From Amycolatopsis sp. (lineage in GTDB: Bacteria > Actinomycetota > Actinomycetes > Mycobacteriales > Pseudonocardiaceae): a stretch of DNA of 64,000 nt. The translations under genes were made by a program, and so were the position numbers. Shown piece by piece: positions 1-64,000 of the stretch. Every line of letters begins with the position of its first letter. Position 1 is the stretch's first letter. The stretch spans positions 1-64,000 of the forward strand of contig NZ_JAODNM010000093.1 in the NCBI RefSeq assembly GCF_025464955.1, read 5' to 3'. The notes under the pieces were generated by a model. That model was given only the letters and a program-made list of their open reading frames with translations. It was not told the origin of the DNA and did no database searches.

Positions 1-249
1 GAACACGAGGCGCGCCGGCGGCTCGTAGGTGAGGACGCGGCCGAGCTCGTGCGGGTCGCCGTCGGCGTCGATGCCGTACCAGCGTCCGCCTTCATGCGGC
101 TCGATGATCGAGGCGCGCGCCGGCGCCTTGCCGATCGTGTGCGTATCCAGCGGCCACCAGGCCGTCATGTTGACAAAGGTCTCGAAGGCGCGTGCGCGAG
201 GTGCGGTCACCACGATCTCGCGGGTGACCGAAGTGGTGGTCGGGGTCAT
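1..249 (-). CDS. SRPBCC/AHSA1-like protein, N-terminal part only
   Basis: The ATG is at 249-247 on the minus strand and the frame stays open to the window edge, so only the first ~83 residues are present. After MTPTTTSVTREIVV come TAPRARAFETFV and a WWPLDTHTIGKAP stretch followed by EGGRWYG, the pattern of AHSA1-type SRPBCC (START-like) proteins, which bind hydrophobic ligands or act as partners of ArsR regulators. Its start overlaps the stop of the upstream arsR-type gene by four bases (ATGA), so the two are translationally coupled. It lies in the left-end segment whose codon use differs from the rest of the window and may come from another organism. Confidence 0.7.
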   Translation of the reverse strand, partial: MTPTTTSVTREIVVTAPRARAFETFVNMTAWWPLDTHTIGKAPARASIIEPHEGGRWYGIDADGDPHELGRVLTYEPPARLVF

Positions 250-596
250 CGTTTCTCCTCGGGGGGCTGTTCGGCAGGGGCCTGTTCGGCAGGGGGATGC
301 TCGGCGACGTCTTTGAACGCCACCAGCGCGTCACGCCAAAACCGCTCGACCGACGCCTTCAAGAGCGCGATCCCGGCGGGATCGGCCGCGTAGAGTCGTC
401 GGGCGCCGTCGCGACGTACGGTCAGCAGGCCGGCGTCGACGAGCACCCGCAGGTGCTGGGAGACGGCCGGACGGCTGATCGGAAACTGCGCGGCGAGCTC
501 GCCGACCGCGTGTTCCTCGCGGGTCAGGAGCTCGAAGATCGCGCGGCGGGTGCCGTCGCCCAGGGCATCCAGTTGGGCAGCTTGGTGAGTCTTCAC
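246..596 (-). CDS. ArsR-family winged-helix transcriptional regulator
   Basis: This 116-residue protein is a typical small ArsR/SmtB repressor. LDALGDGTRRAIFELL opens the fold, and the recognition helix reads ISRPAVSQHLRVL at about residues 40-52, followed by the wing GLLTVRRDGARRLY. No metal-binding Cys cluster is visible, so it belongs to the non-metal group commonly paired with SRPBCC proteins. The C-terminal tail is rich in Pro and Glu and is encoded by a tandem 15-bp repeat at 267-295. The start is GTG at 596-594, inside a 15-bp palindrome that may be its own operator. It is probably co-transcribed with the downstream SRPBCC gene. Confidence 0.8.
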   Translation of the reverse strand: MKTHQAAQLDALGDGTRRAIFELLTREEHAVGELAAQFPISRPAVSQHLRVLVDAGLLTVRRDGARRLYAADPAGIALLKASVERFWRDALVAFKDVAEHPPAEQAPAEQPPEEKR

Positions 597-608
597 TTAC
601 GGTAAGTG
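594..608. promoter_or_regulatory. palindrome over the ArsR gene start, candidate operator
   Basis: CACTTAC-G-GTAAGTG is a perfect 7-bp inverted repeat around one base. It covers the GTG start codon of the ArsR gene. ArsR repressors usually bind short dyads near their own promoter, so autoregulation is the natural reading; this is inference. Confidence 0.45.
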
Positions 609-899
609 TAGGCTAACCAATGGCGCGCGTCAAGCGGTCGGCGTGGACATTGTGATCCGCGCGTGCTAAAATAGGCGTCTATGCCCCTCGGCCGATAACG
701 CGGGCCCAAGGAACGTCAAACCGGCGTCTCCTGGGGTCTGTTCGCCATTCTCGCCCTGAGCCCGCCCGCGAGGGCCCTTCGACAACCCTTCGACAGGCTC
801 AGGGTGACAGAGAAGTAGCGACAAGACTCCAGCCACTCCGGACCTGTGACGTCACCTCGGCCGCCTCTGTCTTGCCGACGCGCTGAGATAAAGGAATCG
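609..899. other. non-coding stretch where rpoB would be expected
   Basis: These ~290 bases separate the divergently read ArsR gene from rpoC and hold no convincing gene. An A/T-rich TGCTAAAATAGG at 664-675 could be a -10 region reading toward rpoC. A dispersed-type inverted repeat lies at 754-804. In nearly all bacteria rpoB ends just before rpoC; no trace of it is present here. Confidence 0.5.
754..804. repeat. inverted repeat with TTCGACAGGCTCAGGGTG motif
   Basis: CCCTGAGCC at 754-762 pairs with GGCTCAGGG at 796-804. Between them CCCTTCGACA occurs twice in near tandem (776-785 and 787-796). From memory, sequences of the type TTCGACAGGCTCAGGGTG are dispersed intergenic repeats in many unrelated, mostly non-actinobacterial genomes. 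No second copy occurs elsewhere in this window, which fits a foreign origin of the left end. Confidence 0.5.
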
Positions 900-4559
<3,660 letters not shown>

Positions 4560-4583
4560 CCCCACCGCTCCACCGCTCCACCC

Positions 4584-4616
4584 AGAGAGCCCCCGGCCCA
4601 CCGCCGGGGGCTCTCT
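4584..4616 (+). terminator. strong hairpin terminator after rpoC
   Basis: AGAGAGCCCCCGGC at 4584-4597 pairs perfectly with 4603-4616, a 14-bp stem with a 5-nt loop. It begins 25 bases after the rpoC stop. There is no long T-run, as is common in actinobacteria. Confidence 0.85.
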
Positions 4617-4648
4617 GCATGTCCCGGCCCGCACGCCCCTGAGCTGCA

Positions 4649-4662
4649 GTTAGCGGGCTAAA
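4649..4662. repeat. dispersed palindrome, copy 1 (GG centre)
   Basis: The core is GTTAGCGGGCTAAA, a one-base variant of TTTAGCGGGCTAAA. It lies in the rpoC downstream region. Seven bases further on is CTTAGCATGC (4670-4679), an arrangement repeated exactly at 62760-62790. Confidence 0.85.
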
Positions 4663-4669
4663 TGTAGCG

Positions 4670-4679
4670 CTTAGCATGC
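4670..4679. repeat. companion motif CTTAGCATGC, copy 1
   Basis: CTTAGCATGC follows palindrome copy 1 after a 7-base gap and is followed by a GTAA. The same 10-mer at the same spacing follows copy 17 at 62781-62790. Confidence 0.6.
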
Positions 4680-4748
4680 GCAAGTAATTCGAGGCGCAGG
4701 TGGGGAGCGGTGGTGGTGCGGCGGTGTGGGGGAGCGCCCTGACCTGCG

Positions 4749-4762
4749 TTTAGCGGGCTAAA
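4749..4762. repeat. dispersed palindrome, copy 2 (GG centre)
   Basis: Exact core TTTAGCGGGCTAAA, preceded by CCTGCG and followed by TGTAGCGC. It is intergenic, 190 bases after rpoC. Confidence 0.9.
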
Positions 4763-5253
4763 TGTAGCGCCGCCGGGTGCCGGTGGTTGTGCCCTCGTGC
4801 CGAGGGGCCGGGTCGGAGCGTCCTGCGCTCGGTCGGGTCGCTCTTCGGCGGCAGGCTCCGGGAACTGAGCAACTCGGCCGGCCAGTGGCGCTACAACCAG
4901 GCCACCAACTCACCGGCGAAGGACCAGCGAAGGACAAGGCCCTCAAGGCCGCCGTCGCGGAGATCACACCGAGCTTCAGCCAGTGCCACGCTGCGGCGAC
5001 TGGATGTGCTCCAGCCTCTGCTCGGACTGCGGAGGGTATCTCTAGTTCCGGGAATCCGGTAACGAAACGGTCACGGATTCCGACGCTCGACTCGGCCATT
5101 CAGTCTAGGGATAACTCGCCGTAACGGTTCAGGTCGACACAATCGCGACATGTGGGACGGGCTAACCCATTCGGCCTAGTCAAACGACGCAAACGCGCCC
5201 ACGTCGTGGGAAAGTCACCTAATTGGGTAGCGTCCCATTCTTTGATCACAAGA

Positions 5254-5282
5254 TTGACACTTCAGACGGATCACACGAGTAT
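5254..5282 (+). promoter_or_regulatory. candidate sigma-70-type promoter
   Basis: TTGACA at 5254-5259 is followed after 17 bases by GAGTAT at 5277-5282. The nearest downstream gene is the secreted SBP56-like protein at 5584, which would then have a ~290-base leader. This is inferred from consensus only. Confidence 0.35.
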
Positions 5283-5583
5283 TTCGCACATGCTCGCTCC
5301 GGTTCCCCTTGTGTGGCGTCGCCACGTTGATCTGCGTCAGCAGGCAAGCGCACTCTGTATGGGCTTCTGACCGACCCCTCATCGCCGTCCACTGATTCCG
5401 CGCGCCGCGCGTCGAGTCAGGTCATATCGGTGACTTCTGTCGCACGTCAACGGTTTCCGGACTCCGGACACCGCTAATAAACACGTGCTCCCGCGCTCTC
5501 CCTACATTCTTCCGGCATGCGGAGAAAACAGGGGTGAGAGGTGTGCCTATCCATGGCGCTTTTCCGAGAATCAGGAGTTATGA

Positions 5584-7425
5584 ATGTCAGCCAAATCGCC
5601 TAAGTGGCGAAAAGTGTTCATGGGCGCGATGGCAGGTGTGCTCGCCATTGGGGCCGTGACCTACACGGGCTCGAACACGAGTGCCTACGCCGACGTCCAG
5701 GTCGTCACCGACGCCAAGACGGCGGCCGACGGCAAGCAGTACTGGGTCCAGAACCACCTGGTCACCAAGGATCTGGCGGCCAACGCCCGCGCCGCGGGTG
5801 GCACGCCCAAGAAGTGGCTGCTGGTCTGGGCCGGCGACGAGAACATCGCCGACACCGCCGTCAAGGACATCAAGAACCTGCCGGGTTCGCTCGGCGGCGG
5901 CCTGACGAAAATCAAGAACGCCTTGCCCGGCCCCGATTTCCTCGCGGTCATCGACGCCACGCAGGGTTCCCCGAGCTACGGCAAGGTCGTCAACACCGCG
6001 ACCGTCGGGCCGCTCGTGGAAAACGAGCCGCACCACATGCAGTACGTGTGGCACCAGGGCAACACGGTCTACGCCGGTGCGCTGTTCGCCGCGGCGACCT
6101 ACGCCTTCGACGTCAGCGCGTTGCCACAGCTGAAGCTCAAGGGCATCAGCCTGCCGACCCAGACACTGGGCGGTTCGGTTCCCGACGCGTACTGGGTCCT
6201 CAAGGACGGGACCGCGTACGGCACCTACATGGGTGGCCCGGTCGTACCCGGCCCGTACACCTACAGCGACGGCTCGACCCAGATCGGCAACGGGTTCGCC
6301 GGCAGCCCCGGCGAGGTCGTGCACTTCGACCAGAACGGCCAGGTCCTGTCCCAGTCCCCGGCGGCGACCCCGCAGGGTGACAACGCGAAGCTGTGCGATG
6401 ACCTCCCGCAGCTGGGCAACCCGACCTGCGCCAACCCCCACGGCATCCAGGCCCGCGAAGACCTGAACACCCTGGTCACCAGCGACTACGCCGAGCCGCG
6501 GAACATCATCCTCGATCCGGTCAAGCAGCCGTCGCCGTACCTGCGCCGGCCGACGATCCGCACTTGGGACATCTCCGACCGCAACCACCCGAAGCTGCGT
6601 GCGGTGTCCTACCTCCAGGACGGCCCGCGTGCCGACCCGGCGGACCCGCTGCACTCGGAAAGCCGCGCGGTCATGGAGACCACGGTGACGAACCTGCCCG
6701 GGCACAAGGGCGCGTTCGCCGAGACCATGCAGGGTGGCGCGGTCTACTACACACCGGACATCACGGCTGCCGCTCCGCGGTGGCGTGAGGTGTTCGACGA
6801 CGGTGCCGCGAACAAGGACATCTACGCCGCCAACGACTCCAACGGGGCCAGCTCCAACGGTGGCTGGATCCAGACCAGCCCGGACGACAAGTACCTCTAC
6901 CGCGCCATCGTCGGCAGGCAGAAGGGCACCCTCAGCGCGGACGACCCCGGCACCACCGGTGGCGTCTACGTGCTGGACATCCAGAAGCTCCTGGCCGCCG
7001 GAGTCAACTACAAGGGCTCCATCGACACGAAGCTGAAGGCACAGCAGGGCGGTGGGGACGACCTCCCGACCGTCGTCGGCGCGGCCCCGATCAACGCCGG
7101 CGTACCGGGCGCGGGCCCGCACTGGGGTGCCTATGACAACTGGGACCTCGGCTCCGACGGCTACTACCACGAGACGGACCAGCCGCAGCACCTCGCGGTG
7201 TCGAACTACTTCGTAGCACGCTCCGGACTCGACGGTGACCACAAGGTCAACCTGCTGAACATCGGGACGGACGGGAACGTCGCGGTCGACCAGAACTTCC
7301 GCGACGAGTTCACCGGTCAGGTCGGCATCAACTTCAACCGCAAATCCTGGCCGCACGGGGACTTCGGCAACGCCAAGCCGCACTCCGAGCTGTTCGTGAT
7401 CGCGGACGCCGACATCAGGAAATAA
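5584..7425 (+). CDS. secreted SBP56-like beta-propeller protein
   Basis: A 613-residue protein with a signal peptide: MSAKSPKWRKVFMGAMAGVL, then a hydrophobic stretch and a likely cleavage after SAYA near residue 36. The mature part resembles selenium-binding protein 56/methanethiol oxidase-type propellers. NEPHHMQYVW near residue 140, NPHGIQAREDLNTLVTSDYA near 283-302, and RPTIRTWDISDRNHPKLRAV near 323-342 recall the family's histidine-rich metal site and strand repeats. The cytoplasmic relatives are shorter (about 460 residues) and lack a signal peptide. The ATG has an excellent AGGAG six bases upstream. A large membrane protein gene follows after 77 bases, probably in the same operon. The enzymatic role is not established, and the family call is moderate. 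Confidence 0.6.
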   Translation: MSAKSPKWRKVFMGAMAGVLAIGAVTYTGSNTSAYADVQVVTDAKTAADGKQYWVQNHLVTKDLAANARAAGGTPKKWLLVWAGDENIADTAVKDIKNLPGSLGGGLTKIKNALPGPDFLAVIDATQGSPSYGKVVNTATVGPLVENEPHHMQYVWHQGNTVYAGALFAAATYAFDVSALPQLKLKGISLPTQTLGGSVPDAYWVLKDGTAYGTYMGGPVVPGPYTYSDGSTQIGNGFAGSPGEVVHFDQNGQVLSQSPAATPQGDNAKLCDDLPQLGNPTCANPHGIQAREDLNTLVTSDYAEPRNIILDPVKQPSPYLRRPTIRTWDISDRNHPKLRAVSYLQDGPRADPADPLHSESRAVMETTVTNLPGHKGAFAETMQGGAVYYTPDITAAAPRWREVFDDGAANKDIYAANDSNGASSNGGWIQTSPDDKYLYRAIVGRQKGTLSADDPGTTGGVYVLDIQKLLAAGVNYKGSIDTKLKAQQGGGDDLPTVVGAAPINAGVPGAGPHWGAYDNWDLGSDGYYHETDQPQHLAVSNYFVARSGLDGDHKVNLLNIGTDGNVAVDQNFRDEFTGQVGINFNRKSWPHGDFGNAKPHSELFVIADADIRK

Positions 7426-7502
7426 CCGAACCATCGCGGCCGGGTCGTGAGGGGGCAGGTTCCCCTCGCGACCCGTCCGCGAGCCACTCCGGAAGGTCCC
7501 CG

Positions 7503-9260
7503 ATGGATCACCACGACATGCCGACGACGTCGAGTACGACGTTCGACGCGCTGGCGCTCGTCCTGCGACTGGTGTTGTTGCTGGGCACCGCTTTCGTCGC
7601 CGGGGCCGGGCTGCTCCGGCCGCTGGTCGGCGACCTGCCCCGCAAGCTTGTCCGAACCATCGCCGCGTTGGGCGCGTTGTCCGCGGTACTCGCGATCGTC
7701 TCGGCGCTGACGGTCGACGTCAACGTCGTCGCCGTCGTCATCCACGTTCTGCTGGCGATCGCCATCCCGGTGCTACTGGGCCGTCCATCGCTGGTGCGGT
7801 GGATCTCGGCCGGGCTGATCCTGTTGGTGGTACTGGAAACCGCGCTCGGCAGCTCGGGCATCGACTTCGCCGTCGACACCGTCTACGTCGCGGGCGCAGC
7901 TGTCTGGTTCGGGGTCACAGTGCTGTCTGCCGGGGTCCCGGCGGACCAGTGGCGAAGCACGAACTTCCGGCTCGGCCCGTTGTCGCTGACCCTCGGCGGC
8001 ATGCTTGCGCTGGCGGGCGCCGTGCAGCTCGCTCTGTCCGGCGTCGGGTTCGATCGGCGTCTGTACGAAACGGTTTTCGGCGTCTCGCTGGTCCTGATCA
8101 TCGTGCTACCGGTCGCGGCCACCGTGCTCGCGGGCGTCCTGCTGGGGCGCGCCGAACCAGCTCGGGCGTACCGCTACGGCGCACTCGGCATCGGTCTTGG
8201 CTTCCTCGCGTGGAGCGCGCTCGCCGCCGTACCGCAACCGGCTCCGCTCCCGGTACCCGGCGTCCCGCTGCTGGCTCAGGCTTCCGCCGGTGGCGCGGAC
8301 TTCCCCCTGTTGGTCAGCCCCCAGCGTCCGGGGCAGAACCTGGTGCACTTCCCCGACAGCGCGGGCAAGGACCTGTCTGTCGGAGTCGCCGGTGGCCCGG
8401 TCGCCCAGGCTCTCGCCAGGCCAGGAGCGGAAGGCACCTGGGCGGTCGTCGACCTACCGCACGGGCGCACCGACCTGGTGGTGCACAAGGGAAACGCGCA
8501 GACCTCGGTCGAGGTCGACGCCGGTGACCAGGCCGGACCTCCGATCGCCGACGCGGACGCACCGGAGTGCGCGTCCGCCGCGCTCGGCGGCCTGATCGCC
8601 GAGCGCCGCGAAGTCCTGACGAACTGCCCGTCGGATGCCCTGTCCACCGAGGACAACGCCGCGCTGGTCAAGCTGGTTGCCTTCGTCGCGGGCCGCAAGC
8701 CGTCCGCGATCACGCTGGTGGGGGACAGTTCGCCACGGGGAGCGGCCGCCGCCAAGGTGGTCCGTGACACCGCCGCGCAGGCCGGGCTGCCTGTCCGAGC
8801 CGATGCCACTGCGACCTCGGCGCTTCTCGTCGTCTCCGGCTGGGCCGGCGGTGAGGTGGCGATGACCCGCGCGGCCGAGGCACAGCGCCTCGCGCCGACC
8901 TACCAGTACGGCCTCTACCTGGCACCTTGGCTGCTCAACGGGCCGATCGTCAACGCCGTGTCCAGTTCGTCGGTTCCGCTGCGGTTCGATCCGCGTGAGA
9001 CGTTGGCGATCAGCTACGCGGTCGCCACCAGCGATGCGTTCGGGGGCGAAAGCCCGAGCGTCGGCGGCTTTTATGACTGGCTCGGTGAACAGGGGCGGAC
9101 AGTATTCGGCGACGTGCAGATCTTCGCTTCGGCGCAAGTGAACGCGATGCCGATGTACCCCAGTGAACCGCATTCTCCGGGAATCGAAATGAGCCCCGAC
9201 TACACGGGGCAGTGGGTGCCACAGGGAACCATTGTCCCGGTGAGCGCGCTGCTGCGCTGA
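7503..9260 (+). CDS. polytopic membrane protein with extracytoplasmic domain, function unknown
   Basis: The protein has 585 residues. The N-terminal half holds about eight hydrophobic helices (roughly residues 17-37, 50-70, 74-92, 98-116, 125-145, 158-178, 190-212 and 222-240), a layout loosely like CopD-type membrane proteins. The N-terminus is His-rich (MDHHDM). The C-terminal ~330 residues are soluble and include a segment with two close cysteines (ECAS at about residue 358 and NCPS at about 378), probably outside the membrane. I do not recognise the family. Its position directly behind the secreted propeller protein and ahead of a small secreted protein suggests that all three act at the cell surface together. 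Confidence 0.6.
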   Translation: MDHHDMPTTSSTTFDALALVLRLVLLLGTAFVAGAGLLRPLVGDLPRKLVRTIAALGALSAVLAIVSALTVDVNVVAVVIHVLLAIAIPVLLGRPSLVRWISAGLILLVVLETALGSSGIDFAVDTVYVAGAAVWFGVTVLSAGVPADQWRSTNFRLGPLSLTLGGMLALAGAVQLALSGVGFDRRLYETVFGVSLVLIIVLPVAATVLAGVLLGRAEPARAYRYGALGIGLGFLAWSALAAVPQPAPLPVPGVPLLAQASAGGADFPLLVSPQRPGQNLVHFPDSAGKDLSVGVAGGPVAQALARPGAEGTWAVVDLPHGRTDLVVHKGNAQTSVEVDAGDQAGPPIADADAPECASAALGGLIAERREVLTNCPSDALSTEDNAALVKLVAFVAGRKPSAITLVGDSSPRGAAAAKVVRDTAAQAGLPVRADATATSALLVVSGWAGGEVAMTRAAEAQRLAPTYQYGLYLAPWLLNGPIVNAVSSSSVPLRFDPRETLAISYAVATSDAFGGESPSVGGFYDWLGEQGRTVFGDVQIFASAQVNAMPMYPSEPHSPGIEMSPDYTGQWVPQGTIVPVSALLR

Positions 9261-9318
9261 ACAAAGACTTCCGCCCGATCAGAAGATCAGGAGGAGAACT
9301 CATCCGGAAAGGGAAGAA

Positions 9319-9555
9319 ATGAAGAGAAAAACCGCACGGATCCTGCTTCCACTGGCTGCCGCGGCGGCTTTGTTCGGGCTCGCCGGTGGAGTCGCCGACG
9401 CCGCGCCGGCCACCCCCGCCGCGGCGTCCGCCGACCCCGGGACCGCGATCTGGGCTCTCCCCGGACTCGACGTCGGCTCTCTGCTCGGGTCGACGATCGC
9501 TGCTCCCACCCAGGTACTCGCGCCGTTGTACGGGCTCATCACCTTGATCTCATAG
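9319..9555 (+). CDS. small secreted hydrophobic protein
   Basis: The gene encodes 78 residues with a clear signal peptide (MKRKTARILLPLAAAAALFG, cleavage after ADA near residue 28). The mature ~50 residues are hydrophobic and Ala/Leu-rich, ending APLYGLITLIS. There are no cysteines, so this is not a chaplin-type disulfide protein. It starts 58 bases after the membrane protein gene, with GGGAAG before the ATG. A perfect 20-bp hairpin follows, shared with the convergent small secreted gene at 9628-9882. The function is unknown. Confidence 0.6.
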   Translation: MKRKTARILLPLAAAAALFGLAGGVADAAPATPAAASADPGTAIWALPGLDVGSLLGSTIAAPTQVLAPLYGLITLIS

Positions 9556-9572
9556 TCGTTGCACAACAACAA

Positions 9573-9618
9573 AAGAGCCCTTTCTCGTGCCGTTCGACCG
9601 GCACGAGAAAGGGCTCTT
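9573..9618. terminator. bidirectional hairpin terminator
   Basis: A perfect 20-bp inverted repeat (9573-9592 with 9599-9618, loop TTCGAC) lies between two convergent genes. A-rich bases precede it on the plus strand, so it can act as a terminator in both directions. It is among the longest perfect stems in the window. Confidence 0.9.
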
Positions 9619-9627
9619 AGTGGTGGC

Positions 9628-9882
9628 TCAGTAGCCGCCGGGCGTCGGCAGAAGCTTGCCCGGAACGCCGGCCACCGACTGCAGCAGACCCAGTACCGGG
9701 ATACCCAGCGGGGCGAACGTCCAGAGGTTGTTGAGGTTGGTGGTGTCCGGCTCGTCGACGATCACGACGCCGCCATTCGATGGGGTGGTGGATTCGGCGG
9801 CCAATGCCGGAACAGCCACTCCGGTAATGGCGAAACCGGCGAACAGGGTCACCGCCGCAACCCGGACAAGGGATTTCTTCAT
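9628..9882 (-). CDS. small secreted protein, 84 residues
   Basis: The protein starts MKKSLVRVAAVTLFAGFAIT and has a signal peptide likely cut after ALA near residue 28. The mature part (AESTTPSNGG through LLPTPGGY) is Pro/Gly/Leu-rich without cysteines. The internal ATG at 9882 is chosen because GAAGGA lies 8-9 bases upstream and the signal peptide begins there; an upstream extension of the frame has no such features. It converges on the other small secreted gene across a shared hairpin. The function is unknown; it may be a surface or cell-wall peptide. Confidence 0.6.
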   Translation of the reverse strand: MKKSLVRVAAVTLFAGFAITGVAVPALAAESTTPSNGGVVIVDEPDTTNLNNLWTFAPLGIPVLGLLQSVAGVPGKLLPTPGGY

Positions 9883-10048
9883 GAGGTATTTTCCTTCACC
9901 GTAGAGATGGTCCTGCCGGTTGAATAATGGCATGATCGGTGCCGAACTGAGAATACTTCCAAGTCCTGGGATATGGCCACCGGTTGGCCGCGATCGCGCA
10001 TAATTCACCCGGAATCGCAGCTGTGGTGATCTTGAGTAAGGAGCCGTT

Positions 10049-10543
10049 ATGGCCGACAAGCAGTTGCTCGTTCGTCTTGGTGTTGCCGTCGTGGCGCTCG
10101 GCGCGGTGGCGGGCGGGTTCGTCCTGCTGACAAGCCGGGACGAAGCGCCGCCGGCCAACACTGTCGCGGTCGTCGGCGCACCGCCGGCAGCCGCGCACGC
10201 TCCGCCGGCAGTCCCCTCGGCGGCACCGCAGCAGCAGGTCGCCGCGCCCGCGGCCAAGCCGCAGACGGGCGTCGACGTCGTCTACGAGCTCAGCGGGTCG
10301 GGCACGGCGACGGTGGTGTACGACGCGAACGGGCTCGGCCTGGTCCAGCAGGAGCTTTCAGTGCCCTTGCCATGGAAGAAGGAGCTAACCTGGCCGGCCT
10401 CGGTCACCGCGCCGACTGTCCAGCTCCTCGGCCAGAGCGACGGCGTGGTCGAGTGTGCGGTGTCGGTACGCGGCGCGGTGGTCGTCAGCCAGCGGTCGAA
10501 GCCGGGCGAGGTCGCCACCTGCGCCGGGAAGCTCGGACAGTAG
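10049..10543 (+). CDS. MmpS-like membrane-anchored protein
   Basis: This 164-residue protein has an N-terminal anchor helix (about residues 8-27), a Pro/Ala-rich linker (34-73) and a small beta-sandwich domain starting VDVVYELSGSGTATVVYD, with VPLPWKKELTWPA in the middle and two cysteines (ECAVSV and ATCAG) near the end. This resembles MmpS-family accessory proteins of mycobacterial transporters, here without an MmpL neighbour. TAAGGAG precedes the ATG. It converges with the GNAT gene, leaving only five bases between the stops. The family call rests on pattern resemblance. Confidence 0.65.
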   Translation: MADKQLLVRLGVAVVALGAVAGGFVLLTSRDEAPPANTVAVVGAPPAAAHAPPAVPSAAPQQQVAAPAAKPQTGVDVVYELSGSGTATVVYDANGLGLVQQELSVPLPWKKELTWPASVTAPTVQLLGQSDGVVECAVSVRGAVVVSQRSKPGEVATCAGKLGQ

Positions 10544-10548
10544 CCCGC

Positions 10549-11040
10549 CTAGTAAAGAGCCTTCTCGAACCAGTGCTCGGCGTACTTGCCGTCGGAGAAC
10601 GGGTCCACCTCCGCGTAGCCGCTGCGGGCGTACAGGGCTCGCGCCTCGACGAGATCGTGCCGGGTGTCGAGGCGCATGATCTTCGCCCCGAGTCCGCGGG
10701 CCGCGTCTTCGGCGGCCGCGACCAGCTGCGCGGCGCCACCCTGGCGGCGCGCGCTCTGTCGCACGTACATCCTGGTGAGTGTTCCGACGCCCGGCTCTCC
10801 GAGTTTGACCCCGACGCATCCCGCCAGGACGGCTTCCCGATGTGCCAAGAGGAACTGGCCTCTCGGCGGCACGAGACCGTCGCTGGGGTCCTCGGTCATC
10901 GCGACGTCCACTTCGGATTCGGTCGCCGGGCGGCCGTAGTACCTGCCCGCGACGTCGAAGAAGTACTCGCGCAGGAGGGCCGTGGAAACGGCATCGCCGA
11001 CCGGGGCCGGCGTGATGGTCCAGAGCTGGTGGCGGGTCAC
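10549..11040 (-). CDS. GNAT-family N-acetyltransferase
   Basis: The acetyl-CoA-binding region is clear: TLTRMYVRQSARRQGGAAQL (motif A, R-x-x-G-x-A variant), then IMRLDTRHDLVEARALYARSGY, typical of GNAT enzymes that acetylate small molecules or proteins. The start is placed at GTG 11040-11038 (VTRHQLWTITPAP), giving 163 residues. The frame runs open further upstream to 11349, but that part is Arg-rich and lacks domain features; an ATG at 11109 is a possible alternative. No strong ribosome site marks either. The substrate is unknown. It overlaps nothing and converges with the MmpS-like gene. Confidence 0.75.
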   Translation of the reverse strand: MTRHQLWTITPAPVGDAVSTALLREYFFDVAGRYYGRPATESEVDVAMTEDPSDGLVPPRGQFLLAHREAVLAGCVGVKLGEPGVGTLTRMYVRQSARRQGGAAQLVAAAEDAARGLGAKIMRLDTRHDLVEARALYARSGYAEVDPFSDGKYAEHWFEKALY

Positions 11041-11376
11041 GTCTTCATCGTCGCCGCGGCGTCCACCGGTTTTCACGGCCGGTGGTGCCAGGTGTGCGGC
11101 AGGCACCATCCCTAGCCGAAGGACGGCCGCGTTCCGTCGCCGGAAGGCGCAGCGCGGCTCAGTTGCCCAGTTGCCCAGCGTGACCGCGCGGCCACCACGT
11201 CGCTCCCGTGCCGCGGCCGGATTCCCGCCGGCCGCGCCTTGTGTCGCGTTTGTCACTTTCGGCTCGACCATATAGGTGACACAGATCACACCCGAGAGTC
11301 GTCCGATCGTGCGACACCCCGGTGCGGCGGGTAGCGTCTCCCGCCGCAAGTACCCGGCGACAAGGAGGAGGGCGTC
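11041..11376. other. intergenic region between divergent genes
   Basis: This separates the GNAT gene (minus) from the 51-residue gene at 11377 (plus). It contains TTGTCA at 11250-11255 and a CATATAGG stretch near 11269-11276, a weak promoter candidate. TGTCAC (11251-11256) and GTGACA (11277-11282) form an inverted repeat around it. Nothing else is evident. Confidence 0.35.
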
Positions 11377-11532
11377 GTGGACGCTGAGCGGTCAGACCAG
11401 GACGAGTCCCCGGCCGAGGTGAGCACCGGGCGGCGTGCCGCTCCGGAGGGGGCGGCGCTGCACCCGTTGATCGACCTGTCCCGCGATCCCAACCCCGGCA
11501 AGGCCGATCACGCCAAGCCGGACGACGAATAG
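11377..11532 (+). CDS. small acidic protein, 51 residues, unknown
   Basis: A GTG at 11377 is preceded by AAGGAGG with an 8-base spacing, one of the best ribosome sites in the window. The product starts VDAERSDQDESPAEVSTG and ends DPNPGKADHAKPDDE; it is hydrophilic, acidic and probably disordered, with no recognisable domain. A 17-bp perfect hairpin terminator begins 12 bases after the stop, so it is a complete monocistronic unit of its own just ahead of the str operon. It is too short for standard length cut-offs and is easily missed. Confidence 0.6.
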   Translation: MDAERSDQDESPAEVSTGRRAAPEGAALHPLIDLSRDPNPGKADHAKPDDE

Positions 11533-11543
11533 CTGCGGACCTC

Positions 11544-11580
11544 ACTTCGGGCCCGGACGCGCCGCGTCCGGGCCCGAAGT
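11544..11580 (+). terminator. hairpin terminator of the 51-residue gene
   Basis: ACTTCGGGCCCGGACGC (11544-11560) pairs perfectly with 11564-11580, a 17-bp stem with a 3-base loop. It separates the small gene from the str operon leader. Confidence 0.85.
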
Positions 11581-11876
11581 CTGCCTTGAGCAGGTAAGCT
11601 GGAAGTTCACCGGTCTTCAGGCCCCCCGATTTGGCTGCCCGTGAGGTAGCCGGGTATCTTTGGAGACCGTGCCCGGCAGGCGTCGGGCCGCTCCGCGTGC
11701 CTATTGGCAGCGGCGGGGTGCTCAGGCACCCGGTCGTTCGTCAGGTATAAGCGGGGTTCCACGGAAAATCCTACGGGAAGTTACCGGTCGCAAGACCGTG
11801 ACGCGGGCCGACACGCCCGACCGCGGGGGCCGGGGAAGACACGAATTCAGCAAGACGCGAGAAGAAAGCTGGTCCA
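11581..11876 (+). promoter_or_regulatory. str operon promoter/leader region
   Basis: About 300 bases between the terminator and rpsL contain no gene. The 16-mer GACACGCCCGACCGCG (11810-11825) recurs exactly in the rpsJ leader (16486-16501), and GAAGACACGAA (11835-11845) recurs before rpsM (31119-31129). These shared leader blocks suggest common control of the ribosomal operons. A TATAAG at 11746-11751 might be a -10 element, but no matching -35 is clear. Confidence 0.5.
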
Positions 11877-12251
11877 TTGCCCACGATCCAGCAGCTGGTC
11901 CGGAAGGGCCGCCAGGACAAGGCTGCCAAGCAGAAGACCGCGGCCCTCAAGGGGAGCCCGCAGCGGCGTGGCGTGTGCACTCGCGTGTACACCACGACCC
12001 CCAAGAAGCCGAACTCGGCACTTCGCAAGGTCGCTCGTGTGAAGTTGACCAGCGGCATCGAGGTCACCGCCTACATTCCCGGTGAGGGACACAACCTCCA
12101 GGAGCACTCCATGGTGCTCGTGCGCGGCGGTCGTGTGAAGGACCTGCCGGGTGTTCGTTACAAGATCATCCGGGGGTCGCTCGACACCCAGGGTGTGAAG
12201 AACCGTAAGCAGGCGCGCAGCAAGTACGGCGCGAAGAAGGAGAAGAGCTAA
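11877..12251 (+). CDS. rpsL: 30S ribosomal protein S12
   Basis: 124 residues starting [14 protein letters not shown] after a TTG codon. S12 sits at the decoding centre and contains the streptomycin-site loops: the conserved [16 protein letters not shown] (around Lys43) and [12 protein letters not shown] (around Lys88) are present and carry no obvious resistance substitution. The TTG start is supported by the family N-terminus; an AGAAAG 8-13 bases upstream is a weak ribosome site. It is the first gene of the str operon, and its stop TAA shares one base with the rpsG ATG. Confidence 0.96.
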
Positions 12252-12721
12252 TGCCCCGCAAGGGACCGGCCCCGAAGCGGCCTTTGATCTCTGACCCGGT
12301 CTACGCCTCGCCCTTGGTCACCCAGCTGGTGAACAAGGTGCTCAAGGACGGCAAGCGGTCGCTGGCCGAGCGCATTGTGTACGGCGCGCTCGAAGGCGCA
12401 CGCGAGAAGTCCGGCACCGACCCGGTCGTCACGCTGAAGCGCGCCCTCGACAACGTGAAGCCCTCCATCGAGGTGAAGAGCCGTCGCGTCGGTGGTGCCA
12501 CCTACCAGGTGCCCATCGAGGTCAAGCCCGGTCGCTCGACCACCCTTGCGCTGCGCTGGTTGGTGTCGTTCTCGCAGGCTCGTCGTGAGAAGACCATGAT
12601 CGAGCGCCTGCAGAACGAGCTGCTCGACGCGAGCAACGGTCTCGGGGCGAGCGTCAAGCGCCGCGAAGACACGCACAAGATGGCCGAGTCCAACAAGGCC
12701 TTCGCGAACTACCGCTGGTGA
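12251..12721 (+). CDS. rpsG: 30S ribosomal protein S7
   Basis: 156 residues, full family length, starting [13 protein letters not shown]7 nucleates assembly of the 30S head by binding the 3' major domain of 16S rRNA. Characteristic segments are [19 protein letters not shown] and [14 protein letters not shown]. It overlaps rpsL by one base (TAATG), indicating coupled translation, and is followed 63 bases later by fusA. Confidence 0.97.
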
Positions 12722-12784
12722 TCGTCGCCCGGCAGCCGATAACGACGGCGCCGGGCCCCAAGTTTGAGACAGGGGAACACTCTC

Positions 12785-14881
12785 GTGGCACGTGACGTGC
12801 TGACCGACCTGAACAAGGTCCGCAATATCGGCATCATGGCCCACATCGATGCCGGTAAGACCACCACCACCGAGCGGATCCTGTTTTACACCGGGGTCAA
12901 CTACAAGATCGGCGAAGTCCACGACGGCGCCGCGACGATGGACTGGATGGAGGAGGAGCAGAAGCGGGGTATCACCATCACCTCGGCTGCCACCACCACC
13001 TTCTGGGCCGACCACCAGATCAACATCATCGACACCCCGGGCCACGTCGACTTCACCGTCGAGGTGGAGCGTTCGCTGCGGGTGCTCGACGGTGCGGTCG
13101 CGGTCTTCGACGGCAAGGAAGGCGTCGAGCCGCAGTCCGAGCAGGTCTGGCGCCAGGCGGACAAGTACGAGGTCCCCCGGATTTGCTTCGTCAACAAGAT
13201 GGACAAACTGGGCGCGGACTTCTACTACACGGTCCAGACCATCATCGACCGCCTCGGGGTCAAGCCGCTGGTCATCCAGCTGCCGATCGGCGCCGAGAAC
13301 GACTTCGAGGGTGTTGTCGACCTCGTTCAGATGAAGGCCCTCACCTGGCGCGGAGACGTGCAGAAGGGTGAGGACTACGCCATCGAGGACATCCCGGCCG
13401 AGCTTGCCGACAAGGCGGCGGAGTACCGGGAGAAGCTCATCGAGGCCGTGTCCGAGGCCGACGACGCCCTGATGGAGAAGTTCCTCGAGGGCATAGAGCT
13501 CACGCAGGCCGAGATCAAGGCTGCTATCCGCAAGCTGACGATCAAGGGTGAGACCTACCCGGTACTGGCCGGTTCCGCGTTCAAGAACAAGGGCGTCCAG
13601 CCCATGCTCGACGCGGTCATCGACTACCTGCCGACCCCGTTGGACGTTCCCGCCGTCGAGGGCATTCTCCCCAACGGCGAGACCGCGCTGCGCAGGCCGA
13701 ACACCGAAGAGCCGTTCGCGGCGCTGGCGTTCAAGATCGCCGCACACCCGTTCTTCGGCAAGCTCACCTACATCCGGGTCTACTCGGGTCAGGTCGCCGG
13801 CGGTGCCCAGGTCGTCAACGCGACCAAGGACCGCAAGGAGCGCATCGGGAAGCTCTTCCAGATGCACTCCAACAAGGAGAACCCGATCGAGATCGGCCAG
13901 GCCGGCCACATCTACGCGGTGCAGGGTCTCAAGGACACCACCACCGGTGACACCTTGGCCGACCCGCAGCACCCGATCATCCTCGAGTCGATGACCTTCC
14001 CGGAGCCCGTCATCTCGGTGGCGATCGAGCCGAAGACGAAGGCCGACCAGGAAAAGCTGGGCATCGCGATCCAGAAGCTGGCTGAGGAAGACCCGACGTT
14101 CCGAGTCCACCAGGACGACGACACGGGCCAGACCATCATCCAGGGGATGGGCGAGCTGCACCTCGAGGTGCTGGTGAACCGGATGAAGTCCGACTACAAG
14201 GTCGAGGCGAACATCGGCAAGCCGCAGGTCGCGTACCGCGAAACGGTGCGCAAGACCGTCGAGAAGCTCGACGTGGTGCACAAGAAGCAGACCGGTGGCT
14301 CCGGCCAGTTCGCCAAGGTGATCGTCAAGCTCGAGCCGCTCGAGACGACCGAGGGCGCGCTGTACGAGTTCGACAACAAGGTCAGCGGTGGCCGTATCCC
14401 CCGGGAGTACATCCCGTCGGTGGACGCGGGCGCCCAGGACGCCATGCAGTACGGCGTGCTGGCGGGTTACCCGCTGGTCGGGTTGAAGTTCACCCTGCTC
14501 GACGGTGCCTACCACGAGGTCGACTCTTCCGAAATGGCCTTCAAGATCGCCGGCTCCATGGCGATGAAGGAAGCCGCCAGGAAGGCCAGCCCGGTTCTTC
14601 TCGAGCCGATCATGGCAGTCGAGGTGACCACGCCCGAGGACTACATGGGTGACGTCATCGGCGACCTCAACTCCCGCCGTGGCCAGATTTCGGCCATGGA
14701 GGAGCGCGCCGGCACCCGCGTCGTCAAGGCAACGGTGCCGTTGTCGGAGATGTTCGGTTATGTAGGCGACCTGCGGTCCAGGACCCAGGGTCGTGCGAAC
14801 TACTCCATGGTGTTCGACTCCTACGCCGAGGTTCCCGCGAACGTCGCGAAGGAAATCATCGCGAAGGCGACAGGGGAGTAG
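12785..14881 (+). CDS. fusA: elongation factor G
   Basis: 698-residue translocase GTPase. The GTG at 12785 gives the family N-terminus [26 protein letters not shown] lies 8-13 bases upstream. G1 is AHIDAGKT (residues 19-26), followed by the switch [17 protein letters not shown] and NKMDKLGAD. Domains II-V follow, with [14 protein letters not shown] in domain IV. It moves tRNAs and mRNA after peptide bond formation and also recycles ribosomes. It is the third gene of the str operon, 136 bases before tuf. Confidence 0.97.
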
Positions 14882-15017
14882 TTCCCTGCCGCACGCGGGC
14901 ACAAGGAACACTCCTGAACGTCCGCAGCACCGAACACCGCAGCAAAATACCAGCGATTCGCCGCCCGACAGCCACGTTGGCCGGTGAGCAAGCAAAACAG
15001 TCCAGGAGGACATTCCA

Positions 15018-16211
15018 GTGGCAAAGGCGAAGTTCGAGCGGAGCAAGCCGCACGTCAACATCGGAACCATCGGTCACGTCGACCACGGAAAGACCACTCT
15101 GACCGCGGCGATCACCAAGGTTCTGCACGACAAGTACCCCGAGCTGAACACGGCGTCGGCGTTCGACCAGATCGACAACGCGCCGGAAGAGAAGCAGCGC
15201 GGTATCACGATCAACATCTCGCACGTCGAGTACCAGACCGAGAAGCGTCACTACGCCCACGTCGACGCCCCCGGTCACGCTGACTACATCAAGAACATGA
15301 TCACCGGTGCCGCGCAGATGGACGGCGCGATCCTGGTGGTTGCGGCGACCGACGGCCCGATGCCGCAGACCCGTGAGCACGTGCTGCTCGCGAAGCAGGT
15401 CGGCGTGCCGTACATCGTTGTCGCGCTGAACAAGGCCGACATGGTGGACGACGAGGAGATCCTGGAGCTCGTCGAGCTCGAGGTCCGCGAGCTGCTGTCC
15501 TCGCAGGACTTCGACGGCGACAACGCCCCCGTGATCAAGGTCTCCGGCCTCAAGGCCCTCGAAGGCGACGTCAAGTGGGGCGAGACCGTTCTCGAGCTGA
15601 TGGACGCGGTCGACGAGAGCGTCCCGCAGCCCGAGCGCGAGCTCGACAAGCCGTTCCTGATGCCCGTTGAGGACGTCTTCACGATCACCGGTCGTGGAAC
15701 CGTCGTCACCGGCCGCATCGAGCGCGGTCGCGTGAACGTCAACGAAGAGGTCGAGATCGTCGGCATCAAGGAGAAGTCGCAGAAGACGACTGTCACCGGT
15801 GTCGAGATGTTCCGCAAGCTGCTCGACCAGGGTGAGGCCGGCGACAACGTCGGTCTGCTCCTGAGCGGCATCAAGCGTGAGGACGTCGAGCGCGGCCAGG
15901 TCGTCGTGAAGCCCGGCACCACCACCCCGCACACCGAGTTCGACGCTTCGGTGTACATCCTCTCCAAGGACGAGGGTGGCCGGCACACGCCGTTCTTCAA
16001 CAACTACCGGCCGCAGTTCTACTTCCGCACCACTGACGTGACCGGCGTCGTGACCCTCCCCGAGGGCACCGAGATGGTGATGCCCGGTGACAACACCGAC
16101 ATCTCCGTCGTGCTGATCCAGTCGGTCGCCATGGACGAGAACCTGCGTTTCGCCATCCGTGAGGGTGGACGGACCGTGGGCGCCGGACAGGTCACCAAGA
16201 TCACCAAGTGA
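15018..16211 (+). CDS. tuf: elongation factor Tu
   Basis: 397-residue GTPase that delivers aminoacyl-tRNA to the ribosome. The GTG at 15018 follows CAGGAGGA. G1 is GHVDHGKT (residues 19-26), then [24 protein letters not shown] and NKADMVDD; domains 2 and 3 are complete to [10 protein letters not shown]. Only one tuf is in the window. It ends the str operon, with a hairpin 15 bases after the stop. Confidence 0.97.
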
Positions 16212-16225
16212 TCTCAACCCGGGCT

Positions 16226-16247
16226 CGGGGTGTGTCACTACACCCCG
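16226..16247 (+). terminator. hairpin after tuf
   Basis: CGGGGTGT (16226-16233) pairs with ACACCCCG (16240-16247) around GTCACT. The stem is short, and no T-run follows; it could be a terminator or an attenuating structure before the S10 operon. Confidence 0.55.
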
Positions 16248-16631
16248 CGTTCGGGGCCTGAAGTCACGTATGCGACACTATTTAGGTTGCTCGTCGTGGG
16301 GCCGGCCGGACCTTTCGAGATCTGGCCGCCTCCGCGCGAGTAGCCATGGTCCGTTGAGCTTCGCCTTCGGGTGGGAGCACGCGGGCAAGGGAAAGTCAGT
16401 CGCTTCCGCGGCCGGTGGACCCCCTCATGTTGAGGACAACCAGGCACGACGATGATCCTGCGGGATCGGTCTGTGCGCCGGGCGCGACACGCCCGACCGC
16501 GTGGACCGGGGGCAGGGCGTTGAACTGCGAAAACCGGGGCCGAACGGTCCAATGCAAGGCGTTCGACTGTAAGACCGCAGAGCTCCGGTAGTGAGATAGC
16601 GGCACAAGACGACAAGGAACGAGCAGCCACC
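16248..16631 (+). promoter_or_regulatory. S10 operon promoter/leader region
   Basis: About 384 bases without a gene precede rpsJ. The leader contains GACACGCCCGACCGCG (16486-16501), identical to the str leader. A CACTATTTAGG at 16276-16286 is a possible -10 region, but no convincing -35 lies at the usual distance. GACAAGGAACGAG supplies a weak ribosome site for rpsJ. Confidence 0.45.
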
Positions 16632-16937
16632 ATGGCGGGACAGAAGATCCGCATTCGGCTCAAGGCCTACGACCACGAGGCGATCGACTCTTCGGCACGC
16701 AAGATCGTCGAGACGGTCACGCGCACCGGCGCCCGTGTTGTCGGGCCCGTGCCGCTGCCCACCGAGAAGAACGTTTACTGCGTCATCCGCTCGCCGCACA
16801 AGTACAAGGACTCGCGCGAGCACTTCGAGATGCGCACGCACAAGCGTCTGATCGACATCCTCGACCCGACGCCGAAGACGGTCGACGCGCTTATGCGCAT
16901 CGACCTTCCGGCGAGCGTCGACGTCAACATCCAGTAG
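16632..16937 (+). CDS. rpsJ: 30S ribosomal protein S10
   Basis: 101 residues starting [20 protein letters not shown], complete to [12 protein letters not shown]10 belongs to the 30S head and also acts as the transcription antitermination factor NusE with NusB. The loop [20 protein letters not shown] is present. It is the first gene of the S10 operon; rplC follows after 30 bases. Confidence 0.97.
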
Positions 16938-16967
16938 CGGCGGGCGAGCGGCGGAGATAAGAAACTC

Positions 16968-17624
16968 ATGTCTGACAGGCAGATGAAAGGCATCCTGGGC
17001 ACCAAGCTCGGCATGACCCAGGTGTTCGACGAGAACAACCGGATGATTCCGGTGACCGTCGTGCAGGCGGGGCCGAACGTGGTGACTCAGGTTCGCACTC
17101 AGGAAACCGATGGCTATGTGGCCATCCAGCTGGCGTTCGGCGCCGTTGACCCGCGCAGGGTCAACAAGCCGCGCACCGGTCACTTCGACAAGGCCGGCGT
17201 GACGCCGCGGCGATACCTCGCCGAGCTGCGCACGACCGACGCCGAGACCTACGAGATCGGCCAGGAGATCACCGCAGCGGTGTTCACCGACGGCGCGGTC
17301 GTCGACGTCACGGGCACGAGCAAGGGCAAGGGCTACGCCGGTGTCATGAAGCGTCACGGCTTCAAGGGCCAGGGCGCCAGCCACGGTGCCCAGGCCGTGC
17401 ACCGCCGTCCCGGCTCGATCGGTGGCTGTGCCACCCCGGGCCGCGTCTTCAAGGGCGTACGGATGGCCGGCCGGATGGGTAACGACAAGGTCACCACGCA
17501 GGGCCTCACCGTGCACTCCGTGCGCGGCGACGACGGCCTGCTGCTGATCAAGGGTGCCGTCCCCGGACCTAAGGGTGGCGTGGTGTTCGTCCGCGACGCC
17601 GTGAAGGGTGGTGTGACCGAATGA
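16968..17624 (+). CDS. rplC: 50S ribosomal protein L3
   Basis: 218 residues from the ATG at 16968 ([20 protein letters not shown]). L3 binds 23S rRNA early in assembly and its central loop reaches the peptidyl transferase centre. The signature [20 protein letters not shown] followed by [19 protein letters not shown] is intact. Its stop overlaps the rplD start by four bases (ATGA). Confidence 0.97.
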
Positions 17625-18310
17625 GCACGCTCGAACTGAAGACCCCCGCGGGCAAGACCGACGGCACCGTCGAGTTGCCCGCCGACATCTTCGATGTCCA
17701 GGCCAACATCCCGCTGCTGCACCAGGTAGTGGTGGCCCAGCTGGCCGCCGCTCGCCAGGGCACGCACTCCACGAAGACTCGTGGCGAGGTGCGCGGTGGT
17801 GGCAAGAAGCCGTACCGCCAGAAGGGCACCGGCCGCGCCCGTCAGGGCTCGACCCGCGCTCCGCAGTTCACCGGTGGTGGTGTCGTCCACGGCCCGCAGC
17901 CGCGGGACTACACCCAGCGGACCCCGAAGAAGATGAAGGCTGCCGCCCTGCGTGGCGCCCTCTCCGATCGGGTTCGCGCCGGTCAGCTGCACGTCGTGAC
18001 CGAGCTCGTGACCGGTGAGAAGCCGTCCACGAAGGTCGCACTGCAGGCCGTTGCCGCGATCACCCAGGCGAAGAAGATCCTCGTGGTGCTGCACCGCGAC
18101 GACGAGATCTCCTGGCGTTCCGCGCAGAACGTGCCCGAGGTTCACCTGATCACGCCGGACCAGCTCAACACGTACGACGTGCTGGTCAACGACGACGTGG
18201 TCTTCACCAAGGCCGCTTACGACGTTTTCGTCGCCGGCCCCGTCCGAGGCAAGGGTGCGAAGGCTTCCGCTCGGTCGAGCGAAGTTTCGGAAGGGAGTGA
18301 CGAGCAGTGA
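17621..18310 (+). CDS. rplD: 50S ribosomal protein L4
   Basis: 229 residues. The long loop that lines the peptide exit tunnel is present ([20 protein letters not shown], then [19 protein letters not shown]); no macrolide-resistance insertion is seen in it. The ATG overlaps the rplC stop, and its own TGA overlaps the rplW GTG, so the genes are translationally coupled. The C-terminal tail is Ser/Glu-rich. Confidence 0.96.
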
Positions 18311-18618
18311 GTTCGGTCGCCATTCCTGACCCCCGCGACATCTTGCTCGCGCCGGTGATCTCCGAGAAGTCCTACGGACTCCTCGAAGACCACAAGTACA
18401 CGTTCGTGGTTCGCCCGGACTCCAACAAGACCCAGATCAAGATCGCGGTCGAGCAGGTGTTCGGCGTCAAGGTTGTCAGTGTCAACACGCTCAACCGTCA
18501 GGGCAAGCGCAAGCGCACCCGCGCAGGCTTCGGCAAGCGTAAGAACACCAAGCGCGCCATCGTGACTCTTTCGGCTGAGAGCAAGCCGATTGAGATCTTC
18601 GGCGGACCAGCCGCGTAA
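18307..18618 (+). CDS. rplW: 50S ribosomal protein L23
   Basis: 103 residues starting at a GTG that overlaps the rplD stop. L23 sits at the tunnel exit and docks trigger factor and [23 protein letters not shown] and [18 protein letters not shown] are the family signatures, followed by the basic loop [20 protein letters not shown]. Confidence 0.96.
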
Positions 18619-18632
18619 AGGACTGAGCAGAC

Positions 18633-19469
18633 ATGGGCATCCGTAAGTACAAGCCGACCACGCCGGGACGGCGCGGCTCCAGCGTTTCCGACTTCGCCGA
18701 GATCACTCGGTCGACGCCGGAGAAGTCGCTGCTGCGTCCGTTGCACGGCCGCGGTGGACGTAACTCCTCCGGCAAGATCACCACCCGGCACAAGGGTGGT
18801 GGCCACAAGCGCGCCTACCGCGTCATCGACTTCCGTCGCCATGACAAGGACGGCGTGCCGGCCAAGGTCGCGCACATCGAGTACGACCCCAACCGCTCCG
18901 CACGCATCGCACTGCTGCACTACGCCGACGGCGAGAAGCGCTACATCGTCGCGCCGGAGAAGCTGAAGCAGGGCGACACGATCGAGAACGGCCCCCGCGC
19001 TGACATCAAGCCGGGTAACTGTCTCCCGCTGCGCAACATCCCCGTCGGTACCGTGATCCACGCGATCGAGCTCCGCCCCGGTGGCGGCGCGAAGATGGCG
19101 CGTTCGGCCGGCGCGAAGGTGCAGCTGGTCGCCAAGGACGGGCCGTACGCCCAGCTGCGTCTCCCTTCGGGCGAGATCCGCAACGTGGACGTGCGCAACC
19201 GCGCCACCATCGGTGAGGTCGGCAACTCCGACCACTCCAACATCAACTGGGGCAAGGCGGGTCGTAACCGCTGGCGCGGCAAGCGTCCCACCGTCCGTGG
19301 TGTCGTCATGAACCCGGTCGACCACCCGCACGGTGGTGGTGAGGGTAAGACCTCCGGTGGTCGCCACCCGGTGAACCCGAACGGTAAGCCGGAGGGTCGT
19401 ACCCGCCGCAGCAAGCCGAGCGACCAGTTGATCGTCCGCCGCCGCCGTACCGGCAAGAACAAGCGCTGA
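18633..19469 (+). CDS. rplB: 50S ribosomal protein L2
   Basis: 278 residues, full length. L2 is required for subunit association and peptidyl transfer. The N-terminal [15 protein letters not shown], the central [16 protein letters not shown] (with the conserved histidine near the active centre) and the basic C-terminus [10 protein letters not shown] are all present. It starts 14 bases after rplW with a ribosome site AAAGGA. Confidence 0.97.
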
Positions 19470-19487
19470 GCAGGGAGGTAGACACAA

Positions 19488-19769
19488 ATGCCACGTAGCC
19501 TGAAAAAGGGCCCGTTCGTCGATGACCACCTGCTCAAGAAGGTGGACGTTCTCAACGAGGCCAACAAGAAGACCGTGATCAAGACCTGGTCACGCCGCTC
19601 CACGATCATCCCGGACTTCCTGGGACACACGATCGCGGTGCACGACGGCCGCAAGCACGTCCCGGTGTTCGTCACCGAGGCGATGGTGGGTCACAAGTTG
19701 GGCGAGTTCGCCCCGACGAGGACCTTCAAGGGCCACATCAAGGACGACCGGAAGTCGCGCCGCCGCTGA
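19488..19769 (+). CDS. rpsS: 30S ribosomal protein S19
   Basis: 93 residues starting [16 protein letters not shown]19 lies in the 30S head beside S13 and contacts A-site tRNA. The conserved [20 protein letters not shown] and [13 protein letters not shown] are intact. GGGAGG lies upstream of the ATG. Confidence 0.97.
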
Positions 19770-19798
19770 GCGGGCACGAGAGAACAAGGGAAGCAGCG

Positions 19799-20217
19799 AT
19801 GAACGCCCAGAACAACGCGACGGCCGAGGCTCTGCCTGTGGCTTACGCGAGGGCTCGCTTCGTCCGGGACTCACCGATGAAGGTGCGCCGGGTAATCGAG
19901 CTCATCAAGGGACGTAGCGCCACTGACGCCTTGGCCGTGCTCCGCTTCGCCCCCCAGGCGGCGAGCGAGACGGTCGCGAAGGTGCTGGCAAGCGCCGTGG
20001 CCAATGCCGAGAACAACCTCCAGCTGGACCCGGACACGCTCTGGGTCAAGAACGCTTACGCCGACGAGGGCCCGACCCTCAAGCGCATCCGGCCGCGTGC
20101 ACAGGGCCGTGCGTACCGGATCCGTAAGCGGACGAGCCACGTCACGGTTGAGGTCGAGTCCCGGCCCAAGGCCGAGCCGAAGAAGGCCCAAGGCAAGAAG
20201 AAGGCAGGTGGCCGGTA

Positions 20218-20218
<1 letters not shown>
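19799..20218 (+). CDS. rplV: 50S ribosomal protein L22
   Basis: 139 residues. L22 extends a beta-hairpin into the exit tunnel; its tip region [20 protein letters not shown] is intact with no obvious macrolide-resistance change. The N-terminus ([20 protein letters not shown]) and the Lys-rich C-terminus are slightly extended relative to E. coli, as is usual in actinobacteria. Its TAG overlaps the rpsC GTG by one base. Confidence 0.96.
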
Positions 20219-21069
<851 letters not shown>

Positions 21070-21070
21070 C

Positions 21071-21490
21071 GTGCTTATCCCCCGTAGGGTCAAGCACCGG
21101 AAGCAGCACTCTCCGAAGCGTGCCGGTGCCGCCAAGGGCGGTACGAAGGTCAGCTTCGGCGAGTACGGCATCCAGGCGCTGGAGCACAGCTACGTGACGA
21201 ACCGGCAGATCGAGTCCGCTCGTATCGCCATGACGCGTCACATCAAGCGTGGCGGCAAGGTGTGGACGACCATCTTCCCGGACCGTCCGCTGACCAAGAA
21301 GCCCGCCGAGACCCGCATGGGTTCCGGTAAGGGTTCGCCCGAGTGGTGGATCGCCAACGTCAAGCCGGGTCGGGTGATGTTCGAGATCAGTTACCCGAAC
21401 GAGGAGACGGCTCGCGAGGCACTGCGCCGCGCGATCCACAAACTGCCGATGAAATGCCGAATCGTGACCCGTGAAGGTGGTGAGTTCTGA
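21071..21490 (+). CDS. rplP: 50S ribosomal protein L16
   Basis: 139 residues with the family start [15 protein letters not shown] at GTG 21071; longer readings upstream only run through the end of rpsC. L16 organises the A-site region of the 50S. The motif [20 protein letters not shown] and [16 protein letters not shown] are present. The stop TGA shares one base with the rpmC ATG. Confidence 0.96.
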
Positions 21491-21741
21491 TGGCGAGCAA
21501 AGCTGGAGCCGTTGACGCGTCAGAACTTCGTGAGCTCACTGCGGAAGAGCTCGTGTTGCGCTTGAAGGAATTCAAGGAGGAGCTCTTCAACCTCCGGTTC
21601 CAGATGGCCACCGGGCAGCTGGACAACAACCGCCGGCTGCGCACGGTCCGTACGGACATCGCGCGGATCTACACGGTTATGCGTGAGCGGGAGCTCGGCC
21701 TGTCCGTCTCCCCTGACGCCGAGAGTGAAGGTGCGGCATGA
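21490..21741 (+). CDS. rpmC: 50S ribosomal protein L29
   Basis: 83 residues, two long helices ([20 protein letters not shown] and [19 protein letters not shown]). It sits at the tunnel exit next to L23. It overlaps both neighbours by one and four bases, so the rplP-rpmC-rpsQ block is tightly coupled. Confidence 0.95.
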
Positions 21742-22043
21742 CCGCTGAAGAGCAGAGCGGGAATTCGTCTTCTGTCGAGACAGCTGAGGCCGGCCGCAAC
21801 GACCGCAAGGTCCGCGAGGGCTACGTCGTCTCGGACAAGATGAACAAGACAATCGTGGTCGAGCTCGAGGACCGCAAGAAGCACGCGCGTTACGCCAAGG
21901 TTCTCCGCAGCACCAGCAAGGTCAAGGTGCACGACGAGAACAACGAGGCCGGCGTCGGCGACCGGGTTACCCTGATGGAGACCCGGCCGCTGTCGGCCAC
22001 GAAGCGGTGGCGCTTGGTCAAGATTGTCGAAAAGGCCAAGTAA
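21738..22043 (+). CDS. rpsQ: 30S ribosomal protein S17
   Basis: 101 residues with an extended acidic N-terminus ([20 protein letters not shown]) before the OB-fold that begins [20 protein letters not shown]. It binds 16S rRNA in the 30S body. The stop lies inside an exact tandem duplication of 14 bases (22032-22045 and 22046-22059), so a second copy of the last codons is left untranslated downstream. Confidence 0.95.
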
Positions 22044-22059
22044 GTAAGGCCAAGTAAGT
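22032..22059 (+). repeat. tandem 14-bp duplication at the rpsQ 3' end
   Basis: AAGGCCAAGTAAGT occurs twice without a gap. The first copy holds the final codons and stop of rpsQ. It looks like a recent slip duplication, harmless because the stop precedes the second copy. Confidence 0.8.
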
Positions 22060-22165
22060 AGGGCTCTTTCCGAGTCCCTCAGTTCCGCAAGGCTCTGTTA
22101 ACGCTCGATCCCGCAAGCGGATCTTCGGGCGCAACCGAGAACCAGCGCGACATACAGGAGTTGAC

Positions 22166-22534
22166 GTGATCCAGCAGGAGTCGCGGCTACGGGTTGCCGA
22201 CAACACGGGCGCGAAGGAAATCCTTTGCATCCGCGTTCTCGGTGGTTCGGGGCGGCGCTACGCGGGCATCGGCGACATCATTGTCGCCACCGTGAAGGAC
22301 GCCATCCCGGCTGCCGGGGTGAAGAAGGGTGACGTCGTCAAGGCGGTCATCGTTCGCACGCGCAAGGAGCGTCGCCGTCCGGACGGTTCTTACATTCGTT
22401 TCGACGAGAACGCCGCAGTGCTCATCAAGAACGACAATGAGCCCCGCGGCACCCGCATCTTCGGCCCGGTGGGCCGCGAGCTGCGCGACCGAAAGTTCAT
22501 GAAGATCATTTCGCTCGCGCCGGAGGTGTTGTAG
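22166..22534 (+). CDS. rplN: 50S ribosomal protein L14
   Basis: 122 residues starting [20 protein letters not shown] at a GTG with CAGGAG upstream. L14 forms intersubunit bridges with 16S r[23 protein letters not shown] and [20 protein letters not shown] are the family signatures. A 122-base gap separates it from rpsQ, long enough for an internal promoter, but no clear one is seen. Confidence 0.97.
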
Positions 22535-22537
22535 AGC

Positions 22538-22852
22538 ATGAAGGTGAAGAAGGGCGACACGGTCGTCGTCATCACTGGTAAGGACAAGGGCGCCAAGGGC
22601 AAGGTCATTCAGGCCTACCCCGAGCGCGAGCGGGTGCTGGTCGAAGGTGTGAACCGGATCAAGAAGCACACCCGGATCACTCAGACCCAGCGCGGTGCGC
22701 AGTCGGGTGGCATCGTCACCCAGGAGGCCCCGATCCACGTCTCGAACGTGCAGGTGGTCGACTCTGACGGCAAGCCGACCCGGGTGGGCTACCGCATCGG
22801 CGAGGACGGCAAGAAGGTCCGTATCTCGCGTAGGAACGGTAAGGACATCTGA
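22538..22852 (+). CDS. rplX: 50S ribosomal protein L24
   Basis: 104 residues starting [20 protein letters not shown], the KOW motif. L24 initiates 50S assembly and lies near the tunnel exit. It begins three bases after rplN and its stop overlaps the rplE ATG by one base. Confidence 0.96.
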
Positions 22853-23415
22853 TGACCACCGCAGAGAAGATCGTGCCCCGGCTCAAGACCCGGTACCGCG
22901 AAGAGATCAAGGCGGAGCTCCAGAAGGAATTCTCCTTCGAGAACGTCCACCTGATTCCCGGCGTCGTCAAGGTCGTCGTGAACATGGGTGTCGGTGACGC
23001 CGCCCGTGACAGCAAGCTGATCGAGGGTGCTATCCGGGACCTCGCCGCGATCACGGGCCAGAAGCCCGAGGTCCGCAAGGCCCGCAAGTCCATCGCGCAG
23101 TTCAAGCTGCGCGAGGGTCAGCCGATCGGTGCGCGCGTCACGCTGCGCGGCGACCGGATGTGGGAGTTCCTCGACCGGCTCGTCACCATCGCGCTGCCGC
23201 GAATCCGCGACTTCCGCGGGCTTTCGCCCAAGCAGTTCGATGGCAACGGCAACTACACGTTCGGTCTCAACGAGCAGTCGATGTTCCACGAGATCGACAT
23301 CGACGCCATCGACCGCCCGCGCGGTATGGACGTCACTGTTGTGACCACCGCCAACACCGACGACGAGGGCCGCGCGCTGCTTCGCCAGCTCGGCTTCCCG
23401 TTCAAGGAGAACTAA
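22852..23415 (+). CDS. rplE: 50S ribosomal protein L5
   Basis: 187 residues. L5 binds 5S rRNA and contacts P-site t[33 protein letters not shown]-type loop ([17 protein letters not shown]) and [20 protein letters not shown] are present. rpsN follows after four bases. Confidence 0.97.
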
Positions 23416-23419
23416 GCCG

Positions 23420-23605
23420 ATGGCCAAGAAAGCACTGGTCCACAAGGCCGCGAAGACGCCGAAGTTCAAGGTGCGCGGCTACACCCGCTGCCAGCGTTGC
23501 GGTCGCCCGCACGCCGTCTTCCGCAAGTTCGGGCTCTGCCGTATCTGCCTTCGCGAGATGGCACACGCCGGCGAACTTCCCGGTGTGCGCAAGTCCAGCT
23601 GGTAA
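23420..23605 (+). CDS. rpsN: 30S ribosomal protein S14, zinc-binding type
   Basis: 61 residues, the short form of S14 that keeps two CXXC pairs (CQRCGRPH and CRICLREM) for a structural zinc. Zinc-free paralogues are longer and usually lie elsewhere in actinobacterial genomes. It sits between rplE and rpsH, the usual spc position. Confidence 0.97.
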
Positions 23606-23688
23606 AGCTCGTTAAAACTCCCACTTCGCCACAGGCCCTGCAGAAATTCACCGCAGGGAACCAGGGCGAGAAAGGTTGACAGGTCACC

Positions 23689-24087
23689 ATGACGATGACC
23701 GACCCCATCGCAGACTTCTTGACTCGTCTGCGTAACGCAAACTCGGCTTACCACGACGAGGTTGTGCTTCCCCACTCCAAGATCAAGGCGAACATCGCCG
23801 AGATCCTGAAGCGCGAAGGCTACATCGCGGGTTACCGCGACGAGCCGGGCGAGAAGCACAAGAACCTCGTCGTCGAGCTCAAGTACGGCCCCAACCGTGA
23901 GCGCAGCATCGCCGGTCTCCGGCGCGTGTCCAAGCCGGGTCTGCGGGTCTACGCAAAATCGACCGAACTGCCGAACGTTCTCGGTGGCCTCGGCGTCGCG
24001 ATCATCTCGACGTCGTCCGGGCTCCAGACCGATCGTCAGGCCAAGCGCAATAGCGTGGGCGGCGAAGTCCTCGCCTACGTCTGGTAA
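23689..24087 (+). CDS. rpsH: 30S ribosomal protein S8
   Basis: 132 residues beginning [21 protein letters not shown]8 binds the central domain of 16S rRNA and in E. coli is the feedback repressor of the spc operon. [20 protein letters not shown] near the C-terminus is the conserved rRNA-contact loop. A second in-frame ATG at 23695 is an equally plausible start. A gap of 83 bases follows rpsN. Confidence 0.96.
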
Positions 24088-24104
24088 GGAAGGGGACCTA
24101 ACGC

Positions 24105-24644
24105 ATGTCACGCATCGGAAAGCTGCCGGTCACCGTCCCTACCGGGGTCGAGGTGACCATCAGCGGTCAGAACATCAAGGTCAAGGGGCCCAAGGGCACT
24201 CTTGAGCACAACATCGCAGAGCCGATTTTCGTTGAGCGCGCCGAAGACGGCACGCTGAACGTCAAGCGTCCCAACGACGAGCGCACGAGCCGCGCACTCC
24301 ACGGTCTGACCCGCACCCTGGTGAACAACCTGGTTGTCGGCGTCACGGCCGGATACGAGAAGAAGCTCGAGATCCACGGCGTCGGTTACCGCGTGGCGGC
24401 GAAGGGGTCGGACCTCGAGTTCGCCCTCGGTTACAGCCACCCGGTCAAGATCGTCGCGCCGGACGGCATCACCTTCAAGGTCGAAACGCCGACGAGGTTC
24501 TCGGTTTCCGGCATCGACAAGCAGAAGGTCGGCGAGACGGCGGCTGTCATCCGCAAGCTGCGGCGCCCGGACCCGTACAAGGGTAAGGGCCTGCGCTACG
24601 AGGGTGAGAAGATCCGTCGCAAGGTCGGAAAGACGGGTAAGTGA
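24105..24644 (+). CDS. rplF: 50S ribosomal protein L6
   Basis: 179 residues with two similar domains, starting [17 protein letters not shown]. The C-terminal signature [19 protein letters not shown] is intact. L6 lies near the sarcin-ricin loop, where elongation factors bind. AAGGAAGGGG provides the ribosome site; rplR starts one base after the stop. Confidence 0.97.
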
Positions 24645-24645
24645 C

Positions 24646-25044
24646 ATGAGCGATACGACTACGAAGCGCAAGCTGGTCGGCAAGGACGCCTCCACCAAGA
24701 GGCGTATCTCGAAGAACCGCCGGCACTTCCGCCTTCGCAAGAAGATCAGCGGCACCGACCAGCGTCCGCGCTTGGTCGTCAAGCGGTCTTCGCGGCACAT
24801 CGCCGTCCAGCTCGTGGACGACCTTGTCGGCAAGACCTTGGCGTCGGCCTCCAGCTTGGAAGCCGACGTGCGCGCGATCTCCGGCGACAAGAAGGCCAAG
24901 GCCGCCAAGGTCGGGGAACTCGTCGCGGCCCGCGCCAAGGATGCGGGTATCTCGGCAGTGGTGTTCGACCGTGGCGGCAACGCCTATCACGGTCGCATCG
25001 CCGCGCTGGCTGACGCCGCCCGCGAATCAGGGCTGGTGTTCTGA
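24646..25044 (+). CDS. rplR: 50S ribosomal protein L18
   Basis: 132 residues from the ATG at 24646 ([20 protein letters not shown]). L18 delivers 5S rRNA to the 50[21 protein letters not shown] and [20 protein letters not shown] are diagnostic. Longer upstream readings run through rplF in another frame and were not used. Confidence 0.96.
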
Positions 25045-25078
25045 CGATGCAGAAGCTTGTGAATGGAAGGAAAGCCTG

Positions 25079-25732
25079 ATGCCGGGACGTACACGGCAAT
25101 TCGGCGGCGGTCAGGGCGGCCCTCCCGGACAGGGCGGTCAGGGCGGTAACGACCGCAATGACCGTCGTGGCGGCGGCCGCGATCGTCGCGACGGCGGCCG
25201 CGGCGCCGGCCAGGAGAAGACCCCGCACCTCGAGAAGGTCGTGGCGATCAACCGCGTCGCCAAGGTCGTCAAGGGTGGTCGCCGGTTCAGCTTCACCGCG
25301 CTGGTGGTCGTCGGAGACGGCGACGGCCAGGTCGGTGTCGGCTACGGCAAGGCCAAGGAAGTTCCCGCGGCCATCGCCAAGGGTGTCGAGGAAGCGAAGA
25401 AGAACTTCTTCCGCGTACCTCGCATCGCCGGCACGATTCCGCACCCGATCCAGGGTGAGGCTTCGGCCGGAGTGGTCCTGCTTCGTCCGGCCAGCGCCGG
25501 TACCGGTGTTATCGCCGGTGGCCCGGTGCGCGCCGTGCTGGAGTGCGCCGGTGTCCACGATGTGCTGTCGAAGTCGCTGGGTAGCGACAACGCCATCAAC
25601 ATCGTGCACGCGACCGTCGCCGCGCTGAAGGGTCTGCAGCGTCCCGAGGAGGTCGCGGCCCGCCGCGGCCTGCCGCTCGAGGACGTCGCTCCGGCCCGGA
25701 TGCTGCGTCAGCGCGCTGGCCAGGTGAGCTGA
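25079..25732 (+). CDS. rpsE: 30S ribosomal protein S5
   Basis: 217 residues from the ATG at 25079, with a GGAAGGAAA ribosome site. The first ~45 residues are a Gly/Arg/Asp-rich extension typical of actinobacterial S5. The core starts [20 protein letters not shown] with the dsRNA-binding fold and ends with the S5-C domain ([20 protein letters not shown]). S5 influences decoding fidelity. rpmD begins one base after the stop. Confidence 0.96.
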
Positions 25733-25733
25733 T

Positions 25734-25919
25734 ATGGCGAAGCTGAAGGTCACGCAGGTCAAGAGCAAGATCGGCGCCAAGCACAACCACCGCGAATCGC
25801 TGCGCACCCTCGGGCTGCGCAAGATCCGGCAGTCGACGGTGCGCGAAGACACCCCCGAGGTCCGTGGCCTGATCAAGGCCGTCCGGCACCTCGTGGTTGT
25901 TGAGGAGGTCACAGAATGA
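25734..25919 (+). CDS. rpmD: 50S ribosomal protein L30
   Basis: 61 residues, the short bacterial form: [20 protein letters not shown], then [20 protein letters not shown]. It overlaps the rplO ATG by four bases. Confidence 0.96.
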
Positions 25920-26362
25920 CGGCCATCAAGATCCATCACCTTCGTCCGGCGCCTGGCGCCAAGCGCGACAAGATGCGCGTCGGCCGTGGTGAAGGCTCAA
26001 AGGGTAAGACCGCCGGTCGCGGTACCAAGGGCACCAAGGCCCGGAAGAACGTGCCTGCCGGTTTCGAGGGTGGGCAGATGCCGATCCACATGCGGCTGCC
26101 GAAGCTGCGTGGGTTCACCAACCGGTTCCGCACGGAGTACCAGCCGGTGAACCTGGGTGACATCGCCCGCGTGTTCCCCGAGGGCGGCACCATCGGCAAC
26201 GAGGAACTCGTCGCCAAGGGTCTCGTCCGCAAGGCGAAGCTCGTGAAGGTGCTCGGCAACGGTGATCTGAACGGCGTCAAGCTGAACATCACCGCTGACG
26301 GCTTCTCCGGCTCCGCCAAGGCGAAGCTCGAAGCTGCCGGTGGCTCCGCCACCGTCAACTAG
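25916..26362 (+). CDS. rplO: 50S ribosomal protein L15
   Basis: 148 residues. The N-terminal extension is Gly/Lys/Arg-rich ([20 protein letters not shown]) and threads into 23S rRNA; the C-terminal domain is complete. It is the last ribosomal gene of this operon and a strong terminator follows. In many actinobacteria secY comes next; here a membrane gene and four palindromes intervene. Confidence 0.97.
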
Positions 26363-26389
26363 CTCCACCGCTCCGCTCGCTCCACCAAC

Positions 26390-26428
26390 GCGGCCCGCCA
26401 GGTTCTCACCCAGAACCCGGCGGGCCGC
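26390..26428 (+). terminator. hairpin terminator of the S10-spc operon
   Basis: GCGGCCCGCC-A-GGTTCT (26390-26406) pairs with AGAACC-C-GGCGGGCCGC (26412-26428), 16 pairs with one mismatch, followed by TTTGT. It begins 27 bases after rplO. Confidence 0.9.
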
Positions 26429-26451
26429 TTTGTCATGCCCAGCGAGGTGCG

Positions 26452-26465
26452 TTTAGCCCGCTAAA
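26452..26465. repeat. dispersed palindrome, copy 3 (CC centre)
   Basis: Core TTTAGCCCGCTAAA with long symmetric arms: GAGGTGCG on the left and CGCACCTC on the right, so 26444-26473 is a 30-bp near-perfect palindrome interrupted only by the central CC. Confidence 0.9.
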
Positions 26466-26493
26466 CGCACCTCCGCAGCCTCCGCCGAGTGCA

Positions 26494-26507
26494 TTTAGCG
26501 GGCTAAA
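26494..26507. repeat. dispersed palindrome, copy 4 (GG centre)
   Basis: Exact core TTTAGCGGGCTAAA, preceded by GAGTGCA and followed by CGTCG. It is 28 bases beyond copy 3 and in opposite orientation, just upstream of the membrane protein gene. Confidence 0.9.
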
Positions 26508-26575
26508 CGTCGTCAGTGGGCGCCTCTACTGTGTCGTGCGGCGGCCTGACCACGGCTCTCTGGGACGATTCCTCC

Positions 26576-27178
26576 ATGACCGCGCCAGCGCACCAACCGC
26601 CTCCGAACGAGCCATCGGCAGGCGTTGGGCGGGACGGTCTCGGCTCGAACCGGGTGATCGCGTCGCTCCTGCTCTCCGGCGCCGGGTTGCTGACGATCGT
26701 CGCTCCCTTCTTGTCGCTCTTCGTCGGTGAACTCCACTCGAGGATGAGCCGGGGCCTGCTGTCCGTCACAGGCTGGGCGACGGAGTCCGTCAGCAACGCG
26801 GGACGGGCCGGTCGCAGTCATGACATCTCGTCCGCGCCGGTCGGCTATCCACTCCTTTTCGCCGGTGCTCTGCTTGCGGTCGCCGCAGTGATCGGTTTCC
26901 GCACCCCGCGAGCGGGCACCGCCGTCGTCAGGCTCCTGCCGGCCGTAGGGGCGACGTTCCTGGTCGCGACAGTGACGACTGTCGGCATGCAGGGAATCGG
27001 TTGGGCCGGTCAGGTTGACGCTGTCGGTATCAGCACGCGGCCAGGAGCAGGTTTCTGGCTCCTCATCGTGGCCGCCGTCGTAGCAGTCGTCGCGGCTCTA
27101 CTGCCCCAGCCAGCGGCACCCATCCCCGCTGCCACGCCCAGCCCTCCCATCGCTGGCACTCCGACGCCGCCGTCATGA
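26576..27178 (+). CDS. four-helix membrane protein, unknown, inserted between rplO and secY
   Basis: The start at ATG 26576 gives 200 residues: a Pro-rich cytoplasmic N-terminus (TAPAHQPPPNEPS), hydrophobic helices at about 26-48, 86-103, 115-135 and 153-178, and a Pro/Ala-rich tail. No family is recognised. The ribosome site is poor, and the frame is open back to 26516, so the start is uncertain. The gene is bracketed by two palindrome copies on each side (26452, 26494 and 27194, 27316) and interrupts the gene order rplO-secY common in related bacteria. Confidence 0.55.
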   Translation: MTAPAHQPPPNEPSAGVGRDGLGSNRVIASLLLSGAGLLTIVAPFLSLFVGELHSRMSRGLLSVTGWATESVSNAGRAGRSHDISSAPVGYPLLFAGALLAVAAVIGFRTPRAGTAVVRLLPAVGATFLVATVTTVGMQGIGWAGQVDAVGISTRPGAGFWLLIVAAVVAVVAALLPQPAAPIPAATPSPPIAGTPTPPS

Positions 27179-27193
27179 CGGCCCGGACCTGCG

Positions 27194-27207
27194 TTTAGCG
27201 GGCTAAA
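27194..27207. repeat. dispersed palindrome, copy 5 (GG centre)
   Basis: Exact core, preceded by ACCTGCG and followed by CGTCGCG, 15 bases after the membrane protein stop. The flanks are asymmetric like those of copy 6. Confidence 0.9.
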
Positions 27208-27315
27208 CGTCGCGCCCGCGTTCCTCGTCGCGGCACCAGCGAGCCTCGTGACAGGACCTACCTGCGCCCATTGACCAGTGACCGACAGCTCCGGACAAAT
27301 GGCGCCCTTGCTGCG

Positions 27316-27329
27316 TTTAGCGGGCTAAA
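27316..27329. repeat. dispersed palindrome, copy 6 (GG centre)
   Basis: Exact core, preceded by TGCTGCG and followed by CGTCGCG, the same right flank as copy 5. It lies upstream of secY. Confidence 0.9.
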
Positions 27330-27571
27330 CGTCGCGTGCCGACCACCCCCACACCCGCCCACGCCAAGATCCACTACCGACCTACGTCGGGAAAAGCCGC
27401 ACACACTGCGGGCGCTCCCGGTGAAGCTGTTAGAGTCGGCGACACGCTTCGGGACGAGTGTGCCCCGAAGCGTTCCTGGCTTGCCTGCCAGTGAGCTGTG
27501 TTCCCGCCGGTCTTGTGCCGGCTAAGCCGATCGTCGGCTCGATGGCCGACGACGCCGAGGAGGTCCCCCGC

Positions 27572-28879
27572 GTGCTCAGCGCCTTCCGCTCGGCTCTCGC
27601 GACGCCGGATCTACGTAAGAAGATCCTGTTCACGCTGGCCATCGTCGCCGTCTTTCGTATCGGCGCGATCATCCCAGCGCCGGGGGTCTCCTACGTAAAC
27701 GTGCAAGCATGCATGAACTCTGTCCAGGATCAGGGCGTCTATTCGCTGCTGAGCCTGTTCAGCGGTGGTGCGCTCCTGCAGTTGTCGATTTTCTCGACCG
27801 GCATCATGCCCTACATCACGGCGAGCATCATTGTTCAGCTGCTCACCGTGGTCATCCCGCGCTTCGAAGAGCTGAAGAAAGAGGGTCAGTCCGGTCAGAA
27901 CAAGCTGACCCAGTACACCCGTTACCTCACGGTCGCTCTGGCGATCCTGCAGGCGACCGGTGTGGTGGCGCTGGCGGACCGCGGCGCGCTCTTCCAGAAC
28001 TGCAAGTCGCCGGTCATCCCGGACAACAGCGTGTACTCGCTCGCCGTCATTGTCATCACCATGACCGCCGGTACCGCGGTGATCATGTGGCTCGGCGAGC
28101 TGATCACGGAACGCGGCGTCGGCAACGGCATGTCCGTCCTGATCTTCCTGAACATCGCCGCGCGCATCCCGCAAGAGGGTGGCAACATCCTGTCGAACTC
28201 GGGTGGCCTGGTCTTCGCGCTGATCTGTGTCTTCGGCTTCGTGATCGTCGCCAGCGTCATCTTCGTCGAGCAAGGCCAGCGCCGGATTCCGGTGCAGTAC
28301 GCCAAGCGCATGATCGGCCGCCGGATGTACGGCGGCACCTCGACCTACCTGCCGATCAAGGTCAACCAGGCAGGTGTCATCCCGGTCATCTTCGCGTCGT
28401 CGCTGCTGTACCTGCCCGACCTCATCAGCCGGCTCGTGGGCAACCCGAACAGCAACTCCGGCTGGCAGGTCTTCCTGGCGAACTACGTGGTGAACCAGTC
28501 CAGCTGGGTGCACATCCTGCTGTACTTCGCGTTGATCATCTTCTTCACGTACTTCTACATCACCATCACGTTCAACGTGGACGAGCGCGCTGAGGAAATG
28601 CGCAAGTTCGGCGGGTTCATTCCGGGCATCAGGCCCGGTCGCCCAACGGCGGAGTACCTGAGCTACGTGCTGGGCCGGATCACCCTTCCCGGTTCGCTGT
28701 ACCTCGGTATCATCGCGATTCTGCCGAACTTCTTCCTGTCCATCACCGGCGGTGGGAACAACCAGAACTTCCCGTTCGGTGGCACGGCTGTGCTGATCAT
28801 GGTCGGTGTCGGTCTCGACACCGTGAAACAGATCGAGAGCCAGCTGATGCAGCGTAACTACGAAGGGTTCTTGAAGTGA
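27572..28879 (+). CDS. secY: preprotein translocase subunit SecY
   Basis: 435-residue channel subunit of the Sec translocon, with ten transmembrane helices. The GTG at 27572 is chosen because GAGGAGG ends eight bases upstream and the protein then starts [20 protein letters not shown] as in relatives; longer upstream readings add a non-conserved segment. The plug and pore segments, [17 protein letters not shown] and [20 protein letters not shown], are present. Its TGA overlaps the adk GTG by four bases. Confidence 0.96.
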
Positions 28880-29430
28880 CCCGACTGGTCCTCGTGGGTC
28901 CGCCAGGCGCGGGCAAAGGTACGCAGGCCTCCGCGCTGTCCGAGCAGCTGGGCGTTCCCCACATCTCGACAGGCGATCTCTTCAGGGCCCACGTCGGCGA
29001 GCAGACGCCGCTCGGCCAGGAGGCGAAGCGTTATCTCGACTCAGGCGAGCTCGTGCCCGACTCGGTGACCAACGAAATGGTCCGTGAGCGGTTGTCCGAG
29101 CCGGATGGCGCCGCCGGGTTCCTGCTTGACGGGTTCCCACGGAACACCAAGCAGGCCGAGGTCCTCGGGCAGATTCTGTCTGAGGCCGACACCTCGCTCG
29201 ACGCTGTCATCCAGCTGGCTGTTCCGGAAGAGGTCGTCGTCGCGCGGCTCATGTCACGTGGTCGCGCGGACGACACCGAGGACGTCGTCCGTCGGCGTCA
29301 GCAGATTTACGCCTCGGAGACGGCCCCCCTGCTCGAGTACTACGCGGACGTCCTGATCGCCGTTGACGGGGTCGGTGAAGTCGAGGAGATCTCGGCGCGT
29401 GTGCTGAAAGCGCTGCGCGACCGCACGTGA
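28876..29430 (+). CDS. adk: adenylate kinase
   Basis: 184 residues, the short-lid type: the P-loop [11 protein letters not shown] is at about residues 8-18, [15 protein letters not shown] is the AMP-binding region, and the lid between [18 protein letters not shown] is short with no zinc cysteines. It interconverts ATP + AMP and 2 ADP. Both ends overlap neighbours as GTGA, so secY-adk-map are coupled. Confidence 0.96.
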
Positions 29431-29474
29431 ATCTCGGAGGATTGCGTGTTCTGCAAGTGCTCCGGCGTGGGCGC

Positions 29475-30251
29475 ATGATCGAAGTCAAGACCCCCGGTGA
29501 GCTGCAGTTGATGCGTGCCGCCGGTTTGGTAGTCGCTCGGACGCTCGCGCTCGTGACAGCGGCGGCGAAGCCTGGTGTCAGCACAGCGGAGCTCGATGAG
29601 TTGGCCGAACAGACGATCCGGGACGCTGGCGCGGTGCCCTCCTTCAAGGGGTATCACGGCTTCCCCGCCTCGATCTGCGCGTCAGTCAACGAGCAGATCG
29701 TGCACGGCATCCCGTCGAAGACCCAGGTGCTCGCCGATGGCGACCTGATCTCGGTCGACTGCGGTGCGATCCTCGACGGCTGGCATGGCGACTCCGCGGT
29801 GACACTCGCCGTCGGTGCGGTTTCGGACCGTGACTTGGCGTTGTCCGCGGCCACCCGGGCAGCGATGTGGGCAGGCGTCGAAGCCGTGGTTCCTGGTGGC
29901 AGGCTGACCGACATTTCGTACGCGGTGCAGACAGCCGCGGAGAAGGCCGGTCGCGCGGACGGCATCGACTACGGGATGATCGTGGAATACGGCGGACACG
30001 GCATCGGCCGTCAGATGCACATGGACCCGTTCCTGCCGAACGTCGGGAAGCCGGGGAAGGGCCCGCGGTTGAAGGTCGGGATGGCGTTGGCCATCGAGCC
30101 GATGCTGACCGGCGGTGGCGGCGAGACCGTCGAACTCGACGATGGCTGGACAGTCATCACGGCGGACCGCTCACGCGCGGCGCACTGGGAACACACCGTC
30201 GCGATCACCGACGACGGTCCCTGGGTCCTCACCGCACCCGAAGACGACTGA
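29475..30251 (+). CDS. map: type I methionine aminopeptidase
   Basis: 258 residues from the ATG at 29475 ([20 protein letters not shown]). It removes the initiator methionine from nascent proteins. The five metal ligands are in [12 protein letters not shown] (two Asp), [10 protein letters not shown] (His), MALAIEPML (Glu) and HWEHTVAI (Glu). A GTG at 29427 overlapping the adk stop would add 16 residues; the GGAGGA at 29436-29441 lies between the two choices, so the start is not certain. Confidence 0.93.
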
Positions 30252-30271
30252 CCCCCCGCTCCACGAGTGCG

Positions 30272-30285
30272 TTTAGCCCGCTAAA
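30272..30285. repeat. dispersed palindrome, copy 7 (CC centre)
   Basis: Core with symmetric arms: GAGTGCG before and CGCACTC after, so 30265-30292 forms a 28-bp near-perfect palindrome. It starts 20 bases after the map stop. Confidence 0.9.
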
Positions 30286-30313
30286 CGCACTCGGCTGCTC
30301 CCGTGCGGCGACG

Positions 30314-30327
30314 TTTAGCCCGCTAAA
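30314..30327. repeat. dispersed palindrome, copy 8 (CC centre)
   Basis: Exact core, preceded by GCGACG and followed by CGCAGGTCC. Read on the minus strand its flanks match copy 5 (ACCTGCG ... CGTCGC). Confidence 0.9.
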
Positions 30328-30403
30328 CGCAGGTCCAGGCGGTGCGGCCCCGCCCCGCGGAGGCAGCCGACCACGGCGCCCCGGGCACCCATGTAACACA
30401 GTT

Positions 30404-30442
30404 ACCCCCAGTTTGGGGGTCATGACACGGGTTGCGTACACT
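30404..30442 (+). promoter_or_regulatory. candidate infA promoter with overlapping dyad
   Basis: TTGGGG (30413-30418) and TACACT (30437-30442) are 18 bases apart, a plausible -35/-10 pair. ACCCCCA-GTT-TGGGGGT (30404-30420) is a perfect 7-bp inverted repeat over the -35, a possible operator. Confidence 0.4.
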
Positions 30443-30574
30443 ATCAAGTCGGCGTACTCATCGCGCCGATTCCAGCGCGCTCGTTATTTCTCGCGACATT
30501 GGAGTCGGGGTGGAGTGTGTGCCAGCACCACCAGCCAAGCACTCGCGCTCAACCGATCACGAAACGCGGAGGAC

Positions 30575-30796
30575 ATGGGCAAGAAAGACGGGGCCATCGA
30601 GGTCGAAGGCCGCGTAGTCGAGCCGCTCCCCAACGCGATGTTCCGCGTGGAGTTGGAGAACGGCCACAAGGTCCTTGCACACATCAGCGGCAAGATGCGG
30701 CAGCACTACATCCGCATCCTGCCGGAGGACAGGGTCGTCGTGGAGCTTTCGCCCTACGACCTGACTCGTGGTCGCATCGTCTACCGCTACAAGTGA
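30575..30796 (+). CDS. infA: translation initiation factor IF-1
   Basis: 73 residues, [20 protein letters not shown] onward, the exact family size and OB-fold. IF-1 blocks the A site during initiation. The ATG at 30575 has GGAGG only two bases upstream, which is unusually close, but the family N-terminus is unambiguous. rpmJ follows after 37 bases. Confidence 0.97.
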
Positions 30797-30833
30797 TCGC
30801 GACTAGCCGAGCACAAGCAGGAGAGCAGGAGAC

Positions 30834-30947
30834 GTGAAGGTCCAGCCGAGCGTCAAGAAGATCTGCGACAAGTGCAAGGTGATCCGTCGTCACGGTCGGA
30901 TCATGGTGATCTGCGAAAACCTGCGGCACAAGCAGCGGCAGGGCTGA
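30834..30947 (+). CDS. rpmJ: 50S ribosomal protein L36
   Basis: 37 residues from a GTG at 30834 with CAGGAGA upstream: [20 protein letters not shown], then [17 protein letters not shown]. It is the zinc-binding form (Cys11, Cys14, Cys27 and His32). It is too short for usual length cut-offs but unmistakable. The position between infA and rpsM is standard. Confidence 0.97.
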
Positions 30948-31118
30948 TCACCCGCACTCGTAACAGAGTGGATTGACAGCTACATATCCTCCCCGCACCT
31001 GCCGGGCCGCCAGCCGGTCCGGTTCACCCCCGGACTTCAGGCCGGGGCCGGGACACCAGCCGCGCAAGCGGGTGGCACGACAGCGAGTCGGTCCCGGAAC
31101 CGGACGGGGAGAAGACCT

Positions 31119-31129
31119 GAAGACACGAA
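31119..31129 (+). promoter_or_regulatory. leader block shared with the str operon
   Basis: GAAGACACGAA, identical to 11835-11845 upstream of rpsL, lies 21 bases before rpsM. The 203-base gap from rpmJ to rpsM contains no gene. Confidence 0.35.
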
Positions 31130-31150
31130 CCGATAGGAGCACCAGCGCCA

Positions 31151-31531
31151 ATGGCACGACTCGCTGGCGTAGACCTCCCCCGCGAAAAGCGGTTGGAGAT
31201 CGCGCTGACTTACATCTACGGCATCGGCCGTACCCGCTCGAAGCAGCTCATCGCTGCGGCTGAGCTCAACCCGGACACCCGCGTCAAGGACGTCAGCGAT
31301 GACGACCTTGGCAAGCTGAGGGTCCACATCGAAGAGAACTTCAAGGTCGAGGGTGACCTTCGCCGCGAGGTGAACGCCGACATCCGTCGGAAGATCGAGA
31401 TCGGGTGCTACGAGGGTATTCGGTGGCGCCGCGGACTCCCCGTCCGTGGGCAGCGTACGAAGACCAACGCCCGTACCCGTAAGGGTCCGAAGAAGACGGT
31501 TGCCGGCAAGAAGAAGGCTGGCAAGAAGTGA
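31151..31531 (+). CDS. rpsM: 30S ribosomal protein S13
   Basis: 126 residues, [20 protein letters not shown] onward, with the helix-hairpin-helix [13 protein letters not shown] and the C-terminal [21 protein letters not shown]13 contacts S19 and the P-site tRNA. Its stop overlaps the GTG of a 59-codon frame that fills the gap to rpsK. Confidence 0.97.
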
Positions 31532-31707
31532 GCGTCGTCGGCAAGAAGATCGTGCAGATGGGCGGCGCCCAGCGCCGCGGCTGTGCTTCGCCGAAGTCGC
31601 TCTACGCCCGCCCGATGGCGCTGCGCAACCTGTACTCCGACGCCGGTTCTGTCATCCGGCGCGGACAGCGTGAAGCAGCAGCCGCTCACCAAGAGAACGC
31701 GCGCTAA
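31528..31707 (+). CDS. candidate small protein between rpsM and rpsK, 59 residues
   Basis: A GTG overlapping the rpsM TGA (GTGA) opens a 59-codon frame that runs to TAA at 31705-31707, 18 bases before the rpsK ATG. About 81% of its third codon positions are G or C, and only two A/T third positions occur in the first 43 codons, a pattern like that of real genes here. The predicted product is basic: [41 protein letters not shown] do not recognise it. In most relatives rpsM and rpsK are nearly adjacent, so this is either a lineage-specific coupled gene or a decayed insert. Confidence 0.45.
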
Positions 31708-31725
31708 GAGGAGAACCCGCAAGAC

Positions 31726-32133
31726 ATGCCACCGAAGTCTCGTACTGGCGCTGGGACCAAGAAGGTCCGGCGCAAGGAAAAGAAGAACATCGCGCACGGT
31801 CACGCGCACATCAAGAGCACCTTCAACAACACCATCGTCTCGATCACGGACCCGACCGGTGCCGTGATCGCGTGGGCGTCGAGTGGTCACGTGGGCTTCA
31901 AGGGCTCGCGTAAGTCCACCCCGTTCGCCGCGCAGATGGCCGCCGAGAGCGCCGCCCGCAAGGCGGCCGAGCACGGCATGAAGAAGGTCGACGTCTTCGT
32001 CAAGGGCCCCGGCTCCGGTCGTGAGACGGCGATCCGTTCGCTTCAGGCCGCCGGCCTCGAGGTCGGCACCATCCAGGACGTGACCCCGCAGCCGCACAAC
32101 GGTTGCCGCCCGCCCAAGCGGCGCCGGGTCTGA
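31726..32133 (+). CDS. rpsK: 30S ribosomal protein S11
   Basis: 135 residues, with the central fold [20 protein letters not shown] and the C-terminal signature [18 protein letters not shown], which contains the Asn-Gly pair that can isomerise in other bacteria. S11 lines the platform near the E site. AGAGGAG lies upstream of the ATG. Confidence 0.97.
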
Positions 32134-32156
32134 GGAACGGGGAGGAATAAGAAGAG

Positions 32157-32762
32157 ATGGCACGTTACACAGGCCCCGCGACTCGTATTTCCCGTCGCCT
32201 CAAGGTTGACCTTGTCGGTGGCGACCAGGCTTTCGAGCGTCGCCCCTACCCGCCCGGCCAGCACGGCCGCGGCCGGATCAAGGAGAGCGAGTACCTGCTT
32301 CAGCTCCAGGAGAAGCAGAAGGCTCGCTACACCTATGGCGTTCTCGAGCGCCAGTTCAGCCGTTACTACAAGGAAGCCGCTCGTCGCACCGGCAAGACCG
32401 GTGAGAACCTGCTGCAGATCCTTGAAGCCCGTCTCGACAATGTGGTGTACCGCGCGGGCCTCGCCCGCACGCGTCGTGCCGCTCGCCAGCTGGTGAGCCA
32501 CGGCCACTTCATCGTCAACGGCAAGAAGGTCAACGTCCCGAGCTTCCAGGTGTCGAAGTTCGACATCATCGATGTGCGACCCAAGTCGTTCGCGATGCTG
32601 CCGTTCGTCATCGCCAAGGAGTCCTTCGGTGACCGGCCGATCCCGGCGTGGCTGCAGGTTGTCCCGTCGAACCTCCGGGTGCTGGTCCACCAGCTTCCGG
32701 AGCGCGCGCAGATCGACGTTCCGGTTCAGGAACAGCTGATCGTCGAGTACTACTCGAAGTGA
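32157..32762 (+). CDS. rpsD: 30S ribosomal protein S4
   Basis: 201 residues, starting MARYTGPATRISRRLKVDLV. S4 nucleates assembly of the 30S body. The S4 domain LEARLDNVVYRAGLARTRRA to SHGHFIVNGKKVNVPSFQV is complete. The zinc cysteines of some S4 forms are absent. It has a GGGGAGG ribosome site. Confidence 0.97.
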   Translation: MARYTGPATRISRRLKVDLVGGDQAFERRPYPPGQHGRGRIKESEYLLQLQEKQKARYTYGVLERQFSRYYKEAARRTGKTGENLLQILEARLDNVVYRAGLARTRRAARQLVSHGHFIVNGKKVNVPSFQVSKFDIIDVRPKSFAMLPFVIAKESFGDRPIPAWLQVVPSNLRVLVHQLPERAQIDVPVQEQLIVEYYSK

Positions 32763-32925
32763 TCCCGGCAGGGCTCCGGCCCGGCCGTGATCGTGCGGCG
32801 GCACGCAGGGTGTGCCGCTCGCATCGCCTGGGCCGTCCAGGGTGGTTCGCCACGATGGACGGCCTGGGTACGCCATCCCTTTCGACGTCATATGGCGGTC
32901 GTCGAACGGAAAGGAAAAAGGAAAA

Positions 32926-34002
32926 ATGCTGATTTCCCAGCGGCCGGCTCTCGCAGAAGAGACGGTCAACGAGACCCGTTCCCGGTTCACCATCGAACCG
33001 CTGGAGCCCGGCTTCGGTTACACCCTCGGCAACTCGCTGCGGCGTACGCTGCTGTCGTCCATCCCGGGCGCGGCCGTGACGAGCATCCGCATCGACGGCG
33101 TGCTGCACGAGTTCACCACGGTTCCCGGGGTCAAGGAAGACGTCACCGACATCATCCTGAACCTCAAGGAACTCGTTGTGAGCTCCGAAGAGGACGAGCC
33201 GGTCACCATGTACCTGCGCAAGCAGGGTCCCGGTGAGGTCACCGCGGCCGACATCGTGCCGCCGGCCGGTGTCACCGTGCACAACCCGGATCTCCACATC
33301 GCGTCGCTGAACGGCAAGGGCAAGCTCGAGATTGAGCTCGTCGTCGAGCGCGGCCGCGGTTACGTTCCGGCCCTGCAGAACAAGCAGGCCGGCGCGGAGA
33401 TCGGCCGGATCCCGGTCGACTCGATCTACTCGCCGGTGCTCAAGGTGACGTACAAGGTCGAGGCGACTCGTGTCGAGCAGCGCACCGACTTCGACAAGCT
33501 GATCCTGGACGTCGAGAGCAAGCCGTCGATCACGCCGCGCGACGCGGTCGCGTCCGCCGGTAAGACGCTCGTCGAGCTGTTCGGGCTTGCCCGCGAGCTC
33601 AACATCGACGCCGAGGGCATCGAGATCGGCCCGTCGCCGCAGGAAGCGGACACCATCGCTGCCTACGCGATGCCGATCGAGGACCTGGACCTCACGGTCC
33701 GGTCGTACAACTGCCTCAAGCGCGAAGGCATTCACACGGTCGGCGAACTGGTCTCGCGCAGCGAGGCCGATCTGCTCGACATCCGCAACTTCGGTGCGAA
33801 GTCGATCGACGAGGTCAAGCTCAAGCTCGTCGGTCTCGGCCTCGCGCTCAAGGACAGCCCGCCCGGGTTCGACCCGACCGCGGCCGCGGCCAGCTATGAC
33901 GGAGAAGGCTGGTCCGAGGGCGTCGACGGCATCACGGACGGTATTTCGGACACCACCAGCCACGATGATGGCCAGGACTACGCAGAGACGGAACAGCTGT
34001 AA
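32926..34002 (+). CDS. rpoA: DNA-directed RNA polymerase subunit alpha
   Basis: 358 residues from the ATG at 32926 ([20 protein letters not shown]), preceded by an A/G-rich AAAGGAAAAAGG. The N-terminal dimerisation domain carries [20 protein letters not shown], and the C-terminal domain has [20 protein letters not shown] and [15 protein letters not shown], which bind UP elements and activators. Codon use here is fully actinobacterial, unlike the 5' part of rpoC. A 163-base gap precedes it. Confidence 0.97.
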
Positions 34003-34082
34003 GGCCGGTTACGGGCCCGTACGCTGTGACTTCATAGCGGCGGGCCCGGGCCTCCAGCTGTTTAGCTGAACGAGGAGATTCG

Positions 34083-34757
34083 ATGCCCAGCCCCACGAAG
34101 GGTCCCCGTCTCGGTGGATCGCCCGCTCACGAGCGGCTGATTTTGGCGAACCTGGCCACACAGCTGTTCGAGCACGGCAAGATCACCACCACCGAGGCCA
34201 AGGCGAAGCGGGTCCGCCCGCTCGCCGAGAAGCTGATCACGAAGGCCAAGCGGGGCGACCTGCACAACCGTCGTCAGATCCAGCGGGTCGTGCGCGACAA
34301 GAAGGTCGTGCACAAGCTGCTTGCCGAGATCGGTCCGTTTTTCTTGGAGCGTGAAGGCGGTTACACCCGGATCACCAAGACGCTGGCGCGTAAGGGCGAC
34401 AACGCCCCTATGGCCGTCATCGAGCTGGTGGCCGAGAAGACCGTGACCACCGAGGCCGAGGCCGCCCGCAAGACCAAGTTCGCCAAGGACGCGCCGAAGC
34501 CGGCCGCCGAGGTCGAGACGGTCGAAGCGACCGAGGCCGCCGAGTCCGCTCCCGAGGGCAGCCACGCTCCTCTCGAGGACGGCTCGCAGCCCGAGGGTTT
34601 CCCGATCAAGGGAAACGCGGACTCGATGCTGTACCACACGCCTGAGAGCTCCTACTACGAGCAGACAGTCGCCGAGGTCTGGTTCGCCAGCGCCGAGGCC
34701 GCTGAGGCCGCGGGCTACAGCCTGCCGCCGTCGCAGGTTGAGGACGACGAGTCCTGA
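34083..34757 (+). CDS. rplQ: 50S ribosomal protein L17 with C-terminal extension
   Basis: 224 residues, versus about 120-130 in most bacteria. The L17 core occupies residues 1-120 ([20 protein letters not shown]). After a charged Ala/Glu-rich linker, residues ~168-218 form a separate small domain, [20 protein letters not shown] with [20 protein letters not shown], resembling the 'sunset' domain that I recall from actinobacterial proteins such as ArfC. It follows rpoA by 80 bases with a GAGGAG site. Confidence 0.95.
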
Positions 34758-34822
34758 CGACTCCGGATTCCCCGAACGAGCCCGCCATCCCCGCTGGGGA
34801 CGGCGGGTTCGTTCGTCTGCGC

Positions 34823-35683
34823 TTGGACGTCAGCTACGACGGCACGGACTTTTCGGGCTGGGCGCGTCAACCCGGCCTTCGCACGGTCCAGGGTGTCATC
34901 GAGGACGCCCTCACCAAACAGCCGCCCGGTGCCTCCGTCGCCACCCCCGTTGTCGTGGCCGGCCGGACAGACGCCGGAGTCCACGCCGCCGGCCAGGTCC
35001 TCCACGTCGACGTGGTGCCTTTAGCGGGCAAAACGTCGTCGGCGCGCATCGAAGTAGACGCACAGGGGATCCCGGACCTGGGCCGCATGCTGCATCGGTG
35101 GAACGGACTCCTGCCACGCGATGTCAGGGTTCTGGGTGCGCGTGTCGCCGCACCTGGTTTCGATGCTCGTTTCGCGGCCGCGCGTCGGCACTACCGCTAT
35201 CAGGTGTCAGACGCGCCTTGGGGAGTGGATCCACTGCACCGCATCGACACCATCCCGTGGGGAAGGCTGCTGTCGACCGAAAAGATGAACGAGGCATCAT
35301 TGCCTCTGCTGGGGCTTCAGGACTTTGCGGCGTTCTGCAAGCACCGAGCGGGTGCGACGACGATCCGGGAGTTGCAGCGTCTGACCTGGCAGAGAACGGG
35401 CCCACATATGGTCCAAGCGGACGTGTCGGCGGATGCTTTCTGTCACTCGATGGTGCGAAGTCTCGTGGGCGCCTTGCTACTTGTTGGTGACGGTCGGCGT
35501 CAGTCGGACTGGCCGGCGAGGGTGCTGAGCAGTCGTGTCCGGGGGAGCGCAGTGGCTCCTGCGCGCGGACTCACTTTGGTCGGTGTCGACTATCCACCTG
35601 ATTCCGAGCTTGCGGCCCGAGCCATGCACACCCGCAACATTCGAACCGTTACACCGCCGTCGTCGTCAGAGCCGCGCAGTTAG
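34823..35683 (+). CDS. truA: tRNA pseudouridine(38-40) synthase
   Basis: The enzyme isomerises U38-U40 in the anticodon arm of tRNAs. The catalytic Asp is in AGRTDAGVHAAGQVLHVD; the partner region GFDARFAAARRHYRYQVSD and FCHSMVRSLVGALLLVGDG are intact. TTG 34823 is the first standard start and gives 286 residues, but the frame continues upstream as [20 protein letters not shown] to a CTG at 34754 that overlaps the rplQ stop (CTGA). That longer reading gives a family-like N-terminus. A mutated palindrome copy lies within the gene (35020-35033), and the stop lies in another copy (35679-35692). Confidence 0.92.
   Translation: MDVSYDGTDFSGWARQPGLRTVQGVIEDALTKQPPGASVATPVVVAGRTDAGVHAAGQVLHVDVVPLAGKTSSARIEVDAQGIPDLGRMLHRWNGLLPRDVRVLGARVAAPGFDARFAAARRHYRYQVSDAPWGVDPLHRIDTIPWGRLLSTEKMNEASLPLLGLQDFAAFCKHRAGATTIRELQRLTWQRTGPHMVQADVSADAFCHSMVRSLVGALLLVGDGRRQSDWPARVLSSRVRGSAVAPARGLTLVGVDYPPDSELAARAMHTRNIRTVTPPSSSEPRS
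35020..35033. repeat. dispersed palindrome, copy 9, mutated, inside truA
   Basis: TTTAGCGGGCAAAA differs from the consensus by one base (T to A). In the truA frame the consensus would read TTA-GCG-GGC-TAA, a stop; the change gives AAA. It encodes LAGK in an extra loop after HVDVV. Confidence 0.7.
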
Positions 35684-35692
35684 CGGGCTAAC
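35679..35692. repeat. dispersed palindrome, copy 10, carries two stop codons
   Basis: GTTAGCGGGCTAAC with GCGCA/TGCGC arms. The truA TAG is 35681-35683 and the TAG of the convergent DUF559 gene is 35690-35688 on the other strand, so both genes end inside one repeat. Confidence 0.85.
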
Positions 35693-36587
35693 TGCGCTCG
35701 GTCGCCGCCCGAACGCGCTCGACGATCCCGGAGTAGTCGGTCGCGAGCTGGTCCGAGTCGACGATGACGAACGCCCACTCCTCGGCCATCAGTCGCTGCC
35801 TTCGTTCTCGATCGTGGATGACTTGGTCCGGCGTGTTATGCCACCGGCCGTCGTACTCGATCGCGACCTTGCTTTCCTCGATCGCGAGATCGAGTCGACC
35901 GAGGAAGACTCTCTTCTTGCGGACGTTGTGCTGGGGTTTCGGACGGAATCCGCCGACAGTCAAGATTACGCGCAACTCCGATTCGGGTAGCGATTCCGCG
36001 CGCGGGTCTGCGAGCTGCACGGCATGTCGGGCGAGTCGGATCCCTCGATTTCGTCGCCCCCAGACCTGCCGCTCCAAGGCCGACCGACGCACCAGCCCTG
36101 ACCGAAGAAAGACGTCGAGGTCCGGTACTCCGATGCGTAGCCGCCGCACCCAGCCTCGCTTGCGTGGGGACAAGCGAAGTAGCAGGTCTAGTGCAATACG
36201 AACAGGCTTCGCGATCCTGATACCGGCCCATTGGCGGGATTCTTTCGAGACGACCTCTGTCCTTCGGATGTGCATTCCGTCGATGGGGCCGAATCGAGAC
36301 TTTTCCGGTACGACGAACTCCACCGGATCCAGTGGCTGTGCAAGTTCGACGCCCATCACGGTCGCGGCAGATCGGCCCGTCAGTACAGCTTCTTCCGGTG
36401 CGATGAGCGCCGCTCCTCGGCAGCGGAGTTCGTGGGTCACGACGATGTGCGCCGGGGCGTAGACGTCTTGAAACAGCCGCCTAACGGACGGACCGCGAAG
36501 CTGGCCTGCGGTGATCAGACCCGCCTTACGCGCATCGGAACCGCGAAACACGTCCGGAAGATGGTCGAGATCAGGTGTCGTTGACAT
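35688..36587 (-). CDS. DUF559-domain protein, endonuclease-like
   Basis: 299 residues. The C-terminal ~95 residues match the DUF559/very-short-patch-repair-like nuclease fold: ESELRVILTVGGFRPKPQHN, IEYDGRWHNTPDQVIHDRER and RQRLMAEEWAFVIVD, containing the usual Glu...Asp-Gly...His pattern. The N-terminal part (MSTTPDLDHLPDVFRGSDAR, and LITAGQLRG followed by VYAPAHIVVTHELRCRGAAL) is like the winged-helix/AbiEi-type segment often found in front of DUF559. Such proteins are frequent and multicopy in actinobacteria; their role is unclear. It is convergent with truA and sits at the border of the secretion locus. Confidence 0.75.
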   Translation of the reverse strand: MSTTPDLDHLPDVFRGSDARKAGLITAGQLRGPSVRRLFQDVYAPAHIVVTHELRCRGAALIAPEEAVLTGRSAATVMGVELAQPLDPVEFVVPEKSRFGPIDGMHIRRTEVVSKESRQWAGIRIAKPVRIALDLLLRLSPRKRGWVRRLRIGVPDLDVFLRSGLVRRSALERQVWGRRNRGIRLARHAVQLADPRAESLPESELRVILTVGGFRPKPQHNVRKKRVFLGRLDLAIEESKVAIEYDGRWHNTPDQVIHDRERRQRLMAEEWAFVIVDSDQLATDYSGIVERVRAATERS

Positions 36588-36761
36588 GAGGACACGATTG
36601 ATCCGAACACCGACACTCTCTTACGCCTGCTGCCGACGCTCGTCGAGTTGTCCACGTCTACCCCAGCCTTGTGGATAACTGAGACTCGGCACTTGACAAC
36701 CTCGAAACAGCTGCTAGAGGACAGGGCGCCCTTCTTGCGAAAATACGGCCGCGTGAGTGCG

Positions 36762-36775
36762 TTTAGCCCGCTAAA
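36762..36775. repeat. dispersed palindrome, copy 11 (CC centre)
   Basis: Core with GAGTGCG/CGCACTC arms, identical over 28 bases to copy 7 (36755-36782). It lies just beyond the stop of the gene at 36790, in the 202-base gap before the DUF559 gene. Confidence 0.9.
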
Positions 36776-36789
36776 CGCACTCGCCGGGC

Positions 36790-37512
36790 TCAGTCCCCCC
36801 GCCGCACAGGCCCCAGCAGCTGTTGCTCCTTGGCGGTGGTGACGAGACGCAGGGGACGCCAGAGGTTGCGCCCCAGCGCGACGACCTGGTCGTCCTTCAA
36901 CGTCGTCAGCTGCCGCATCATCTGCGGCGGCAGCCGCCAGATCCGCGCCGCGAGCTCCGCCTGCCCCATCGGCAGGCGCTGCATGAGAACCAGGTCTGCC
37001 GCGTTCGCCGTGGCACCGGCTTGCGGGTGCAGGTACGGCAGCACGTAGACAGTCGTCTGCCACGGGGAACGCGGCGGGAAGAGATCCTGCGGAGTCGGCC
37101 CGCCGTCGGTCACGACCAGCAGCGGCGCGTCCTCGGACGGCCGCGGCAGCTCGACAGGCGATAGCCGCCGGATCTGCACCAGCGGCGACGGGCCGCCGTT
37201 CGGCTGCTGTCCCGCGGCCTTGGACAGCACCTGCCAGGCTGCAGGGCGCCCGGTGGCCACCACTACCCAGGCGCCCACCGCCATCGCCCGGAGCGCGACC
37301 TGACGGGCCAAATAAAGGCCGCCCACCAGAACGATGCGAGTCGGGGTGGACCGCAGGGCCGAAATCGTCAGCGGTTCGCCTTTGAGTCCGGAGCCGAGCA
37401 CGATGCCGCCCCGGTCGCCGGACGGACTGATCGCGTCCAGTAGTGCGGGGTCTACAGTGAATTCTGGGGCAACGCCGGCTTTCTGGCCGGCATCGCGAAC
37501 GCGGGCACTCAT
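36790..37512 (-). CDS. type VII locus protein of unknown function
   Basis: 240 residues. The ATG overlaps the stop of the EccE-like gene (ATGA), so it is its translational partner. It has no predicted membrane helix. A central region, ALRSTPTRIVLVGGLYLARQ, VALRAMAVGAWVVVATGRPA, could be a Rossmann-like strand-helix pattern, and the rest is PPRSPWQTTVYVLPYLHPQA and AADLVLMQRLPMGQAELAAR. I do not recognise a family. Its context suggests a cytosolic accessory of the secretion system. Confidence 0.55.
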   Translation of the reverse strand: MSARVRDAGQKAGVAPEFTVDPALLDAISPSGDRGGIVLGSGLKGEPLTISALRSTPTRIVLVGGLYLARQVALRAMAVGAWVVVATGRPAAWQVLSKAAGQQPNGGPSPLVQIRRLSPVELPRPSEDAPLLVVTDGGPTPQDLFPPRSPWQTTVYVLPYLHPQAGATANAADLVLMQRLPMGQAELAARIWRLPPQMMRQLTTLKDDQVVALGRNLWRPLRLVTTAKEQQLLGPVRRGD

Positions 37513-39005
37513 GCCGTTCCTCCGATCGGCAGCGTCGCGGCGAAGGCGGCGATCTGCAGCCCGCGCAGCGGGGTCAAGGTGACGCCCAGCCTGTCGGAGA
37601 TAGCTCGCAGGCGCTGGTCGGCCGTGTCGAGTTCACGCGGGTTGCGGGCACTCAGCCGCACCACCCCGCGCAGGCCGATCTGTCCTTCGTCCGCCGACGG
37701 CGAGATCGCCATGGCAACCGTGGCCGACAACGCGCGAACGCTCGTCAAGGCGTTGAGGCTGCTGGTGATCTGCCCCTTCGGCCAGCCTGAGATCGCGTAG
37801 CTGGCGTGCCCGATGCCGGCAGCGGTGACCCCGGTCCACCGTTCCTGCAGGCTCACCTTGCTTCCGGAGCCGGCAACAGCGGTCAGTTCGGCGGCGGAGA
37901 TCCCGGCCCGGAGCAGTTCGTCCGGGTCGAGCGGTCTGGTCGGGACTCCCTGTGACTCCAAGGCGTTGCGCACCCGGGACAGAGCGCCGATCAATGCCCG
38001 GTGCGCGCCGACGACGCCGCCCCCGCGCTCGCGGACTGCGGCGGGGCAACGACGAGGGTCAAGTCGGATGGCCACCCAGGTGGTCCGCCGCGCCGCCGCC
38101 GGCAATGGGCCGAGGACCTCCATGTAGGAGCTGAGCGCGGGCGAATCAGCGGGCAGTGCGGCGCTACCCGGGTAGCAGTGCCAGATCATCTGGATCGAGT
38201 CGAGGACGACGCCGCGGTCTTCCAAGCACGGTGCGAGCGCGGAGAGCGGAAGACTCGGCGCGCCACCGGCTTGCGTGATCAGCGCGGGCGCGGGCTCGAC
38301 GAGGAGGACGGCCGTCCAGGTGCCGTCGTCCCACGCGAGGCCGACCTGCTGCCGTTCGTGGTCGACGCCATGCGCGACGACCAGATCCGGAACGGCCAGC
38401 CTCAACAGGTTCACGCGTGCGTCATCGGGGCCGGTGACGGCGTCTTCTTCCGCTGCGATGGTTTCGATGCTGCTCGGCGGCGCCGGGTTTGCCACCCGAT
38501 CGTGTGAACGAAGCGTGTACCGCGTCGTAAGTCCAACCCATTGGGTGAACCACTTGCCGCCCCACCGCAGAAAAGCGATGAACAGCGCAACGACGACCAC
38601 GCCTATCCCCACGTACTTCAGGGAAGAATTGATCGCCAGCAGGACGAGCCCGATCGCGAACCCGACTTCCAGTACGACGAGGTTCGACACCGGCAGCGGC
38701 CCGAGGCTCGCACCTGTGGCGCGTCGGCGCGCTGGTGGCGCGATACGGGGTGCGGGGCTCGCCGCCGCTGGTGGCGGCGGCTGCTGGCCAGGAGGCGGAC
38801 CACCAGGCCCACCAGGGCCTCCGGGACCATTTGGGCCTCCGGGCCCGCCAGGACCTCCCGGTCCGCGTGGTCCGGCCGGCCCACCTGGGCCGCCGACTGG
38901 GCCTCCAGGTCGTCCAGGCCGCGGTGGGGGGCCAGGTGGTCGCCCCGATGGCGGCTGGGACCCAGGTGGCGGCCCATTCGGACGTGGAGGAGTGGTGACG
39001 GACAT
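37509..39005 (-). CDS. eccE: EccE-like type VII secretion membrane protein
   Basis: 498 residues from the ATG at 39005 (MSVTTPPRPNGPPPG). The first ~100 residues are almost entirely Gly and Pro. Two transmembrane helices follow (LPVSNLVVLEVGFAIGLVLL and YVGIGVVVVALFIAFLRWGG, about residues 120-170), then a ~320-residue domain typical of EccE, with RTTWVAIRLDPRRCPAAVRE in the middle. EccE lies on the periphery of the ESX membrane complex. It is divergent from eccB, with a 157-base shared promoter region. From memory, the M. tuberculosis ESX-4 locus lacks eccE. Confidence 0.8.
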   Translation of the reverse strand: MSVTTPPRPNGPPPGSQPPSGRPPGPPPRPGRPGGPVGGPGGPAGPRGPGGPGGPGGPNGPGGPGGPGGPPPGQQPPPPAAASPAPRIAPPARRRATGASLGPLPVSNLVVLEVGFAIGLVLLAINSSLKYVGIGVVVVALFIAFLRWGGKWFTQWVGLTTRYTLRSHDRVANPAPPSSIETIAAEEDAVTGPDDARVNLLRLAVPDLVVAHGVDHERQQVGLAWDDGTWTAVLLVEPAPALITQAGGAPSLPLSALAPCLEDRGVVLDSIQMIWHCYPGSAALPADSPALSSYMEVLGPLPAAARRTTWVAIRLDPRRCPAAVRERGGGVVGAHRALIGALSRVRNALESQGVPTRPLDPDELLRAGISAAELTAVAGSGSKVSLQERWTGVTAAGIGHASYAISGWPKGQITSSLNALTSVRALSATVAMAISPSADEGQIGLRGVVRLSARNPRELDTADQRLRAISDRLGVTLTPLRGLQIAAFAATLPIGGTA

Positions 39006-39162
39006 CCGCGCTTTCTCTTCCCCTCGTGCGTGCTGCTTTCCCCGGAAAGCCGGTCCCGGGATGTCAGACACTAGCTGGAGTTGGTAGAAACCCCACACCA
39101 GACGGTCCCCGTACGGCTATCCTGCGGAACCGTACCGCGACTGGGAGAGCTGTAGGTCGAGA

Positions 39163-40797
39163 ATGCCGTCAACACCGACAACAAAGTCTCAAGTTCAGGC
39201 GTACCGGTTCGTGCTGCGACGTATGCAGTCCGCGCTGGTCCGCAGGGACGCCGTGATGCTGAACGACCCCATGCGCACGCATACCCGCGCGACGATGGTG
39301 GGCGTCATCCTGGGCGTGCTGGGCTTGCTCGGCTTCGTCATCTTCGGCTTGATCAGCCCGGCACCCACGGTTCCCGCCGCCGGCAACATCGTCATCGGGG
39401 AGCAATCGGGAACGGTCTACGTGGTCGTGGGCAACCCTGTGACGCTCATCCCCACGTTCAACCTCGCTTCGGCGCGTCTGCTGCTGATGGCCCAGCAACA
39501 GGGCGCGCAAGCGCAGGCGGCCGGCCAGGCCGGCGCCGCGCCGCCAGCCGCACCCGCAGCGGCGCAGACGGTCGCGAACCCGGTGGTCGTCTCCGACGAC
39601 CAGCTGAGGAACATCCCGCGAAGGAAGCTCACCGGGATCCCCGACGGGCCGCAGCTGCTTCCAACGGCGAGCCAGCGGATCTCCAACAACTGGGGGGTTT
39701 GCGACAACCTCCAGCTGAACTTGGATCTGCCGGACCCGACCAGCCCGCACAAGGTCGAGACCACCGTGCTTGCCGGAGTGCAGTCGATGGGCAACGAGCT
39801 CGGGCAGAACCAGGCGTTGCTGGCCACGGCCGACAACGGCAAGACGTACTTGATCTACTGGCCGGCGAGCAGTGCCGGCCAGCCCAACGCCAACGCCGTA
39901 CGAGCCGAGGTCGACCAATCCAGTCCCGCGGTGATTTCCGCACTCGGCCTGAGCACGGTGAAGGGCCGGCAGATCTCGATGGCGCTGCTGAACGCCATCC
40001 CGGAGGTGGGGAAGCTGACGGCCCCCCAGATCGTTGGGGACGCAACTCCGCCCGGATTTCAGATGAACGGGCTGAACATCGGTGATGTCTTCTCCACGGC
40101 GCCGACGGGGACCGAAACCCTGCAGTACTGGGTGGTCCTGCAGGGCGGGATTCAGAGCATCTCGCGCGCGGTGTCCGACATCATCCGTAGTTCGAGTGCC
40201 AACGGCCAGACCGCGGTCCCGCCGTTGAGCCTGGACAAGATCAATGTGCCCAGGGTCGTTCAAGGCAACCCGAACTTCCTGCCGGTCAGCGACTACCCGC
40301 AGACAGTGCCCGTAGTGCGAAATCCGGTCGACCAGAGCAAGGTTGCTTGTCTCGGTTGGAGCCTGGTCGGCGACCCGGCCAGCCCGAGCCCGCACACCGC
40401 GGTGTACGTCGGCAACACCATGCCGGACAAGGTCGACGCGCAGTCGATCCAGGTTGGTCAGGCAAGCCCGGACGGTACGCGGATCGACAAGTTCTACATG
40501 CAGGCCGGTTACGGCGCGGTCATCCAGTCGGCGACTGGCAAGGACTCGTTCGGCAAGGGCCCGATCGAGCTGATTTCCGATCGCGGTCTGCGCTACGGCG
40601 TGCCGGACCTCAAAACGGCAACGGGGCTCGGACTCGACAGCATGTCGCCGGCCCCGGAGTCGATCATCAGCCTGCTGCCCACGGGCGCTTCGCTGAACAT
40701 CCAAGCCGTCTTGCAGACGTTCGACTCGGTGCCGATCGATCCGAGAGCAGGCACGTATCCGACGGCGAGTGCGGCTGCACCACCTCCGGGCAACTGA
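39163..40797 (+). CDS. eccB: type VII secretion protein EccB
   Basis: 544 residues: a cytosolic N-terminus MPSTPTTKSQVQAYRFVLRR (the conserved STKSQVSGYRF-type start), one transmembrane helix at about 46-66 (MVGVILGVLGLLGFVIFGLI), and a large extracytoplasmic repeat domain with WGVCDNLQLNLD, GNPNFLPVSDYPQTV and a paired Cys (VACLGWSL). EccB is a core subunit of the ESX inner-membrane complex and reaches into the periplasm. It heads a short operon with the two genes downstream. Confidence 0.93.
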   Translation: MPSTPTTKSQVQAYRFVLRRMQSALVRRDAVMLNDPMRTHTRATMVGVILGVLGLLGFVIFGLISPAPTVPAAGNIVIGEQSGTVYVVVGNPVTLIPTFNLASARLLLMAQQQGAQAQAAGQAGAAPPAAPAAAQTVANPVVVSDDQLRNIPRRKLTGIPDGPQLLPTASQRISNNWGVCDNLQLNLDLPDPTSPHKVETTVLAGVQSMGNELGQNQALLATADNGKTYLIYWPASSAGQPNANAVRAEVDQSSPAVISALGLSTVKGRQISMALLNAIPEVGKLTAPQIVGDATPPGFQMNGLNIGDVFSTAPTGTETLQYWVVLQGGIQSISRAVSDIIRSSSANGQTAVPPLSLDKINVPRVVQGNPNFLPVSDYPQTVPVVRNPVDQSKVACLGWSLVGDPASPSPHTAVYVGNTMPDKVDAQSIQVGQASPDGTRIDKFYMQAGYGAVIQSATGKDSFGKGPIELISDRGLRYGVPDLKTATGLGLDSMSPAPESIISLLPTGASLNIQAVLQTFDSVPIDPRAGTYPTASAAAPPPGN

Positions 40798-40875
40798 CCG
40801 CGGGAAGACCGGGAACCGCTCACGAGCTTTGGCCGTCCTACGGCGGAATTACAGCCGTAGGAGCGGGAGGCTTTA

Positions 40876-41190
40876 GTGACCGGTTTCAGGATCGACACGG
40901 AGGTCGTCGTCAGGTACGCCGCCAAGGCCGAGGCGTCCGCCGCTCGGCTGGACGCGGCTGCCGAATCGGTAAGTCACTGTGAGATGTCTCATGAGATGGT
41001 CGGTGACCTCGGTGGGCAGACCGGTGTCGGTGAGGCGTACGCCCGGGCGGCGGAGGTGCTCCGGAAGCACCTTGCCGAGGGGAGCGCCGCGCTGCTGTCG
41101 GCGTCGGGCGCCCTGCGCGAGGTCACCGGTCACCATGCCGACCGCGACAGCGAGCACGCCGACTTGATCACCAAGGCTGGGGAGCTCTGA
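40876..41190 (+). CDS. EspC-like/DUF2580 type VII secretion target
   Basis: 104 residues, all helical: MTGFRIDTEVVVRYAAKAEA and VSHCEMSHEMVGDLGGQTGV, then GEAYARAAEVLRKHLAEGSA. The N-terminal F-x-I-D/x-YA pattern and size fit the EspC/DUF2580 group of ESX-associated secreted proteins. GGGAGG lies five bases before the GTG. It is four bases from the next gene and follows eccB, so it is probably a substrate encoded with its channel. Confidence 0.65.
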   Translation: MTGFRIDTEVVVRYAAKAEASAARLDAAAESVSHCEMSHEMVGDLGGQTGVGEAYARAAEVLRKHLAEGSAALLSASGALREVTGHHADRDSEHADLITKAGEL

Positions 41191-41194
41191 CCGC

Positions 41195-42280
41195 ATGTCC
41201 GACGACAACCTGGACGGCCCCGCGACGGAGTCCATCGCGCACCCGCTCTCGCGCTCCGCACCTGGCCCGGCGAGCGCCTTTAGCGGGCTAAATGCACTCG
41301 CCGGGCTCAGCGGGCACTTCGGCTACCTCAGCGAGCTGGCGGGGGAACTCGGGGTGGTCGACGTCGTCGCCACGTACTTCACCCCGATCGCGGGGCGGTG
41401 GGGCGACCTGCACTCGGAGGCAGCACGCTGGCGTGCGGCCGCTGACGTCGCGGGCAGTGTCTCCGCCGGCCTCGGTGAAGGCCTCGGTCGGGTCGACGCC
41501 GAGTGGGCCGGTACCGACGCCGAAGCCTTCGCTGCCTACATCGGCGAGATCGCCGTCGCAGGCGGTGACGCCGAGGACGCGATGAACGCGATGGCGGATG
41601 CACTCTGCGACACCGCGGATGCCCTTCAGCAGATCGTCACCGACCTCTCCGTCGTCCTCGTCGACGCGGCTGAGCTCACCTCTGAATCGGCGATGCTGCC
41701 GGTGGGAGGTGAGCGGCGAGCACGAGCGCAGCTGATCGACGCAGGAGACTCAGGCAAGGCACTCTTTGACGCCGCTCGTGACGTCCTGGAAGCCTTCGGC
41801 CGGTTCTGTAACGGTGTGGACGCGCCGGACGCCGTTTCGCCGAGCATCGAGATCTCCCATCCGTACCCGCGTGCGCAGTTCGTCCTCCACAACGATCGGG
41901 GGAGTTCCATCAGCCCTCAGGCATCGGAAGACAGCGGCTCGACGTCGCCGTCGTCTGCTTCCGGGGACGATCAGGGACACGCGGGGAAGGGTTCGCCTGA
42001 TCAGGGGCGTCAGACGTCGAGCGGAGTGCTTCCGGACGTCAGCGCCCCGTTGGAGCCACCTCCCGTGCCCGATCCGAGTGCCGCAGCGTCGGCTGGCGGA
42101 GGCGGCATGATGATGCCGATGGGCATCCCACTGGGCGGGGGCGGACGCGGGGCCGCCCGCGATCGCAAGCCCCAGTCGCGGCCCGTCACTCAACCGAGTG
42201 AACTGTTCGGCGAGCCGGACAAAGTGGTGGCCCCGGTGATCGGTGAGGACGCCCCACATCCGGACGCCCACAAGCGGTGA
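41195..42280 (+). CDS. probable type VII secretion substrate with WXG100-like helical domain
   Basis: 361 residues. Residues ~45-190 form a long-helix WXG100/PPE-like region (WRAAADVAGSVSAGLGEGLG, VDAEWAGTDAEAFAAYIGEI, with W-A-G as the turn motif). The C-terminal third is Pro/Ser/Gly-rich and low complexity (APLEPPPVPDPSAAASAGGG). A dispersed palindrome (41279-41292) is translated in frame near residue 29 as AFSGLNAL, directly before the helical part. With the preceding EspC-like gene it forms a likely secreted pair. The function is not known. Confidence 0.6.
   Translation: MSDDNLDGPATESIAHPLSRSAPGPASAFSGLNALAGLSGHFGYLSELAGELGVVDVVATYFTPIAGRWGDLHSEAARWRAAADVAGSVSAGLGEGLGRVDAEWAGTDAEAFAAYIGEIAVAGGDAEDAMNAMADALCDTADALQQIVTDLSVVLVDAAELTSESAMLPVGGERRARAQLIDAGDSGKALFDAARDVLEAFGRFCNGVDAPDAVSPSIEISHPYPRAQFVLHNDRGSSISPQASEDSGSTSPSSASGDDQGHAGKGSPDQGRQTSSGVLPDVSAPLEPPPVPDPSAAASAGGGGMMMPMGIPLGGGGRGAARDRKPQSRPVTQPSELFGEPDKVVAPVIGEDAPHPDAHKR
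41279..41292. repeat. dispersed palindrome, copy 12, translated in frame
   Basis: Exact core TTTAGCGGGCTAAA, followed by TGCACTC. It is read as AFSGLNAL by the 361-residue protein, using the only plus-strand frame without a stop. Confidence 0.9.
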
Positions 42281-42302
42281 CGGTCTCGACCCACCGAGTG
42301 CG

Positions 42303-42316
42303 TTTAGCCCGCTAAA
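42303..42316. repeat. dispersed palindrome, copy 13 (CC centre)
   Basis: Exact core, preceded by GAGTGCG and followed by CGCACCTC, a hybrid of the two common arm types. It lies between the convergent substrate and mycosin genes. The mycosin stop (42334-42332) lies in a further half copy, CTAAACG. Confidence 0.9.
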
Positions 42317-42331
42317 CGCACCTCCGCCGCA

Positions 42332-43936
42332 CTAAACGGGCTTCCGCACACCGGGTGACCCAGGCCGATTCCGGCGGATGGTGTGGACGACGAACAGGGT
42401 GATCAGCAGCGCGATGAGCCCGCCACCGGCACCGGCCAGGGCGACGATCATCGGGGTCCAGTTGCGGTTGTCCGGCGGCGGCAGGTCGGCGGGTACCCGG
42501 ATGTTCGACGCCACCGGGATGCCCTCCTCCGACGGCAGGCTTGCCGTCAGCGCCGCGATCGGATTGACCACGCCGTGTCCGATGAACGTGTCCCGGCCGC
42601 CGGGTGCCGCCGGGTGCTGCGCGGTGTCCATGATCCGCTGCATGACCTGCGGGGCCTTCAGCGCCGGGTACTTGGCCCGGACGAGTGCCACGACGCCGGC
42701 GACGTACGGCGACGCGAAGCTGGTGCCCTGGATCGCACTGGGCTGCTGGTTGCCCTCGATGGTGAGGTTCGCCAGCCCGGTGGACCCCACGGCAGGATCG
42801 AGCGAAGTGATCTCGGTGCCGGGCGCGGCCACACTGGTCCAAGGCCCGTTCACACTGAAATTCGCGACGCTGCCCGTCTTGTCGATCGCGCCCACCGACA
42901 GCACCTCGTCCGCGAACCACGGCGGCGTCACAATCACCTTCGGCTTGTTCGGGTCCATCTGGTCGTTCTGCGGGCAGGTTTGGGACGTGTTGCCGGCCGC
43001 GGCGACCATGACGATGTCCCTCTTGAAGGCGTAGTCGATCGAGGCGTGCAACGCGGATTCGCCGCCGGTGATCGTGCCGTCTGCCGTACGGCAGTTGTCG
43101 ACCGACATATTGATCACCTTGATGCCGCCCAAGTCGGCGGCGTGCCGGATCGCCATGGCCAGCGTCGTGAGGTCCCCGGCCGAGCCATTCGCAGCAAGTT
43201 CACGTCCCTGCCCGGTTTGCCCCGGCTGGGTCCCGCCGGCCGCGGATGGACCGCTGCCGCCCTGCGGGGAGCCTCCACCGGACGTAGCCCGCGCGTCCGG
43301 CGGGCCGAAGTTCTCGCTGGACTGGCGAATCGACACGATCGTCGCGTCGGGCGCGACGCCGGTGAAGCCGATCCCGGCGCTCGCCGGTGGTTTCGCGGCG
43401 ATGATCCCGGCGACTTCGGTGCCGTGGCCGTCGCAGTCCTGCAGCCCGGGTGCGACACCTGCCGGCGGGGGAGCGACGTATTCGCCACCGGATTGGATCC
43501 GGCCGCCGAAGTACGGATGTGGCGTCACCCCGGTGTCGATCACCGCGACCTTGATCCCGCCGCCCGCAGTGTGGTCGGGCGTCGCGGCACGCACCAGCGC
43601 CTGGGCGGTCTCGATCTGCAGGTACTCCTGGCCCCAGGGTTTGGCCTTGATGTCGACGTGCGGGCCGAGGGCCTGCTGGACGCAGGCCTTCGTCTGTTTG
43701 TAGGCCTTGTCCGGTGCGCCGGTGTCGGCGATCAGGTCGACAGAGTTGACCGGTGGCGGCGTCGCGTAGTAGTTGCCCGGCGTTGGCGTCGTACTGTCCT
43801 GCTGGGCCCACGCCGGCACCGAGATGACTCCTGGCGTCAACGCTCCGATGCCGGACGCCAGCAGTACGACGGCGATCCGTTTCGGAATGCCGTACGACCT
43901 GGTGCGCCCCCCCCGGGACCTCCGCGCAGATGTCAT
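42332..43936 (-). CDS. mycP: mycosin, subtilisin-like serine protease of the type VII system
   Basis: 534 residues: signal sequence (IAVVLLASGIGALTPGVISV, cut near residue 44), an S8 protease domain and a C-terminal transmembrane anchor (MIVALAGAGGGLIALLITLF). The catalytic triad is Asp134 (VIDTG), His171 (DGHGT) and Ser406 (GTSFASP), with Asn316 (AAAGN) as the oxyanion residue. An extra Gly/Ser/Pro-rich insert (about 215-250) lies between His and Ser, as in other mycosins. Mycosins stabilise the ESX membrane complex and can process substrates. It follows eccD on the minus strand after 28 bases. Confidence 0.93.
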   Translation of the reverse strand: MTSARRSRGGRTRSYGIPKRIAVVLLASGIGALTPGVISVPAWAQQDSTTPTPGNYYATPPPVNSVDLIADTGAPDKAYKQTKACVQQALGPHVDIKAKPWGQEYLQIETAQALVRAATPDHTAGGGIKVAVIDTGVTPHPYFGGRIQSGGEYVAPPPAGVAPGLQDCDGHGTEVAGIIAAKPPASAGIGFTGVAPDATIVSIRQSSENFGPPDARATSGGGSPQGGSGPSAAGGTQPGQTGQGRELAANGSAGDLTTLAMAIRHAADLGGIKVINMSVDNCRTADGTITGGESALHASIDYAFKRDIVMVAAAGNTSQTCPQNDQMDPNKPKVIVTPPWFADEVLSVGAIDKTGSVANFSVNGPWTSVAAPGTEITSLDPAVGSTGLANLTIEGNQQPSAIQGTSFASPYVAGVVALVRAKYPALKAPQVMQRIMDTAQHPAAPGGRDTFIGHGVVNPIAALTASLPSEEGIPVASNIRVPADLPPPDNRNWTPMIVALAGAGGGLIALLITLFVVHTIRRNRPGSPGVRKPV

Positions 43937-43964
43937 CAGAGACTCATCCGATCTTCGAACCGAT

Positions 43965-45359
43965 TCACTTGAAGCTGATGTGGCGCAAAGTGGTGTACAG
44001 GTCCATGACGCCCAGTGCGAGCGGGAGGACCGTGGCGATGCAGGTGGCCTCGATGATCTCGACGGTCCGCCGCAGCGGCGGCGAGAAGCGCTGGTCCGGG
44101 AAGACGACCCCGACCACGAGCGCGCCCGCGGCGACCAGGATCAGCACCCCGAACACCCACAGCGTGCGGCCGAGCGGGCTCTGGGTCGACATCCAGTCGA
44201 CGAGGATCCCGCCGCCGGCCAGCATGCCGGTGGTCAGCAGGGCGATGGACTGGCTGCCGTTGGCGTAGGCCCTGGCGCGCAGCAGCAGCACGAGCGTGGC
44301 CACCACCCCGAGGATGATGCCGAAGACGCTCGGTGACGTCGCCGCGATGATCGCCGAGACCGCGGTCGTGGTGCCGCAACCGATCAGCAGGCCGGTCATG
44401 TAGTTGTGGGCGATGCTGGTGCGGCGTTCGATGGCCCGGTAGTCGGGGAAGCCGGTTTCCTCTTTGAGCTCTTCGGCAGTTCCGGGCACGTGCGGCATCG
44501 GCAGCTTGGCGAGCCAGATGGTCGCCCGGGGCAGGATCGAAATGCAGGCGAGTGCCAGCGCCGCGGTACCGGCGGCGATGCCCGGTGCCGGGTGGGCGAC
44601 GAAGGTGCCGAAAAGGAACGCGACGACGCCGAAGGTGCCGGCCGTGGCCGCGGCGATGAACGTGGTGATGCCGGCACCGATGATCATGATGCACACCGAG
44701 GCGACGATGACCACCAGCGCGCTGCCAAGCAGCAGGTTCGCCCGCAGGGACAGGCCCGGCACGATGTAGAAGCCGCTGACGAAGGCCAACGACAGCCCAC
44801 CGGCCGCCGAGATCAGCACACCGGTCGCTTCCGCCTGGTAGGCCTTGGCGAGGGTGGCGCCGACCGCGACGCAGGCGATGGCCGCCACGCCCGCGGTGAC
44901 CGCCACCGCGATCGCGTTGCCGCCGAAGAGCGAGCCGCCGAAGAACAGCGCGACCGAGGCCAGAACCAGCGCGATCCCGCCGGCGATGTGGCCGAAGCGA
45001 CGCGCCGTCTCCTTGGTCCACGGACGGAAGCTGTCCGGCATGGATTCCGCGATCGCGTCGACGACGTCGTCGTACAGCGGCGGAGGAGGATTCTCGTTGC
45101 GACGCCGCAACTGCAGCAGCTCGCCGTCGACGATGCCGAGCGAAGCGAGCGTGCGACTGGGGTCCAGTGGCGCGTCGCCCAGTTTGGCCAGCGCCCAGCC
45201 ACCATGGCGGGCGCCGCCGTCGGGCGTCGCCTCCTTCGCCATCTCTAGCAGCATCGGCAGCAGGTCGGCCACTGCCACGTCGGCCGGTAGTGCCACGTCG
45301 ATCCGGGTGCGTGGTGCCACCACCGTCACCCTGCTGAATACCGTCGTGCCCGTTGCCAC
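43965..45359 (-). CDS. eccD: type VII secretion integral membrane protein EccD
   Basis: 464 residues from a GTG at 45359. The N-terminal ~85 residues are the ubiquitin-like YukD/EccD cytosolic domain (RVTVVAPRTRIDVALPADVA ... LDPSRTLASLGIVDGELLQL). Then come about eleven transmembrane helices. EccD forms the lipid-filled vestibules of the ESX pore. It is divergent from eccC, whose start lies 322 bases away, and shares an operon with mycP. Confidence 0.93.
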   Translation of the reverse strand: MATGTTVFSRVTVVAPRTRIDVALPADVAVADLLPMLLEMAKEATPDGGARHGGWALAKLGDAPLDPSRTLASLGIVDGELLQLRRRNENPPPPLYDDVVDAIAESMPDSFRPWTKETARRFGHIAGGIALVLASVALFFGGSLFGGNAIAVAVTAGVAAIACVAVGATLAKAYQAEATGVLISAAGGLSLAFVSGFYIVPGLSLRANLLLGSALVVIVASVCIMIIGAGITTFIAAATAGTFGVVAFLFGTFVAHPAPGIAAGTAALALACISILPRATIWLAKLPMPHVPGTAEELKEETGFPDYRAIERRTSIAHNYMTGLLIGCGTTTAVSAIIAATSPSVFGIILGVVATLVLLLRARAYANGSQSIALLTTGMLAGGGILVDWMSTQSPLGRTLWVFGVLILVAAGALVVGVVFPDQRFSPPLRRTVEIIEATCIATVLPLALGVMDLYTTLRHISFK

Positions 45360-45681
45360 CTGCTAGCCCCCTGCCTGGAGAGAATGCCTCGGGTACTTAT
45401 ACCGAAGACCCGGGCACGCATCGTTGCCCGCCCAGAAACTACCGGTAAGGGCCGACAGCTCGTGGGAAACCAGCGTAATGGGTGTCGAATTTCGCCGAAT
45501 CGGCCCGCCTCTGTCGGTGCGCGGTCCTAGTATTAGCCCACTGGACGCCGCGGTGGGGCGCATCCGCTCGATCAAACCTGGTCGGGCGGTCGTGCACCGA
45601 GCGGGGCCGTGGTTCGCTACCGTGTGGACCGGTCTCGCGTCACGCTGGCCGTCATCGCCGAGTCGAATGAGGGGTCTTTCG
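45360..45681. promoter_or_regulatory. divergent eccD-eccC intergenic region
   Basis: 322 bases separate two divergent core secretion genes. It is open in the eccC frame, but the sequence there is not EccC-like. No clear -35/-10 pair is seen in either direction; GAGGGGT (45669-45675) is the eccC ribosome site. Confidence 0.4.
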
Positions 45682-48600
45682 GTGAGCACGCTGCAATTCA
45701 AGCGGTCGCCGCGCCTTGCTGCGCCCCGCCCGCCGGGCGGCGAGGTTCACCTCGAGCCGCCGCCTGAGGTACCGCGGACGATCCCAGGCAGCATCGTGGG
45801 CAAGTTGATGCCCGTCGTGATGGTCGTCGCCACGCTGGGCATGGTCGTGGTGATGTTCACCTCCGGCGGTCCGTCCGCGAAGAGCCCGACCACGCTGATG
45901 TTCCCCATGATGATGCTGATGTCGATGGGCGGCATGATGGCCGGCGGCGGCAAGGGCGGGGGTGCCAAGAAAGCCGAGATGAACGAGGACCGCAAGGACT
46001 ACCTGCGGTACCTCGGTCAGATGCGCGACCGGGCCCGAGAGGCCATGGTCGATCAGCGAGCTTCACTCGAATGGGTACATCCTGATCCGCAGACCCTGTG
46101 GTCGCTCGCCTCGAGCCGCCGCATGTGGGAGCGCCGCCAGAACGACCAGGACTTCCTGCACCTGCGTGTCGGCCGCAGCTCGCACCGGCTCGCGACCAGG
46201 CTGGTGCCGCCGCAGACCGGACCGGTCGACGAGCTCGAGCCGATCGCCACGCTGGCGCTGCGCCGGTTCGTCCGCGCGCACTCGATCGTGCCCGACCTCC
46301 CGACCCAGATCACCCTCCGCGGGTTCGCGGCGGTCAGCATGCAGGGGGACCGCGAGCTCACCCGAGGCCTGACCAGGGCGCTGCTCGCGCAGATGGTCAC
46401 GTTCCACAGCGCCGACGACGTCCTCGTCGCGGTGGCCACGGCCGGCCGCGCGAAGGCCGAGTGGGAATGGGCCAAGTGGCTGCCGCACGCGCAGCACCCG
46501 ACGATGTCCGACGGCATCGGCCAGCTGCGGTTGATGGCCGGTTCGCTGGCGCAGATCGAGCAGTGGCTCGACGACGAGCTTCGGGACCGTCCCCGGTTCT
46601 CTCGCAACGCGACCCCGGCCCCCGACCAACCACACGTCGTCATCATCATCGACGACGCCGAGGTCACCCGGGAAGAGCAGATCATCCTGGAAGAGGGCCT
46701 GGTCGGCGTCACGCTGATCGACCTGTCCGACTCCACCGGGAACCTCTCCGCCCGCCGCGGGCTGCGCCTAGTCGTCGAAGAGGACAGGCTCGGCGCGCGC
46801 AGCGCGAGCGGAGTCGAATGGTTCGGCCGTCCGGACACGCTCAGCGTGGTCGAGGCCGAATCGCTGGCCCGCAGGCTTTCGCCGTACCGCGTCGGTTCGG
46901 CCGCGCAGGAGGCCAGCGAGGACGAGCCGTTGCTCTCCAACCCTTCGCTGCTGGAGCTGCTGGGCATCCCCGGCGACCCGATGACCTTCGACGTCCAGCA
47001 GGCCTGGCGCCCGCGGCCCGTCCGCGACCGCTATCGCGTGCCGTTCGGTGTCGGCGAGTACGGGCAACCGGTCGAGCTGGACATCAAGGAAGCCGCGATG
47101 GAGGGCATGGGGCCGCACGGCCTGTGCATCGGCGCCACCGGTTCCGGTAAGTCGGAGTTCCTTCGCACGCTGGTGCTGGGCATGCTCGCTACCCATTCGT
47201 CGACGACGCTCAACTTCGTCCTCGTCGACTTCAAGGGTGGTGCGACCTTCCTCGGTCTCGACGTCGCTCCGCACGTTTCGGCGACGATCACCAACCTCGC
47301 CGACGAAGTCACCCTGGTCGACCGTATGAAGGACGCGCTCGCCGGTGAGATGAACCGGCGCCAGGAGGCGCTGAAGAACGGCGGTAACTTCAAGAACGTC
47401 TGGGAGTACGAGAAAGCGCGGGAAAACGGCGCCGACCTCGACCCGCTGCCCGCCCTGTTCATCGTGGTCGACGAGTTCTCCGAACTGCTGAGCGCGAAGC
47501 CCGACTTCATCGATCTGTTCGTCGCCATCGGGCGGCTGGGCCGGTCGCTGCAGATGCACATGTTGCTGGCGTCGCAGCGGCTGGAGGAGGGCAAGCTGCG
47601 CGGGCTGGACTCGCATCTGTCCTACAGGATCGGTCTGAAGACGTTCTCCGCGGCGGAATCCCGCGCGGCCATCGGTGTTCCGGACGCGTTCGAACTCCCG
47701 TCGGTCCCCGGTGGCGGTTATCTCAAGTACGACACCTCGACGATGGTGCGGTTCAAGGCGTCCTACGTTTCCGGCCCGTACCGGCCGTCGGGGATCAAGG
47801 CCGTGGCGCCAGGCGCCGCGGTGGTGCGCGCCGACAAGCGGCCGCAGATGTTCGTGCCCGACTTCATCGAGCTTCCCCGCGAGCCGGAGCCCGTGATCGA
47901 CGAGGCTCCCCAAGTCGAGGAGAAGCAGCCCGAGGAAGCGGTCGAGCCGAGCGACCTCGATGTCATCGTCGGCCGTCTGGTCGGCCAGGGTCCGCCCGCG
48001 CACGAGGTGTGGCTGCCGCCCCTGAAGGAACCGAACTCGCTCGACACGCTGCTGCCGAACCTCAACCCGACGGAAGACCGAGGACTTTCCCCGGTCGGTT
48101 TCTTCGGCAACGGCCGGCTGCAGGTTCCGCTCGGCATCGTCGACCGGCCGTACGAGCAGCGTCGCGACCCGCTGTGGGCGGACTTCTCCGGTGCCGCCGG
48201 GCATGGCGTGCTCGTCGGCGGTCCGCAGTCGGGCAAGTCGACCATGCTCCGGACGCTGATCATGTCCATGGCGCTGACCCACACCCCGGAAGAAGCGCAG
48301 TTCTACTGCGTCGACCTCGGTGGTGGCACGCTCACCGGCCTCGCCGGCCTGCCCCACGTCGGCGGTGTGGCGGTCGCCCGCCGGGAACCGGACAAGGCCC
48401 GCCGGATCGTCGCCGAGCTCACCACCTTGATGAACGAGCGTGAAGGCCGGTTCGGCACGCTGGGCATCGACTCGATGGCCGAGTTCCGCAACCGCAAGCG
48501 CCGTGGCGAGATCAGCCCGGACGAAGACCCGTTCGGTGACGCCTTCCTGATCGTCGACGGCTGGAAGGCCCTCCGCGACGACTTCGAGGAGCTCGAGCCG

Positions 48601-49695
48601 GCGATCACCAGAATCGCCACCCAGGGGCTGACCTACGGGCTGCACGTCTTCATCAGTGCCAACCGCTGGGCCGACATCCGCCCGGCGATCAAGGACATGC
48701 TCGGTACCCGGTTCGAACTCCGGCTCGGTGACCCGAGCGAGTCCGACATCGACCGGCGTGTCGCGATCAACGTGCCGGAAGGCAGGCCAGGCCGGGGACT
48801 GACCCGTGACAAGCTCCACCTGCTCACGGGCCTGCCGAGGATCGACGGATCGAGCGAGCCCGAAGATGTCGGTGCCGGGGTGGCCGACGCCGTGGCCAAG
48901 ATCAAGGCGGCCTGGCGCGGGCGTCCGGCGCCTCAGGTGCGCCTGCTGCCCGAGATGATCAGCTACGAAGAAGTGCTCGCCATCGACAACAAGCAGAACA
49001 CGAAGCTGGTGCCGATCGGCGTCAACGAGGAAGACCTCGCGCCGTTGTACCTCGACTTCGAGGCGGACCCGCACTTCTACGCGTTCGCGGACGGCGAGTC
49101 GGGCAAGACGAACCTGCTGCGCCAGATCTGCAAGGGCATCACCGAGCGGTACACCGCCAAGGAAGCCGTCATCATCCTGGTCGACTACCGCCGCACGATG
49201 CTGGGCTTCATCGAGGGTGACCAGCTGCTGGGCTACGCCGTCTCGGCGAACCAACTGGACGACATGATCAAGGACGTCGCCGGGTCGATGAACCGTCGGC
49301 TGCCCGGGCCGGACGTCACGCAGGACCAGCTGCGGAACCGATCCTGGTGGACCGGTCCGGAGCTGTTCGTCATCGTCGACGACTACGACCTGGTGGTAAC
49401 CGGGAGCAACAACCCGCTCAAGGCGCTGTCCGACTTCCTCGCGCAGGCCAAGGACGTCGGTCTGCACGTGATCGTCGCGCGACGTACCGGTGGTGCGTCC
49501 AAGTCCTCGTACGACCCGATCATCGGCAAGCTCAAGGAGATCGCGGCGCCGGGCCTGGTGATGAACGGTTCCAAGGACGAGGGTTACCTGATCGGCAACG
49601 TCAAGCCGTCGCAGATGCCGCCGGGCCGGGGCAACATGGTCAGCCGGAAGAACGGCAAGCAGCTCATGCAGGTGTCATGGATTCAGCCGCTCTGA
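45682..49695 (+). CDS. eccC: type VII secretion FtsK/SpoIIIE-type ATPase EccC
   Basis: 1337 residues from GTG 45682, giving MSTLQFKRSPRLAAPRPPGG. Two transmembrane helices (about residues 40-95, with a Met-rich segment MMMLMSMGGMM) are followed by three FtsK-like ATPase domains with Walker A motifs GATGSGKS (residue ~484), GGPQSGKS (~846) and ADGESGKT (~1136). The first also has a Walker B FIVVDEFSELL; the later two are more divergent, as usual in this family. EccCa and EccCb are fused in one chain. It energises export and recognises WXG100 C-termini. It is followed after 34 bases by the Hsp70-like gene. Confidence 0.95.
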   Translation: MSTLQFKRSPRLAAPRPPGGEVHLEPPPEVPRTIPGSIVGKLMPVVMVVATLGMVVVMFTSGGPSAKSPTTLMFPMMMLMSMGGMMAGGGKGGGAKKAEMNEDRKDYLRYLGQMRDRAREAMVDQRASLEWVHPDPQTLWSLASSRRMWERRQNDQDFLHLRVGRSSHRLATRLVPPQTGPVDELEPIATLALRRFVRAHSIVPDLPTQITLRGFAAVSMQGDRELTRGLTRALLAQMVTFHSADDVLVAVATAGRAKAEWEWAKWLPHAQHPTMSDGIGQLRLMAGSLAQIEQWLDDELRDRPRFSRNATPAPDQPHVVIIIDDAEVTREEQIILEEGLVGVTLIDLSDSTGNLSARRGLRLVVEEDRLGARSASGVEWFGRPDTLSVVEAESLARRLSPYRVGSAAQEASEDEPLLSNPSLLELLGIPGDPMTFDVQQAWRPRPVRDRYRVPFGVGEYGQPVELDIKEAAMEGMGPHGLCIGATGSGKSEFLRTLVLGMLATHSSTTLNFVLVDFKGGATFLGLDVAPHVSATITNLADEVTLVDRMKDALAGEMNRRQEALKNGGNFKNVWEYEKARENGADLDPLPALFIVVDEFSELLSAKPDFIDLFVAIGRLGRSLQMHMLLASQRLEEGKLRGLDSHLSYRIGLKTFSAAESRAAIGVPDAFELPSVPGGGYLKYDTSTMVRFKASYVSGPYRPSGIKAVAPGAAVVRADKRPQMFVPDFIELPREPEPVIDEAPQVEEKQPEEAVEPSDLDVIVGRLVGQGPPAHEVWLPPLKEPNSLDTLLPNLNPTEDRGLSPVGFFGNGRLQVPLGIVDRPYEQRRDPLWADFSGAAGHGVLVGGPQSGKSTMLRTLIMSMALTHTPEEAQFYCVDLGGGTLTGLAGLPHVGGVAVARREPDKARRIVAELTTLMNEREGRFGTLGIDSMAEFRNRKRRGEISPDEDPFGDAFLIVDGWKALRDDFEELEPAITRIATQGLTYGLHVFISANRWADIRPAIKDMLGTRFELRLGDPSESDIDRRVAINVPEGRPGRGLTRDKLHLLTGLPRIDGSSEPEDVGAGVADAVAKIKAAWRGRPAPQVRLLPEMISYEEVLAIDNKQNTKLVPIGVNEEDLAPLYLDFEADPHFYAFADGESGKTNLLRQICKGITERYTAKEAVIILVDYRRTMLGFIEGDQLLGYAVSANQLDDMIKDVAGSMNRRLPGPDVTQDQLRNRSWWTGPELFVIVDDYDLVVTGSNNPLKALSDFLAQAKDVGLHVIVARRTGGASKSSYDPIIGKLKEIAAPGLVMNGSKDEGYLIGNVKPSQMPPGRGNMVSRKNGKQLMQVSWIQPL

Positions 49696-49729
49696 GGGGC
49701 AACGGCACACCACGAGCCGGGGGCGGTCG

Positions 49730-51664
49730 GTGACGCTGCGGGTAGCGGTGGACTTCGGGACATCGAGCACGTGCGTCGTCGCGTCCGTCAACGGCCGCGA
49801 ACCGCAGGTCGTCGTGATCGACGGGCAGCCGCTGATGTCGTCGGCCGTGTACGCGGCGGCCGACGGCACCCTGTTCGTCGGCCAGGAGGCGGAGCGTCAG
49901 GCGGCGGTCGATCCGTCGCGGTACGAACCGAATCCGAAACGGCGGATCGACGAGGGCGAGCTCCTGCTCGGGGACACCGTCCTGCGTGTCACCGAGGTCG
50001 TGCACGCGGTGCTGCAGCGCGCGGTCACGGAAGCGCGCGCGCTTGCCGGTGGCGCGGAAATCGATCTGCTGGTGCTGACCCACCCTGCCGAGTGGGGTGC
50101 CGTTCGGGCGCGTCTGCTGCGGCAGGCAGCGGGCGGGCTGGCGCGTGAGGTCGCGCTGGTGCCGGAACCGGTGGCGGCGGCGGTGTTCCACGCGGCCACC
50201 TTTTCGGCGTCCGATCTGCCCGCGGACCGCGCCGTCGAGGTCAACGGACGTCCGGGCGAGACGCTGGCCGTGCTCGATCTCGGAGGCGGGACGGTCGATG
50301 TCAGCGTGGTTCGGCGGAGTGCCGGTGTCGACCACACCGGCCGTCCATCGCGTGGTTTCGAGGTGCTGGCGACGCGCGGGGACCCGAGTTTCGGGGGCGC
50401 CGACGTCGACCAGGCGTTGCTGGAGCACGTCGGCTCCCTGGTCGCGTCCGCGGACCCCGACGCCTGGCAGCAGCTCGTCGAAGGCAGGGCGTTGGTCGAC
50501 CGACGGCGTCGGCGGGCGCTTCGCCAGGACGTCCGAGGCGCGAAGGAGACGCTGTCCCGGCACGCGTATACCGATGTGCCGATGCCGCCGCCGTTCGCCG
50601 ATGCGCACGTCACACGTGAGGACCTGGAACGGCTGATCGTCGCGCCGCTCGGGCGGATCGTCGAGCTCGCCCGCGGCGCCATCGAGGACGCGGGGCTCCG
50701 GCCCAAGCAACTCAGCGCGATCTTCCTGGTCGGCGGGTCCAGTCGCATCCCGATGATCTCCCGGCTCGTCTACGAGCGGACCGGAGTCGTCCCAACCACC
50801 CTCGACCAGCCGGAAACCGTAGTCGCCCGTGGCGCGCTCCGCGCTGTCCAAGCCGAGCTGGATCGCTCCGCTGCTGGGGCCCGTGGTGCGTTTAGCGGGC
50901 TAAACGCACCCGCGTCGGCCTCGGTCGGCCAGCGGACCGAGATCGTCCGGCCCGTCTCCGGCTTCGCGCCTGCACGGCAGCCACGGGCCCCGGGCGCGAC
51001 GTTTAGCCCGCTAAACGCACCTCACCGAGGTACCGGGCCCCAGGTAGCCCCCCGACCGGGACCCCAGTGGCGAGGTGGGGAGATGGAGGCGCCGAAGGGG
51101 CCGGTGGCGGCGGAGCGGCCGAAACGCAAGAGCAAGGCGCCGTGGCTCATCGGAGCCGCTGTGCTTCTGGTCGGTGTCGCTGTCGGCGGTGTGCTCATCG
51201 CAGTCAACGGCGATGGCGCCCCAACGGCGGGGCGCACCTTCTCGCAGTACGACTATCACTTCAGCACGCCGTCCGACTGGTCCCAGACCGGCGACAACGC
51301 GGCGGCGAAGCAGGTAGTCGTCCGGCCCGCGGATGCCCAGACCGGGAACGACCTCGTCGTCGCCCAGGAGATCGACATGGACTTCGACGCCACGGCCGAC
51401 CGTCAGCAGCTCGTCGACTTCCTCCAGGGCGTCGCCAAGAAGAGCACTATCTACAGCCAGTTCAACAGCGATACGACGTACGCGGGCAGGCAGGTCATCA
51501 GCTACCTGGAGACCAAGGAAGCCGCCACGGTGGATTGGTACGTCGTGGCGCAGGGCAAGGTCCGGGTGCACGTCGGATGCCAGTACGCCACCGCGTCGCC
51601 GCAACACGATCGGGTGGCAAGTGCCTGCGAGCAGGTAGTCCGCACGCTCGCGATCGGCAACTGA
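49730..51664 (+). CDS. Rv3446c-type type VII secretion-associated protein with Hsp70-like domain
   Basis: 644 residues. Residues 1-375 are an Hsp70/actin-type ATPase: LRVAVDFGTSSTCVVASVNG (phosphate 1), AVLDLGGGTVDVSVVRRS (phosphate 2) and AIFLVGGSSRIPMISRLVYE (adenosine). A linker of ~80 residues follows, then one transmembrane helix (APWLIGAAVLLVGVAVGGVL) and a ~125-residue extracytoplasmic domain (FSQYDYHFSTPSDWSQTGDN ...). This is the arrangement I recall for the Rv3446c family beside ESX-4. No substrate-binding domain of DnaK type is present. Two palindromes are translated in the linker as AFSGLNA and TFSPLNA. Confidence 0.82.
   Translation: MTLRVAVDFGTSSTCVVASVNGREPQVVVIDGQPLMSSAVYAAADGTLFVGQEAERQAAVDPSRYEPNPKRRIDEGELLLGDTVLRVTEVVHAVLQRAVTEARALAGGAEIDLLVLTHPAEWGAVRARLLRQAAGGLAREVALVPEPVAAAVFHAATFSASDLPADRAVEVNGRPGETLAVLDLGGGTVDVSVVRRSAGVDHTGRPSRGFEVLATRGDPSFGGADVDQALLEHVGSLVASADPDAWQQLVEGRALVDRRRRRALRQDVRGAKETLSRHAYTDVPMPPPFADAHVTREDLERLIVAPLGRIVELARGAIEDAGLRPKQLSAIFLVGGSSRIPMISRLVYERTGVVPTTLDQPETVVARGALRAVQAELDRSAAGARGAFSGLNAPASASVGQRTEIVRPVSGFAPARQPRAPGATFSPLNAPHRGTGPQVAPRPGPQWRGGEMEAPKGPVAAERPKRKSKAPWLIGAAVLLVGVAVGGVLIAVNGDGAPTAGRTFSQYDYHFSTPSDWSQTGDNAAAKQVVVRPADAQTGNDLVVAQEIDMDFDATADRQQLVDFLQGVAKKSTIYSQFNSDTTYAGRQVISYLETKEAATVDWYVVAQGKVRVHVGCQYATASPQHDRVASACEQVVRTLAIGN
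50891..50904. repeat. dispersed palindrome, copy 14, translated in frame
   Basis: Exact core with GGTGCG/CGCACC arms, read as GAFSGLNAP in the linker of the Hsp70-like protein. Confidence 0.9.
51002..51015. repeat. dispersed palindrome, copy 15, translated in frame
   Basis: Exact CC-centred core, preceded by GCGACG and followed by CGCACCTC, read as ATFSPLNAP 37 codons after copy 14. Copies 14 and 15 are in opposite orientation and both use the open frame. Confidence 0.9.
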
Positions 51665-51680
51665 AAGGCGGGTCGACGAC

Positions 51681-52046
51681 ATGGCCTCTCCGTCGGAAAC
51701 GAATGACGCTGGTACCGAGTTCGCCAGAACGACCCAGCACGCGATGACGTATGCCGGCCGGGTCAAGGGGACGGCGCTGGCACGCAATCAACGCCATCGC
51801 GCGGACAACGCCGAATTGATCAAGCGACTCGGCTTCCGCAAGCTAGGCCCGTCGAACGAGCCGACTCCCGGTGCGCTGCGCAGTGCCGCGAAAAGGTTTC
51901 GTGTTGCGGCCGGGTTGCCTGTGCAGGACCTACCGGACGCGGCTGACTTGGTTCCTCCACGTCCAGTCCAGCCCGTCGAATCACCTCGATCGGGTGACGA
52001 CGACGAAGACTTTTCGCAAGCGCGAATCATGATCCACGGCGAGTGA
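51681..52046 (+). CDS. small acidic/basic protein in type VII locus, unknown
   Basis: 121 residues: MASPSETNDAGTEFARTTQH, then a basic helix-rich middle (RNQRHRADNAELIKRLGFRK) and an acidic C-terminus (SGDDDEDFSQARIMI). It has no signal peptide or membrane helix and no family is recognised. AAAGGCGGG lies before the ATG. It sits 16 bases after the Rv3446c-type gene, so it is probably the last gene of the eccC operon. Confidence 0.55.
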   Translation: MASPSETNDAGTEFARTTQHAMTYAGRVKGTALARNQRHRADNAELIKRLGFRKLGPSNEPTPGALRSAAKRFRVAAGLPVQDLPDAADLVPPRPVQPVESPRSGDDDEDFSQARIMIHGE

Positions 52047-52285
52047 TCGTCGTTTGCTTTTGCGTTTTCATCGGCGAAAAGCCTGGTGGGGGCCATTTTT
52101 TTGACAGGGCGACGAGCATGCGCTTTGCAGCCTCGGCGTTGGTTCCCGGAGACCGCGTTCCCGCTAGCAACTACTTGTCGGCAAATGGCGACAAGCCGGA
52201 ACCAACCATGGCATGGTCTTCGTCGTAGGCCTGTACAAGCAAGCAGTCCGTACGGGCAACCACTAACTGAAGGGGGATACTCCCA
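52047..52285. promoter_or_regulatory. leader of the WXG100 gene pair
   Basis: 239 bases without a gene. ATTTTTTTGACA at 52095-52106 combines a T-run (perhaps the end of a weak terminator) with a -35-like TTGACA. No good -10 follows at 17 bases. AAGGGGG precedes the first esx gene. Confidence 0.35.
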
Positions 52286-52600
52286 ATGGCAGGCGGCTTT
52301 CAAGGTGACCCGACACAGTTCGCGACAGCGCACGGTCAGGTGTCGGATATCAAGCAGCAGATGGACTCTCAGTTGAGCTCGCTGCGTGGCAGCATCGAAG
52401 CGACGCAGGCGATGTGGCAGGGCAAGGCAGCGAAGGCGTTCCAGAACGTGATGGAGCGTTTCGACGAGAAGGCGAACGGTCTCAACAAGTCCCTGCAGGA
52501 CATCGCGGACCTCCTGCAGTCCTCCGGTGTTCAGTACTCGACGCAAGAAGACGACGTCAACGCTCAGGTCGGAAAGCTCGGCGGCGGCATCCTCGGCTGA
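52286..52600 (+). CDS. WXG100-family type VII secretion protein (first of pair)
   Basis: 104 residues, two helices joined by a W-Q-G turn (IEATQAMWQGKAAKAFQNVM). The C-terminal YSTQED provides the Y-x-x-x-D/E export signal that EccC recognises. It probably forms a heterodimer with the next gene product, 59 bases downstream. By position it corresponds to the esxU/esxT pair beside ESX-4 in mycobacteria, but which partner it equals is not clear. Confidence 0.92.
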   Translation: MAGGFQGDPTQFATAHGQVSDIKQQMDSQLSSLRGSIEATQAMWQGKAAKAFQNVMERFDEKANGLNKSLQDIADLLQSSGVQYSTQEDDVNAQVGKLGGGILG

Positions 52601-52659
52601 TTCAGCCTTGATCTTTTTGGCAATACCAGCGAACGTCAATTACCAGAGGGAGTGTTTAC

Positions 52660-52953
52660 ATGTCTGACAGCATGAAGATCGATTATGGCACCATCAACAA
52701 CGCTGCGGACGACTGCAAGAAGGCCGGCGGCCAGCTGCAGTCTCTGTTCGATGACCTCACGAACAAGTTGAAGCCCCTGACCGACAGCTGGCAGGGTGAC
52801 GCGCAGACCTCGTGGCACCAGATGCAGACCGAGTGGAACCAGAAGCACGACGAGATGAACCAGGTCCTGGCTCAGATCGCGTCTGTGCTCCCGCAGATCG
52901 CCGAAAGCTACCAGGGCACTGAGGGCAAGATCAAAAGTGGTTTCAACGGCTGA
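52660..52953 (+). CDS. WXG100-family type VII secretion protein (second of pair)
   Basis: 97 residues, helix-WQG-helix (LKPLTDSWQGDAQTSWHQMQ) with a C-terminal SYQGTEGK that also fits the Y-x-x-x-D/E signal, so both partners may carry one. AGAGGGAG lies upstream of the ATG. A strong terminator with T-rich tail follows, closing the esx operon. Confidence 0.92.
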   Translation: MSDSMKIDYGTINNAADDCKKAGGQLQSLFDDLTNKLKPLTDSWQGDAQTSWHQMQTEWNQKHDEMNQVLAQIASVLPQIAESYQGTEGKIKSGFNG

Positions 52954-52971
52954 GCGAGTTTGCTCGAATCA

Positions 52972-53002
52972 CGGTGGGCTGGGCAATGTGCCCGGCCCAC
53001 CG
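52972..53002 (+). terminator. terminator of the WXG100 pair
   Basis: CGGTGGGC-T-GGGCA (52972-52985) pairs with TGCCC-G-GCCCACCG (52989-53002) around ATG, 13 pairs with a single mismatch, followed by TTCTTTGTTTG. It can serve both directions, since the convergent DUF4333 gene ends just beyond it. Confidence 0.9.
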
Positions 53003-53013
53003 TTCTTTGTTTG

Positions 53014-53589
53014 TCAGTGCGGAGCACCGACAACGAATTCCGGCTTTCCGTTGAGAACTCGAATGGTGATCTTCTTCTGTTGGCTGGCAATCTCAACCGT
53101 GCAGTCGAAGGTGTTTCCAGTGGTGATTTCTTCACCTGACGGGCATTGAGTGTTCTTGACGTCGTGCTCGCCGTAGCTGTCTGTCAAGACTTTTGTGACA
53201 CCGTCTTGGGTGGACTGCTGATCCAAGGTGTCACCCGAAAATGCGCCAAGTAGCCACGCGACACCTCCTGTGGCTGCCACGAATAGCACACCGATTCCGC
53301 CGAAGATCAGTGGCTTCTTGGACCGCTTCCGCGAAGGTTCGCTTTCACCGAAAGCGCCCAGCCCGCCGTAGTTGGTCGGCTGATAGCCGAAGCCCGCCGG
53401 GCTTTGCTCTCTATCTCCCGCTGCAGGGTTACGTTGTCCCCGCGAGGGCTGCCAGTGCTGAGCTTGCGGTTGGCTAGGCGGTGGCCAAGGATTCGGGTGA
53501 CTGCTCCCGTATGGCTGTGGTGGCTGCGGATTCTGCGGTGCTCCCGTGGGCCGCCACCACTGCTGCGGCTGGTTGGGCGGCTGAGTCAT
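53014..53589 (-). CDS. DUF4333-domain membrane-anchored protein
   Basis: 191 residues. The first ~85 residues are rich in Pro, Gln and Trp (MTQPPNQPQQWWRPTGAPQN); then comes a membrane helix (PLIFGGIGVLFVAATGGVAW) and a ~70-residue extracytoplasmic DUF4333 domain (GVTKVLTDSYGEHDVKNTQC, PSGEEITTGNTFDCTVEI) with the two typical cysteines. Such proteins are common in actinobacteria; the function is unknown. It is convergent with the esx pair and 46 bases downstream of the first lipoprotein gene. Confidence 0.8.
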   Translation of the reverse strand: MTQPPNQPQQWWRPTGAPQNPQPPQPYGSSHPNPWPPPSQPQAQHWQPSRGQRNPAAGDREQSPAGFGYQPTNYGGLGAFGESEPSRKRSKKPLIFGGIGVLFVAATGGVAWLLGAFSGDTLDQQSTQDGVTKVLTDSYGEHDVKNTQCPSGEEITTGNTFDCTVEIASQQKKITIRVLNGKPEFVVGAPH

Positions 53590-53635
53590 CGAAGGTCACC
53601 TCGCGTGCTGCTGTGCAAATCGTCGCTAGAAGCAG

Positions 53636-54529
53636 TCATGATACGTGGTTCTGGAGTTCGTCCGTGCGGCGATTGAAGTCCGCTACGGCCGCCTGGTCGG
53701 GCAGTACTGTGACTTGGGACGCATCAGGCGCTGATGGGAAGTCTTGAGCTTTCGCCTCGCCGGTGAAGTGGAACTCTTGGCTCATTTCTATGTGATGGCT
53801 GTCTTTGTCAAGAGTGCCGTTCATGCTGATCTGCTTCACAGTGCTATCGGCCTCGATGGTCACCTTGGTAATTATGATCTGGTGTCTTATGGCCTCGGTT
53901 ATCTTGCTCCTCAGCGCGTCTGGAAGTATCTCGACGTGTTCTTTCAGGATCGCATCGAGTGTCACATTGACCACCAACTCCGTTTCGCCGCTAGGCAGGC
54001 TACCCGCGCTGATGACTGCAGCCTTGTTTGCTTCAACGGAAGCCAGTACGGCATCCACCATATTGCATACTTCAATTGTTCCGAGCCATGCGCAAATCGG
54101 GCCGTTTCCTCCTGGCTTCTTCGGCATTGAAACCCACGGCGTCGGAGCCAGGCTGCTGTAGTGTTTTCCCAAATGTATGTAATCGACCGATCCGCTGGCT
54201 GGTGAGAAGTCGTCTCGCGTCTCGTCTGGATCCCTCAAGGAATGCTGTTGAACAATACGAGCTTCGGGTTCACCCAGTCGTGACGCCGTGAGCTGCGTGT
54301 GGTCCCACTTGTCGTCGATCCGGAAGTAGCTGTCGACTGAAGCCGATATGTTCCGTTCGTTACCGAGCTTGGCGGTGAGGGCCTTCATTGCGCCGTCGAA
54401 CTTCGCGGTCACGTACGCGGCAGCGTCGTCGCCCTTGGGTAGCGCCGTGCCTGCCTTCGCGTGGCCGCAGGCGGTGAGGAGCGCCAGCAGGAGCGCCGAC
54501 ACGCTCACGAGAGCCGTAGTTCGTCTCAT
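53636..54529 (-). CDS. lipoprotein, paralogue A
   Basis: 297 residues with a lipobox LTAC near residue 21 (LLLALLTACGHAKAGTALPK). The mature part shares blocks with the gene at 54570 (DDAAAYVTAKFD, LAPTPWVSMP, APDASQVTVLPDQAAVADFN), so the two are tandem paralogues. Its A/T content is slightly higher than in neighbours. No known family is recognised; the layout resembles LppX/LprG-type or DUF-type surface lipoproteins only generally. Confidence 0.75.
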   Translation of the reverse strand: MRRTTALVSVSALLLALLTACGHAKAGTALPKGDDAAAYVTAKFDGAMKALTAKLGNERNISASVDSYFRIDDKWDHTQLTASRLGEPEARIVQQHSLRDPDETRDDFSPASGSVDYIHLGKHYSSLAPTPWVSMPKKPGGNGPICAWLGTIEVCNMVDAVLASVEANKAAVISAGSLPSGETELVVNVTLDAILKEHVEILPDALRSKITEAIRHQIIITKVTIEADSTVKQISMNGTLDKDSHHIEMSQEFHFTGEAKAQDFPSAPDASQVTVLPDQAAVADFNRRTDELQNHVS

Positions 54530-54569
54530 AGTCCTGACACCGTATTCGCCGGGCCCTTGCTTCCGCAGC

Positions 54570-55484
54570 TCATTGTCCCTGGATCTTGTCTTTTCGGGCG
54601 TTGAACTCGTCGACTGCCGCTTGGTCAGGCAGGACTGTCACCTGGCTCGCGTCCGGAGCCTGGGGGATGTCCGCTGGTGTGGCCGGCCCGACGATCTGGA
54701 AGTGGTAGTCGATGTCAAACGGAGAGTCCTTGCCGGCCTTGTCCGTCGACGGGAACTTCGCGACCATTTCGATCTGCTGAAGCGTCCCCTGCGGGGTGAT
54801 CGTGATCGTCGCGTGGATCAGCTGCTGGTGGACTTGGTCGGCCGTCTTGTCGAGAACCGCCTGGGGAATGACGACGACCTGGGCGTCCTGGAAATCTTGC
54901 AGCGAGACGTCCGCCTGCAGTACGACCGTTCCGTCAGCCAGATGTTTGGCGGACTTGACGGCTTGGCCCTTCTTGGTCGCTCTCGCCACGGCGCCGAGCA
55001 TTTTGCACGCCATGTGGTACGTGTCGCCGGTGATGCACGGGCCGTAATCGCCGGCGAGGTGAGGCATCGACACCCACGGAGTCGGCTCCAGGCTGTTGTA
55101 CAGCGGGCCGAGGAGTACGTAGTCGGCGGGGCTGCCCGCGGGATGCAGGAAGTCCAGCCGGTCGTTCAGGTTCTTGTTCGAGTCGTTGTGAGTGATGCTG
55201 GCCTGTCCAGTTCCGGACTGCGCTGTCGACAGGGTGCCGTCGATGCCCTTGCCGGCGATGAAGAATCGCGTCAGGAGGGTCGTTTTCACGGCGTCCCCGC
55301 TTTGCATCTTGCTGCTCAGCTGGTTCAGCGTGCTGTCGAACTTCGCGCTGACGTACGCGGCGGCGTCCTCACCTTGCGGTAGCGCGGTGCCCGCCTTCGC
55401 CTGGCCGCAGCCGGCGAGCACCATGCTCACGCAACCCGCCATCGCCATAAGCCGTATGGTTCGGGCGCGGCTGTGCCTCGCCAT
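54570..55484 (-). CDS. lipoprotein, paralogue B
   Basis: 304 residues from the ATG at 55484 (MARHSRARTIRLMAMAG); the longer upstream reading overlaps rplM and was rejected. The lipobox is VLAGC near residue 25. It is clearly related to paralogue A through GEDAAAYVSAKFD, LEPTPWVSMP and APDASQVTVLPDQAAVDEFN. Two cysteines (GPCITGDTYHMACKM) match a similar pair in A. It is divergent from rplM. Together with paralogue A and the DUF4333 gene it separates the esx pair from rplM. Confidence 0.75.
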   Translation of the reverse strand: MARHSRARTIRLMAMAGCVSMVLAGCGQAKAGTALPQGEDAAAYVSAKFDSTLNQLSSKMQSGDAVKTTLLTRFFIAGKGIDGTLSTAQSGTGQASITHNDSNKNLNDRLDFLHPAGSPADYVLLGPLYNSLEPTPWVSMPHLAGDYGPCITGDTYHMACKMLGAVARATKKGQAVKSAKHLADGTVVLQADVSLQDFQDAQVVVIPQAVLDKTADQVHQQLIHATITITPQGTLQQIEMVAKFPSTDKAGKDSPFDIDYHFQIVGPATPADIPQAPDASQVTVLPDQAAVDEFNARKDKIQGQ

Positions 55485-55668
55485 CTCGTGGCCCCCGGGG
55501 GTGGATGTGTGGTCAACTAGGGGGCAGCCTAGTATGAGACGACGGATGGACCCCCGCTTCACCCCACACCGGGGCTTGCGGGTATCTTCATACGTCGATG
55601 TGCGCTGCGGCGCGAAAGCGCTAGGCCCGTACAGAACCCACACGCAATGTTGACGACGAGGTAGACCC

Positions 55669-56121
55669 TTGCCCACGTACAGCCCCAAGCCCGGCGACGT
55701 AACTCGTGCCTGGCACGTGATCGATGCCGAGGATGTCGTGCTCGGCCGGCTCGCGACTGAGGTCGCCACGCTGCTGCGCGGCAAGCACAAGCCGACCTTT
55801 GCTCCCCACGTGGACACCGGTGACTTCGTCATCATCGTCAACGCCGAGAAGGTCGCGCTCACCGGTAACAAGCGCGAGCAGAAGTTCGCGTACCGGCACA
55901 GTGGCTACCCCGGTGGCCTCCGCAAGCGCTCCTTCGGTGAGATGCTCGACACCAAGCCCGAGCGCCTGCTCGAGAAGGTCGTCAAGGGCATGCTGCCGAA
56001 GAACAAGCTCGGTCGCGCGCAGGGTAAGAAGCTCAAGGTCTACGCCGGCCCCGAGCACCCGCACGTTGCGCAGCAGCCGCAGGCCTTCGAGATCACCAAG
56101 ATCGCGCAGGTCGTCCAGTGA
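55669..56121 (+). CDS. rplM: 50S ribosomal protein L13
   Basis: 150 residues starting at TTG 55669 ([20 protein letters not shown]); GACGAGG lies upstream. The family signatures [40 protein letters not shown] and [13 protein letters not shown] are present. L13 is an early assembly protein of the 50S. Its stop overlaps the rpsI GTG by four bases. Confidence 0.96.
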
Positions 56122-56648
56122 GTGAGGAACAGTCTGTGACCAGCACCGAGACCGAGACCGCAGAGGTCTCCGAGGTCGTCGAGGCCGCACCCGCGGCCGA
56201 GGTGACCGAGGCGGTCGCCACCAGCGAGACGCCGGCTGTTGCCAAGCCGTCGCGCGCGGCGGGTGGCACCGCTCAGACCGTCGGCCGCCGTAAGGAAGCC
56301 GTCGTTCGCGTCCGCGTCGTCCCCGGCACCGGTGAGTTCAAGCTCAACGGCAAGCCGCTGGACGTCTACTTCCCGAACAAGGTCCACCAGCAGCTCATCC
56401 GTGAGCCGCTGGTCACGGTCGAGAAGCCCGACTCGTTCGACATCTTCGCCCGGCTCCACGGTGGCGGCATCTCCGGCCAGGCCGGTGCACTGCGCCTCGC
56501 GATCGCCCGCGCGCTGGTCGAGGTCGACGCTGACGACCGCCCCGTCCTGAAGAAGGCCGGATTCCTCAAGCGTGACGCTCGCGCCGTCGAGCGGAAGAAG
56601 TACGGCTTGAAGAAGGCCCGTAAGGCTCCGCAGTACAGCAAGCGCTGA
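56118..56648 (+). CDS. rpsI: 30S ribosomal protein S9
   Basis: 176 residues. The first ~50 are an Ala/Glu/Val-rich extension common in actinobacteria; the core begins [20 protein letters not shown] and ends [14 protein letters not shown], whose terminal arginine contacts the P-site tRNA anticodon. It forms an operon with rplM. Confidence 0.97.
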
Positions 56649-56673
56649 TTCTCGCGCCCTGGAGCAACCCTCG

Positions 56674-56716
56674 GAAGCGCTCATCCGTCCATCGGGTGGG
56701 CGCTTCCGTGTTTTTC
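56674..56716 (+). terminator. terminator of rplM-rpsI
   Basis: GGAAGCGCTCATCCG (56674-56688) pairs with CGGGTGGGCGCTTCC (56694-56708), 15 pairs including two G-U, followed by GTGTTTTT. It starts 26 bases after rpsI and is a classic intrinsic terminator. Confidence 0.92.
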
Positions 56717-56789
56717 TGGTTCCTTCCCCCGCTGGAGTCGGGACCCTACTTTTCTTCCCATACGCCCCTCCTGCCCCGCGCCGAGTGCA

Positions 56790-56803
56790 TTTAGCGGGCT
56801 AAA
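56790..56803. repeat. dispersed palindrome, copy 16 (GG centre)
   Basis: Exact core, preceded by CCGAGTGCA and followed by CGCACTCGG, so the arms extend the symmetry to 32 bases (56781-56812) with one mismatch. It is intergenic between the rpsI terminator and glmM. Confidence 0.9.
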
Positions 56804-56894
56804 CGCACTCGGCGGAGCCCGGCGGAGGGGCGCGGGCGGGCTGTTAGTCATGGTCGCTAGGTTGTCGTGGTTGGTTGTACAAGGAGGTCGACTG

Positions 56895-58229
56895 ATGGCT
56901 CGCCTGTTCGGTACGGACGGAGTGCGTGGCCTCGCCAATGGCGAACTGACGCCGGAGCTCGCTTTGTCGCTGGCGGCCAGCGCGGCCAGGGTGCTCGCTG
57001 CCCATGACCGGTCCCACCGCCCTGTCGCAGTCGTCGGGCGCGACCCGCGGGCCAGCGGCGAGATGCTCGAGGCCGCGGTCGTCGCGGGACTTACTTCCGC
57101 CGGCGCGGACGTGCTTCGGCTCGGCGTGCTGCCGACGCCTGCCGTCGCGTACCTGGTCAGCGCGCTGAACGCCGACCTCGGCGTGATGATTTCCGCTTCC
57201 CACAATCCGATGCCCGACAACGGCATCAAGCTGTTCGCCGCCGGTGGGCACAAGCTCCCGGATGGCATCGAGGACGAGATCGAAGCCGGCATGTCCGGCC
57301 AGGCCACTCGGCCGACGGGCGCCGGCGTGGGCCGCGTCTCAGACATCGAAGACGCTGTCGACCGCTACGTCGAGCATCTCCGCTCCGCGACTCCGCACTC
57401 CCTGGCCGGCGTACGGGTGGTAGTCGACTGCGCGAACGGCGCTTCGTCTGTCGCCGCTCCGGCGGTGTACCGCAAGGCGGGCGCCGAGGTCATTGCGATC
57501 CATGCGGAGCCGAACGGCATCAACATCAACGACGAGTGTGGTTCCAATCACCCTGAGCTGCTGCGCGCTGCCGTTCTCGAACACAAGGCGGACCTTGGGA
57601 TCGCCCACGACGGCGACGCTGACAGGTGTGTCGCTGTCGATGCGGCGGGTGAGATAGTGGACGGCGACCAGATCATGGCCGTCCTCGCCCTCGCCATGGC
57701 GGACGCCGGCGAGCTGACCGACGACACCCTGGTCGCGACCGTGATGAGCAACCTCGGTCTGCACCTGGCGATGCGCGCCCACGGCGTCAACGTCTTGACC
57801 ACCGCTGTCGGTGACAGGTACGTCCTCGAGGAGCTGCGGGCCGGCGGTTATGCGTTGGGCGGGGAACAGTCCGGGCACGTTGTGTTGCCGGCCTACGCCA
57901 CCACGGGCGACGGCTTGCTCACCGCGCTGCGGCTGATGAGCCGGATGGCTGAGACCGGCCGTTCGCTCGCTGACCTCGCGAGCGTTATGCAGCGGCTTCC
58001 GCAGGTGCTGGTCAACGTCAGGGTCGCGGACAAAGCCGCGGTTGCCCATTCGTCCGCCGTGCGTGACGCAGTCGGCGCGGTCGAGGCCGAGCTCGGCGAG
58101 GAGGGACGCGTGCTGCTGCGGCCGTCCGGTACCGAACAGCTCGTGCGGGTGATGGTCGAGGCCACCGCGCACGACACCGCACAGGCCGCCGCCGACCGCC
58201 TGGCAGGGGTCGTTTCGGCCGTCCGCTGA
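56895..58229 (+). CDS. glmM: phosphoglucosamine mutase
   Basis: 444 residues from the ATG at 56895, preceded by AAGGAGG at seven bases; the longer upstream reading has no such site. It converts glucosamine-6-phosphate to glucosamine-1-phosphate for UDP-GlcNAc and peptidoglycan. The phosphoserine loop [12 protein letters not shown] has Ser102; the metal loop is [12 protein letters not shown]; the sugar loop GGEQSGHVV and the phosphate site [14 protein letters not shown] are intact. glmS, the preceding enzyme of the pathway, starts 4.7 kb downstream. Confidence 0.96.
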
Positions 58230-58377
58230 CCCCACCGTTTGGGTACGCAAACCTCGGAATCTGCTGCGTTGCGCCGACTGCCTGGGTACGTTATGTGTGC
58301 GTTAGCGACGGCACCAAACGTCGGCCGTGTGCGTCGGAGCATCGACAAGCACGCGACCGCAGGACGAGGGGGACCCG

Positions 58378-58683
58378 ATGGCCAGCGGCCACACTGTCGA
58401 TACGGGGAAGATCAACGCGGCCGGCTCGGCGTACAGCAAGGACGGCGCCGACCTCGGGACTGCTGCGGCCAAGGTTGAGACGGGCGTGTCCGCCGGTCAG
58501 ATCGGCAAGGCCTGGTCGGGAACTGTCTCGAGTTACAGCGCTGCCATCAAGAAATACCGCGACACGATGACCACCTTTGGTCAGCATGCATCCGACCTGG
58601 GCGGAAAACTCACCGCCGCCGCCGCCGGTTACGAAAAAGGCGAAGAAGTCAATGCGAGTACTATTTCGAAACAGGATTCGTGA
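58378..58683 (+). CDS. EspC/WXG100-like secreted protein candidate
   Basis: 101 residues from ATG 58378 with GAGGGGGA upstream: MASGHTVDTGKINAAGSAYS, VETGVSAGQIGKAWSGTVSS, then FGQHASDLGGKLTAAAAGYE. The two helices around W-S-G and a C-terminal YEKGEE fit a type VII substrate with a Y-x-x-x-E signal. Its stop overlaps the next gene's GTG. By position between glmM and glmS it matches Rv3440c of M. tuberculosis (103 residues, from memory). Confidence 0.65.
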   Translation: MASGHTVDTGKINAAGSAYSKDGADLGTAAAKVETGVSAGQIGKAWSGTVSSYSAAIKKYRDTMTTFGQHASDLGGKLTAAAAGYEKGEEVNASTISKQDS

Positions 58684-61430
58684 TCATGGCTGACTCAATT
58701 TTCGCGAGTATCCGCAAGGAATCGATCAATAGTTCATTTACGCCGCAGCAGCTTGACCAGATGCGTTCCATGCTCGACGACCCGAATGTCTCCGCGCAGG
58801 ACAGGAACAATTTTCTCTATGTCCTGGCCGATGCCGGCCGGGTTAGTGATGCAGAGATTGACAGGTATGCGCCTCAGGTTGGTGCCGGAGCTGCCGACGT
58901 AAAATCTGGCGGCGATGTAAAATCGAATACTGATCACGCCAAGGCCGCGCTCGGCAATGCCAAGCAAGAGCAGCGTGCCGGGCAGGTCAAGCAGAACCAG
59001 GCTGATCTTCAGGGTGTGCAAAATACCCTGAACCAAGGCGGTTTCTCGAACTCCGACCAGATTATCGATGAAGGCGTCAAAGGGCTCAAGCTTTTTGACG
59101 AGTTCTATCCGCTGTATCAGCAAGCCGGTGGTCCGCCCAGTGGTGTGATGCCGGCTCCTGGGGCGCCGGGCGGGCCGGCACCCGTCAGTGTTCCGGCAGC
59201 ACCTCCTCCGGGGGCTGCTCCCGGGCCGACTCCGGCTACCTACACCCAAACCGGTGTGGACCCGACCAGCCTGCGCGCGGGTATGGACGAGTTTCGCGGT
59301 ATTGACTTCTCTGCTTTTCATGCCGATGCGCAGACGCTGCAGACCGCGGGCAAGGTTGTCGGAGACTCCGTGGACGCGTTGCACACGGCGTGGGCGAATA
59401 CCAGCGATTGGACCGGGGATGCCAAAACAGCGGCGGAGGCGGTTAATAACAGTCTGGTCAAGGGTGCGGGTGCGCTTTCGCAGGCGTTGACCACTGCTCC
59501 GGGTAATATCAGCGGGGCTATCGACAATGTGGTGATGAAGAACGTAGTTCAATTCGCTGAGAGTGTGACAAGTTCTTACGGTGACGGCAAAATAGCCGGC
59601 ATGAGCCCGCAGGATGTTCAAGATACTCTGCAAGCAAAGGAAAATCTCCCGCAGCTTATCGATATGATCAACTCATCCGATGGCGGCTTGCTCTGGGTCG
59701 GTTTGCTTCCTGCTGTAGAGTTCATGAACAAGCAAGGTATAACTTTCCCGTCGGCTGATGTGGGTTCGAAGCAGGATTTTCTTGACGCCGCGACGAAGTT
59801 GCAGACGACCACGGATCAGCACCTTCAGCAGTTCGTGACGGAATACAGCACCAAGGCCAACGCTGTTCATCAGCAAGCCGCTACCTATGTGCAAGCGATC
59901 GACAAAAACTACAGCGCGCTGATTCAGAACCTGTCCACTGCGCTCGATCCGGATCCGTTCGCCGCGGCTACTGGTACGGACTCCGGGCCGACGACGCCTT
60001 CGTCGTCGAGCGGGGGGCCGTCGGGTACGAGCGGCTCCTCCGGCGGCTCGGTCACAGGCGGCGGCATCAGCGCGCCGGCTGCTGCCCCGCCGCCGCCTCC
60101 CGAAGTGAATCCGCCGACGGCTGCCCCGCCCAAGGTTGCGGACGGAATGAACCCGGTCACCGGGCAACCGCTCGAGACCGATCCGGCAACCGGCCAGCCC
60201 TATCCGATCGACCCGAAGACCGGCGCCGCGCTGAAACCCGGCGTAGGTGAGCAGGAAACCGTCAAGGTGCAGAAGGGCGATAACACGATAGCGATGTCTG
60301 AGCCCGACAAGAGCGGCAAAATGGACGTCGCCGTTGACGATGGCTCAGGGCATCACAAGGACTACAAGCTGGACTTCGGTGACGAAAAGACTGCCGATGG
60401 GAAAACCGAGGATCCGGCAGATGCGAAAGCTGACGGTTCCGGGCCGGCCTCTGCTGCGGCCGGCACCGCCGGTGGCAGTTTGCCGGGAGGTAAGGATGGC
60501 TCACCCAGCTCGGACGGGGCGTACAAGCCAGGCGCCGACGGCAAGATTCACATCCAAGATGGTGACTTGAAGATCACGGCTGAACGGCCCAGCGGCGCTG
60601 ATGGTCCGACCGTGGTCACCGTCGACGACGGCAAGGGCGACCCGACCAAGTACACCCTGGACGACGCCAAGGGTTCGGCCGAGGGCAAGGCCGACCCGCT
60701 TGCCGGGTCAGCTACCGGCGGTTTGGGTGTCACCACTAGCACGTCTGGGGCGCATCACGCCGATTCCGGTCCGCAGGGCACCTCCGACAGCGGACACCAG
60801 ACCGACACTGGCCGCACCGGAGTGTCAGGCGCCCACGCCGATACGTCGGATCCCGGTTCGTCGGCGGCACAGGGTTCCGGCACCGGAGACGCCGGTGTCT
60901 CCACTCAACCCTCAGCGCGCAGCTTCGCCACGCCGGGCGGGCTTGACCTCAGCGGCGATCTTGACACCTCGGGCGGTCATGAATCCGCAGGCGGCGACGT
61001 AGCGGGCACGGGCTCGTCCGACTCGACCACCCCTGCCGGAGCAGACGGGATCGCGGCCGTGGTTGCCGCACCCGGAGAGTCTGCGGCGCACAGCGCGCTC
61101 TCGGCGGCTTTCAACCTGGAACCCGGTGCTGAGGTTGGCAGTGAAGCCGCCCTGCCGTCGTCGGCGCATCCGGAGTCCGAGCTCGGCACTGCCCCCGGCG
61201 GGATGGACCCGAACGCCGGTCAGCCAGCGCCCGCGGGCGCGCCTCCCGGAGGCATGAGCGGGATGATGGGCGGTATGGGTGGCGCGGGCGGCGGTGGTGG
61301 TGGCGACCAGCAGCGCAGTTCGAGTGCTTACCGCGTCGACGGTGGCATCTTCGAATCGAGTGGCGCCAAGGGGCGGATCAGTGGGTCGCTCGATGACGAA
61401 GGTGACCGTTCGATCAGCTATGACAGATAG
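58680..61430 (+). CDS. large Ala/Gly/Pro-rich candidate type VII substrate
   Basis: 916 residues from GTG 58680 (or ATG 58686). Residues ~1-140 are helical; ~195-430 resemble a WXG100/PPE-type helical domain (LHTAWANTSDWTGDAKTAAE with W-T-G). The rest is low-complexity: Pro/Ser/Gly linkers, then two related ~55-residue units (about 521-580 and 615-672, both with a V-x-V-DDG-x-G core), a long Ser/Gly/Thr region and a Gly/Met-rich stretch before a basic tail. It has no signal peptide, as expected for type VII export. It is coupled to the EspC-like gene. By position it may correspond to Rv3439c, an alanine/proline-rich protein. Confidence 0.65.
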   Translation: MIMADSIFASIRKESINSSFTPQQLDQMRSMLDDPNVSAQDRNNFLYVLADAGRVSDAEIDRYAPQVGAGAADVKSGGDVKSNTDHAKAALGNAKQEQRAGQVKQNQADLQGVQNTLNQGGFSNSDQIIDEGVKGLKLFDEFYPLYQQAGGPPSGVMPAPGAPGGPAPVSVPAAPPPGAAPGPTPATYTQTGVDPTSLRAGMDEFRGIDFSAFHADAQTLQTAGKVVGDSVDALHTAWANTSDWTGDAKTAAEAVNNSLVKGAGALSQALTTAPGNISGAIDNVVMKNVVQFAESVTSSYGDGKIAGMSPQDVQDTLQAKENLPQLIDMINSSDGGLLWVGLLPAVEFMNKQGITFPSADVGSKQDFLDAATKLQTTTDQHLQQFVTEYSTKANAVHQQAATYVQAIDKNYSALIQNLSTALDPDPFAAATGTDSGPTTPSSSSGGPSGTSGSSGGSVTGGGISAPAAAPPPPPEVNPPTAAPPKVADGMNPVTGQPLETDPATGQPYPIDPKTGAALKPGVGEQETVKVQKGDNTIAMSEPDKSGKMDVAVDDGSGHHKDYKLDFGDEKTADGKTEDPADAKADGSGPASAAAGTAGGSLPGGKDGSPSSDGAYKPGADGKIHIQDGDLKITAERPSGADGPTVVTVDDGKGDPTKYTLDDAKGSAEGKADPLAGSATGGLGVTTSTSGAHHADSGPQGTSDSGHQTDTGRTGVSGAHADTSDPGSSAAQGSGTGDAGVSTQPSARSFATPGGLDLSGDLDTSGGHESAGGDVAGTGSSDSTTPAGADGIAAVVAAPGESAAHSALSAAFNLEPGAEVGSEAALPSSAHPESELGTAPGGMDPNAGQPAPAGAPPGGMSGMMGGMGGAGGGGGGDQQRSSSAYRVDGGIFESSGAKGRISGSLDDEGDRSISYDR

Positions 61431-61455
61431 CCGTTCAGCTGAGGGGAAGTGAACC

Positions 61456-61839
61456 ATGACCGGCGGTCTCGATCCGGTACTGGCGGACCAACTGGCCCAG
61501 ACTCAGGCCGAGGGTAGGGCGAGGTCGGCTGAGATCACTGAACACGTACGGGCAACTTCCCAGCGGATCGCCGCGGAGTCGCAGCGGCTGAAGGAAGAGA
61601 ACGAGGCGTTCTCGAAGGACCTTGCGAGGCGTGCCGAGGAGCGTGCTGAGGCTGCCAAGAATCAGTGGGCACGCACCGACCAGAAGGACACCACGTACAA
61701 CCTGGGTGGCGCTGAGGCCGAAGAGGACGCGCCGGAACAACTGGCCGTGCCGCAGGCCGAAGCGACCACGCGTGGGCGTCATGCTCGAAGGCCCGTCGAA
61801 GATGACGACGACTACTCCGACCACAACTGGTTGGGCTGA
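61456..61839 (+). CDS. coiled-coil protein, unknown, last gene of the substrate operon
   Basis: 127 residues. Residues ~18-75 form a charged coiled coil (AEGRARSAEITEHVRATSQR, IAAESQRLKEENEAFSKDLA); the C-terminus is acidic with EDDDDYSDHNWLG at the end. GAGGGGAAG lies before the ATG. The gene is 25 bases after the 916-residue gene, and a perfect 17-bp hairpin follows. No family is recognised; an export chaperone is one possibility. Confidence 0.55.
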   Translation: MTGGLDPVLADQLAQTQAEGRARSAEITEHVRATSQRIAAESQRLKEENEAFSKDLARRAEERAEAAKNQWARTDQKDTTYNLGGAEAEEDAPEQLAVPQAEATTRGRHARRPVEDDDDYSDHNWLG

Positions 61840-61841
61840 GC

Positions 61842-61881
61842 CAACGAGAGTGAGGGGCTCGCGGGCCCCTCACTCTCGTTG
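61842..61881. terminator. bidirectional hairpin terminator
   Basis: CAACGAGAGTGAGGGGC (61842-61858) pairs perfectly with 61865-61881, 17 bp with a 6-base loop, between convergent genes. Confidence 0.9.
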
Positions 61882-61886
61882 ATGTG

Positions 61887-62702
61887 TCAGACCAGGGTTT
61901 TCTGCTCATCCAGGTCGATGGCCGCTTTCTTGAAGTCCGCCTCCAGCAGCGGGCGGTACTTCTGCGTGCCGGTCAGGTGCGTCAGGAAGAACGCGGTGAA
62001 CAACGCTTGGACCAGCCGTTGCGTGCCGCGATGCGGTTTGCCCTGGAGAAGCAGTTGGCTCCAGTGCCTGCTCTCCGTCACCGCGAGGTGGGAGGACTTG
62101 CGGACTGTCCGGAGCTGCACCGGACCTGCCCAAGCCTTCGCGATGGCTTCGGCGTGGCCGACCGCGGGGGCGACGAGGTCGTCCTCTGCGGCGAGGTGGA
62201 GCCCGGGCACGCTGATCTCGCGAGCGGCGTCGCTGGCCGGCGGGAGGGTCTGAGCGGCGGCGAACGTCGCGACCGCGCGCACGTCCGGGCCGTCGGTGGA
62301 CGCTGCGGCGAGGACGGCGGCGCCGCCGCCGATCGAATGCCCGGCGAGGCCGAGGCGGTCGGGGTCGACGCTGATGCCGTTAGGGCCAAGCCGGACGCCG
62401 GTGACTACGTCGAGTGTGCTCAGCAAGTCGGCGGCGAAGAGGCGATGCGACGGAAGCGGGCCGCGCTGGGTGGCGGGCGCCGCGGCGACGATGCCCCAGC
62501 TCGCGAGGTGGCGGAGGAGGTCGCGGTAGAGCCCGGGCGGCTGGAGCCAACCGTGGCCGAAGGCGATCGCCGGCAAGCCGAGGCCGGCGCGCGGCGTGAA
62601 CACGACGCCCGGGAGTCCGACGAGGGCGAGGTCGCCGCGGAGCACGTCGTGCGGCCCGGGGTGGGAGAGCTCCGTGAGCAACTCCTTGGGCTTGCTGGCC
62701 AT
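61887..62702 (-). CDS. alpha/beta hydrolase, dienelactone hydrolase/chlorophyllase-like
   Basis: 271 residues. The nucleophile elbow is LGLAGHSIGGGAAVLA (Ser in GHSIGG); AFGHGWLQPPGLYRDLLRHL is the oxyanion region, AAEDDLVAP supplies the Asp and RKSSHLAVTES the His. No signal peptide is present, so it is cytosolic. The substrate is unknown. It faces the opposite way to its neighbours. From memory, Rv3438, at the same place in M. tuberculosis, is also inverted and of similar size. Confidence 0.8.
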   Translation of the reverse strand: MASKPKELLTELSHPGPHDVLRGDLALVGLPGVVFTPRAGLGLPAIAFGHGWLQPPGLYRDLLRHLASWGIVAAAPATQRGPLPSHRLFAADLLSTLDVVTGVRLGPNGISVDPDRLGLAGHSIGGGAAVLAAASTDGPDVRAVATFAAAQTLPPASDAAREISVPGLHLAAEDDLVAPAVGHAEAIAKAWAGPVQLRTVRKSSHLAVTESRHWSQLLLQGKPHRGTQRLVQALFTAFFLTHLTGTQKYRPLLEADFKKAAIDLDEQKTLV

Positions 62703-62759
62703 GGCCGTGACCTTACTGCCAGCGCGCCCGCGCAGCCCGTCGCCGCCCCGCCGAGTGCA

Positions 62760-62773
62760 GTTAGCGGGCTAAA
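62760..62773. repeat. dispersed palindrome, copy 17 (GG centre)
   Basis: GTTAGCGGGCTAAA, the same first-base variant as copy 1, preceded by GAGTGCA. Seven bases later comes CTTAGCATGC, exactly as at copy 1. Confidence 0.88.
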
Positions 62774-62780
62774 CGCGCTC

Positions 62781-62790
62781 CTTAGCATGC
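62781..62790. repeat. companion motif CTTAGCATGC, copy 2
   Basis: Identical 10-mer at the same 7-base distance as at 4670-4679; followed by CTACGTAA. Confidence 0.6.
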
Positions 62791-62849
62791 CTACGTAAAT
62801 GGGGGGAGTGTGGGCGCGGGGTGGGGTCGGTAGGAGCCGGGCGAGTGCA

Positions 62850-62863
62850 GTTAGCCCGCTAAA
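62850..62863. repeat. dispersed palindrome, copy 18 (CC centre)
   Basis: GTTAGCCCGCTAAA, preceded by GAGTGCA and followed by CGCACTT. It lies 77 bases after copy 17 in opposite orientation, in the divergent hydrolase-glmS gap. Confidence 0.88.
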
Positions 62864-62931
62864 CGCACTTGGGGAGGGGTGAGGCGAGTGCGGAGCGAGT
62901 CGGTCGCGCGGGCCTCGTTACCCTGATCGGT

Positions 62932-64000
62932 GTGTGTGGAATCGTGGGATATGTCGGCCACCGGCCAGCGCTGGACGTCGTGTTGGGCGGACTCCGCAGG
63001 ATGGAATACCGCGGCTACGACTCGTCCGGAGTCGCCGTATTGGACGGCGCCGGTGCGCTGAACGTCGAGCGCAAAGCGGGCCGGCTGGCGAACCTGGAAG
63101 CCGAGCTCGACGCGACCGGTCGCGAGAATTTCGTCGGGACCGCAGGCATGGGGCACACCCGCTGGGCCACCCACGGCGCTCCGGTCGACCGCAACTCCCA
63201 CCCCCATCGCGATGCCTCCGGACGTGTCGCGATCGTGCACAACGGGATCATCGAGAACTTCGCCGCGCTCCGGGCCGAGCTGGAAGCAGACGGCGTCGAG
63301 CTCAGCAGCGACACCGACAGTGAGACGGCCGCGCACCTGATCGCCAGGGCGTACGACTCCGGCGACACCGCCGGTGACTTCGCCGCCAGCGTGCGCGCTG
63401 TCTGTCGTCGCCTCGACGGCGCGTTCACCCTGGTCGTGACCATGGCCGACCAGCCGGGCAGCATCATCGCCGCGCGCCGGTCGTCCCCGTTGGTCGTCGG
63501 GGTCGGGGAGGGCGAGACGTTCGTCGCGTCCGACGTGTCGGCGTTTATCGAGCACACTCGCGAGGCGGTGGAACTCGGGCAGGACCAGGTCGTCGTGATC
63601 ACCCGCGACGGCTACGACGTCACCGACTTCTTCGGCGAGCCCGCGCAGGCCAAGCCGTTCACGGTCGATTGGGACCTCTCGGCCGCCGAAAAGGGCGGCC
63701 ACGAGTACTTCATGCTCAAGGAGATCGAGGAGCAGCCGGAAGCGCTGGCCAACACCCTGCGCGGGCATTTCGACGGCAAGCGGATCATCCTCGACGAGCA
63801 GCGGATCTCCGACCAGGACCTGCGCGATGTCGACAAGGTGTTCGTCGTCGCGTGCGGCTCGGCCTACCACTCGGGCCTGGTCGCGAAGTACGCTATCGAG
63901 CACTGGACCCGGTTGCCCGTCGAAGTCGAGCTGGCCAGCGAGTTCCGCTACCGCGACCCGGTCCTGGACCGCGCGACGCTCGTCGTTGCCGTGTCTCAGT
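62932..64000 (+). CDS. glmS: glutamine-fructose-6-phosphate transaminase, N-terminal part
   Basis: 356 codons are present before the window ends. The enzyme makes glucosamine-6-phosphate, the substrate of GlmM. After the GTG at 62932 the catalytic Cys follows at position 2 (MCGIVGYVGHRPALDVVLGG); the glutaminase domain has MGHTRWATHGAP and HNGIIENFAALR. The first SIS isomerase domain begins VFVVACGSAYHSG near residue 305. No strong ribosome site is visible upstream of the GTG, but the family N-terminus fixes the start. Confidence 0.95.
   Translation, partial: MCGIVGYVGHRPALDVVLGGLRRMEYRGYDSSGVAVLDGAGALNVERKAGRLANLEAELDATGRENFVGTAGMGHTRWATHGAPVDRNSHPHRDASGRVAIVHNGIIENFAALRAELEADGVELSSDTDSETAAHLIARAYDSGDTAGDFAASVRAVCRRLDGAFTLVVTMADQPGSIIAARRSSPLVVGVGEGETFVASDVSAFIEHTREAVELGQDQVVVITRDGYDVTDFFGEPAQAKPFTVDWDLSAAEKGGHEYFMLKEIEEQPEALANTLRGHFDGKRIILDEQRISDQDLRDVDKVFVVACGSAYHSGLVAKYAIEHWTRLPVEVELASEFRYRDPVLDRATLVVAVSQ

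Follow-up and report, generated by a model that had tools for sequence, protein, structure and literature searches.

Sequence comparisons suggest that a so far undescribed nuclease-and-site system shapes one stretch of the Amycolatopsis chromosome

What keeps many copies of one 14-bp near-palindrome together in a single stretch of an Amycolatopsis chromosome, and which protein reads them? The window, by which we mean the whole stretch of 64,000 nt that was analysed, is the ribosomal-protein/ESX-4 region of the chromosome, with Pfam matches to rpoC, EF-G, EF-Tu, SecY, RpoA and ESX genes; gene calls were made with a home-made gene finder. All 18 copies listed in a sequence-only reading of this DNA were found where they had been placed (Table 1). 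The division into 14 exact and four variant copies was corrected on recount to 13 exact copies (TTTAGC-SS-GCTAAA) and five with one or two changes, and the tally of 11 GG and 7 CC centres was reproduced. The view that such a word is rare by chance also held: the dyad was found at ~18,600 times the base-composition expectation on the 178-kb contig, and a reversed-pattern control gave 0 exact matches in the whole genome.

Table 1. Copies of the 14-bp element and the nuclease-like gene in the window. Inexact copies differ by one or two bases.
Feature	Position	Strand	Context
Element GTTAGCGGGCTAAA, inexact	4649..4662	+	Downstream of rpoC; same gap occupied in G019 (8859699)
Element, exact	4749..4762	+	Downstream of rpoC
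Element, exact	26452..26465	-	rplO-secY gap; 42-bp pair with the 26494 copy
Element, exact	26494..26507	+	rplO-secY gap
Element, exact	27194..27207	+	Upstream of secY
Element, exact	27316..27329	+	Upstream of secY
Element, exact	30272..30285	-	map-infA gap, occupied in G019 too; 42-bp pair with the 30314 copy
Element, exact	30314..30327	-	map-infA gap
Element TTTAGCGGGCAAAA, inexact	35020..35033	+	Inside truA, in frame (CCT TTA GCG GGC AAA ACG)
Element GTTAGCGGGCTAAC, inexact	35679..35692	+	Gives TAG stops to truA (+) and the nuclease-like gene (-)
299-aa nuclease-like gene	35688..36587	-	Convergent with truA; C-terminal REase_MTES_1575/DUF559-type domain
Element, exact	36762..36775	-	~175 bp upstream of the nuclease-like gene start
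Element, exact	41279..41292	+	In predicted ESX-region ORF 41195-42280; G008 and G004 orthologues have one too
Element, exact	42303..42316	-	Convergent gap ahead of mycosin-like S8 gene
Element, exact	50891..50904	+	In HSP70-like ORF 49730-51664; G019, G008 and G004 orthologues bear elements too
Element, exact	51002..51015	-	In HSP70-like ORF 49730-51664
Element, exact	56790..56803	+	rpsI-glmM gap, after a hairpin with a T run; gap occupied also in G019, G008, G013 and (variant form) G004
Element GTTAGCGGGCTAAA, inexact	62760..62773	+	Ahead of 63001-64794
Element GTTAGCCCGCTAAA, inexact	62850..62863	-	Ahead of 63001-64794

Of the 21 exact copies of the 14-mer in the 9.2-Mb genome, 20 sit on the contig of the window. 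With degenerate ends and one mismatch, 41 matches were obtained versus 6 with the control pattern, and contig C90 of this genome accounts for 35 of the 41; such generalised patterns also pick up some coding look-alikes. Set against the refuting conditions given with the sequence-only reading, the result is mixed: the word is not spread genome-wide, but it extends beyond the window, reaching 133.8 kb along the contig and being present in 14 of the 23 other genomes of the genus searched. One relative, assembled as a single contig, has 65 exact copies, 60 of them within 0.42 Mb, and another palindrome family with 377 copies. Among the matches listed, clusters near secY on the same contig were seen in G006, G007, G008, G011, G013, G014, G016, G019 and G021, with copies on four further contigs in G006, and the 117 exact copies of G047 were dispersed, as were other palindrome families of the genus (to about 3.0 and 6.8 Mb). 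All 20 samples taken elsewhere in G008 were free of the word in both its exact and its generalised form; outliers in this genome lie as far as 1.4 Mb off, which counts against the nuclease-site system proposed below. The idea that each region has a dialect of its own was rejected, as no second dense regional palindrome turned up when G008 was sampled along its length in 20 pieces of 20 kb.

Uptake sequences and ordinary restriction sites are expected to be spread genome-wide. Because the array is regional, both of these suggested roles are disfavoured; of the proposed site for a restriction or chromosome-organising protein the broader part, a site for some protein, fits best, and the nuclease-like product of the linked gene comes near in kind to the suggested restriction protein. 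Taken together, the roles put forward from the sequence are partly supported.

This gene, encoding a protein of 299 aa, lies close to truA in 29 of 30 element-bearing loci and in 1 of 50 element-free ones (Fisher P = 1.7e-19, uncorrected for kinship). Because G095 and L140 are one assembly, the distinct element loci with the gene number 28 of 29. Gene and elements appear and disappear together: on a species tree from one FastTree run (9 proteins, 85 taxa) the elements took 6 changes and the gene 7, with a mismatch in 1 of 74 taxa, and whole clades lack the array. When the 66 stop-to-stop ORFs with 90 aa or more in 26.4-39.0 kb were compared, only the nuclease-like gene and two overlapping ORFs reached at least 27/30 versus at most 1/50. 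The median gap from truA to the next gene was 1,173 bp where the gene is present (29 loci) versus 99 bp where it is absent (44 loci), and 24 of 29 loci have an upstream element at most 400 bp from the gene. Since the gene always adjoins truA, shared descent accounts for part of its agreement with the elements. The single exception is the element-rich G047, with no nuclease-like gene beside truA. Counted against a joint system are this genome and Saccharopolyspora indica, where a 41% relative near truA comes with 0 elements within the 20 kb examined. Two other partners were rejected: a DUF5336 gene, in a search starting from G000, is present in the element-free G003 and G012 too, and a retron-like reverse transcriptase, found in G000, G008, G019, G014 and G020, is missing from the corresponding place in the element-bearing G004 and G013.

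The array is confined around the gene. Copies per 50 kb thinned out to both sides, running 3, 10, 21 / gene / 24, 18, 14, 6 in G008, 7, 6, 12, 22 / gene / 14, 4 in G019 and 7, 31 / gene / 21 in G004. In five genomes the median offset of elements from the gene was 9-36 kb (SD 28-80 kb), below one SD, and in all five the array centre was shifted to one side, the other side holding ribosomal operons with few gaps; this shift counts against the system. Regional confinement, conserved places and a truA copy under codon bias would also be expected of a matS-like array that marks a chromosome domain, read by another protein, with the nuclease gene travelling by linkage or using the array. We consider this unlikely, since the linked gene follows the array in 29/30 loci, whole clades manage without it, and the G019 array lies ~1.8 Mb from parB versus 0.65-0.85 Mb in most same-contig relatives. 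All 12 genomes compared, some with sites and some without, have one and the same HTH stretch (RIGRSRPVITNTIRLL) in canonical ParB, which speaks against domain marking and led us to reject canonical ParB as the reader; ten other alignment columns do separate the two groups of genomes, a split that kinship would also give. The half-sites TTTAGC/GCTAAA are also those of the IncP-1 KorB operator, and a published O_B oligonucleotide, in an extract of PMC11790492, includes TTTTAGCGGCTAAAA. Sites for a KorB/ParB-type clamp are nevertheless extremely improbable: each of the 24 genomes searched has a single strong ParB_N match (with weak second ones in G012, G013 and G014), and G004 uses other half-sites. 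A plasmid with a KorB-like repressor was rejected on the same single match and on the genes that identify the window.

The protein itself is, by its sequence, remotely like Vsr and I-Bth0305I, nucleases of the Vsr/EDxHD kind. An N-terminal part of ~190 residues precedes the nuclease-like domain, for which the Pfam scores of the G000 protein (30.3 versus 38.2 and 16.8 versus 20.6 bits) are below the curated cut-offs. A weak profile match (E = 0.0047) was obtained to 3r3p, "Mobile intron protein", an entry that we take to be I-Bth0305I, and the Vsr model matched the G004 copy weakly (E = 0.023). E198, E202, D233, E244, H250 and D259 are invariant across 21 sequences, and these acid and His residues may form the EDxHD catalytic motif. 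A DUF559 relative was matched in all five element-bearing regions compared. We regard this candidate as the probable reader or maintainer of the elements.

Both the half-sites and the arms vary as species dialects, which were independent of distance beyond 150 bp. The dyad does extend into arms, as had been noticed; the arms (dominant: CGCGATC, CGCACTC and GCAGGT) are species-specific, and their pairing within a copy is not general: G000 and G004 exceed permuted arms in this respect, G019 barely does, and G008 and G013 do not. Only a minority of G000 copies have GTAG or CGTC after the core. Several G000 copies have longer flanks in common (TGTAGCGCTTAGCATGCCTAAG), so copying went beyond the core, a point against the system. 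The places are conserved, gaps bearing elements being common to different species more than chance predicts. The median element lies 60-100 bp behind a stop codon, a position that would suit, with the near-palindromic core, regulator operators or RNA hairpins acting as terminators. Such roles are very unlikely: orientation is even (51 along transcription, 52 against it), divergent gaps are under-occupied for their share of the length in G008, G019, G004 and G013, though not in G000 (a plain share comparison), and a regulon of a single region would be odd.

The copy within truA is retained together with a rare TTA codon. Comparison of the truA word gave 26/28 versus 2/52, and no 30-bp insertion accompanies it. 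At 6 loci, two of which are one assembly, truA has Phe (TTT or TTC); the matching half-site form is present among the other copies of these loci and is not the commonest in all. In G056 the gene and the elements are present and the truA copy is absent, which counts against the system.

This copy also bears on the reading of the element as a REP-like repeat that a transposase or gene conversion has multiplied, its clustering and its company with the gene being history. The REP-like form proposed from the sequence was apt as regards pairs, common arms and gene ends, and failed as regards genome-wide spread, which most REP families have according to a passage in PMC3733652 and to whose absence here G047, among the matches listed, is an exception. 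Clusters, the homologous G000 flanks, the copy-rich G047, dispersed palindrome families in the same genus and a higher share of in-gene copies in G004, where the word holds no stop codon (15/54 versus 20/215), favour such a repeat. The truA copy without insertion, the arm pairing of G008 and G013, and the inner spacers of 56-bp pairs, barely more alike than shuffled ones (0.455 versus 0.434, SD 0.010), argue against it, and we judge it improbable.

We lean slightly towards the reading that the palindromes and the truA-linked protein are one system, in which the protein recognises the element and the array is maintained, and has probably also spread, in the surroundings of the protein's gene. 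The 56-bp pairs that recur in G008 count in favour of this reading. The protein would bind as a dimer to the two half-sites of an element, and to neighbouring copies at set distances, and would nick or cut as its remote relatives Vsr and I-Bth0305I do; repair guided by the nuclease would then turn near-matching sequence into the word. If it acted mostly close to its own gene, as a local molecular drive, copies would thin out with distance. That local drive, rather than a pure host function, is at work is somewhat short of an even bet, and the host may also use the array, for example in organising or relieving stress in a highly expressed domain. More tentative still is the full proposal that a chromosomal Vsr/EDxHD-like nuclease builds and maintains an array of its recognition word around its own gene through biased repair, that word and enzyme co-evolve as dialects and vanish together, and that parts of truA and stop codons were written by the word. 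Homing enzymes normally insert their own gene and not short words, which counts against such a system. Should the proposal hold, a nuclease would be able to remodel hundreds of kb around its gene, coding and intergenic, by imposing its recognition word without inserting itself; this would account for a regional repeat family outside every current class, and the dialects with their matching proteins would be a ready set for learning how such nucleases choose sites.

A search of the open-access literature gave no account of the 14-mer or of a comparable nuclease-site system, and the closest known systems each match in part. matS, a 13-bp palindrome with 23 copies in 800 kb according to a passage in PMC3330122, is likewise a short palindrome repeated within one chromosome region; here phylum and region differ, and the array is denser, has dialects and is linked to a nuclease-like gene. 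The IncP-1 operator O_B has the same half-sites (PMC11790492, in the part cited above), whereas the element has a two-base centre, one base more than O_B, and no ParB_N paralogue follows the sites. parS is also an even-length near-palindrome; the element is not of the GTTTCACGTGAAAC type, the canonical parS adjoins parB, and the ParB HTH stretch is identical whether or not a genome has the elements. REP/RAYT (TnpA-REP) systems share short palindromes with one nuclease-type protein, pairs, clusters and gene ends, but here the array is confined around the gene, the protein is Vsr/EDxHD-like where RAYT is a Y1 transposase, the constant tag of GTAG/CGTC-tagged REPs is lacking and the word is kept inside truA. 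DUF559 is common in Vsr-like endonucleases, as an excerpt of PMC12907096 has it, and the C-terminal domain is remotely similar to theirs; unlike Vsr, the protein has its extra N-terminal part and dozens of dedicated 14-bp sites around its gene. The EDxHD homing endonuclease I-Bth0305I is linked to it by the weak 3r3p match, and enzymes of its family act as dimers on targets just under 60 bp long (PMC3943268, in part), about the range of the 56-bp element pairs; in contrast to that enzyme, the gene described here lies outside any intron or intein, has many sites instead of one, and is lost vertically together with them.

The sequence-only reading listed 18 copies of the near-palindrome TTTAGC-SS-GCTAAA (S = G or C). 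All are present in the window, with 11 GG and 7 CC centres as it had counted; 13 rather than 14 are exact, and the other five differ at one or two bases. Across the whole genome (G000; 9,201,453 bases, 182 contigs) the exact pattern gave 21 matches, 20 on the window's contig C90 and one on C127, and the reversed control pattern gave none. With degenerate ends and one mismatch, 41 places matched vs. 6 for the control, and 35 of the 41 lay on C90, spanning 4,649 to 133,815. Some elements of this genome have a longer flank in common, TGTAGCGCTTAGCATGCCTAAG, and copies on contigs C33 and C154 belong to a composite repeat.

A plasmid was rejected on the Pfam gene content of the window, which is that of a chromosome: rpoC, EF-G, EF-Tu, L3, SecY, a methionine aminopeptidase-type protein, RpoA and L17, together with EccB/EccC/EccD/EccE, a mycosin-like protease, an HSP70-like gene and a GlmM-like gene. 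The nearest named relatives of the adenylate kinase gene are mostly from Amycolatopsis (best 87% identity). A segment of lower GC with a WXG100/EspC-like gene adjoins glmM. A second SecY-like gene, 38-41% identical, occurs in eight genomes of the genus, and a ninth (G007) has one in two pieces. A retron-like reverse transcriptase adjoins an MfpA-like pentapeptide-repeat gene; it is syntenic in G000, G008, G019, G014 and G020, and was not found at that spot in G003, G004 and G013.

In the compared genome G008 (one contig, 9,225,930 bases), 60 of 65 exact copies lie in 4.9987-5.4140 Mb, four at 3.770 Mb and one at 4.155 Mb. Ten consecutive samples inside this array held 1-7 exact copies each; 20 samples of 20 kb outside it held none, either exact or of the generalised element. 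Genome G019 has 31 of its 35 exact copies within the 380 kb examined, and among the matches listed for TTYWGCSSGCWRAA in genome G004 only five are outside 9.35-9.54 Mb around secY. Two comparison words were located in G008: GAAAGYSRCTTTC (377 copies; 33 kb to 3.0 Mb among matches listed) and TGATCACGCGAG (73 forward and 75 reverse matches; 0.79 to 6.8 Mb among those listed). The GAAAG-CCA-CTTTC near-palindromes of G008, 377 copies chromosome-wide and frequently paired in inverted orientation at a distance of 30 bp, are a REP-like family of Amycolatopsis, and the TGATCACGCGAG words form 21-bp tandem and inverted arrays.

Within the genus, 15 of 24 genomes (G000 counted) have the exact word. Across the family it occurs in 31 of 297 genomes, representing 8 of 46 genera, and of 16 genomes from other families of the order one has it. 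Other genera have the generalised element at high density near secY, with 9 (G053), 8 (G056), 8 (G095) and 7 (G062) per 20 kb and 11 in 40 kb (G099), counts that include some coding look-alikes; with a narrower pattern, the secY window held 2/12, 6/26, 6/26, 5/15 and 8/19 of the respective genome matches. Genome G047 has 117 exact copies, strung, among matches listed, over the first 1.04 Mb of its contig C1, and only 1 of 127 narrower-pattern matches in the secY window; its 14-mer family is possibly unrelated or runaway. The copies read there (L196-L198) have arms GCGTAC/GTACGC or near, with no truA-linked gene. In G012, which has no element, other repeated words, GTGAGGGGCTCCTTGAGGGAAT and GACGCACCCAATG, fill the rplO-secY gap.

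Orthologous gaps were occupied in both genomes more often than in 5,000 length-weighted draws (P at most 0.0012 for the pairs reported): G000 shared 12 with G019 (null 6.7), 14 with G008 (5.9), 7 with G004 (2.4) and 11 with G013 (5.0); G008 shared 23 with G019 (8.8), 9 with G004 (4.3) and 11 with G013 (6.7); and G019 shared 9 with G004 (3.9). Orthologues also share in-gene elements: truA is one example, and the HSP70-like gene and a gene of the ESX region are others. In truA the word stands at one codon position, reading CCT TTA GCG GGC [AAA/GAA] ACG in most element-bearing species; TTA makes up 16 of 12,628 Leu codons of the region in G008 and 17 of 10,661 in G019, and the loop is about equally long without the word. 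Among 80 truA matches the motif was present in 26 of 28 sequences with elements elsewhere in the stretch (exceptions G047 and G056) and in 2 of 52 without, A. orientalis 40040 and A. regifaucium, which fall inside the element-bearing group; G095 and L140 are one assembly, so each count has one duplicated row. The site array is real, old and regional.

Elements oriented by the GG centre were asymmetric and species-specific, the centre itself being no independent evidence because the pattern fixes GCGGGC. The exact word has no copy in G004. The G004 word TTCTGCGGGCAAAA (9.40-9.54 Mb) gives a stop codon in no frame. Conserved coding segments contain 15 of 54 G004 copies, against 20 of 215 copies from four other genomes (P = 0.001). 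Arms paired within a copy more than permuted arms in G000 (0/2,000), G004 (P = 0.008) and, weakly, G019 (0.04), and not above them in G008 (0.51) and G013 (0.73). Arm and core likeness showed no consistent fall with distance beyond 150 bp. Pairs at 56 bp occur in several orientations, with inner-spacer likeness barely higher than shuffled (0.455 vs. 0.434, SD 0.010). Tandem copying was seen in places (G019, and the composite copies of G000), and G056 has a small tandem array. Relative to transcription, 51 elements run along and 52 against.

Dialects, spacings and coordinates of features
Feature	Genome	Coordinates	Strand	Details
Linked ORF	G000	35688-36587	-	299 aa; between truA and next gene
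Dialect	G008/G019			[ACCTGCG, GAGCGAC or GATCGCG]-TTTAGCGGGCTAA[A/T]-CGCGATCCGG
Dialect	G000			GAGTGCR-TTTAGCGGGCTAAA-CGCACTC or TGTAGCG
Dialect	G013			GGTGCG-TTTAGCGGGCAAAC-CGCACCC
Dialect	G004			ACCTGC-TTCTGCGGGCAAAA-GCAGGT
Preferred spacing	G008			56 bp (12 pairs), 57 (3); also 36-37, 46-47
Preferred spacing	G004			27 bp (6)
Preferred spacing	G013			42-43 bp (9), 32 (5)
Preferred spacing	G000			42-43 bp (4)
Composite repeat	G000	L194 9974-10040; L195 9973-10039 (copies on C33 and C154)		67 bp in common at 97%
Genes in lower-GC segment	G000	58378-61430		101-aa WXG100/EspC-like gene, then 916-aa ORF without Pfam match
Retron-like reverse transcriptase	G000; G008	C90:144119-145162; 5304033-5305076		PADLOC RT_other, 541-546 bits
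GAAAG-CCA-CTTTC example	G008	165732-165774
TGATCACGCGAG arrays, examples	G008	2979127-2979201; 5115425-5115537
Tandem copying	G019	8668882-8668970
Small tandem array	G056	C5 285017-285201		six copies, mostly 32-bp period, related spacers
Filled rplO-secY gap	G012	about 399.3-400.0 kb
Second DUF559-type gene	G008	5402001-5402507 (L224)		168 aa; 28% identical to linked protein

The presence of the elements is closely tracked by the gene beside truA. It was found there in 29 of 30 element-bearing loci vs. 1 of 50 others. The exception among the former is G047, in which no linked gene was seen beside truA, and the element-free carrier is Saccharopolyspora indica, with a 41% identical relative. Of 66 ORFs tested around the gene, only those overlapping it tracked the elements equally closely, and many housekeeping ORFs were present in all 80 loci. 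On the tree, 7 changes are required for the linked gene and 6 for the elements, with a mismatch in 1 of 74 taxa. The gap between truA and the next gene had a median of 99 bp without the linked gene vs. 1,173 bp with it.

Similarity of the C-terminal third of the linked protein to REase_MTES_1575 (E = 4.4e-7) and to DUF559 (E = 0.0065) stayed under the curated cut-offs. A profile of 21 copies matched PDB 3r3p, 'Mobile intron protein' (E = 0.0047), and the G004 copy matched the Vsr model (E = 0.023). Invariant residues in 21 sequences, the Saccharopolyspora relative among them, include E198, E202, D233, E244, H250 and D259, and D246 is nearly invariant. By sequence likeness its remote relatives are nucleases: DUF559 proteins, described as Vsr-like in PMC12907096, and the EDxHD enzyme I-Bth0305I, which according to PMC3943268 dimerises on nearly 60 bp. 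A second, shorter DUF559-type gene lies near the array edge in G008.

Elements per 50 kb drop on both sides of the linked gene in G008, G019 and G004. The median element position lay 36 (G008), 31 (G019), 9 (G004), 19 (G013) and 27 kb (G000) from the gene, with SDs of 79, 80, 34, 28 and 34 kb; these values are bounded by the stretch examined, G000 and G013 being the most affected. The array is offset away from the ribosomal operons, where few gaps remain. Of 29 loci, 24 have an element at most 400 bp upstream of the linked gene and 15 have one at the gene's 3' end; in the window, truA and the linked gene both take their stop codons from a single element.

The centring, the joint presence and loss, the dialects and the kept coding word are most simply explained by a protein that acts on the word in the neighbourhood of the gene encoding it; repair guided by such a nuclease would favour the word, and the domain may also have a host role. 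Array and nuclease-like gene at its centre very likely form one system, as judged from these sequence comparisons. No description of the word or of such a system was found in the open-access literature searched. The KorB operator has the same half-sites, as given in PMC11790492, probably by chance. REP/RAYT is the closest kind in logic, but apart from one clustered exception REPs are for the most part spread across the genome (PMC3733652). In layout the closest system is matS/MatP, as described in PMC3330122.
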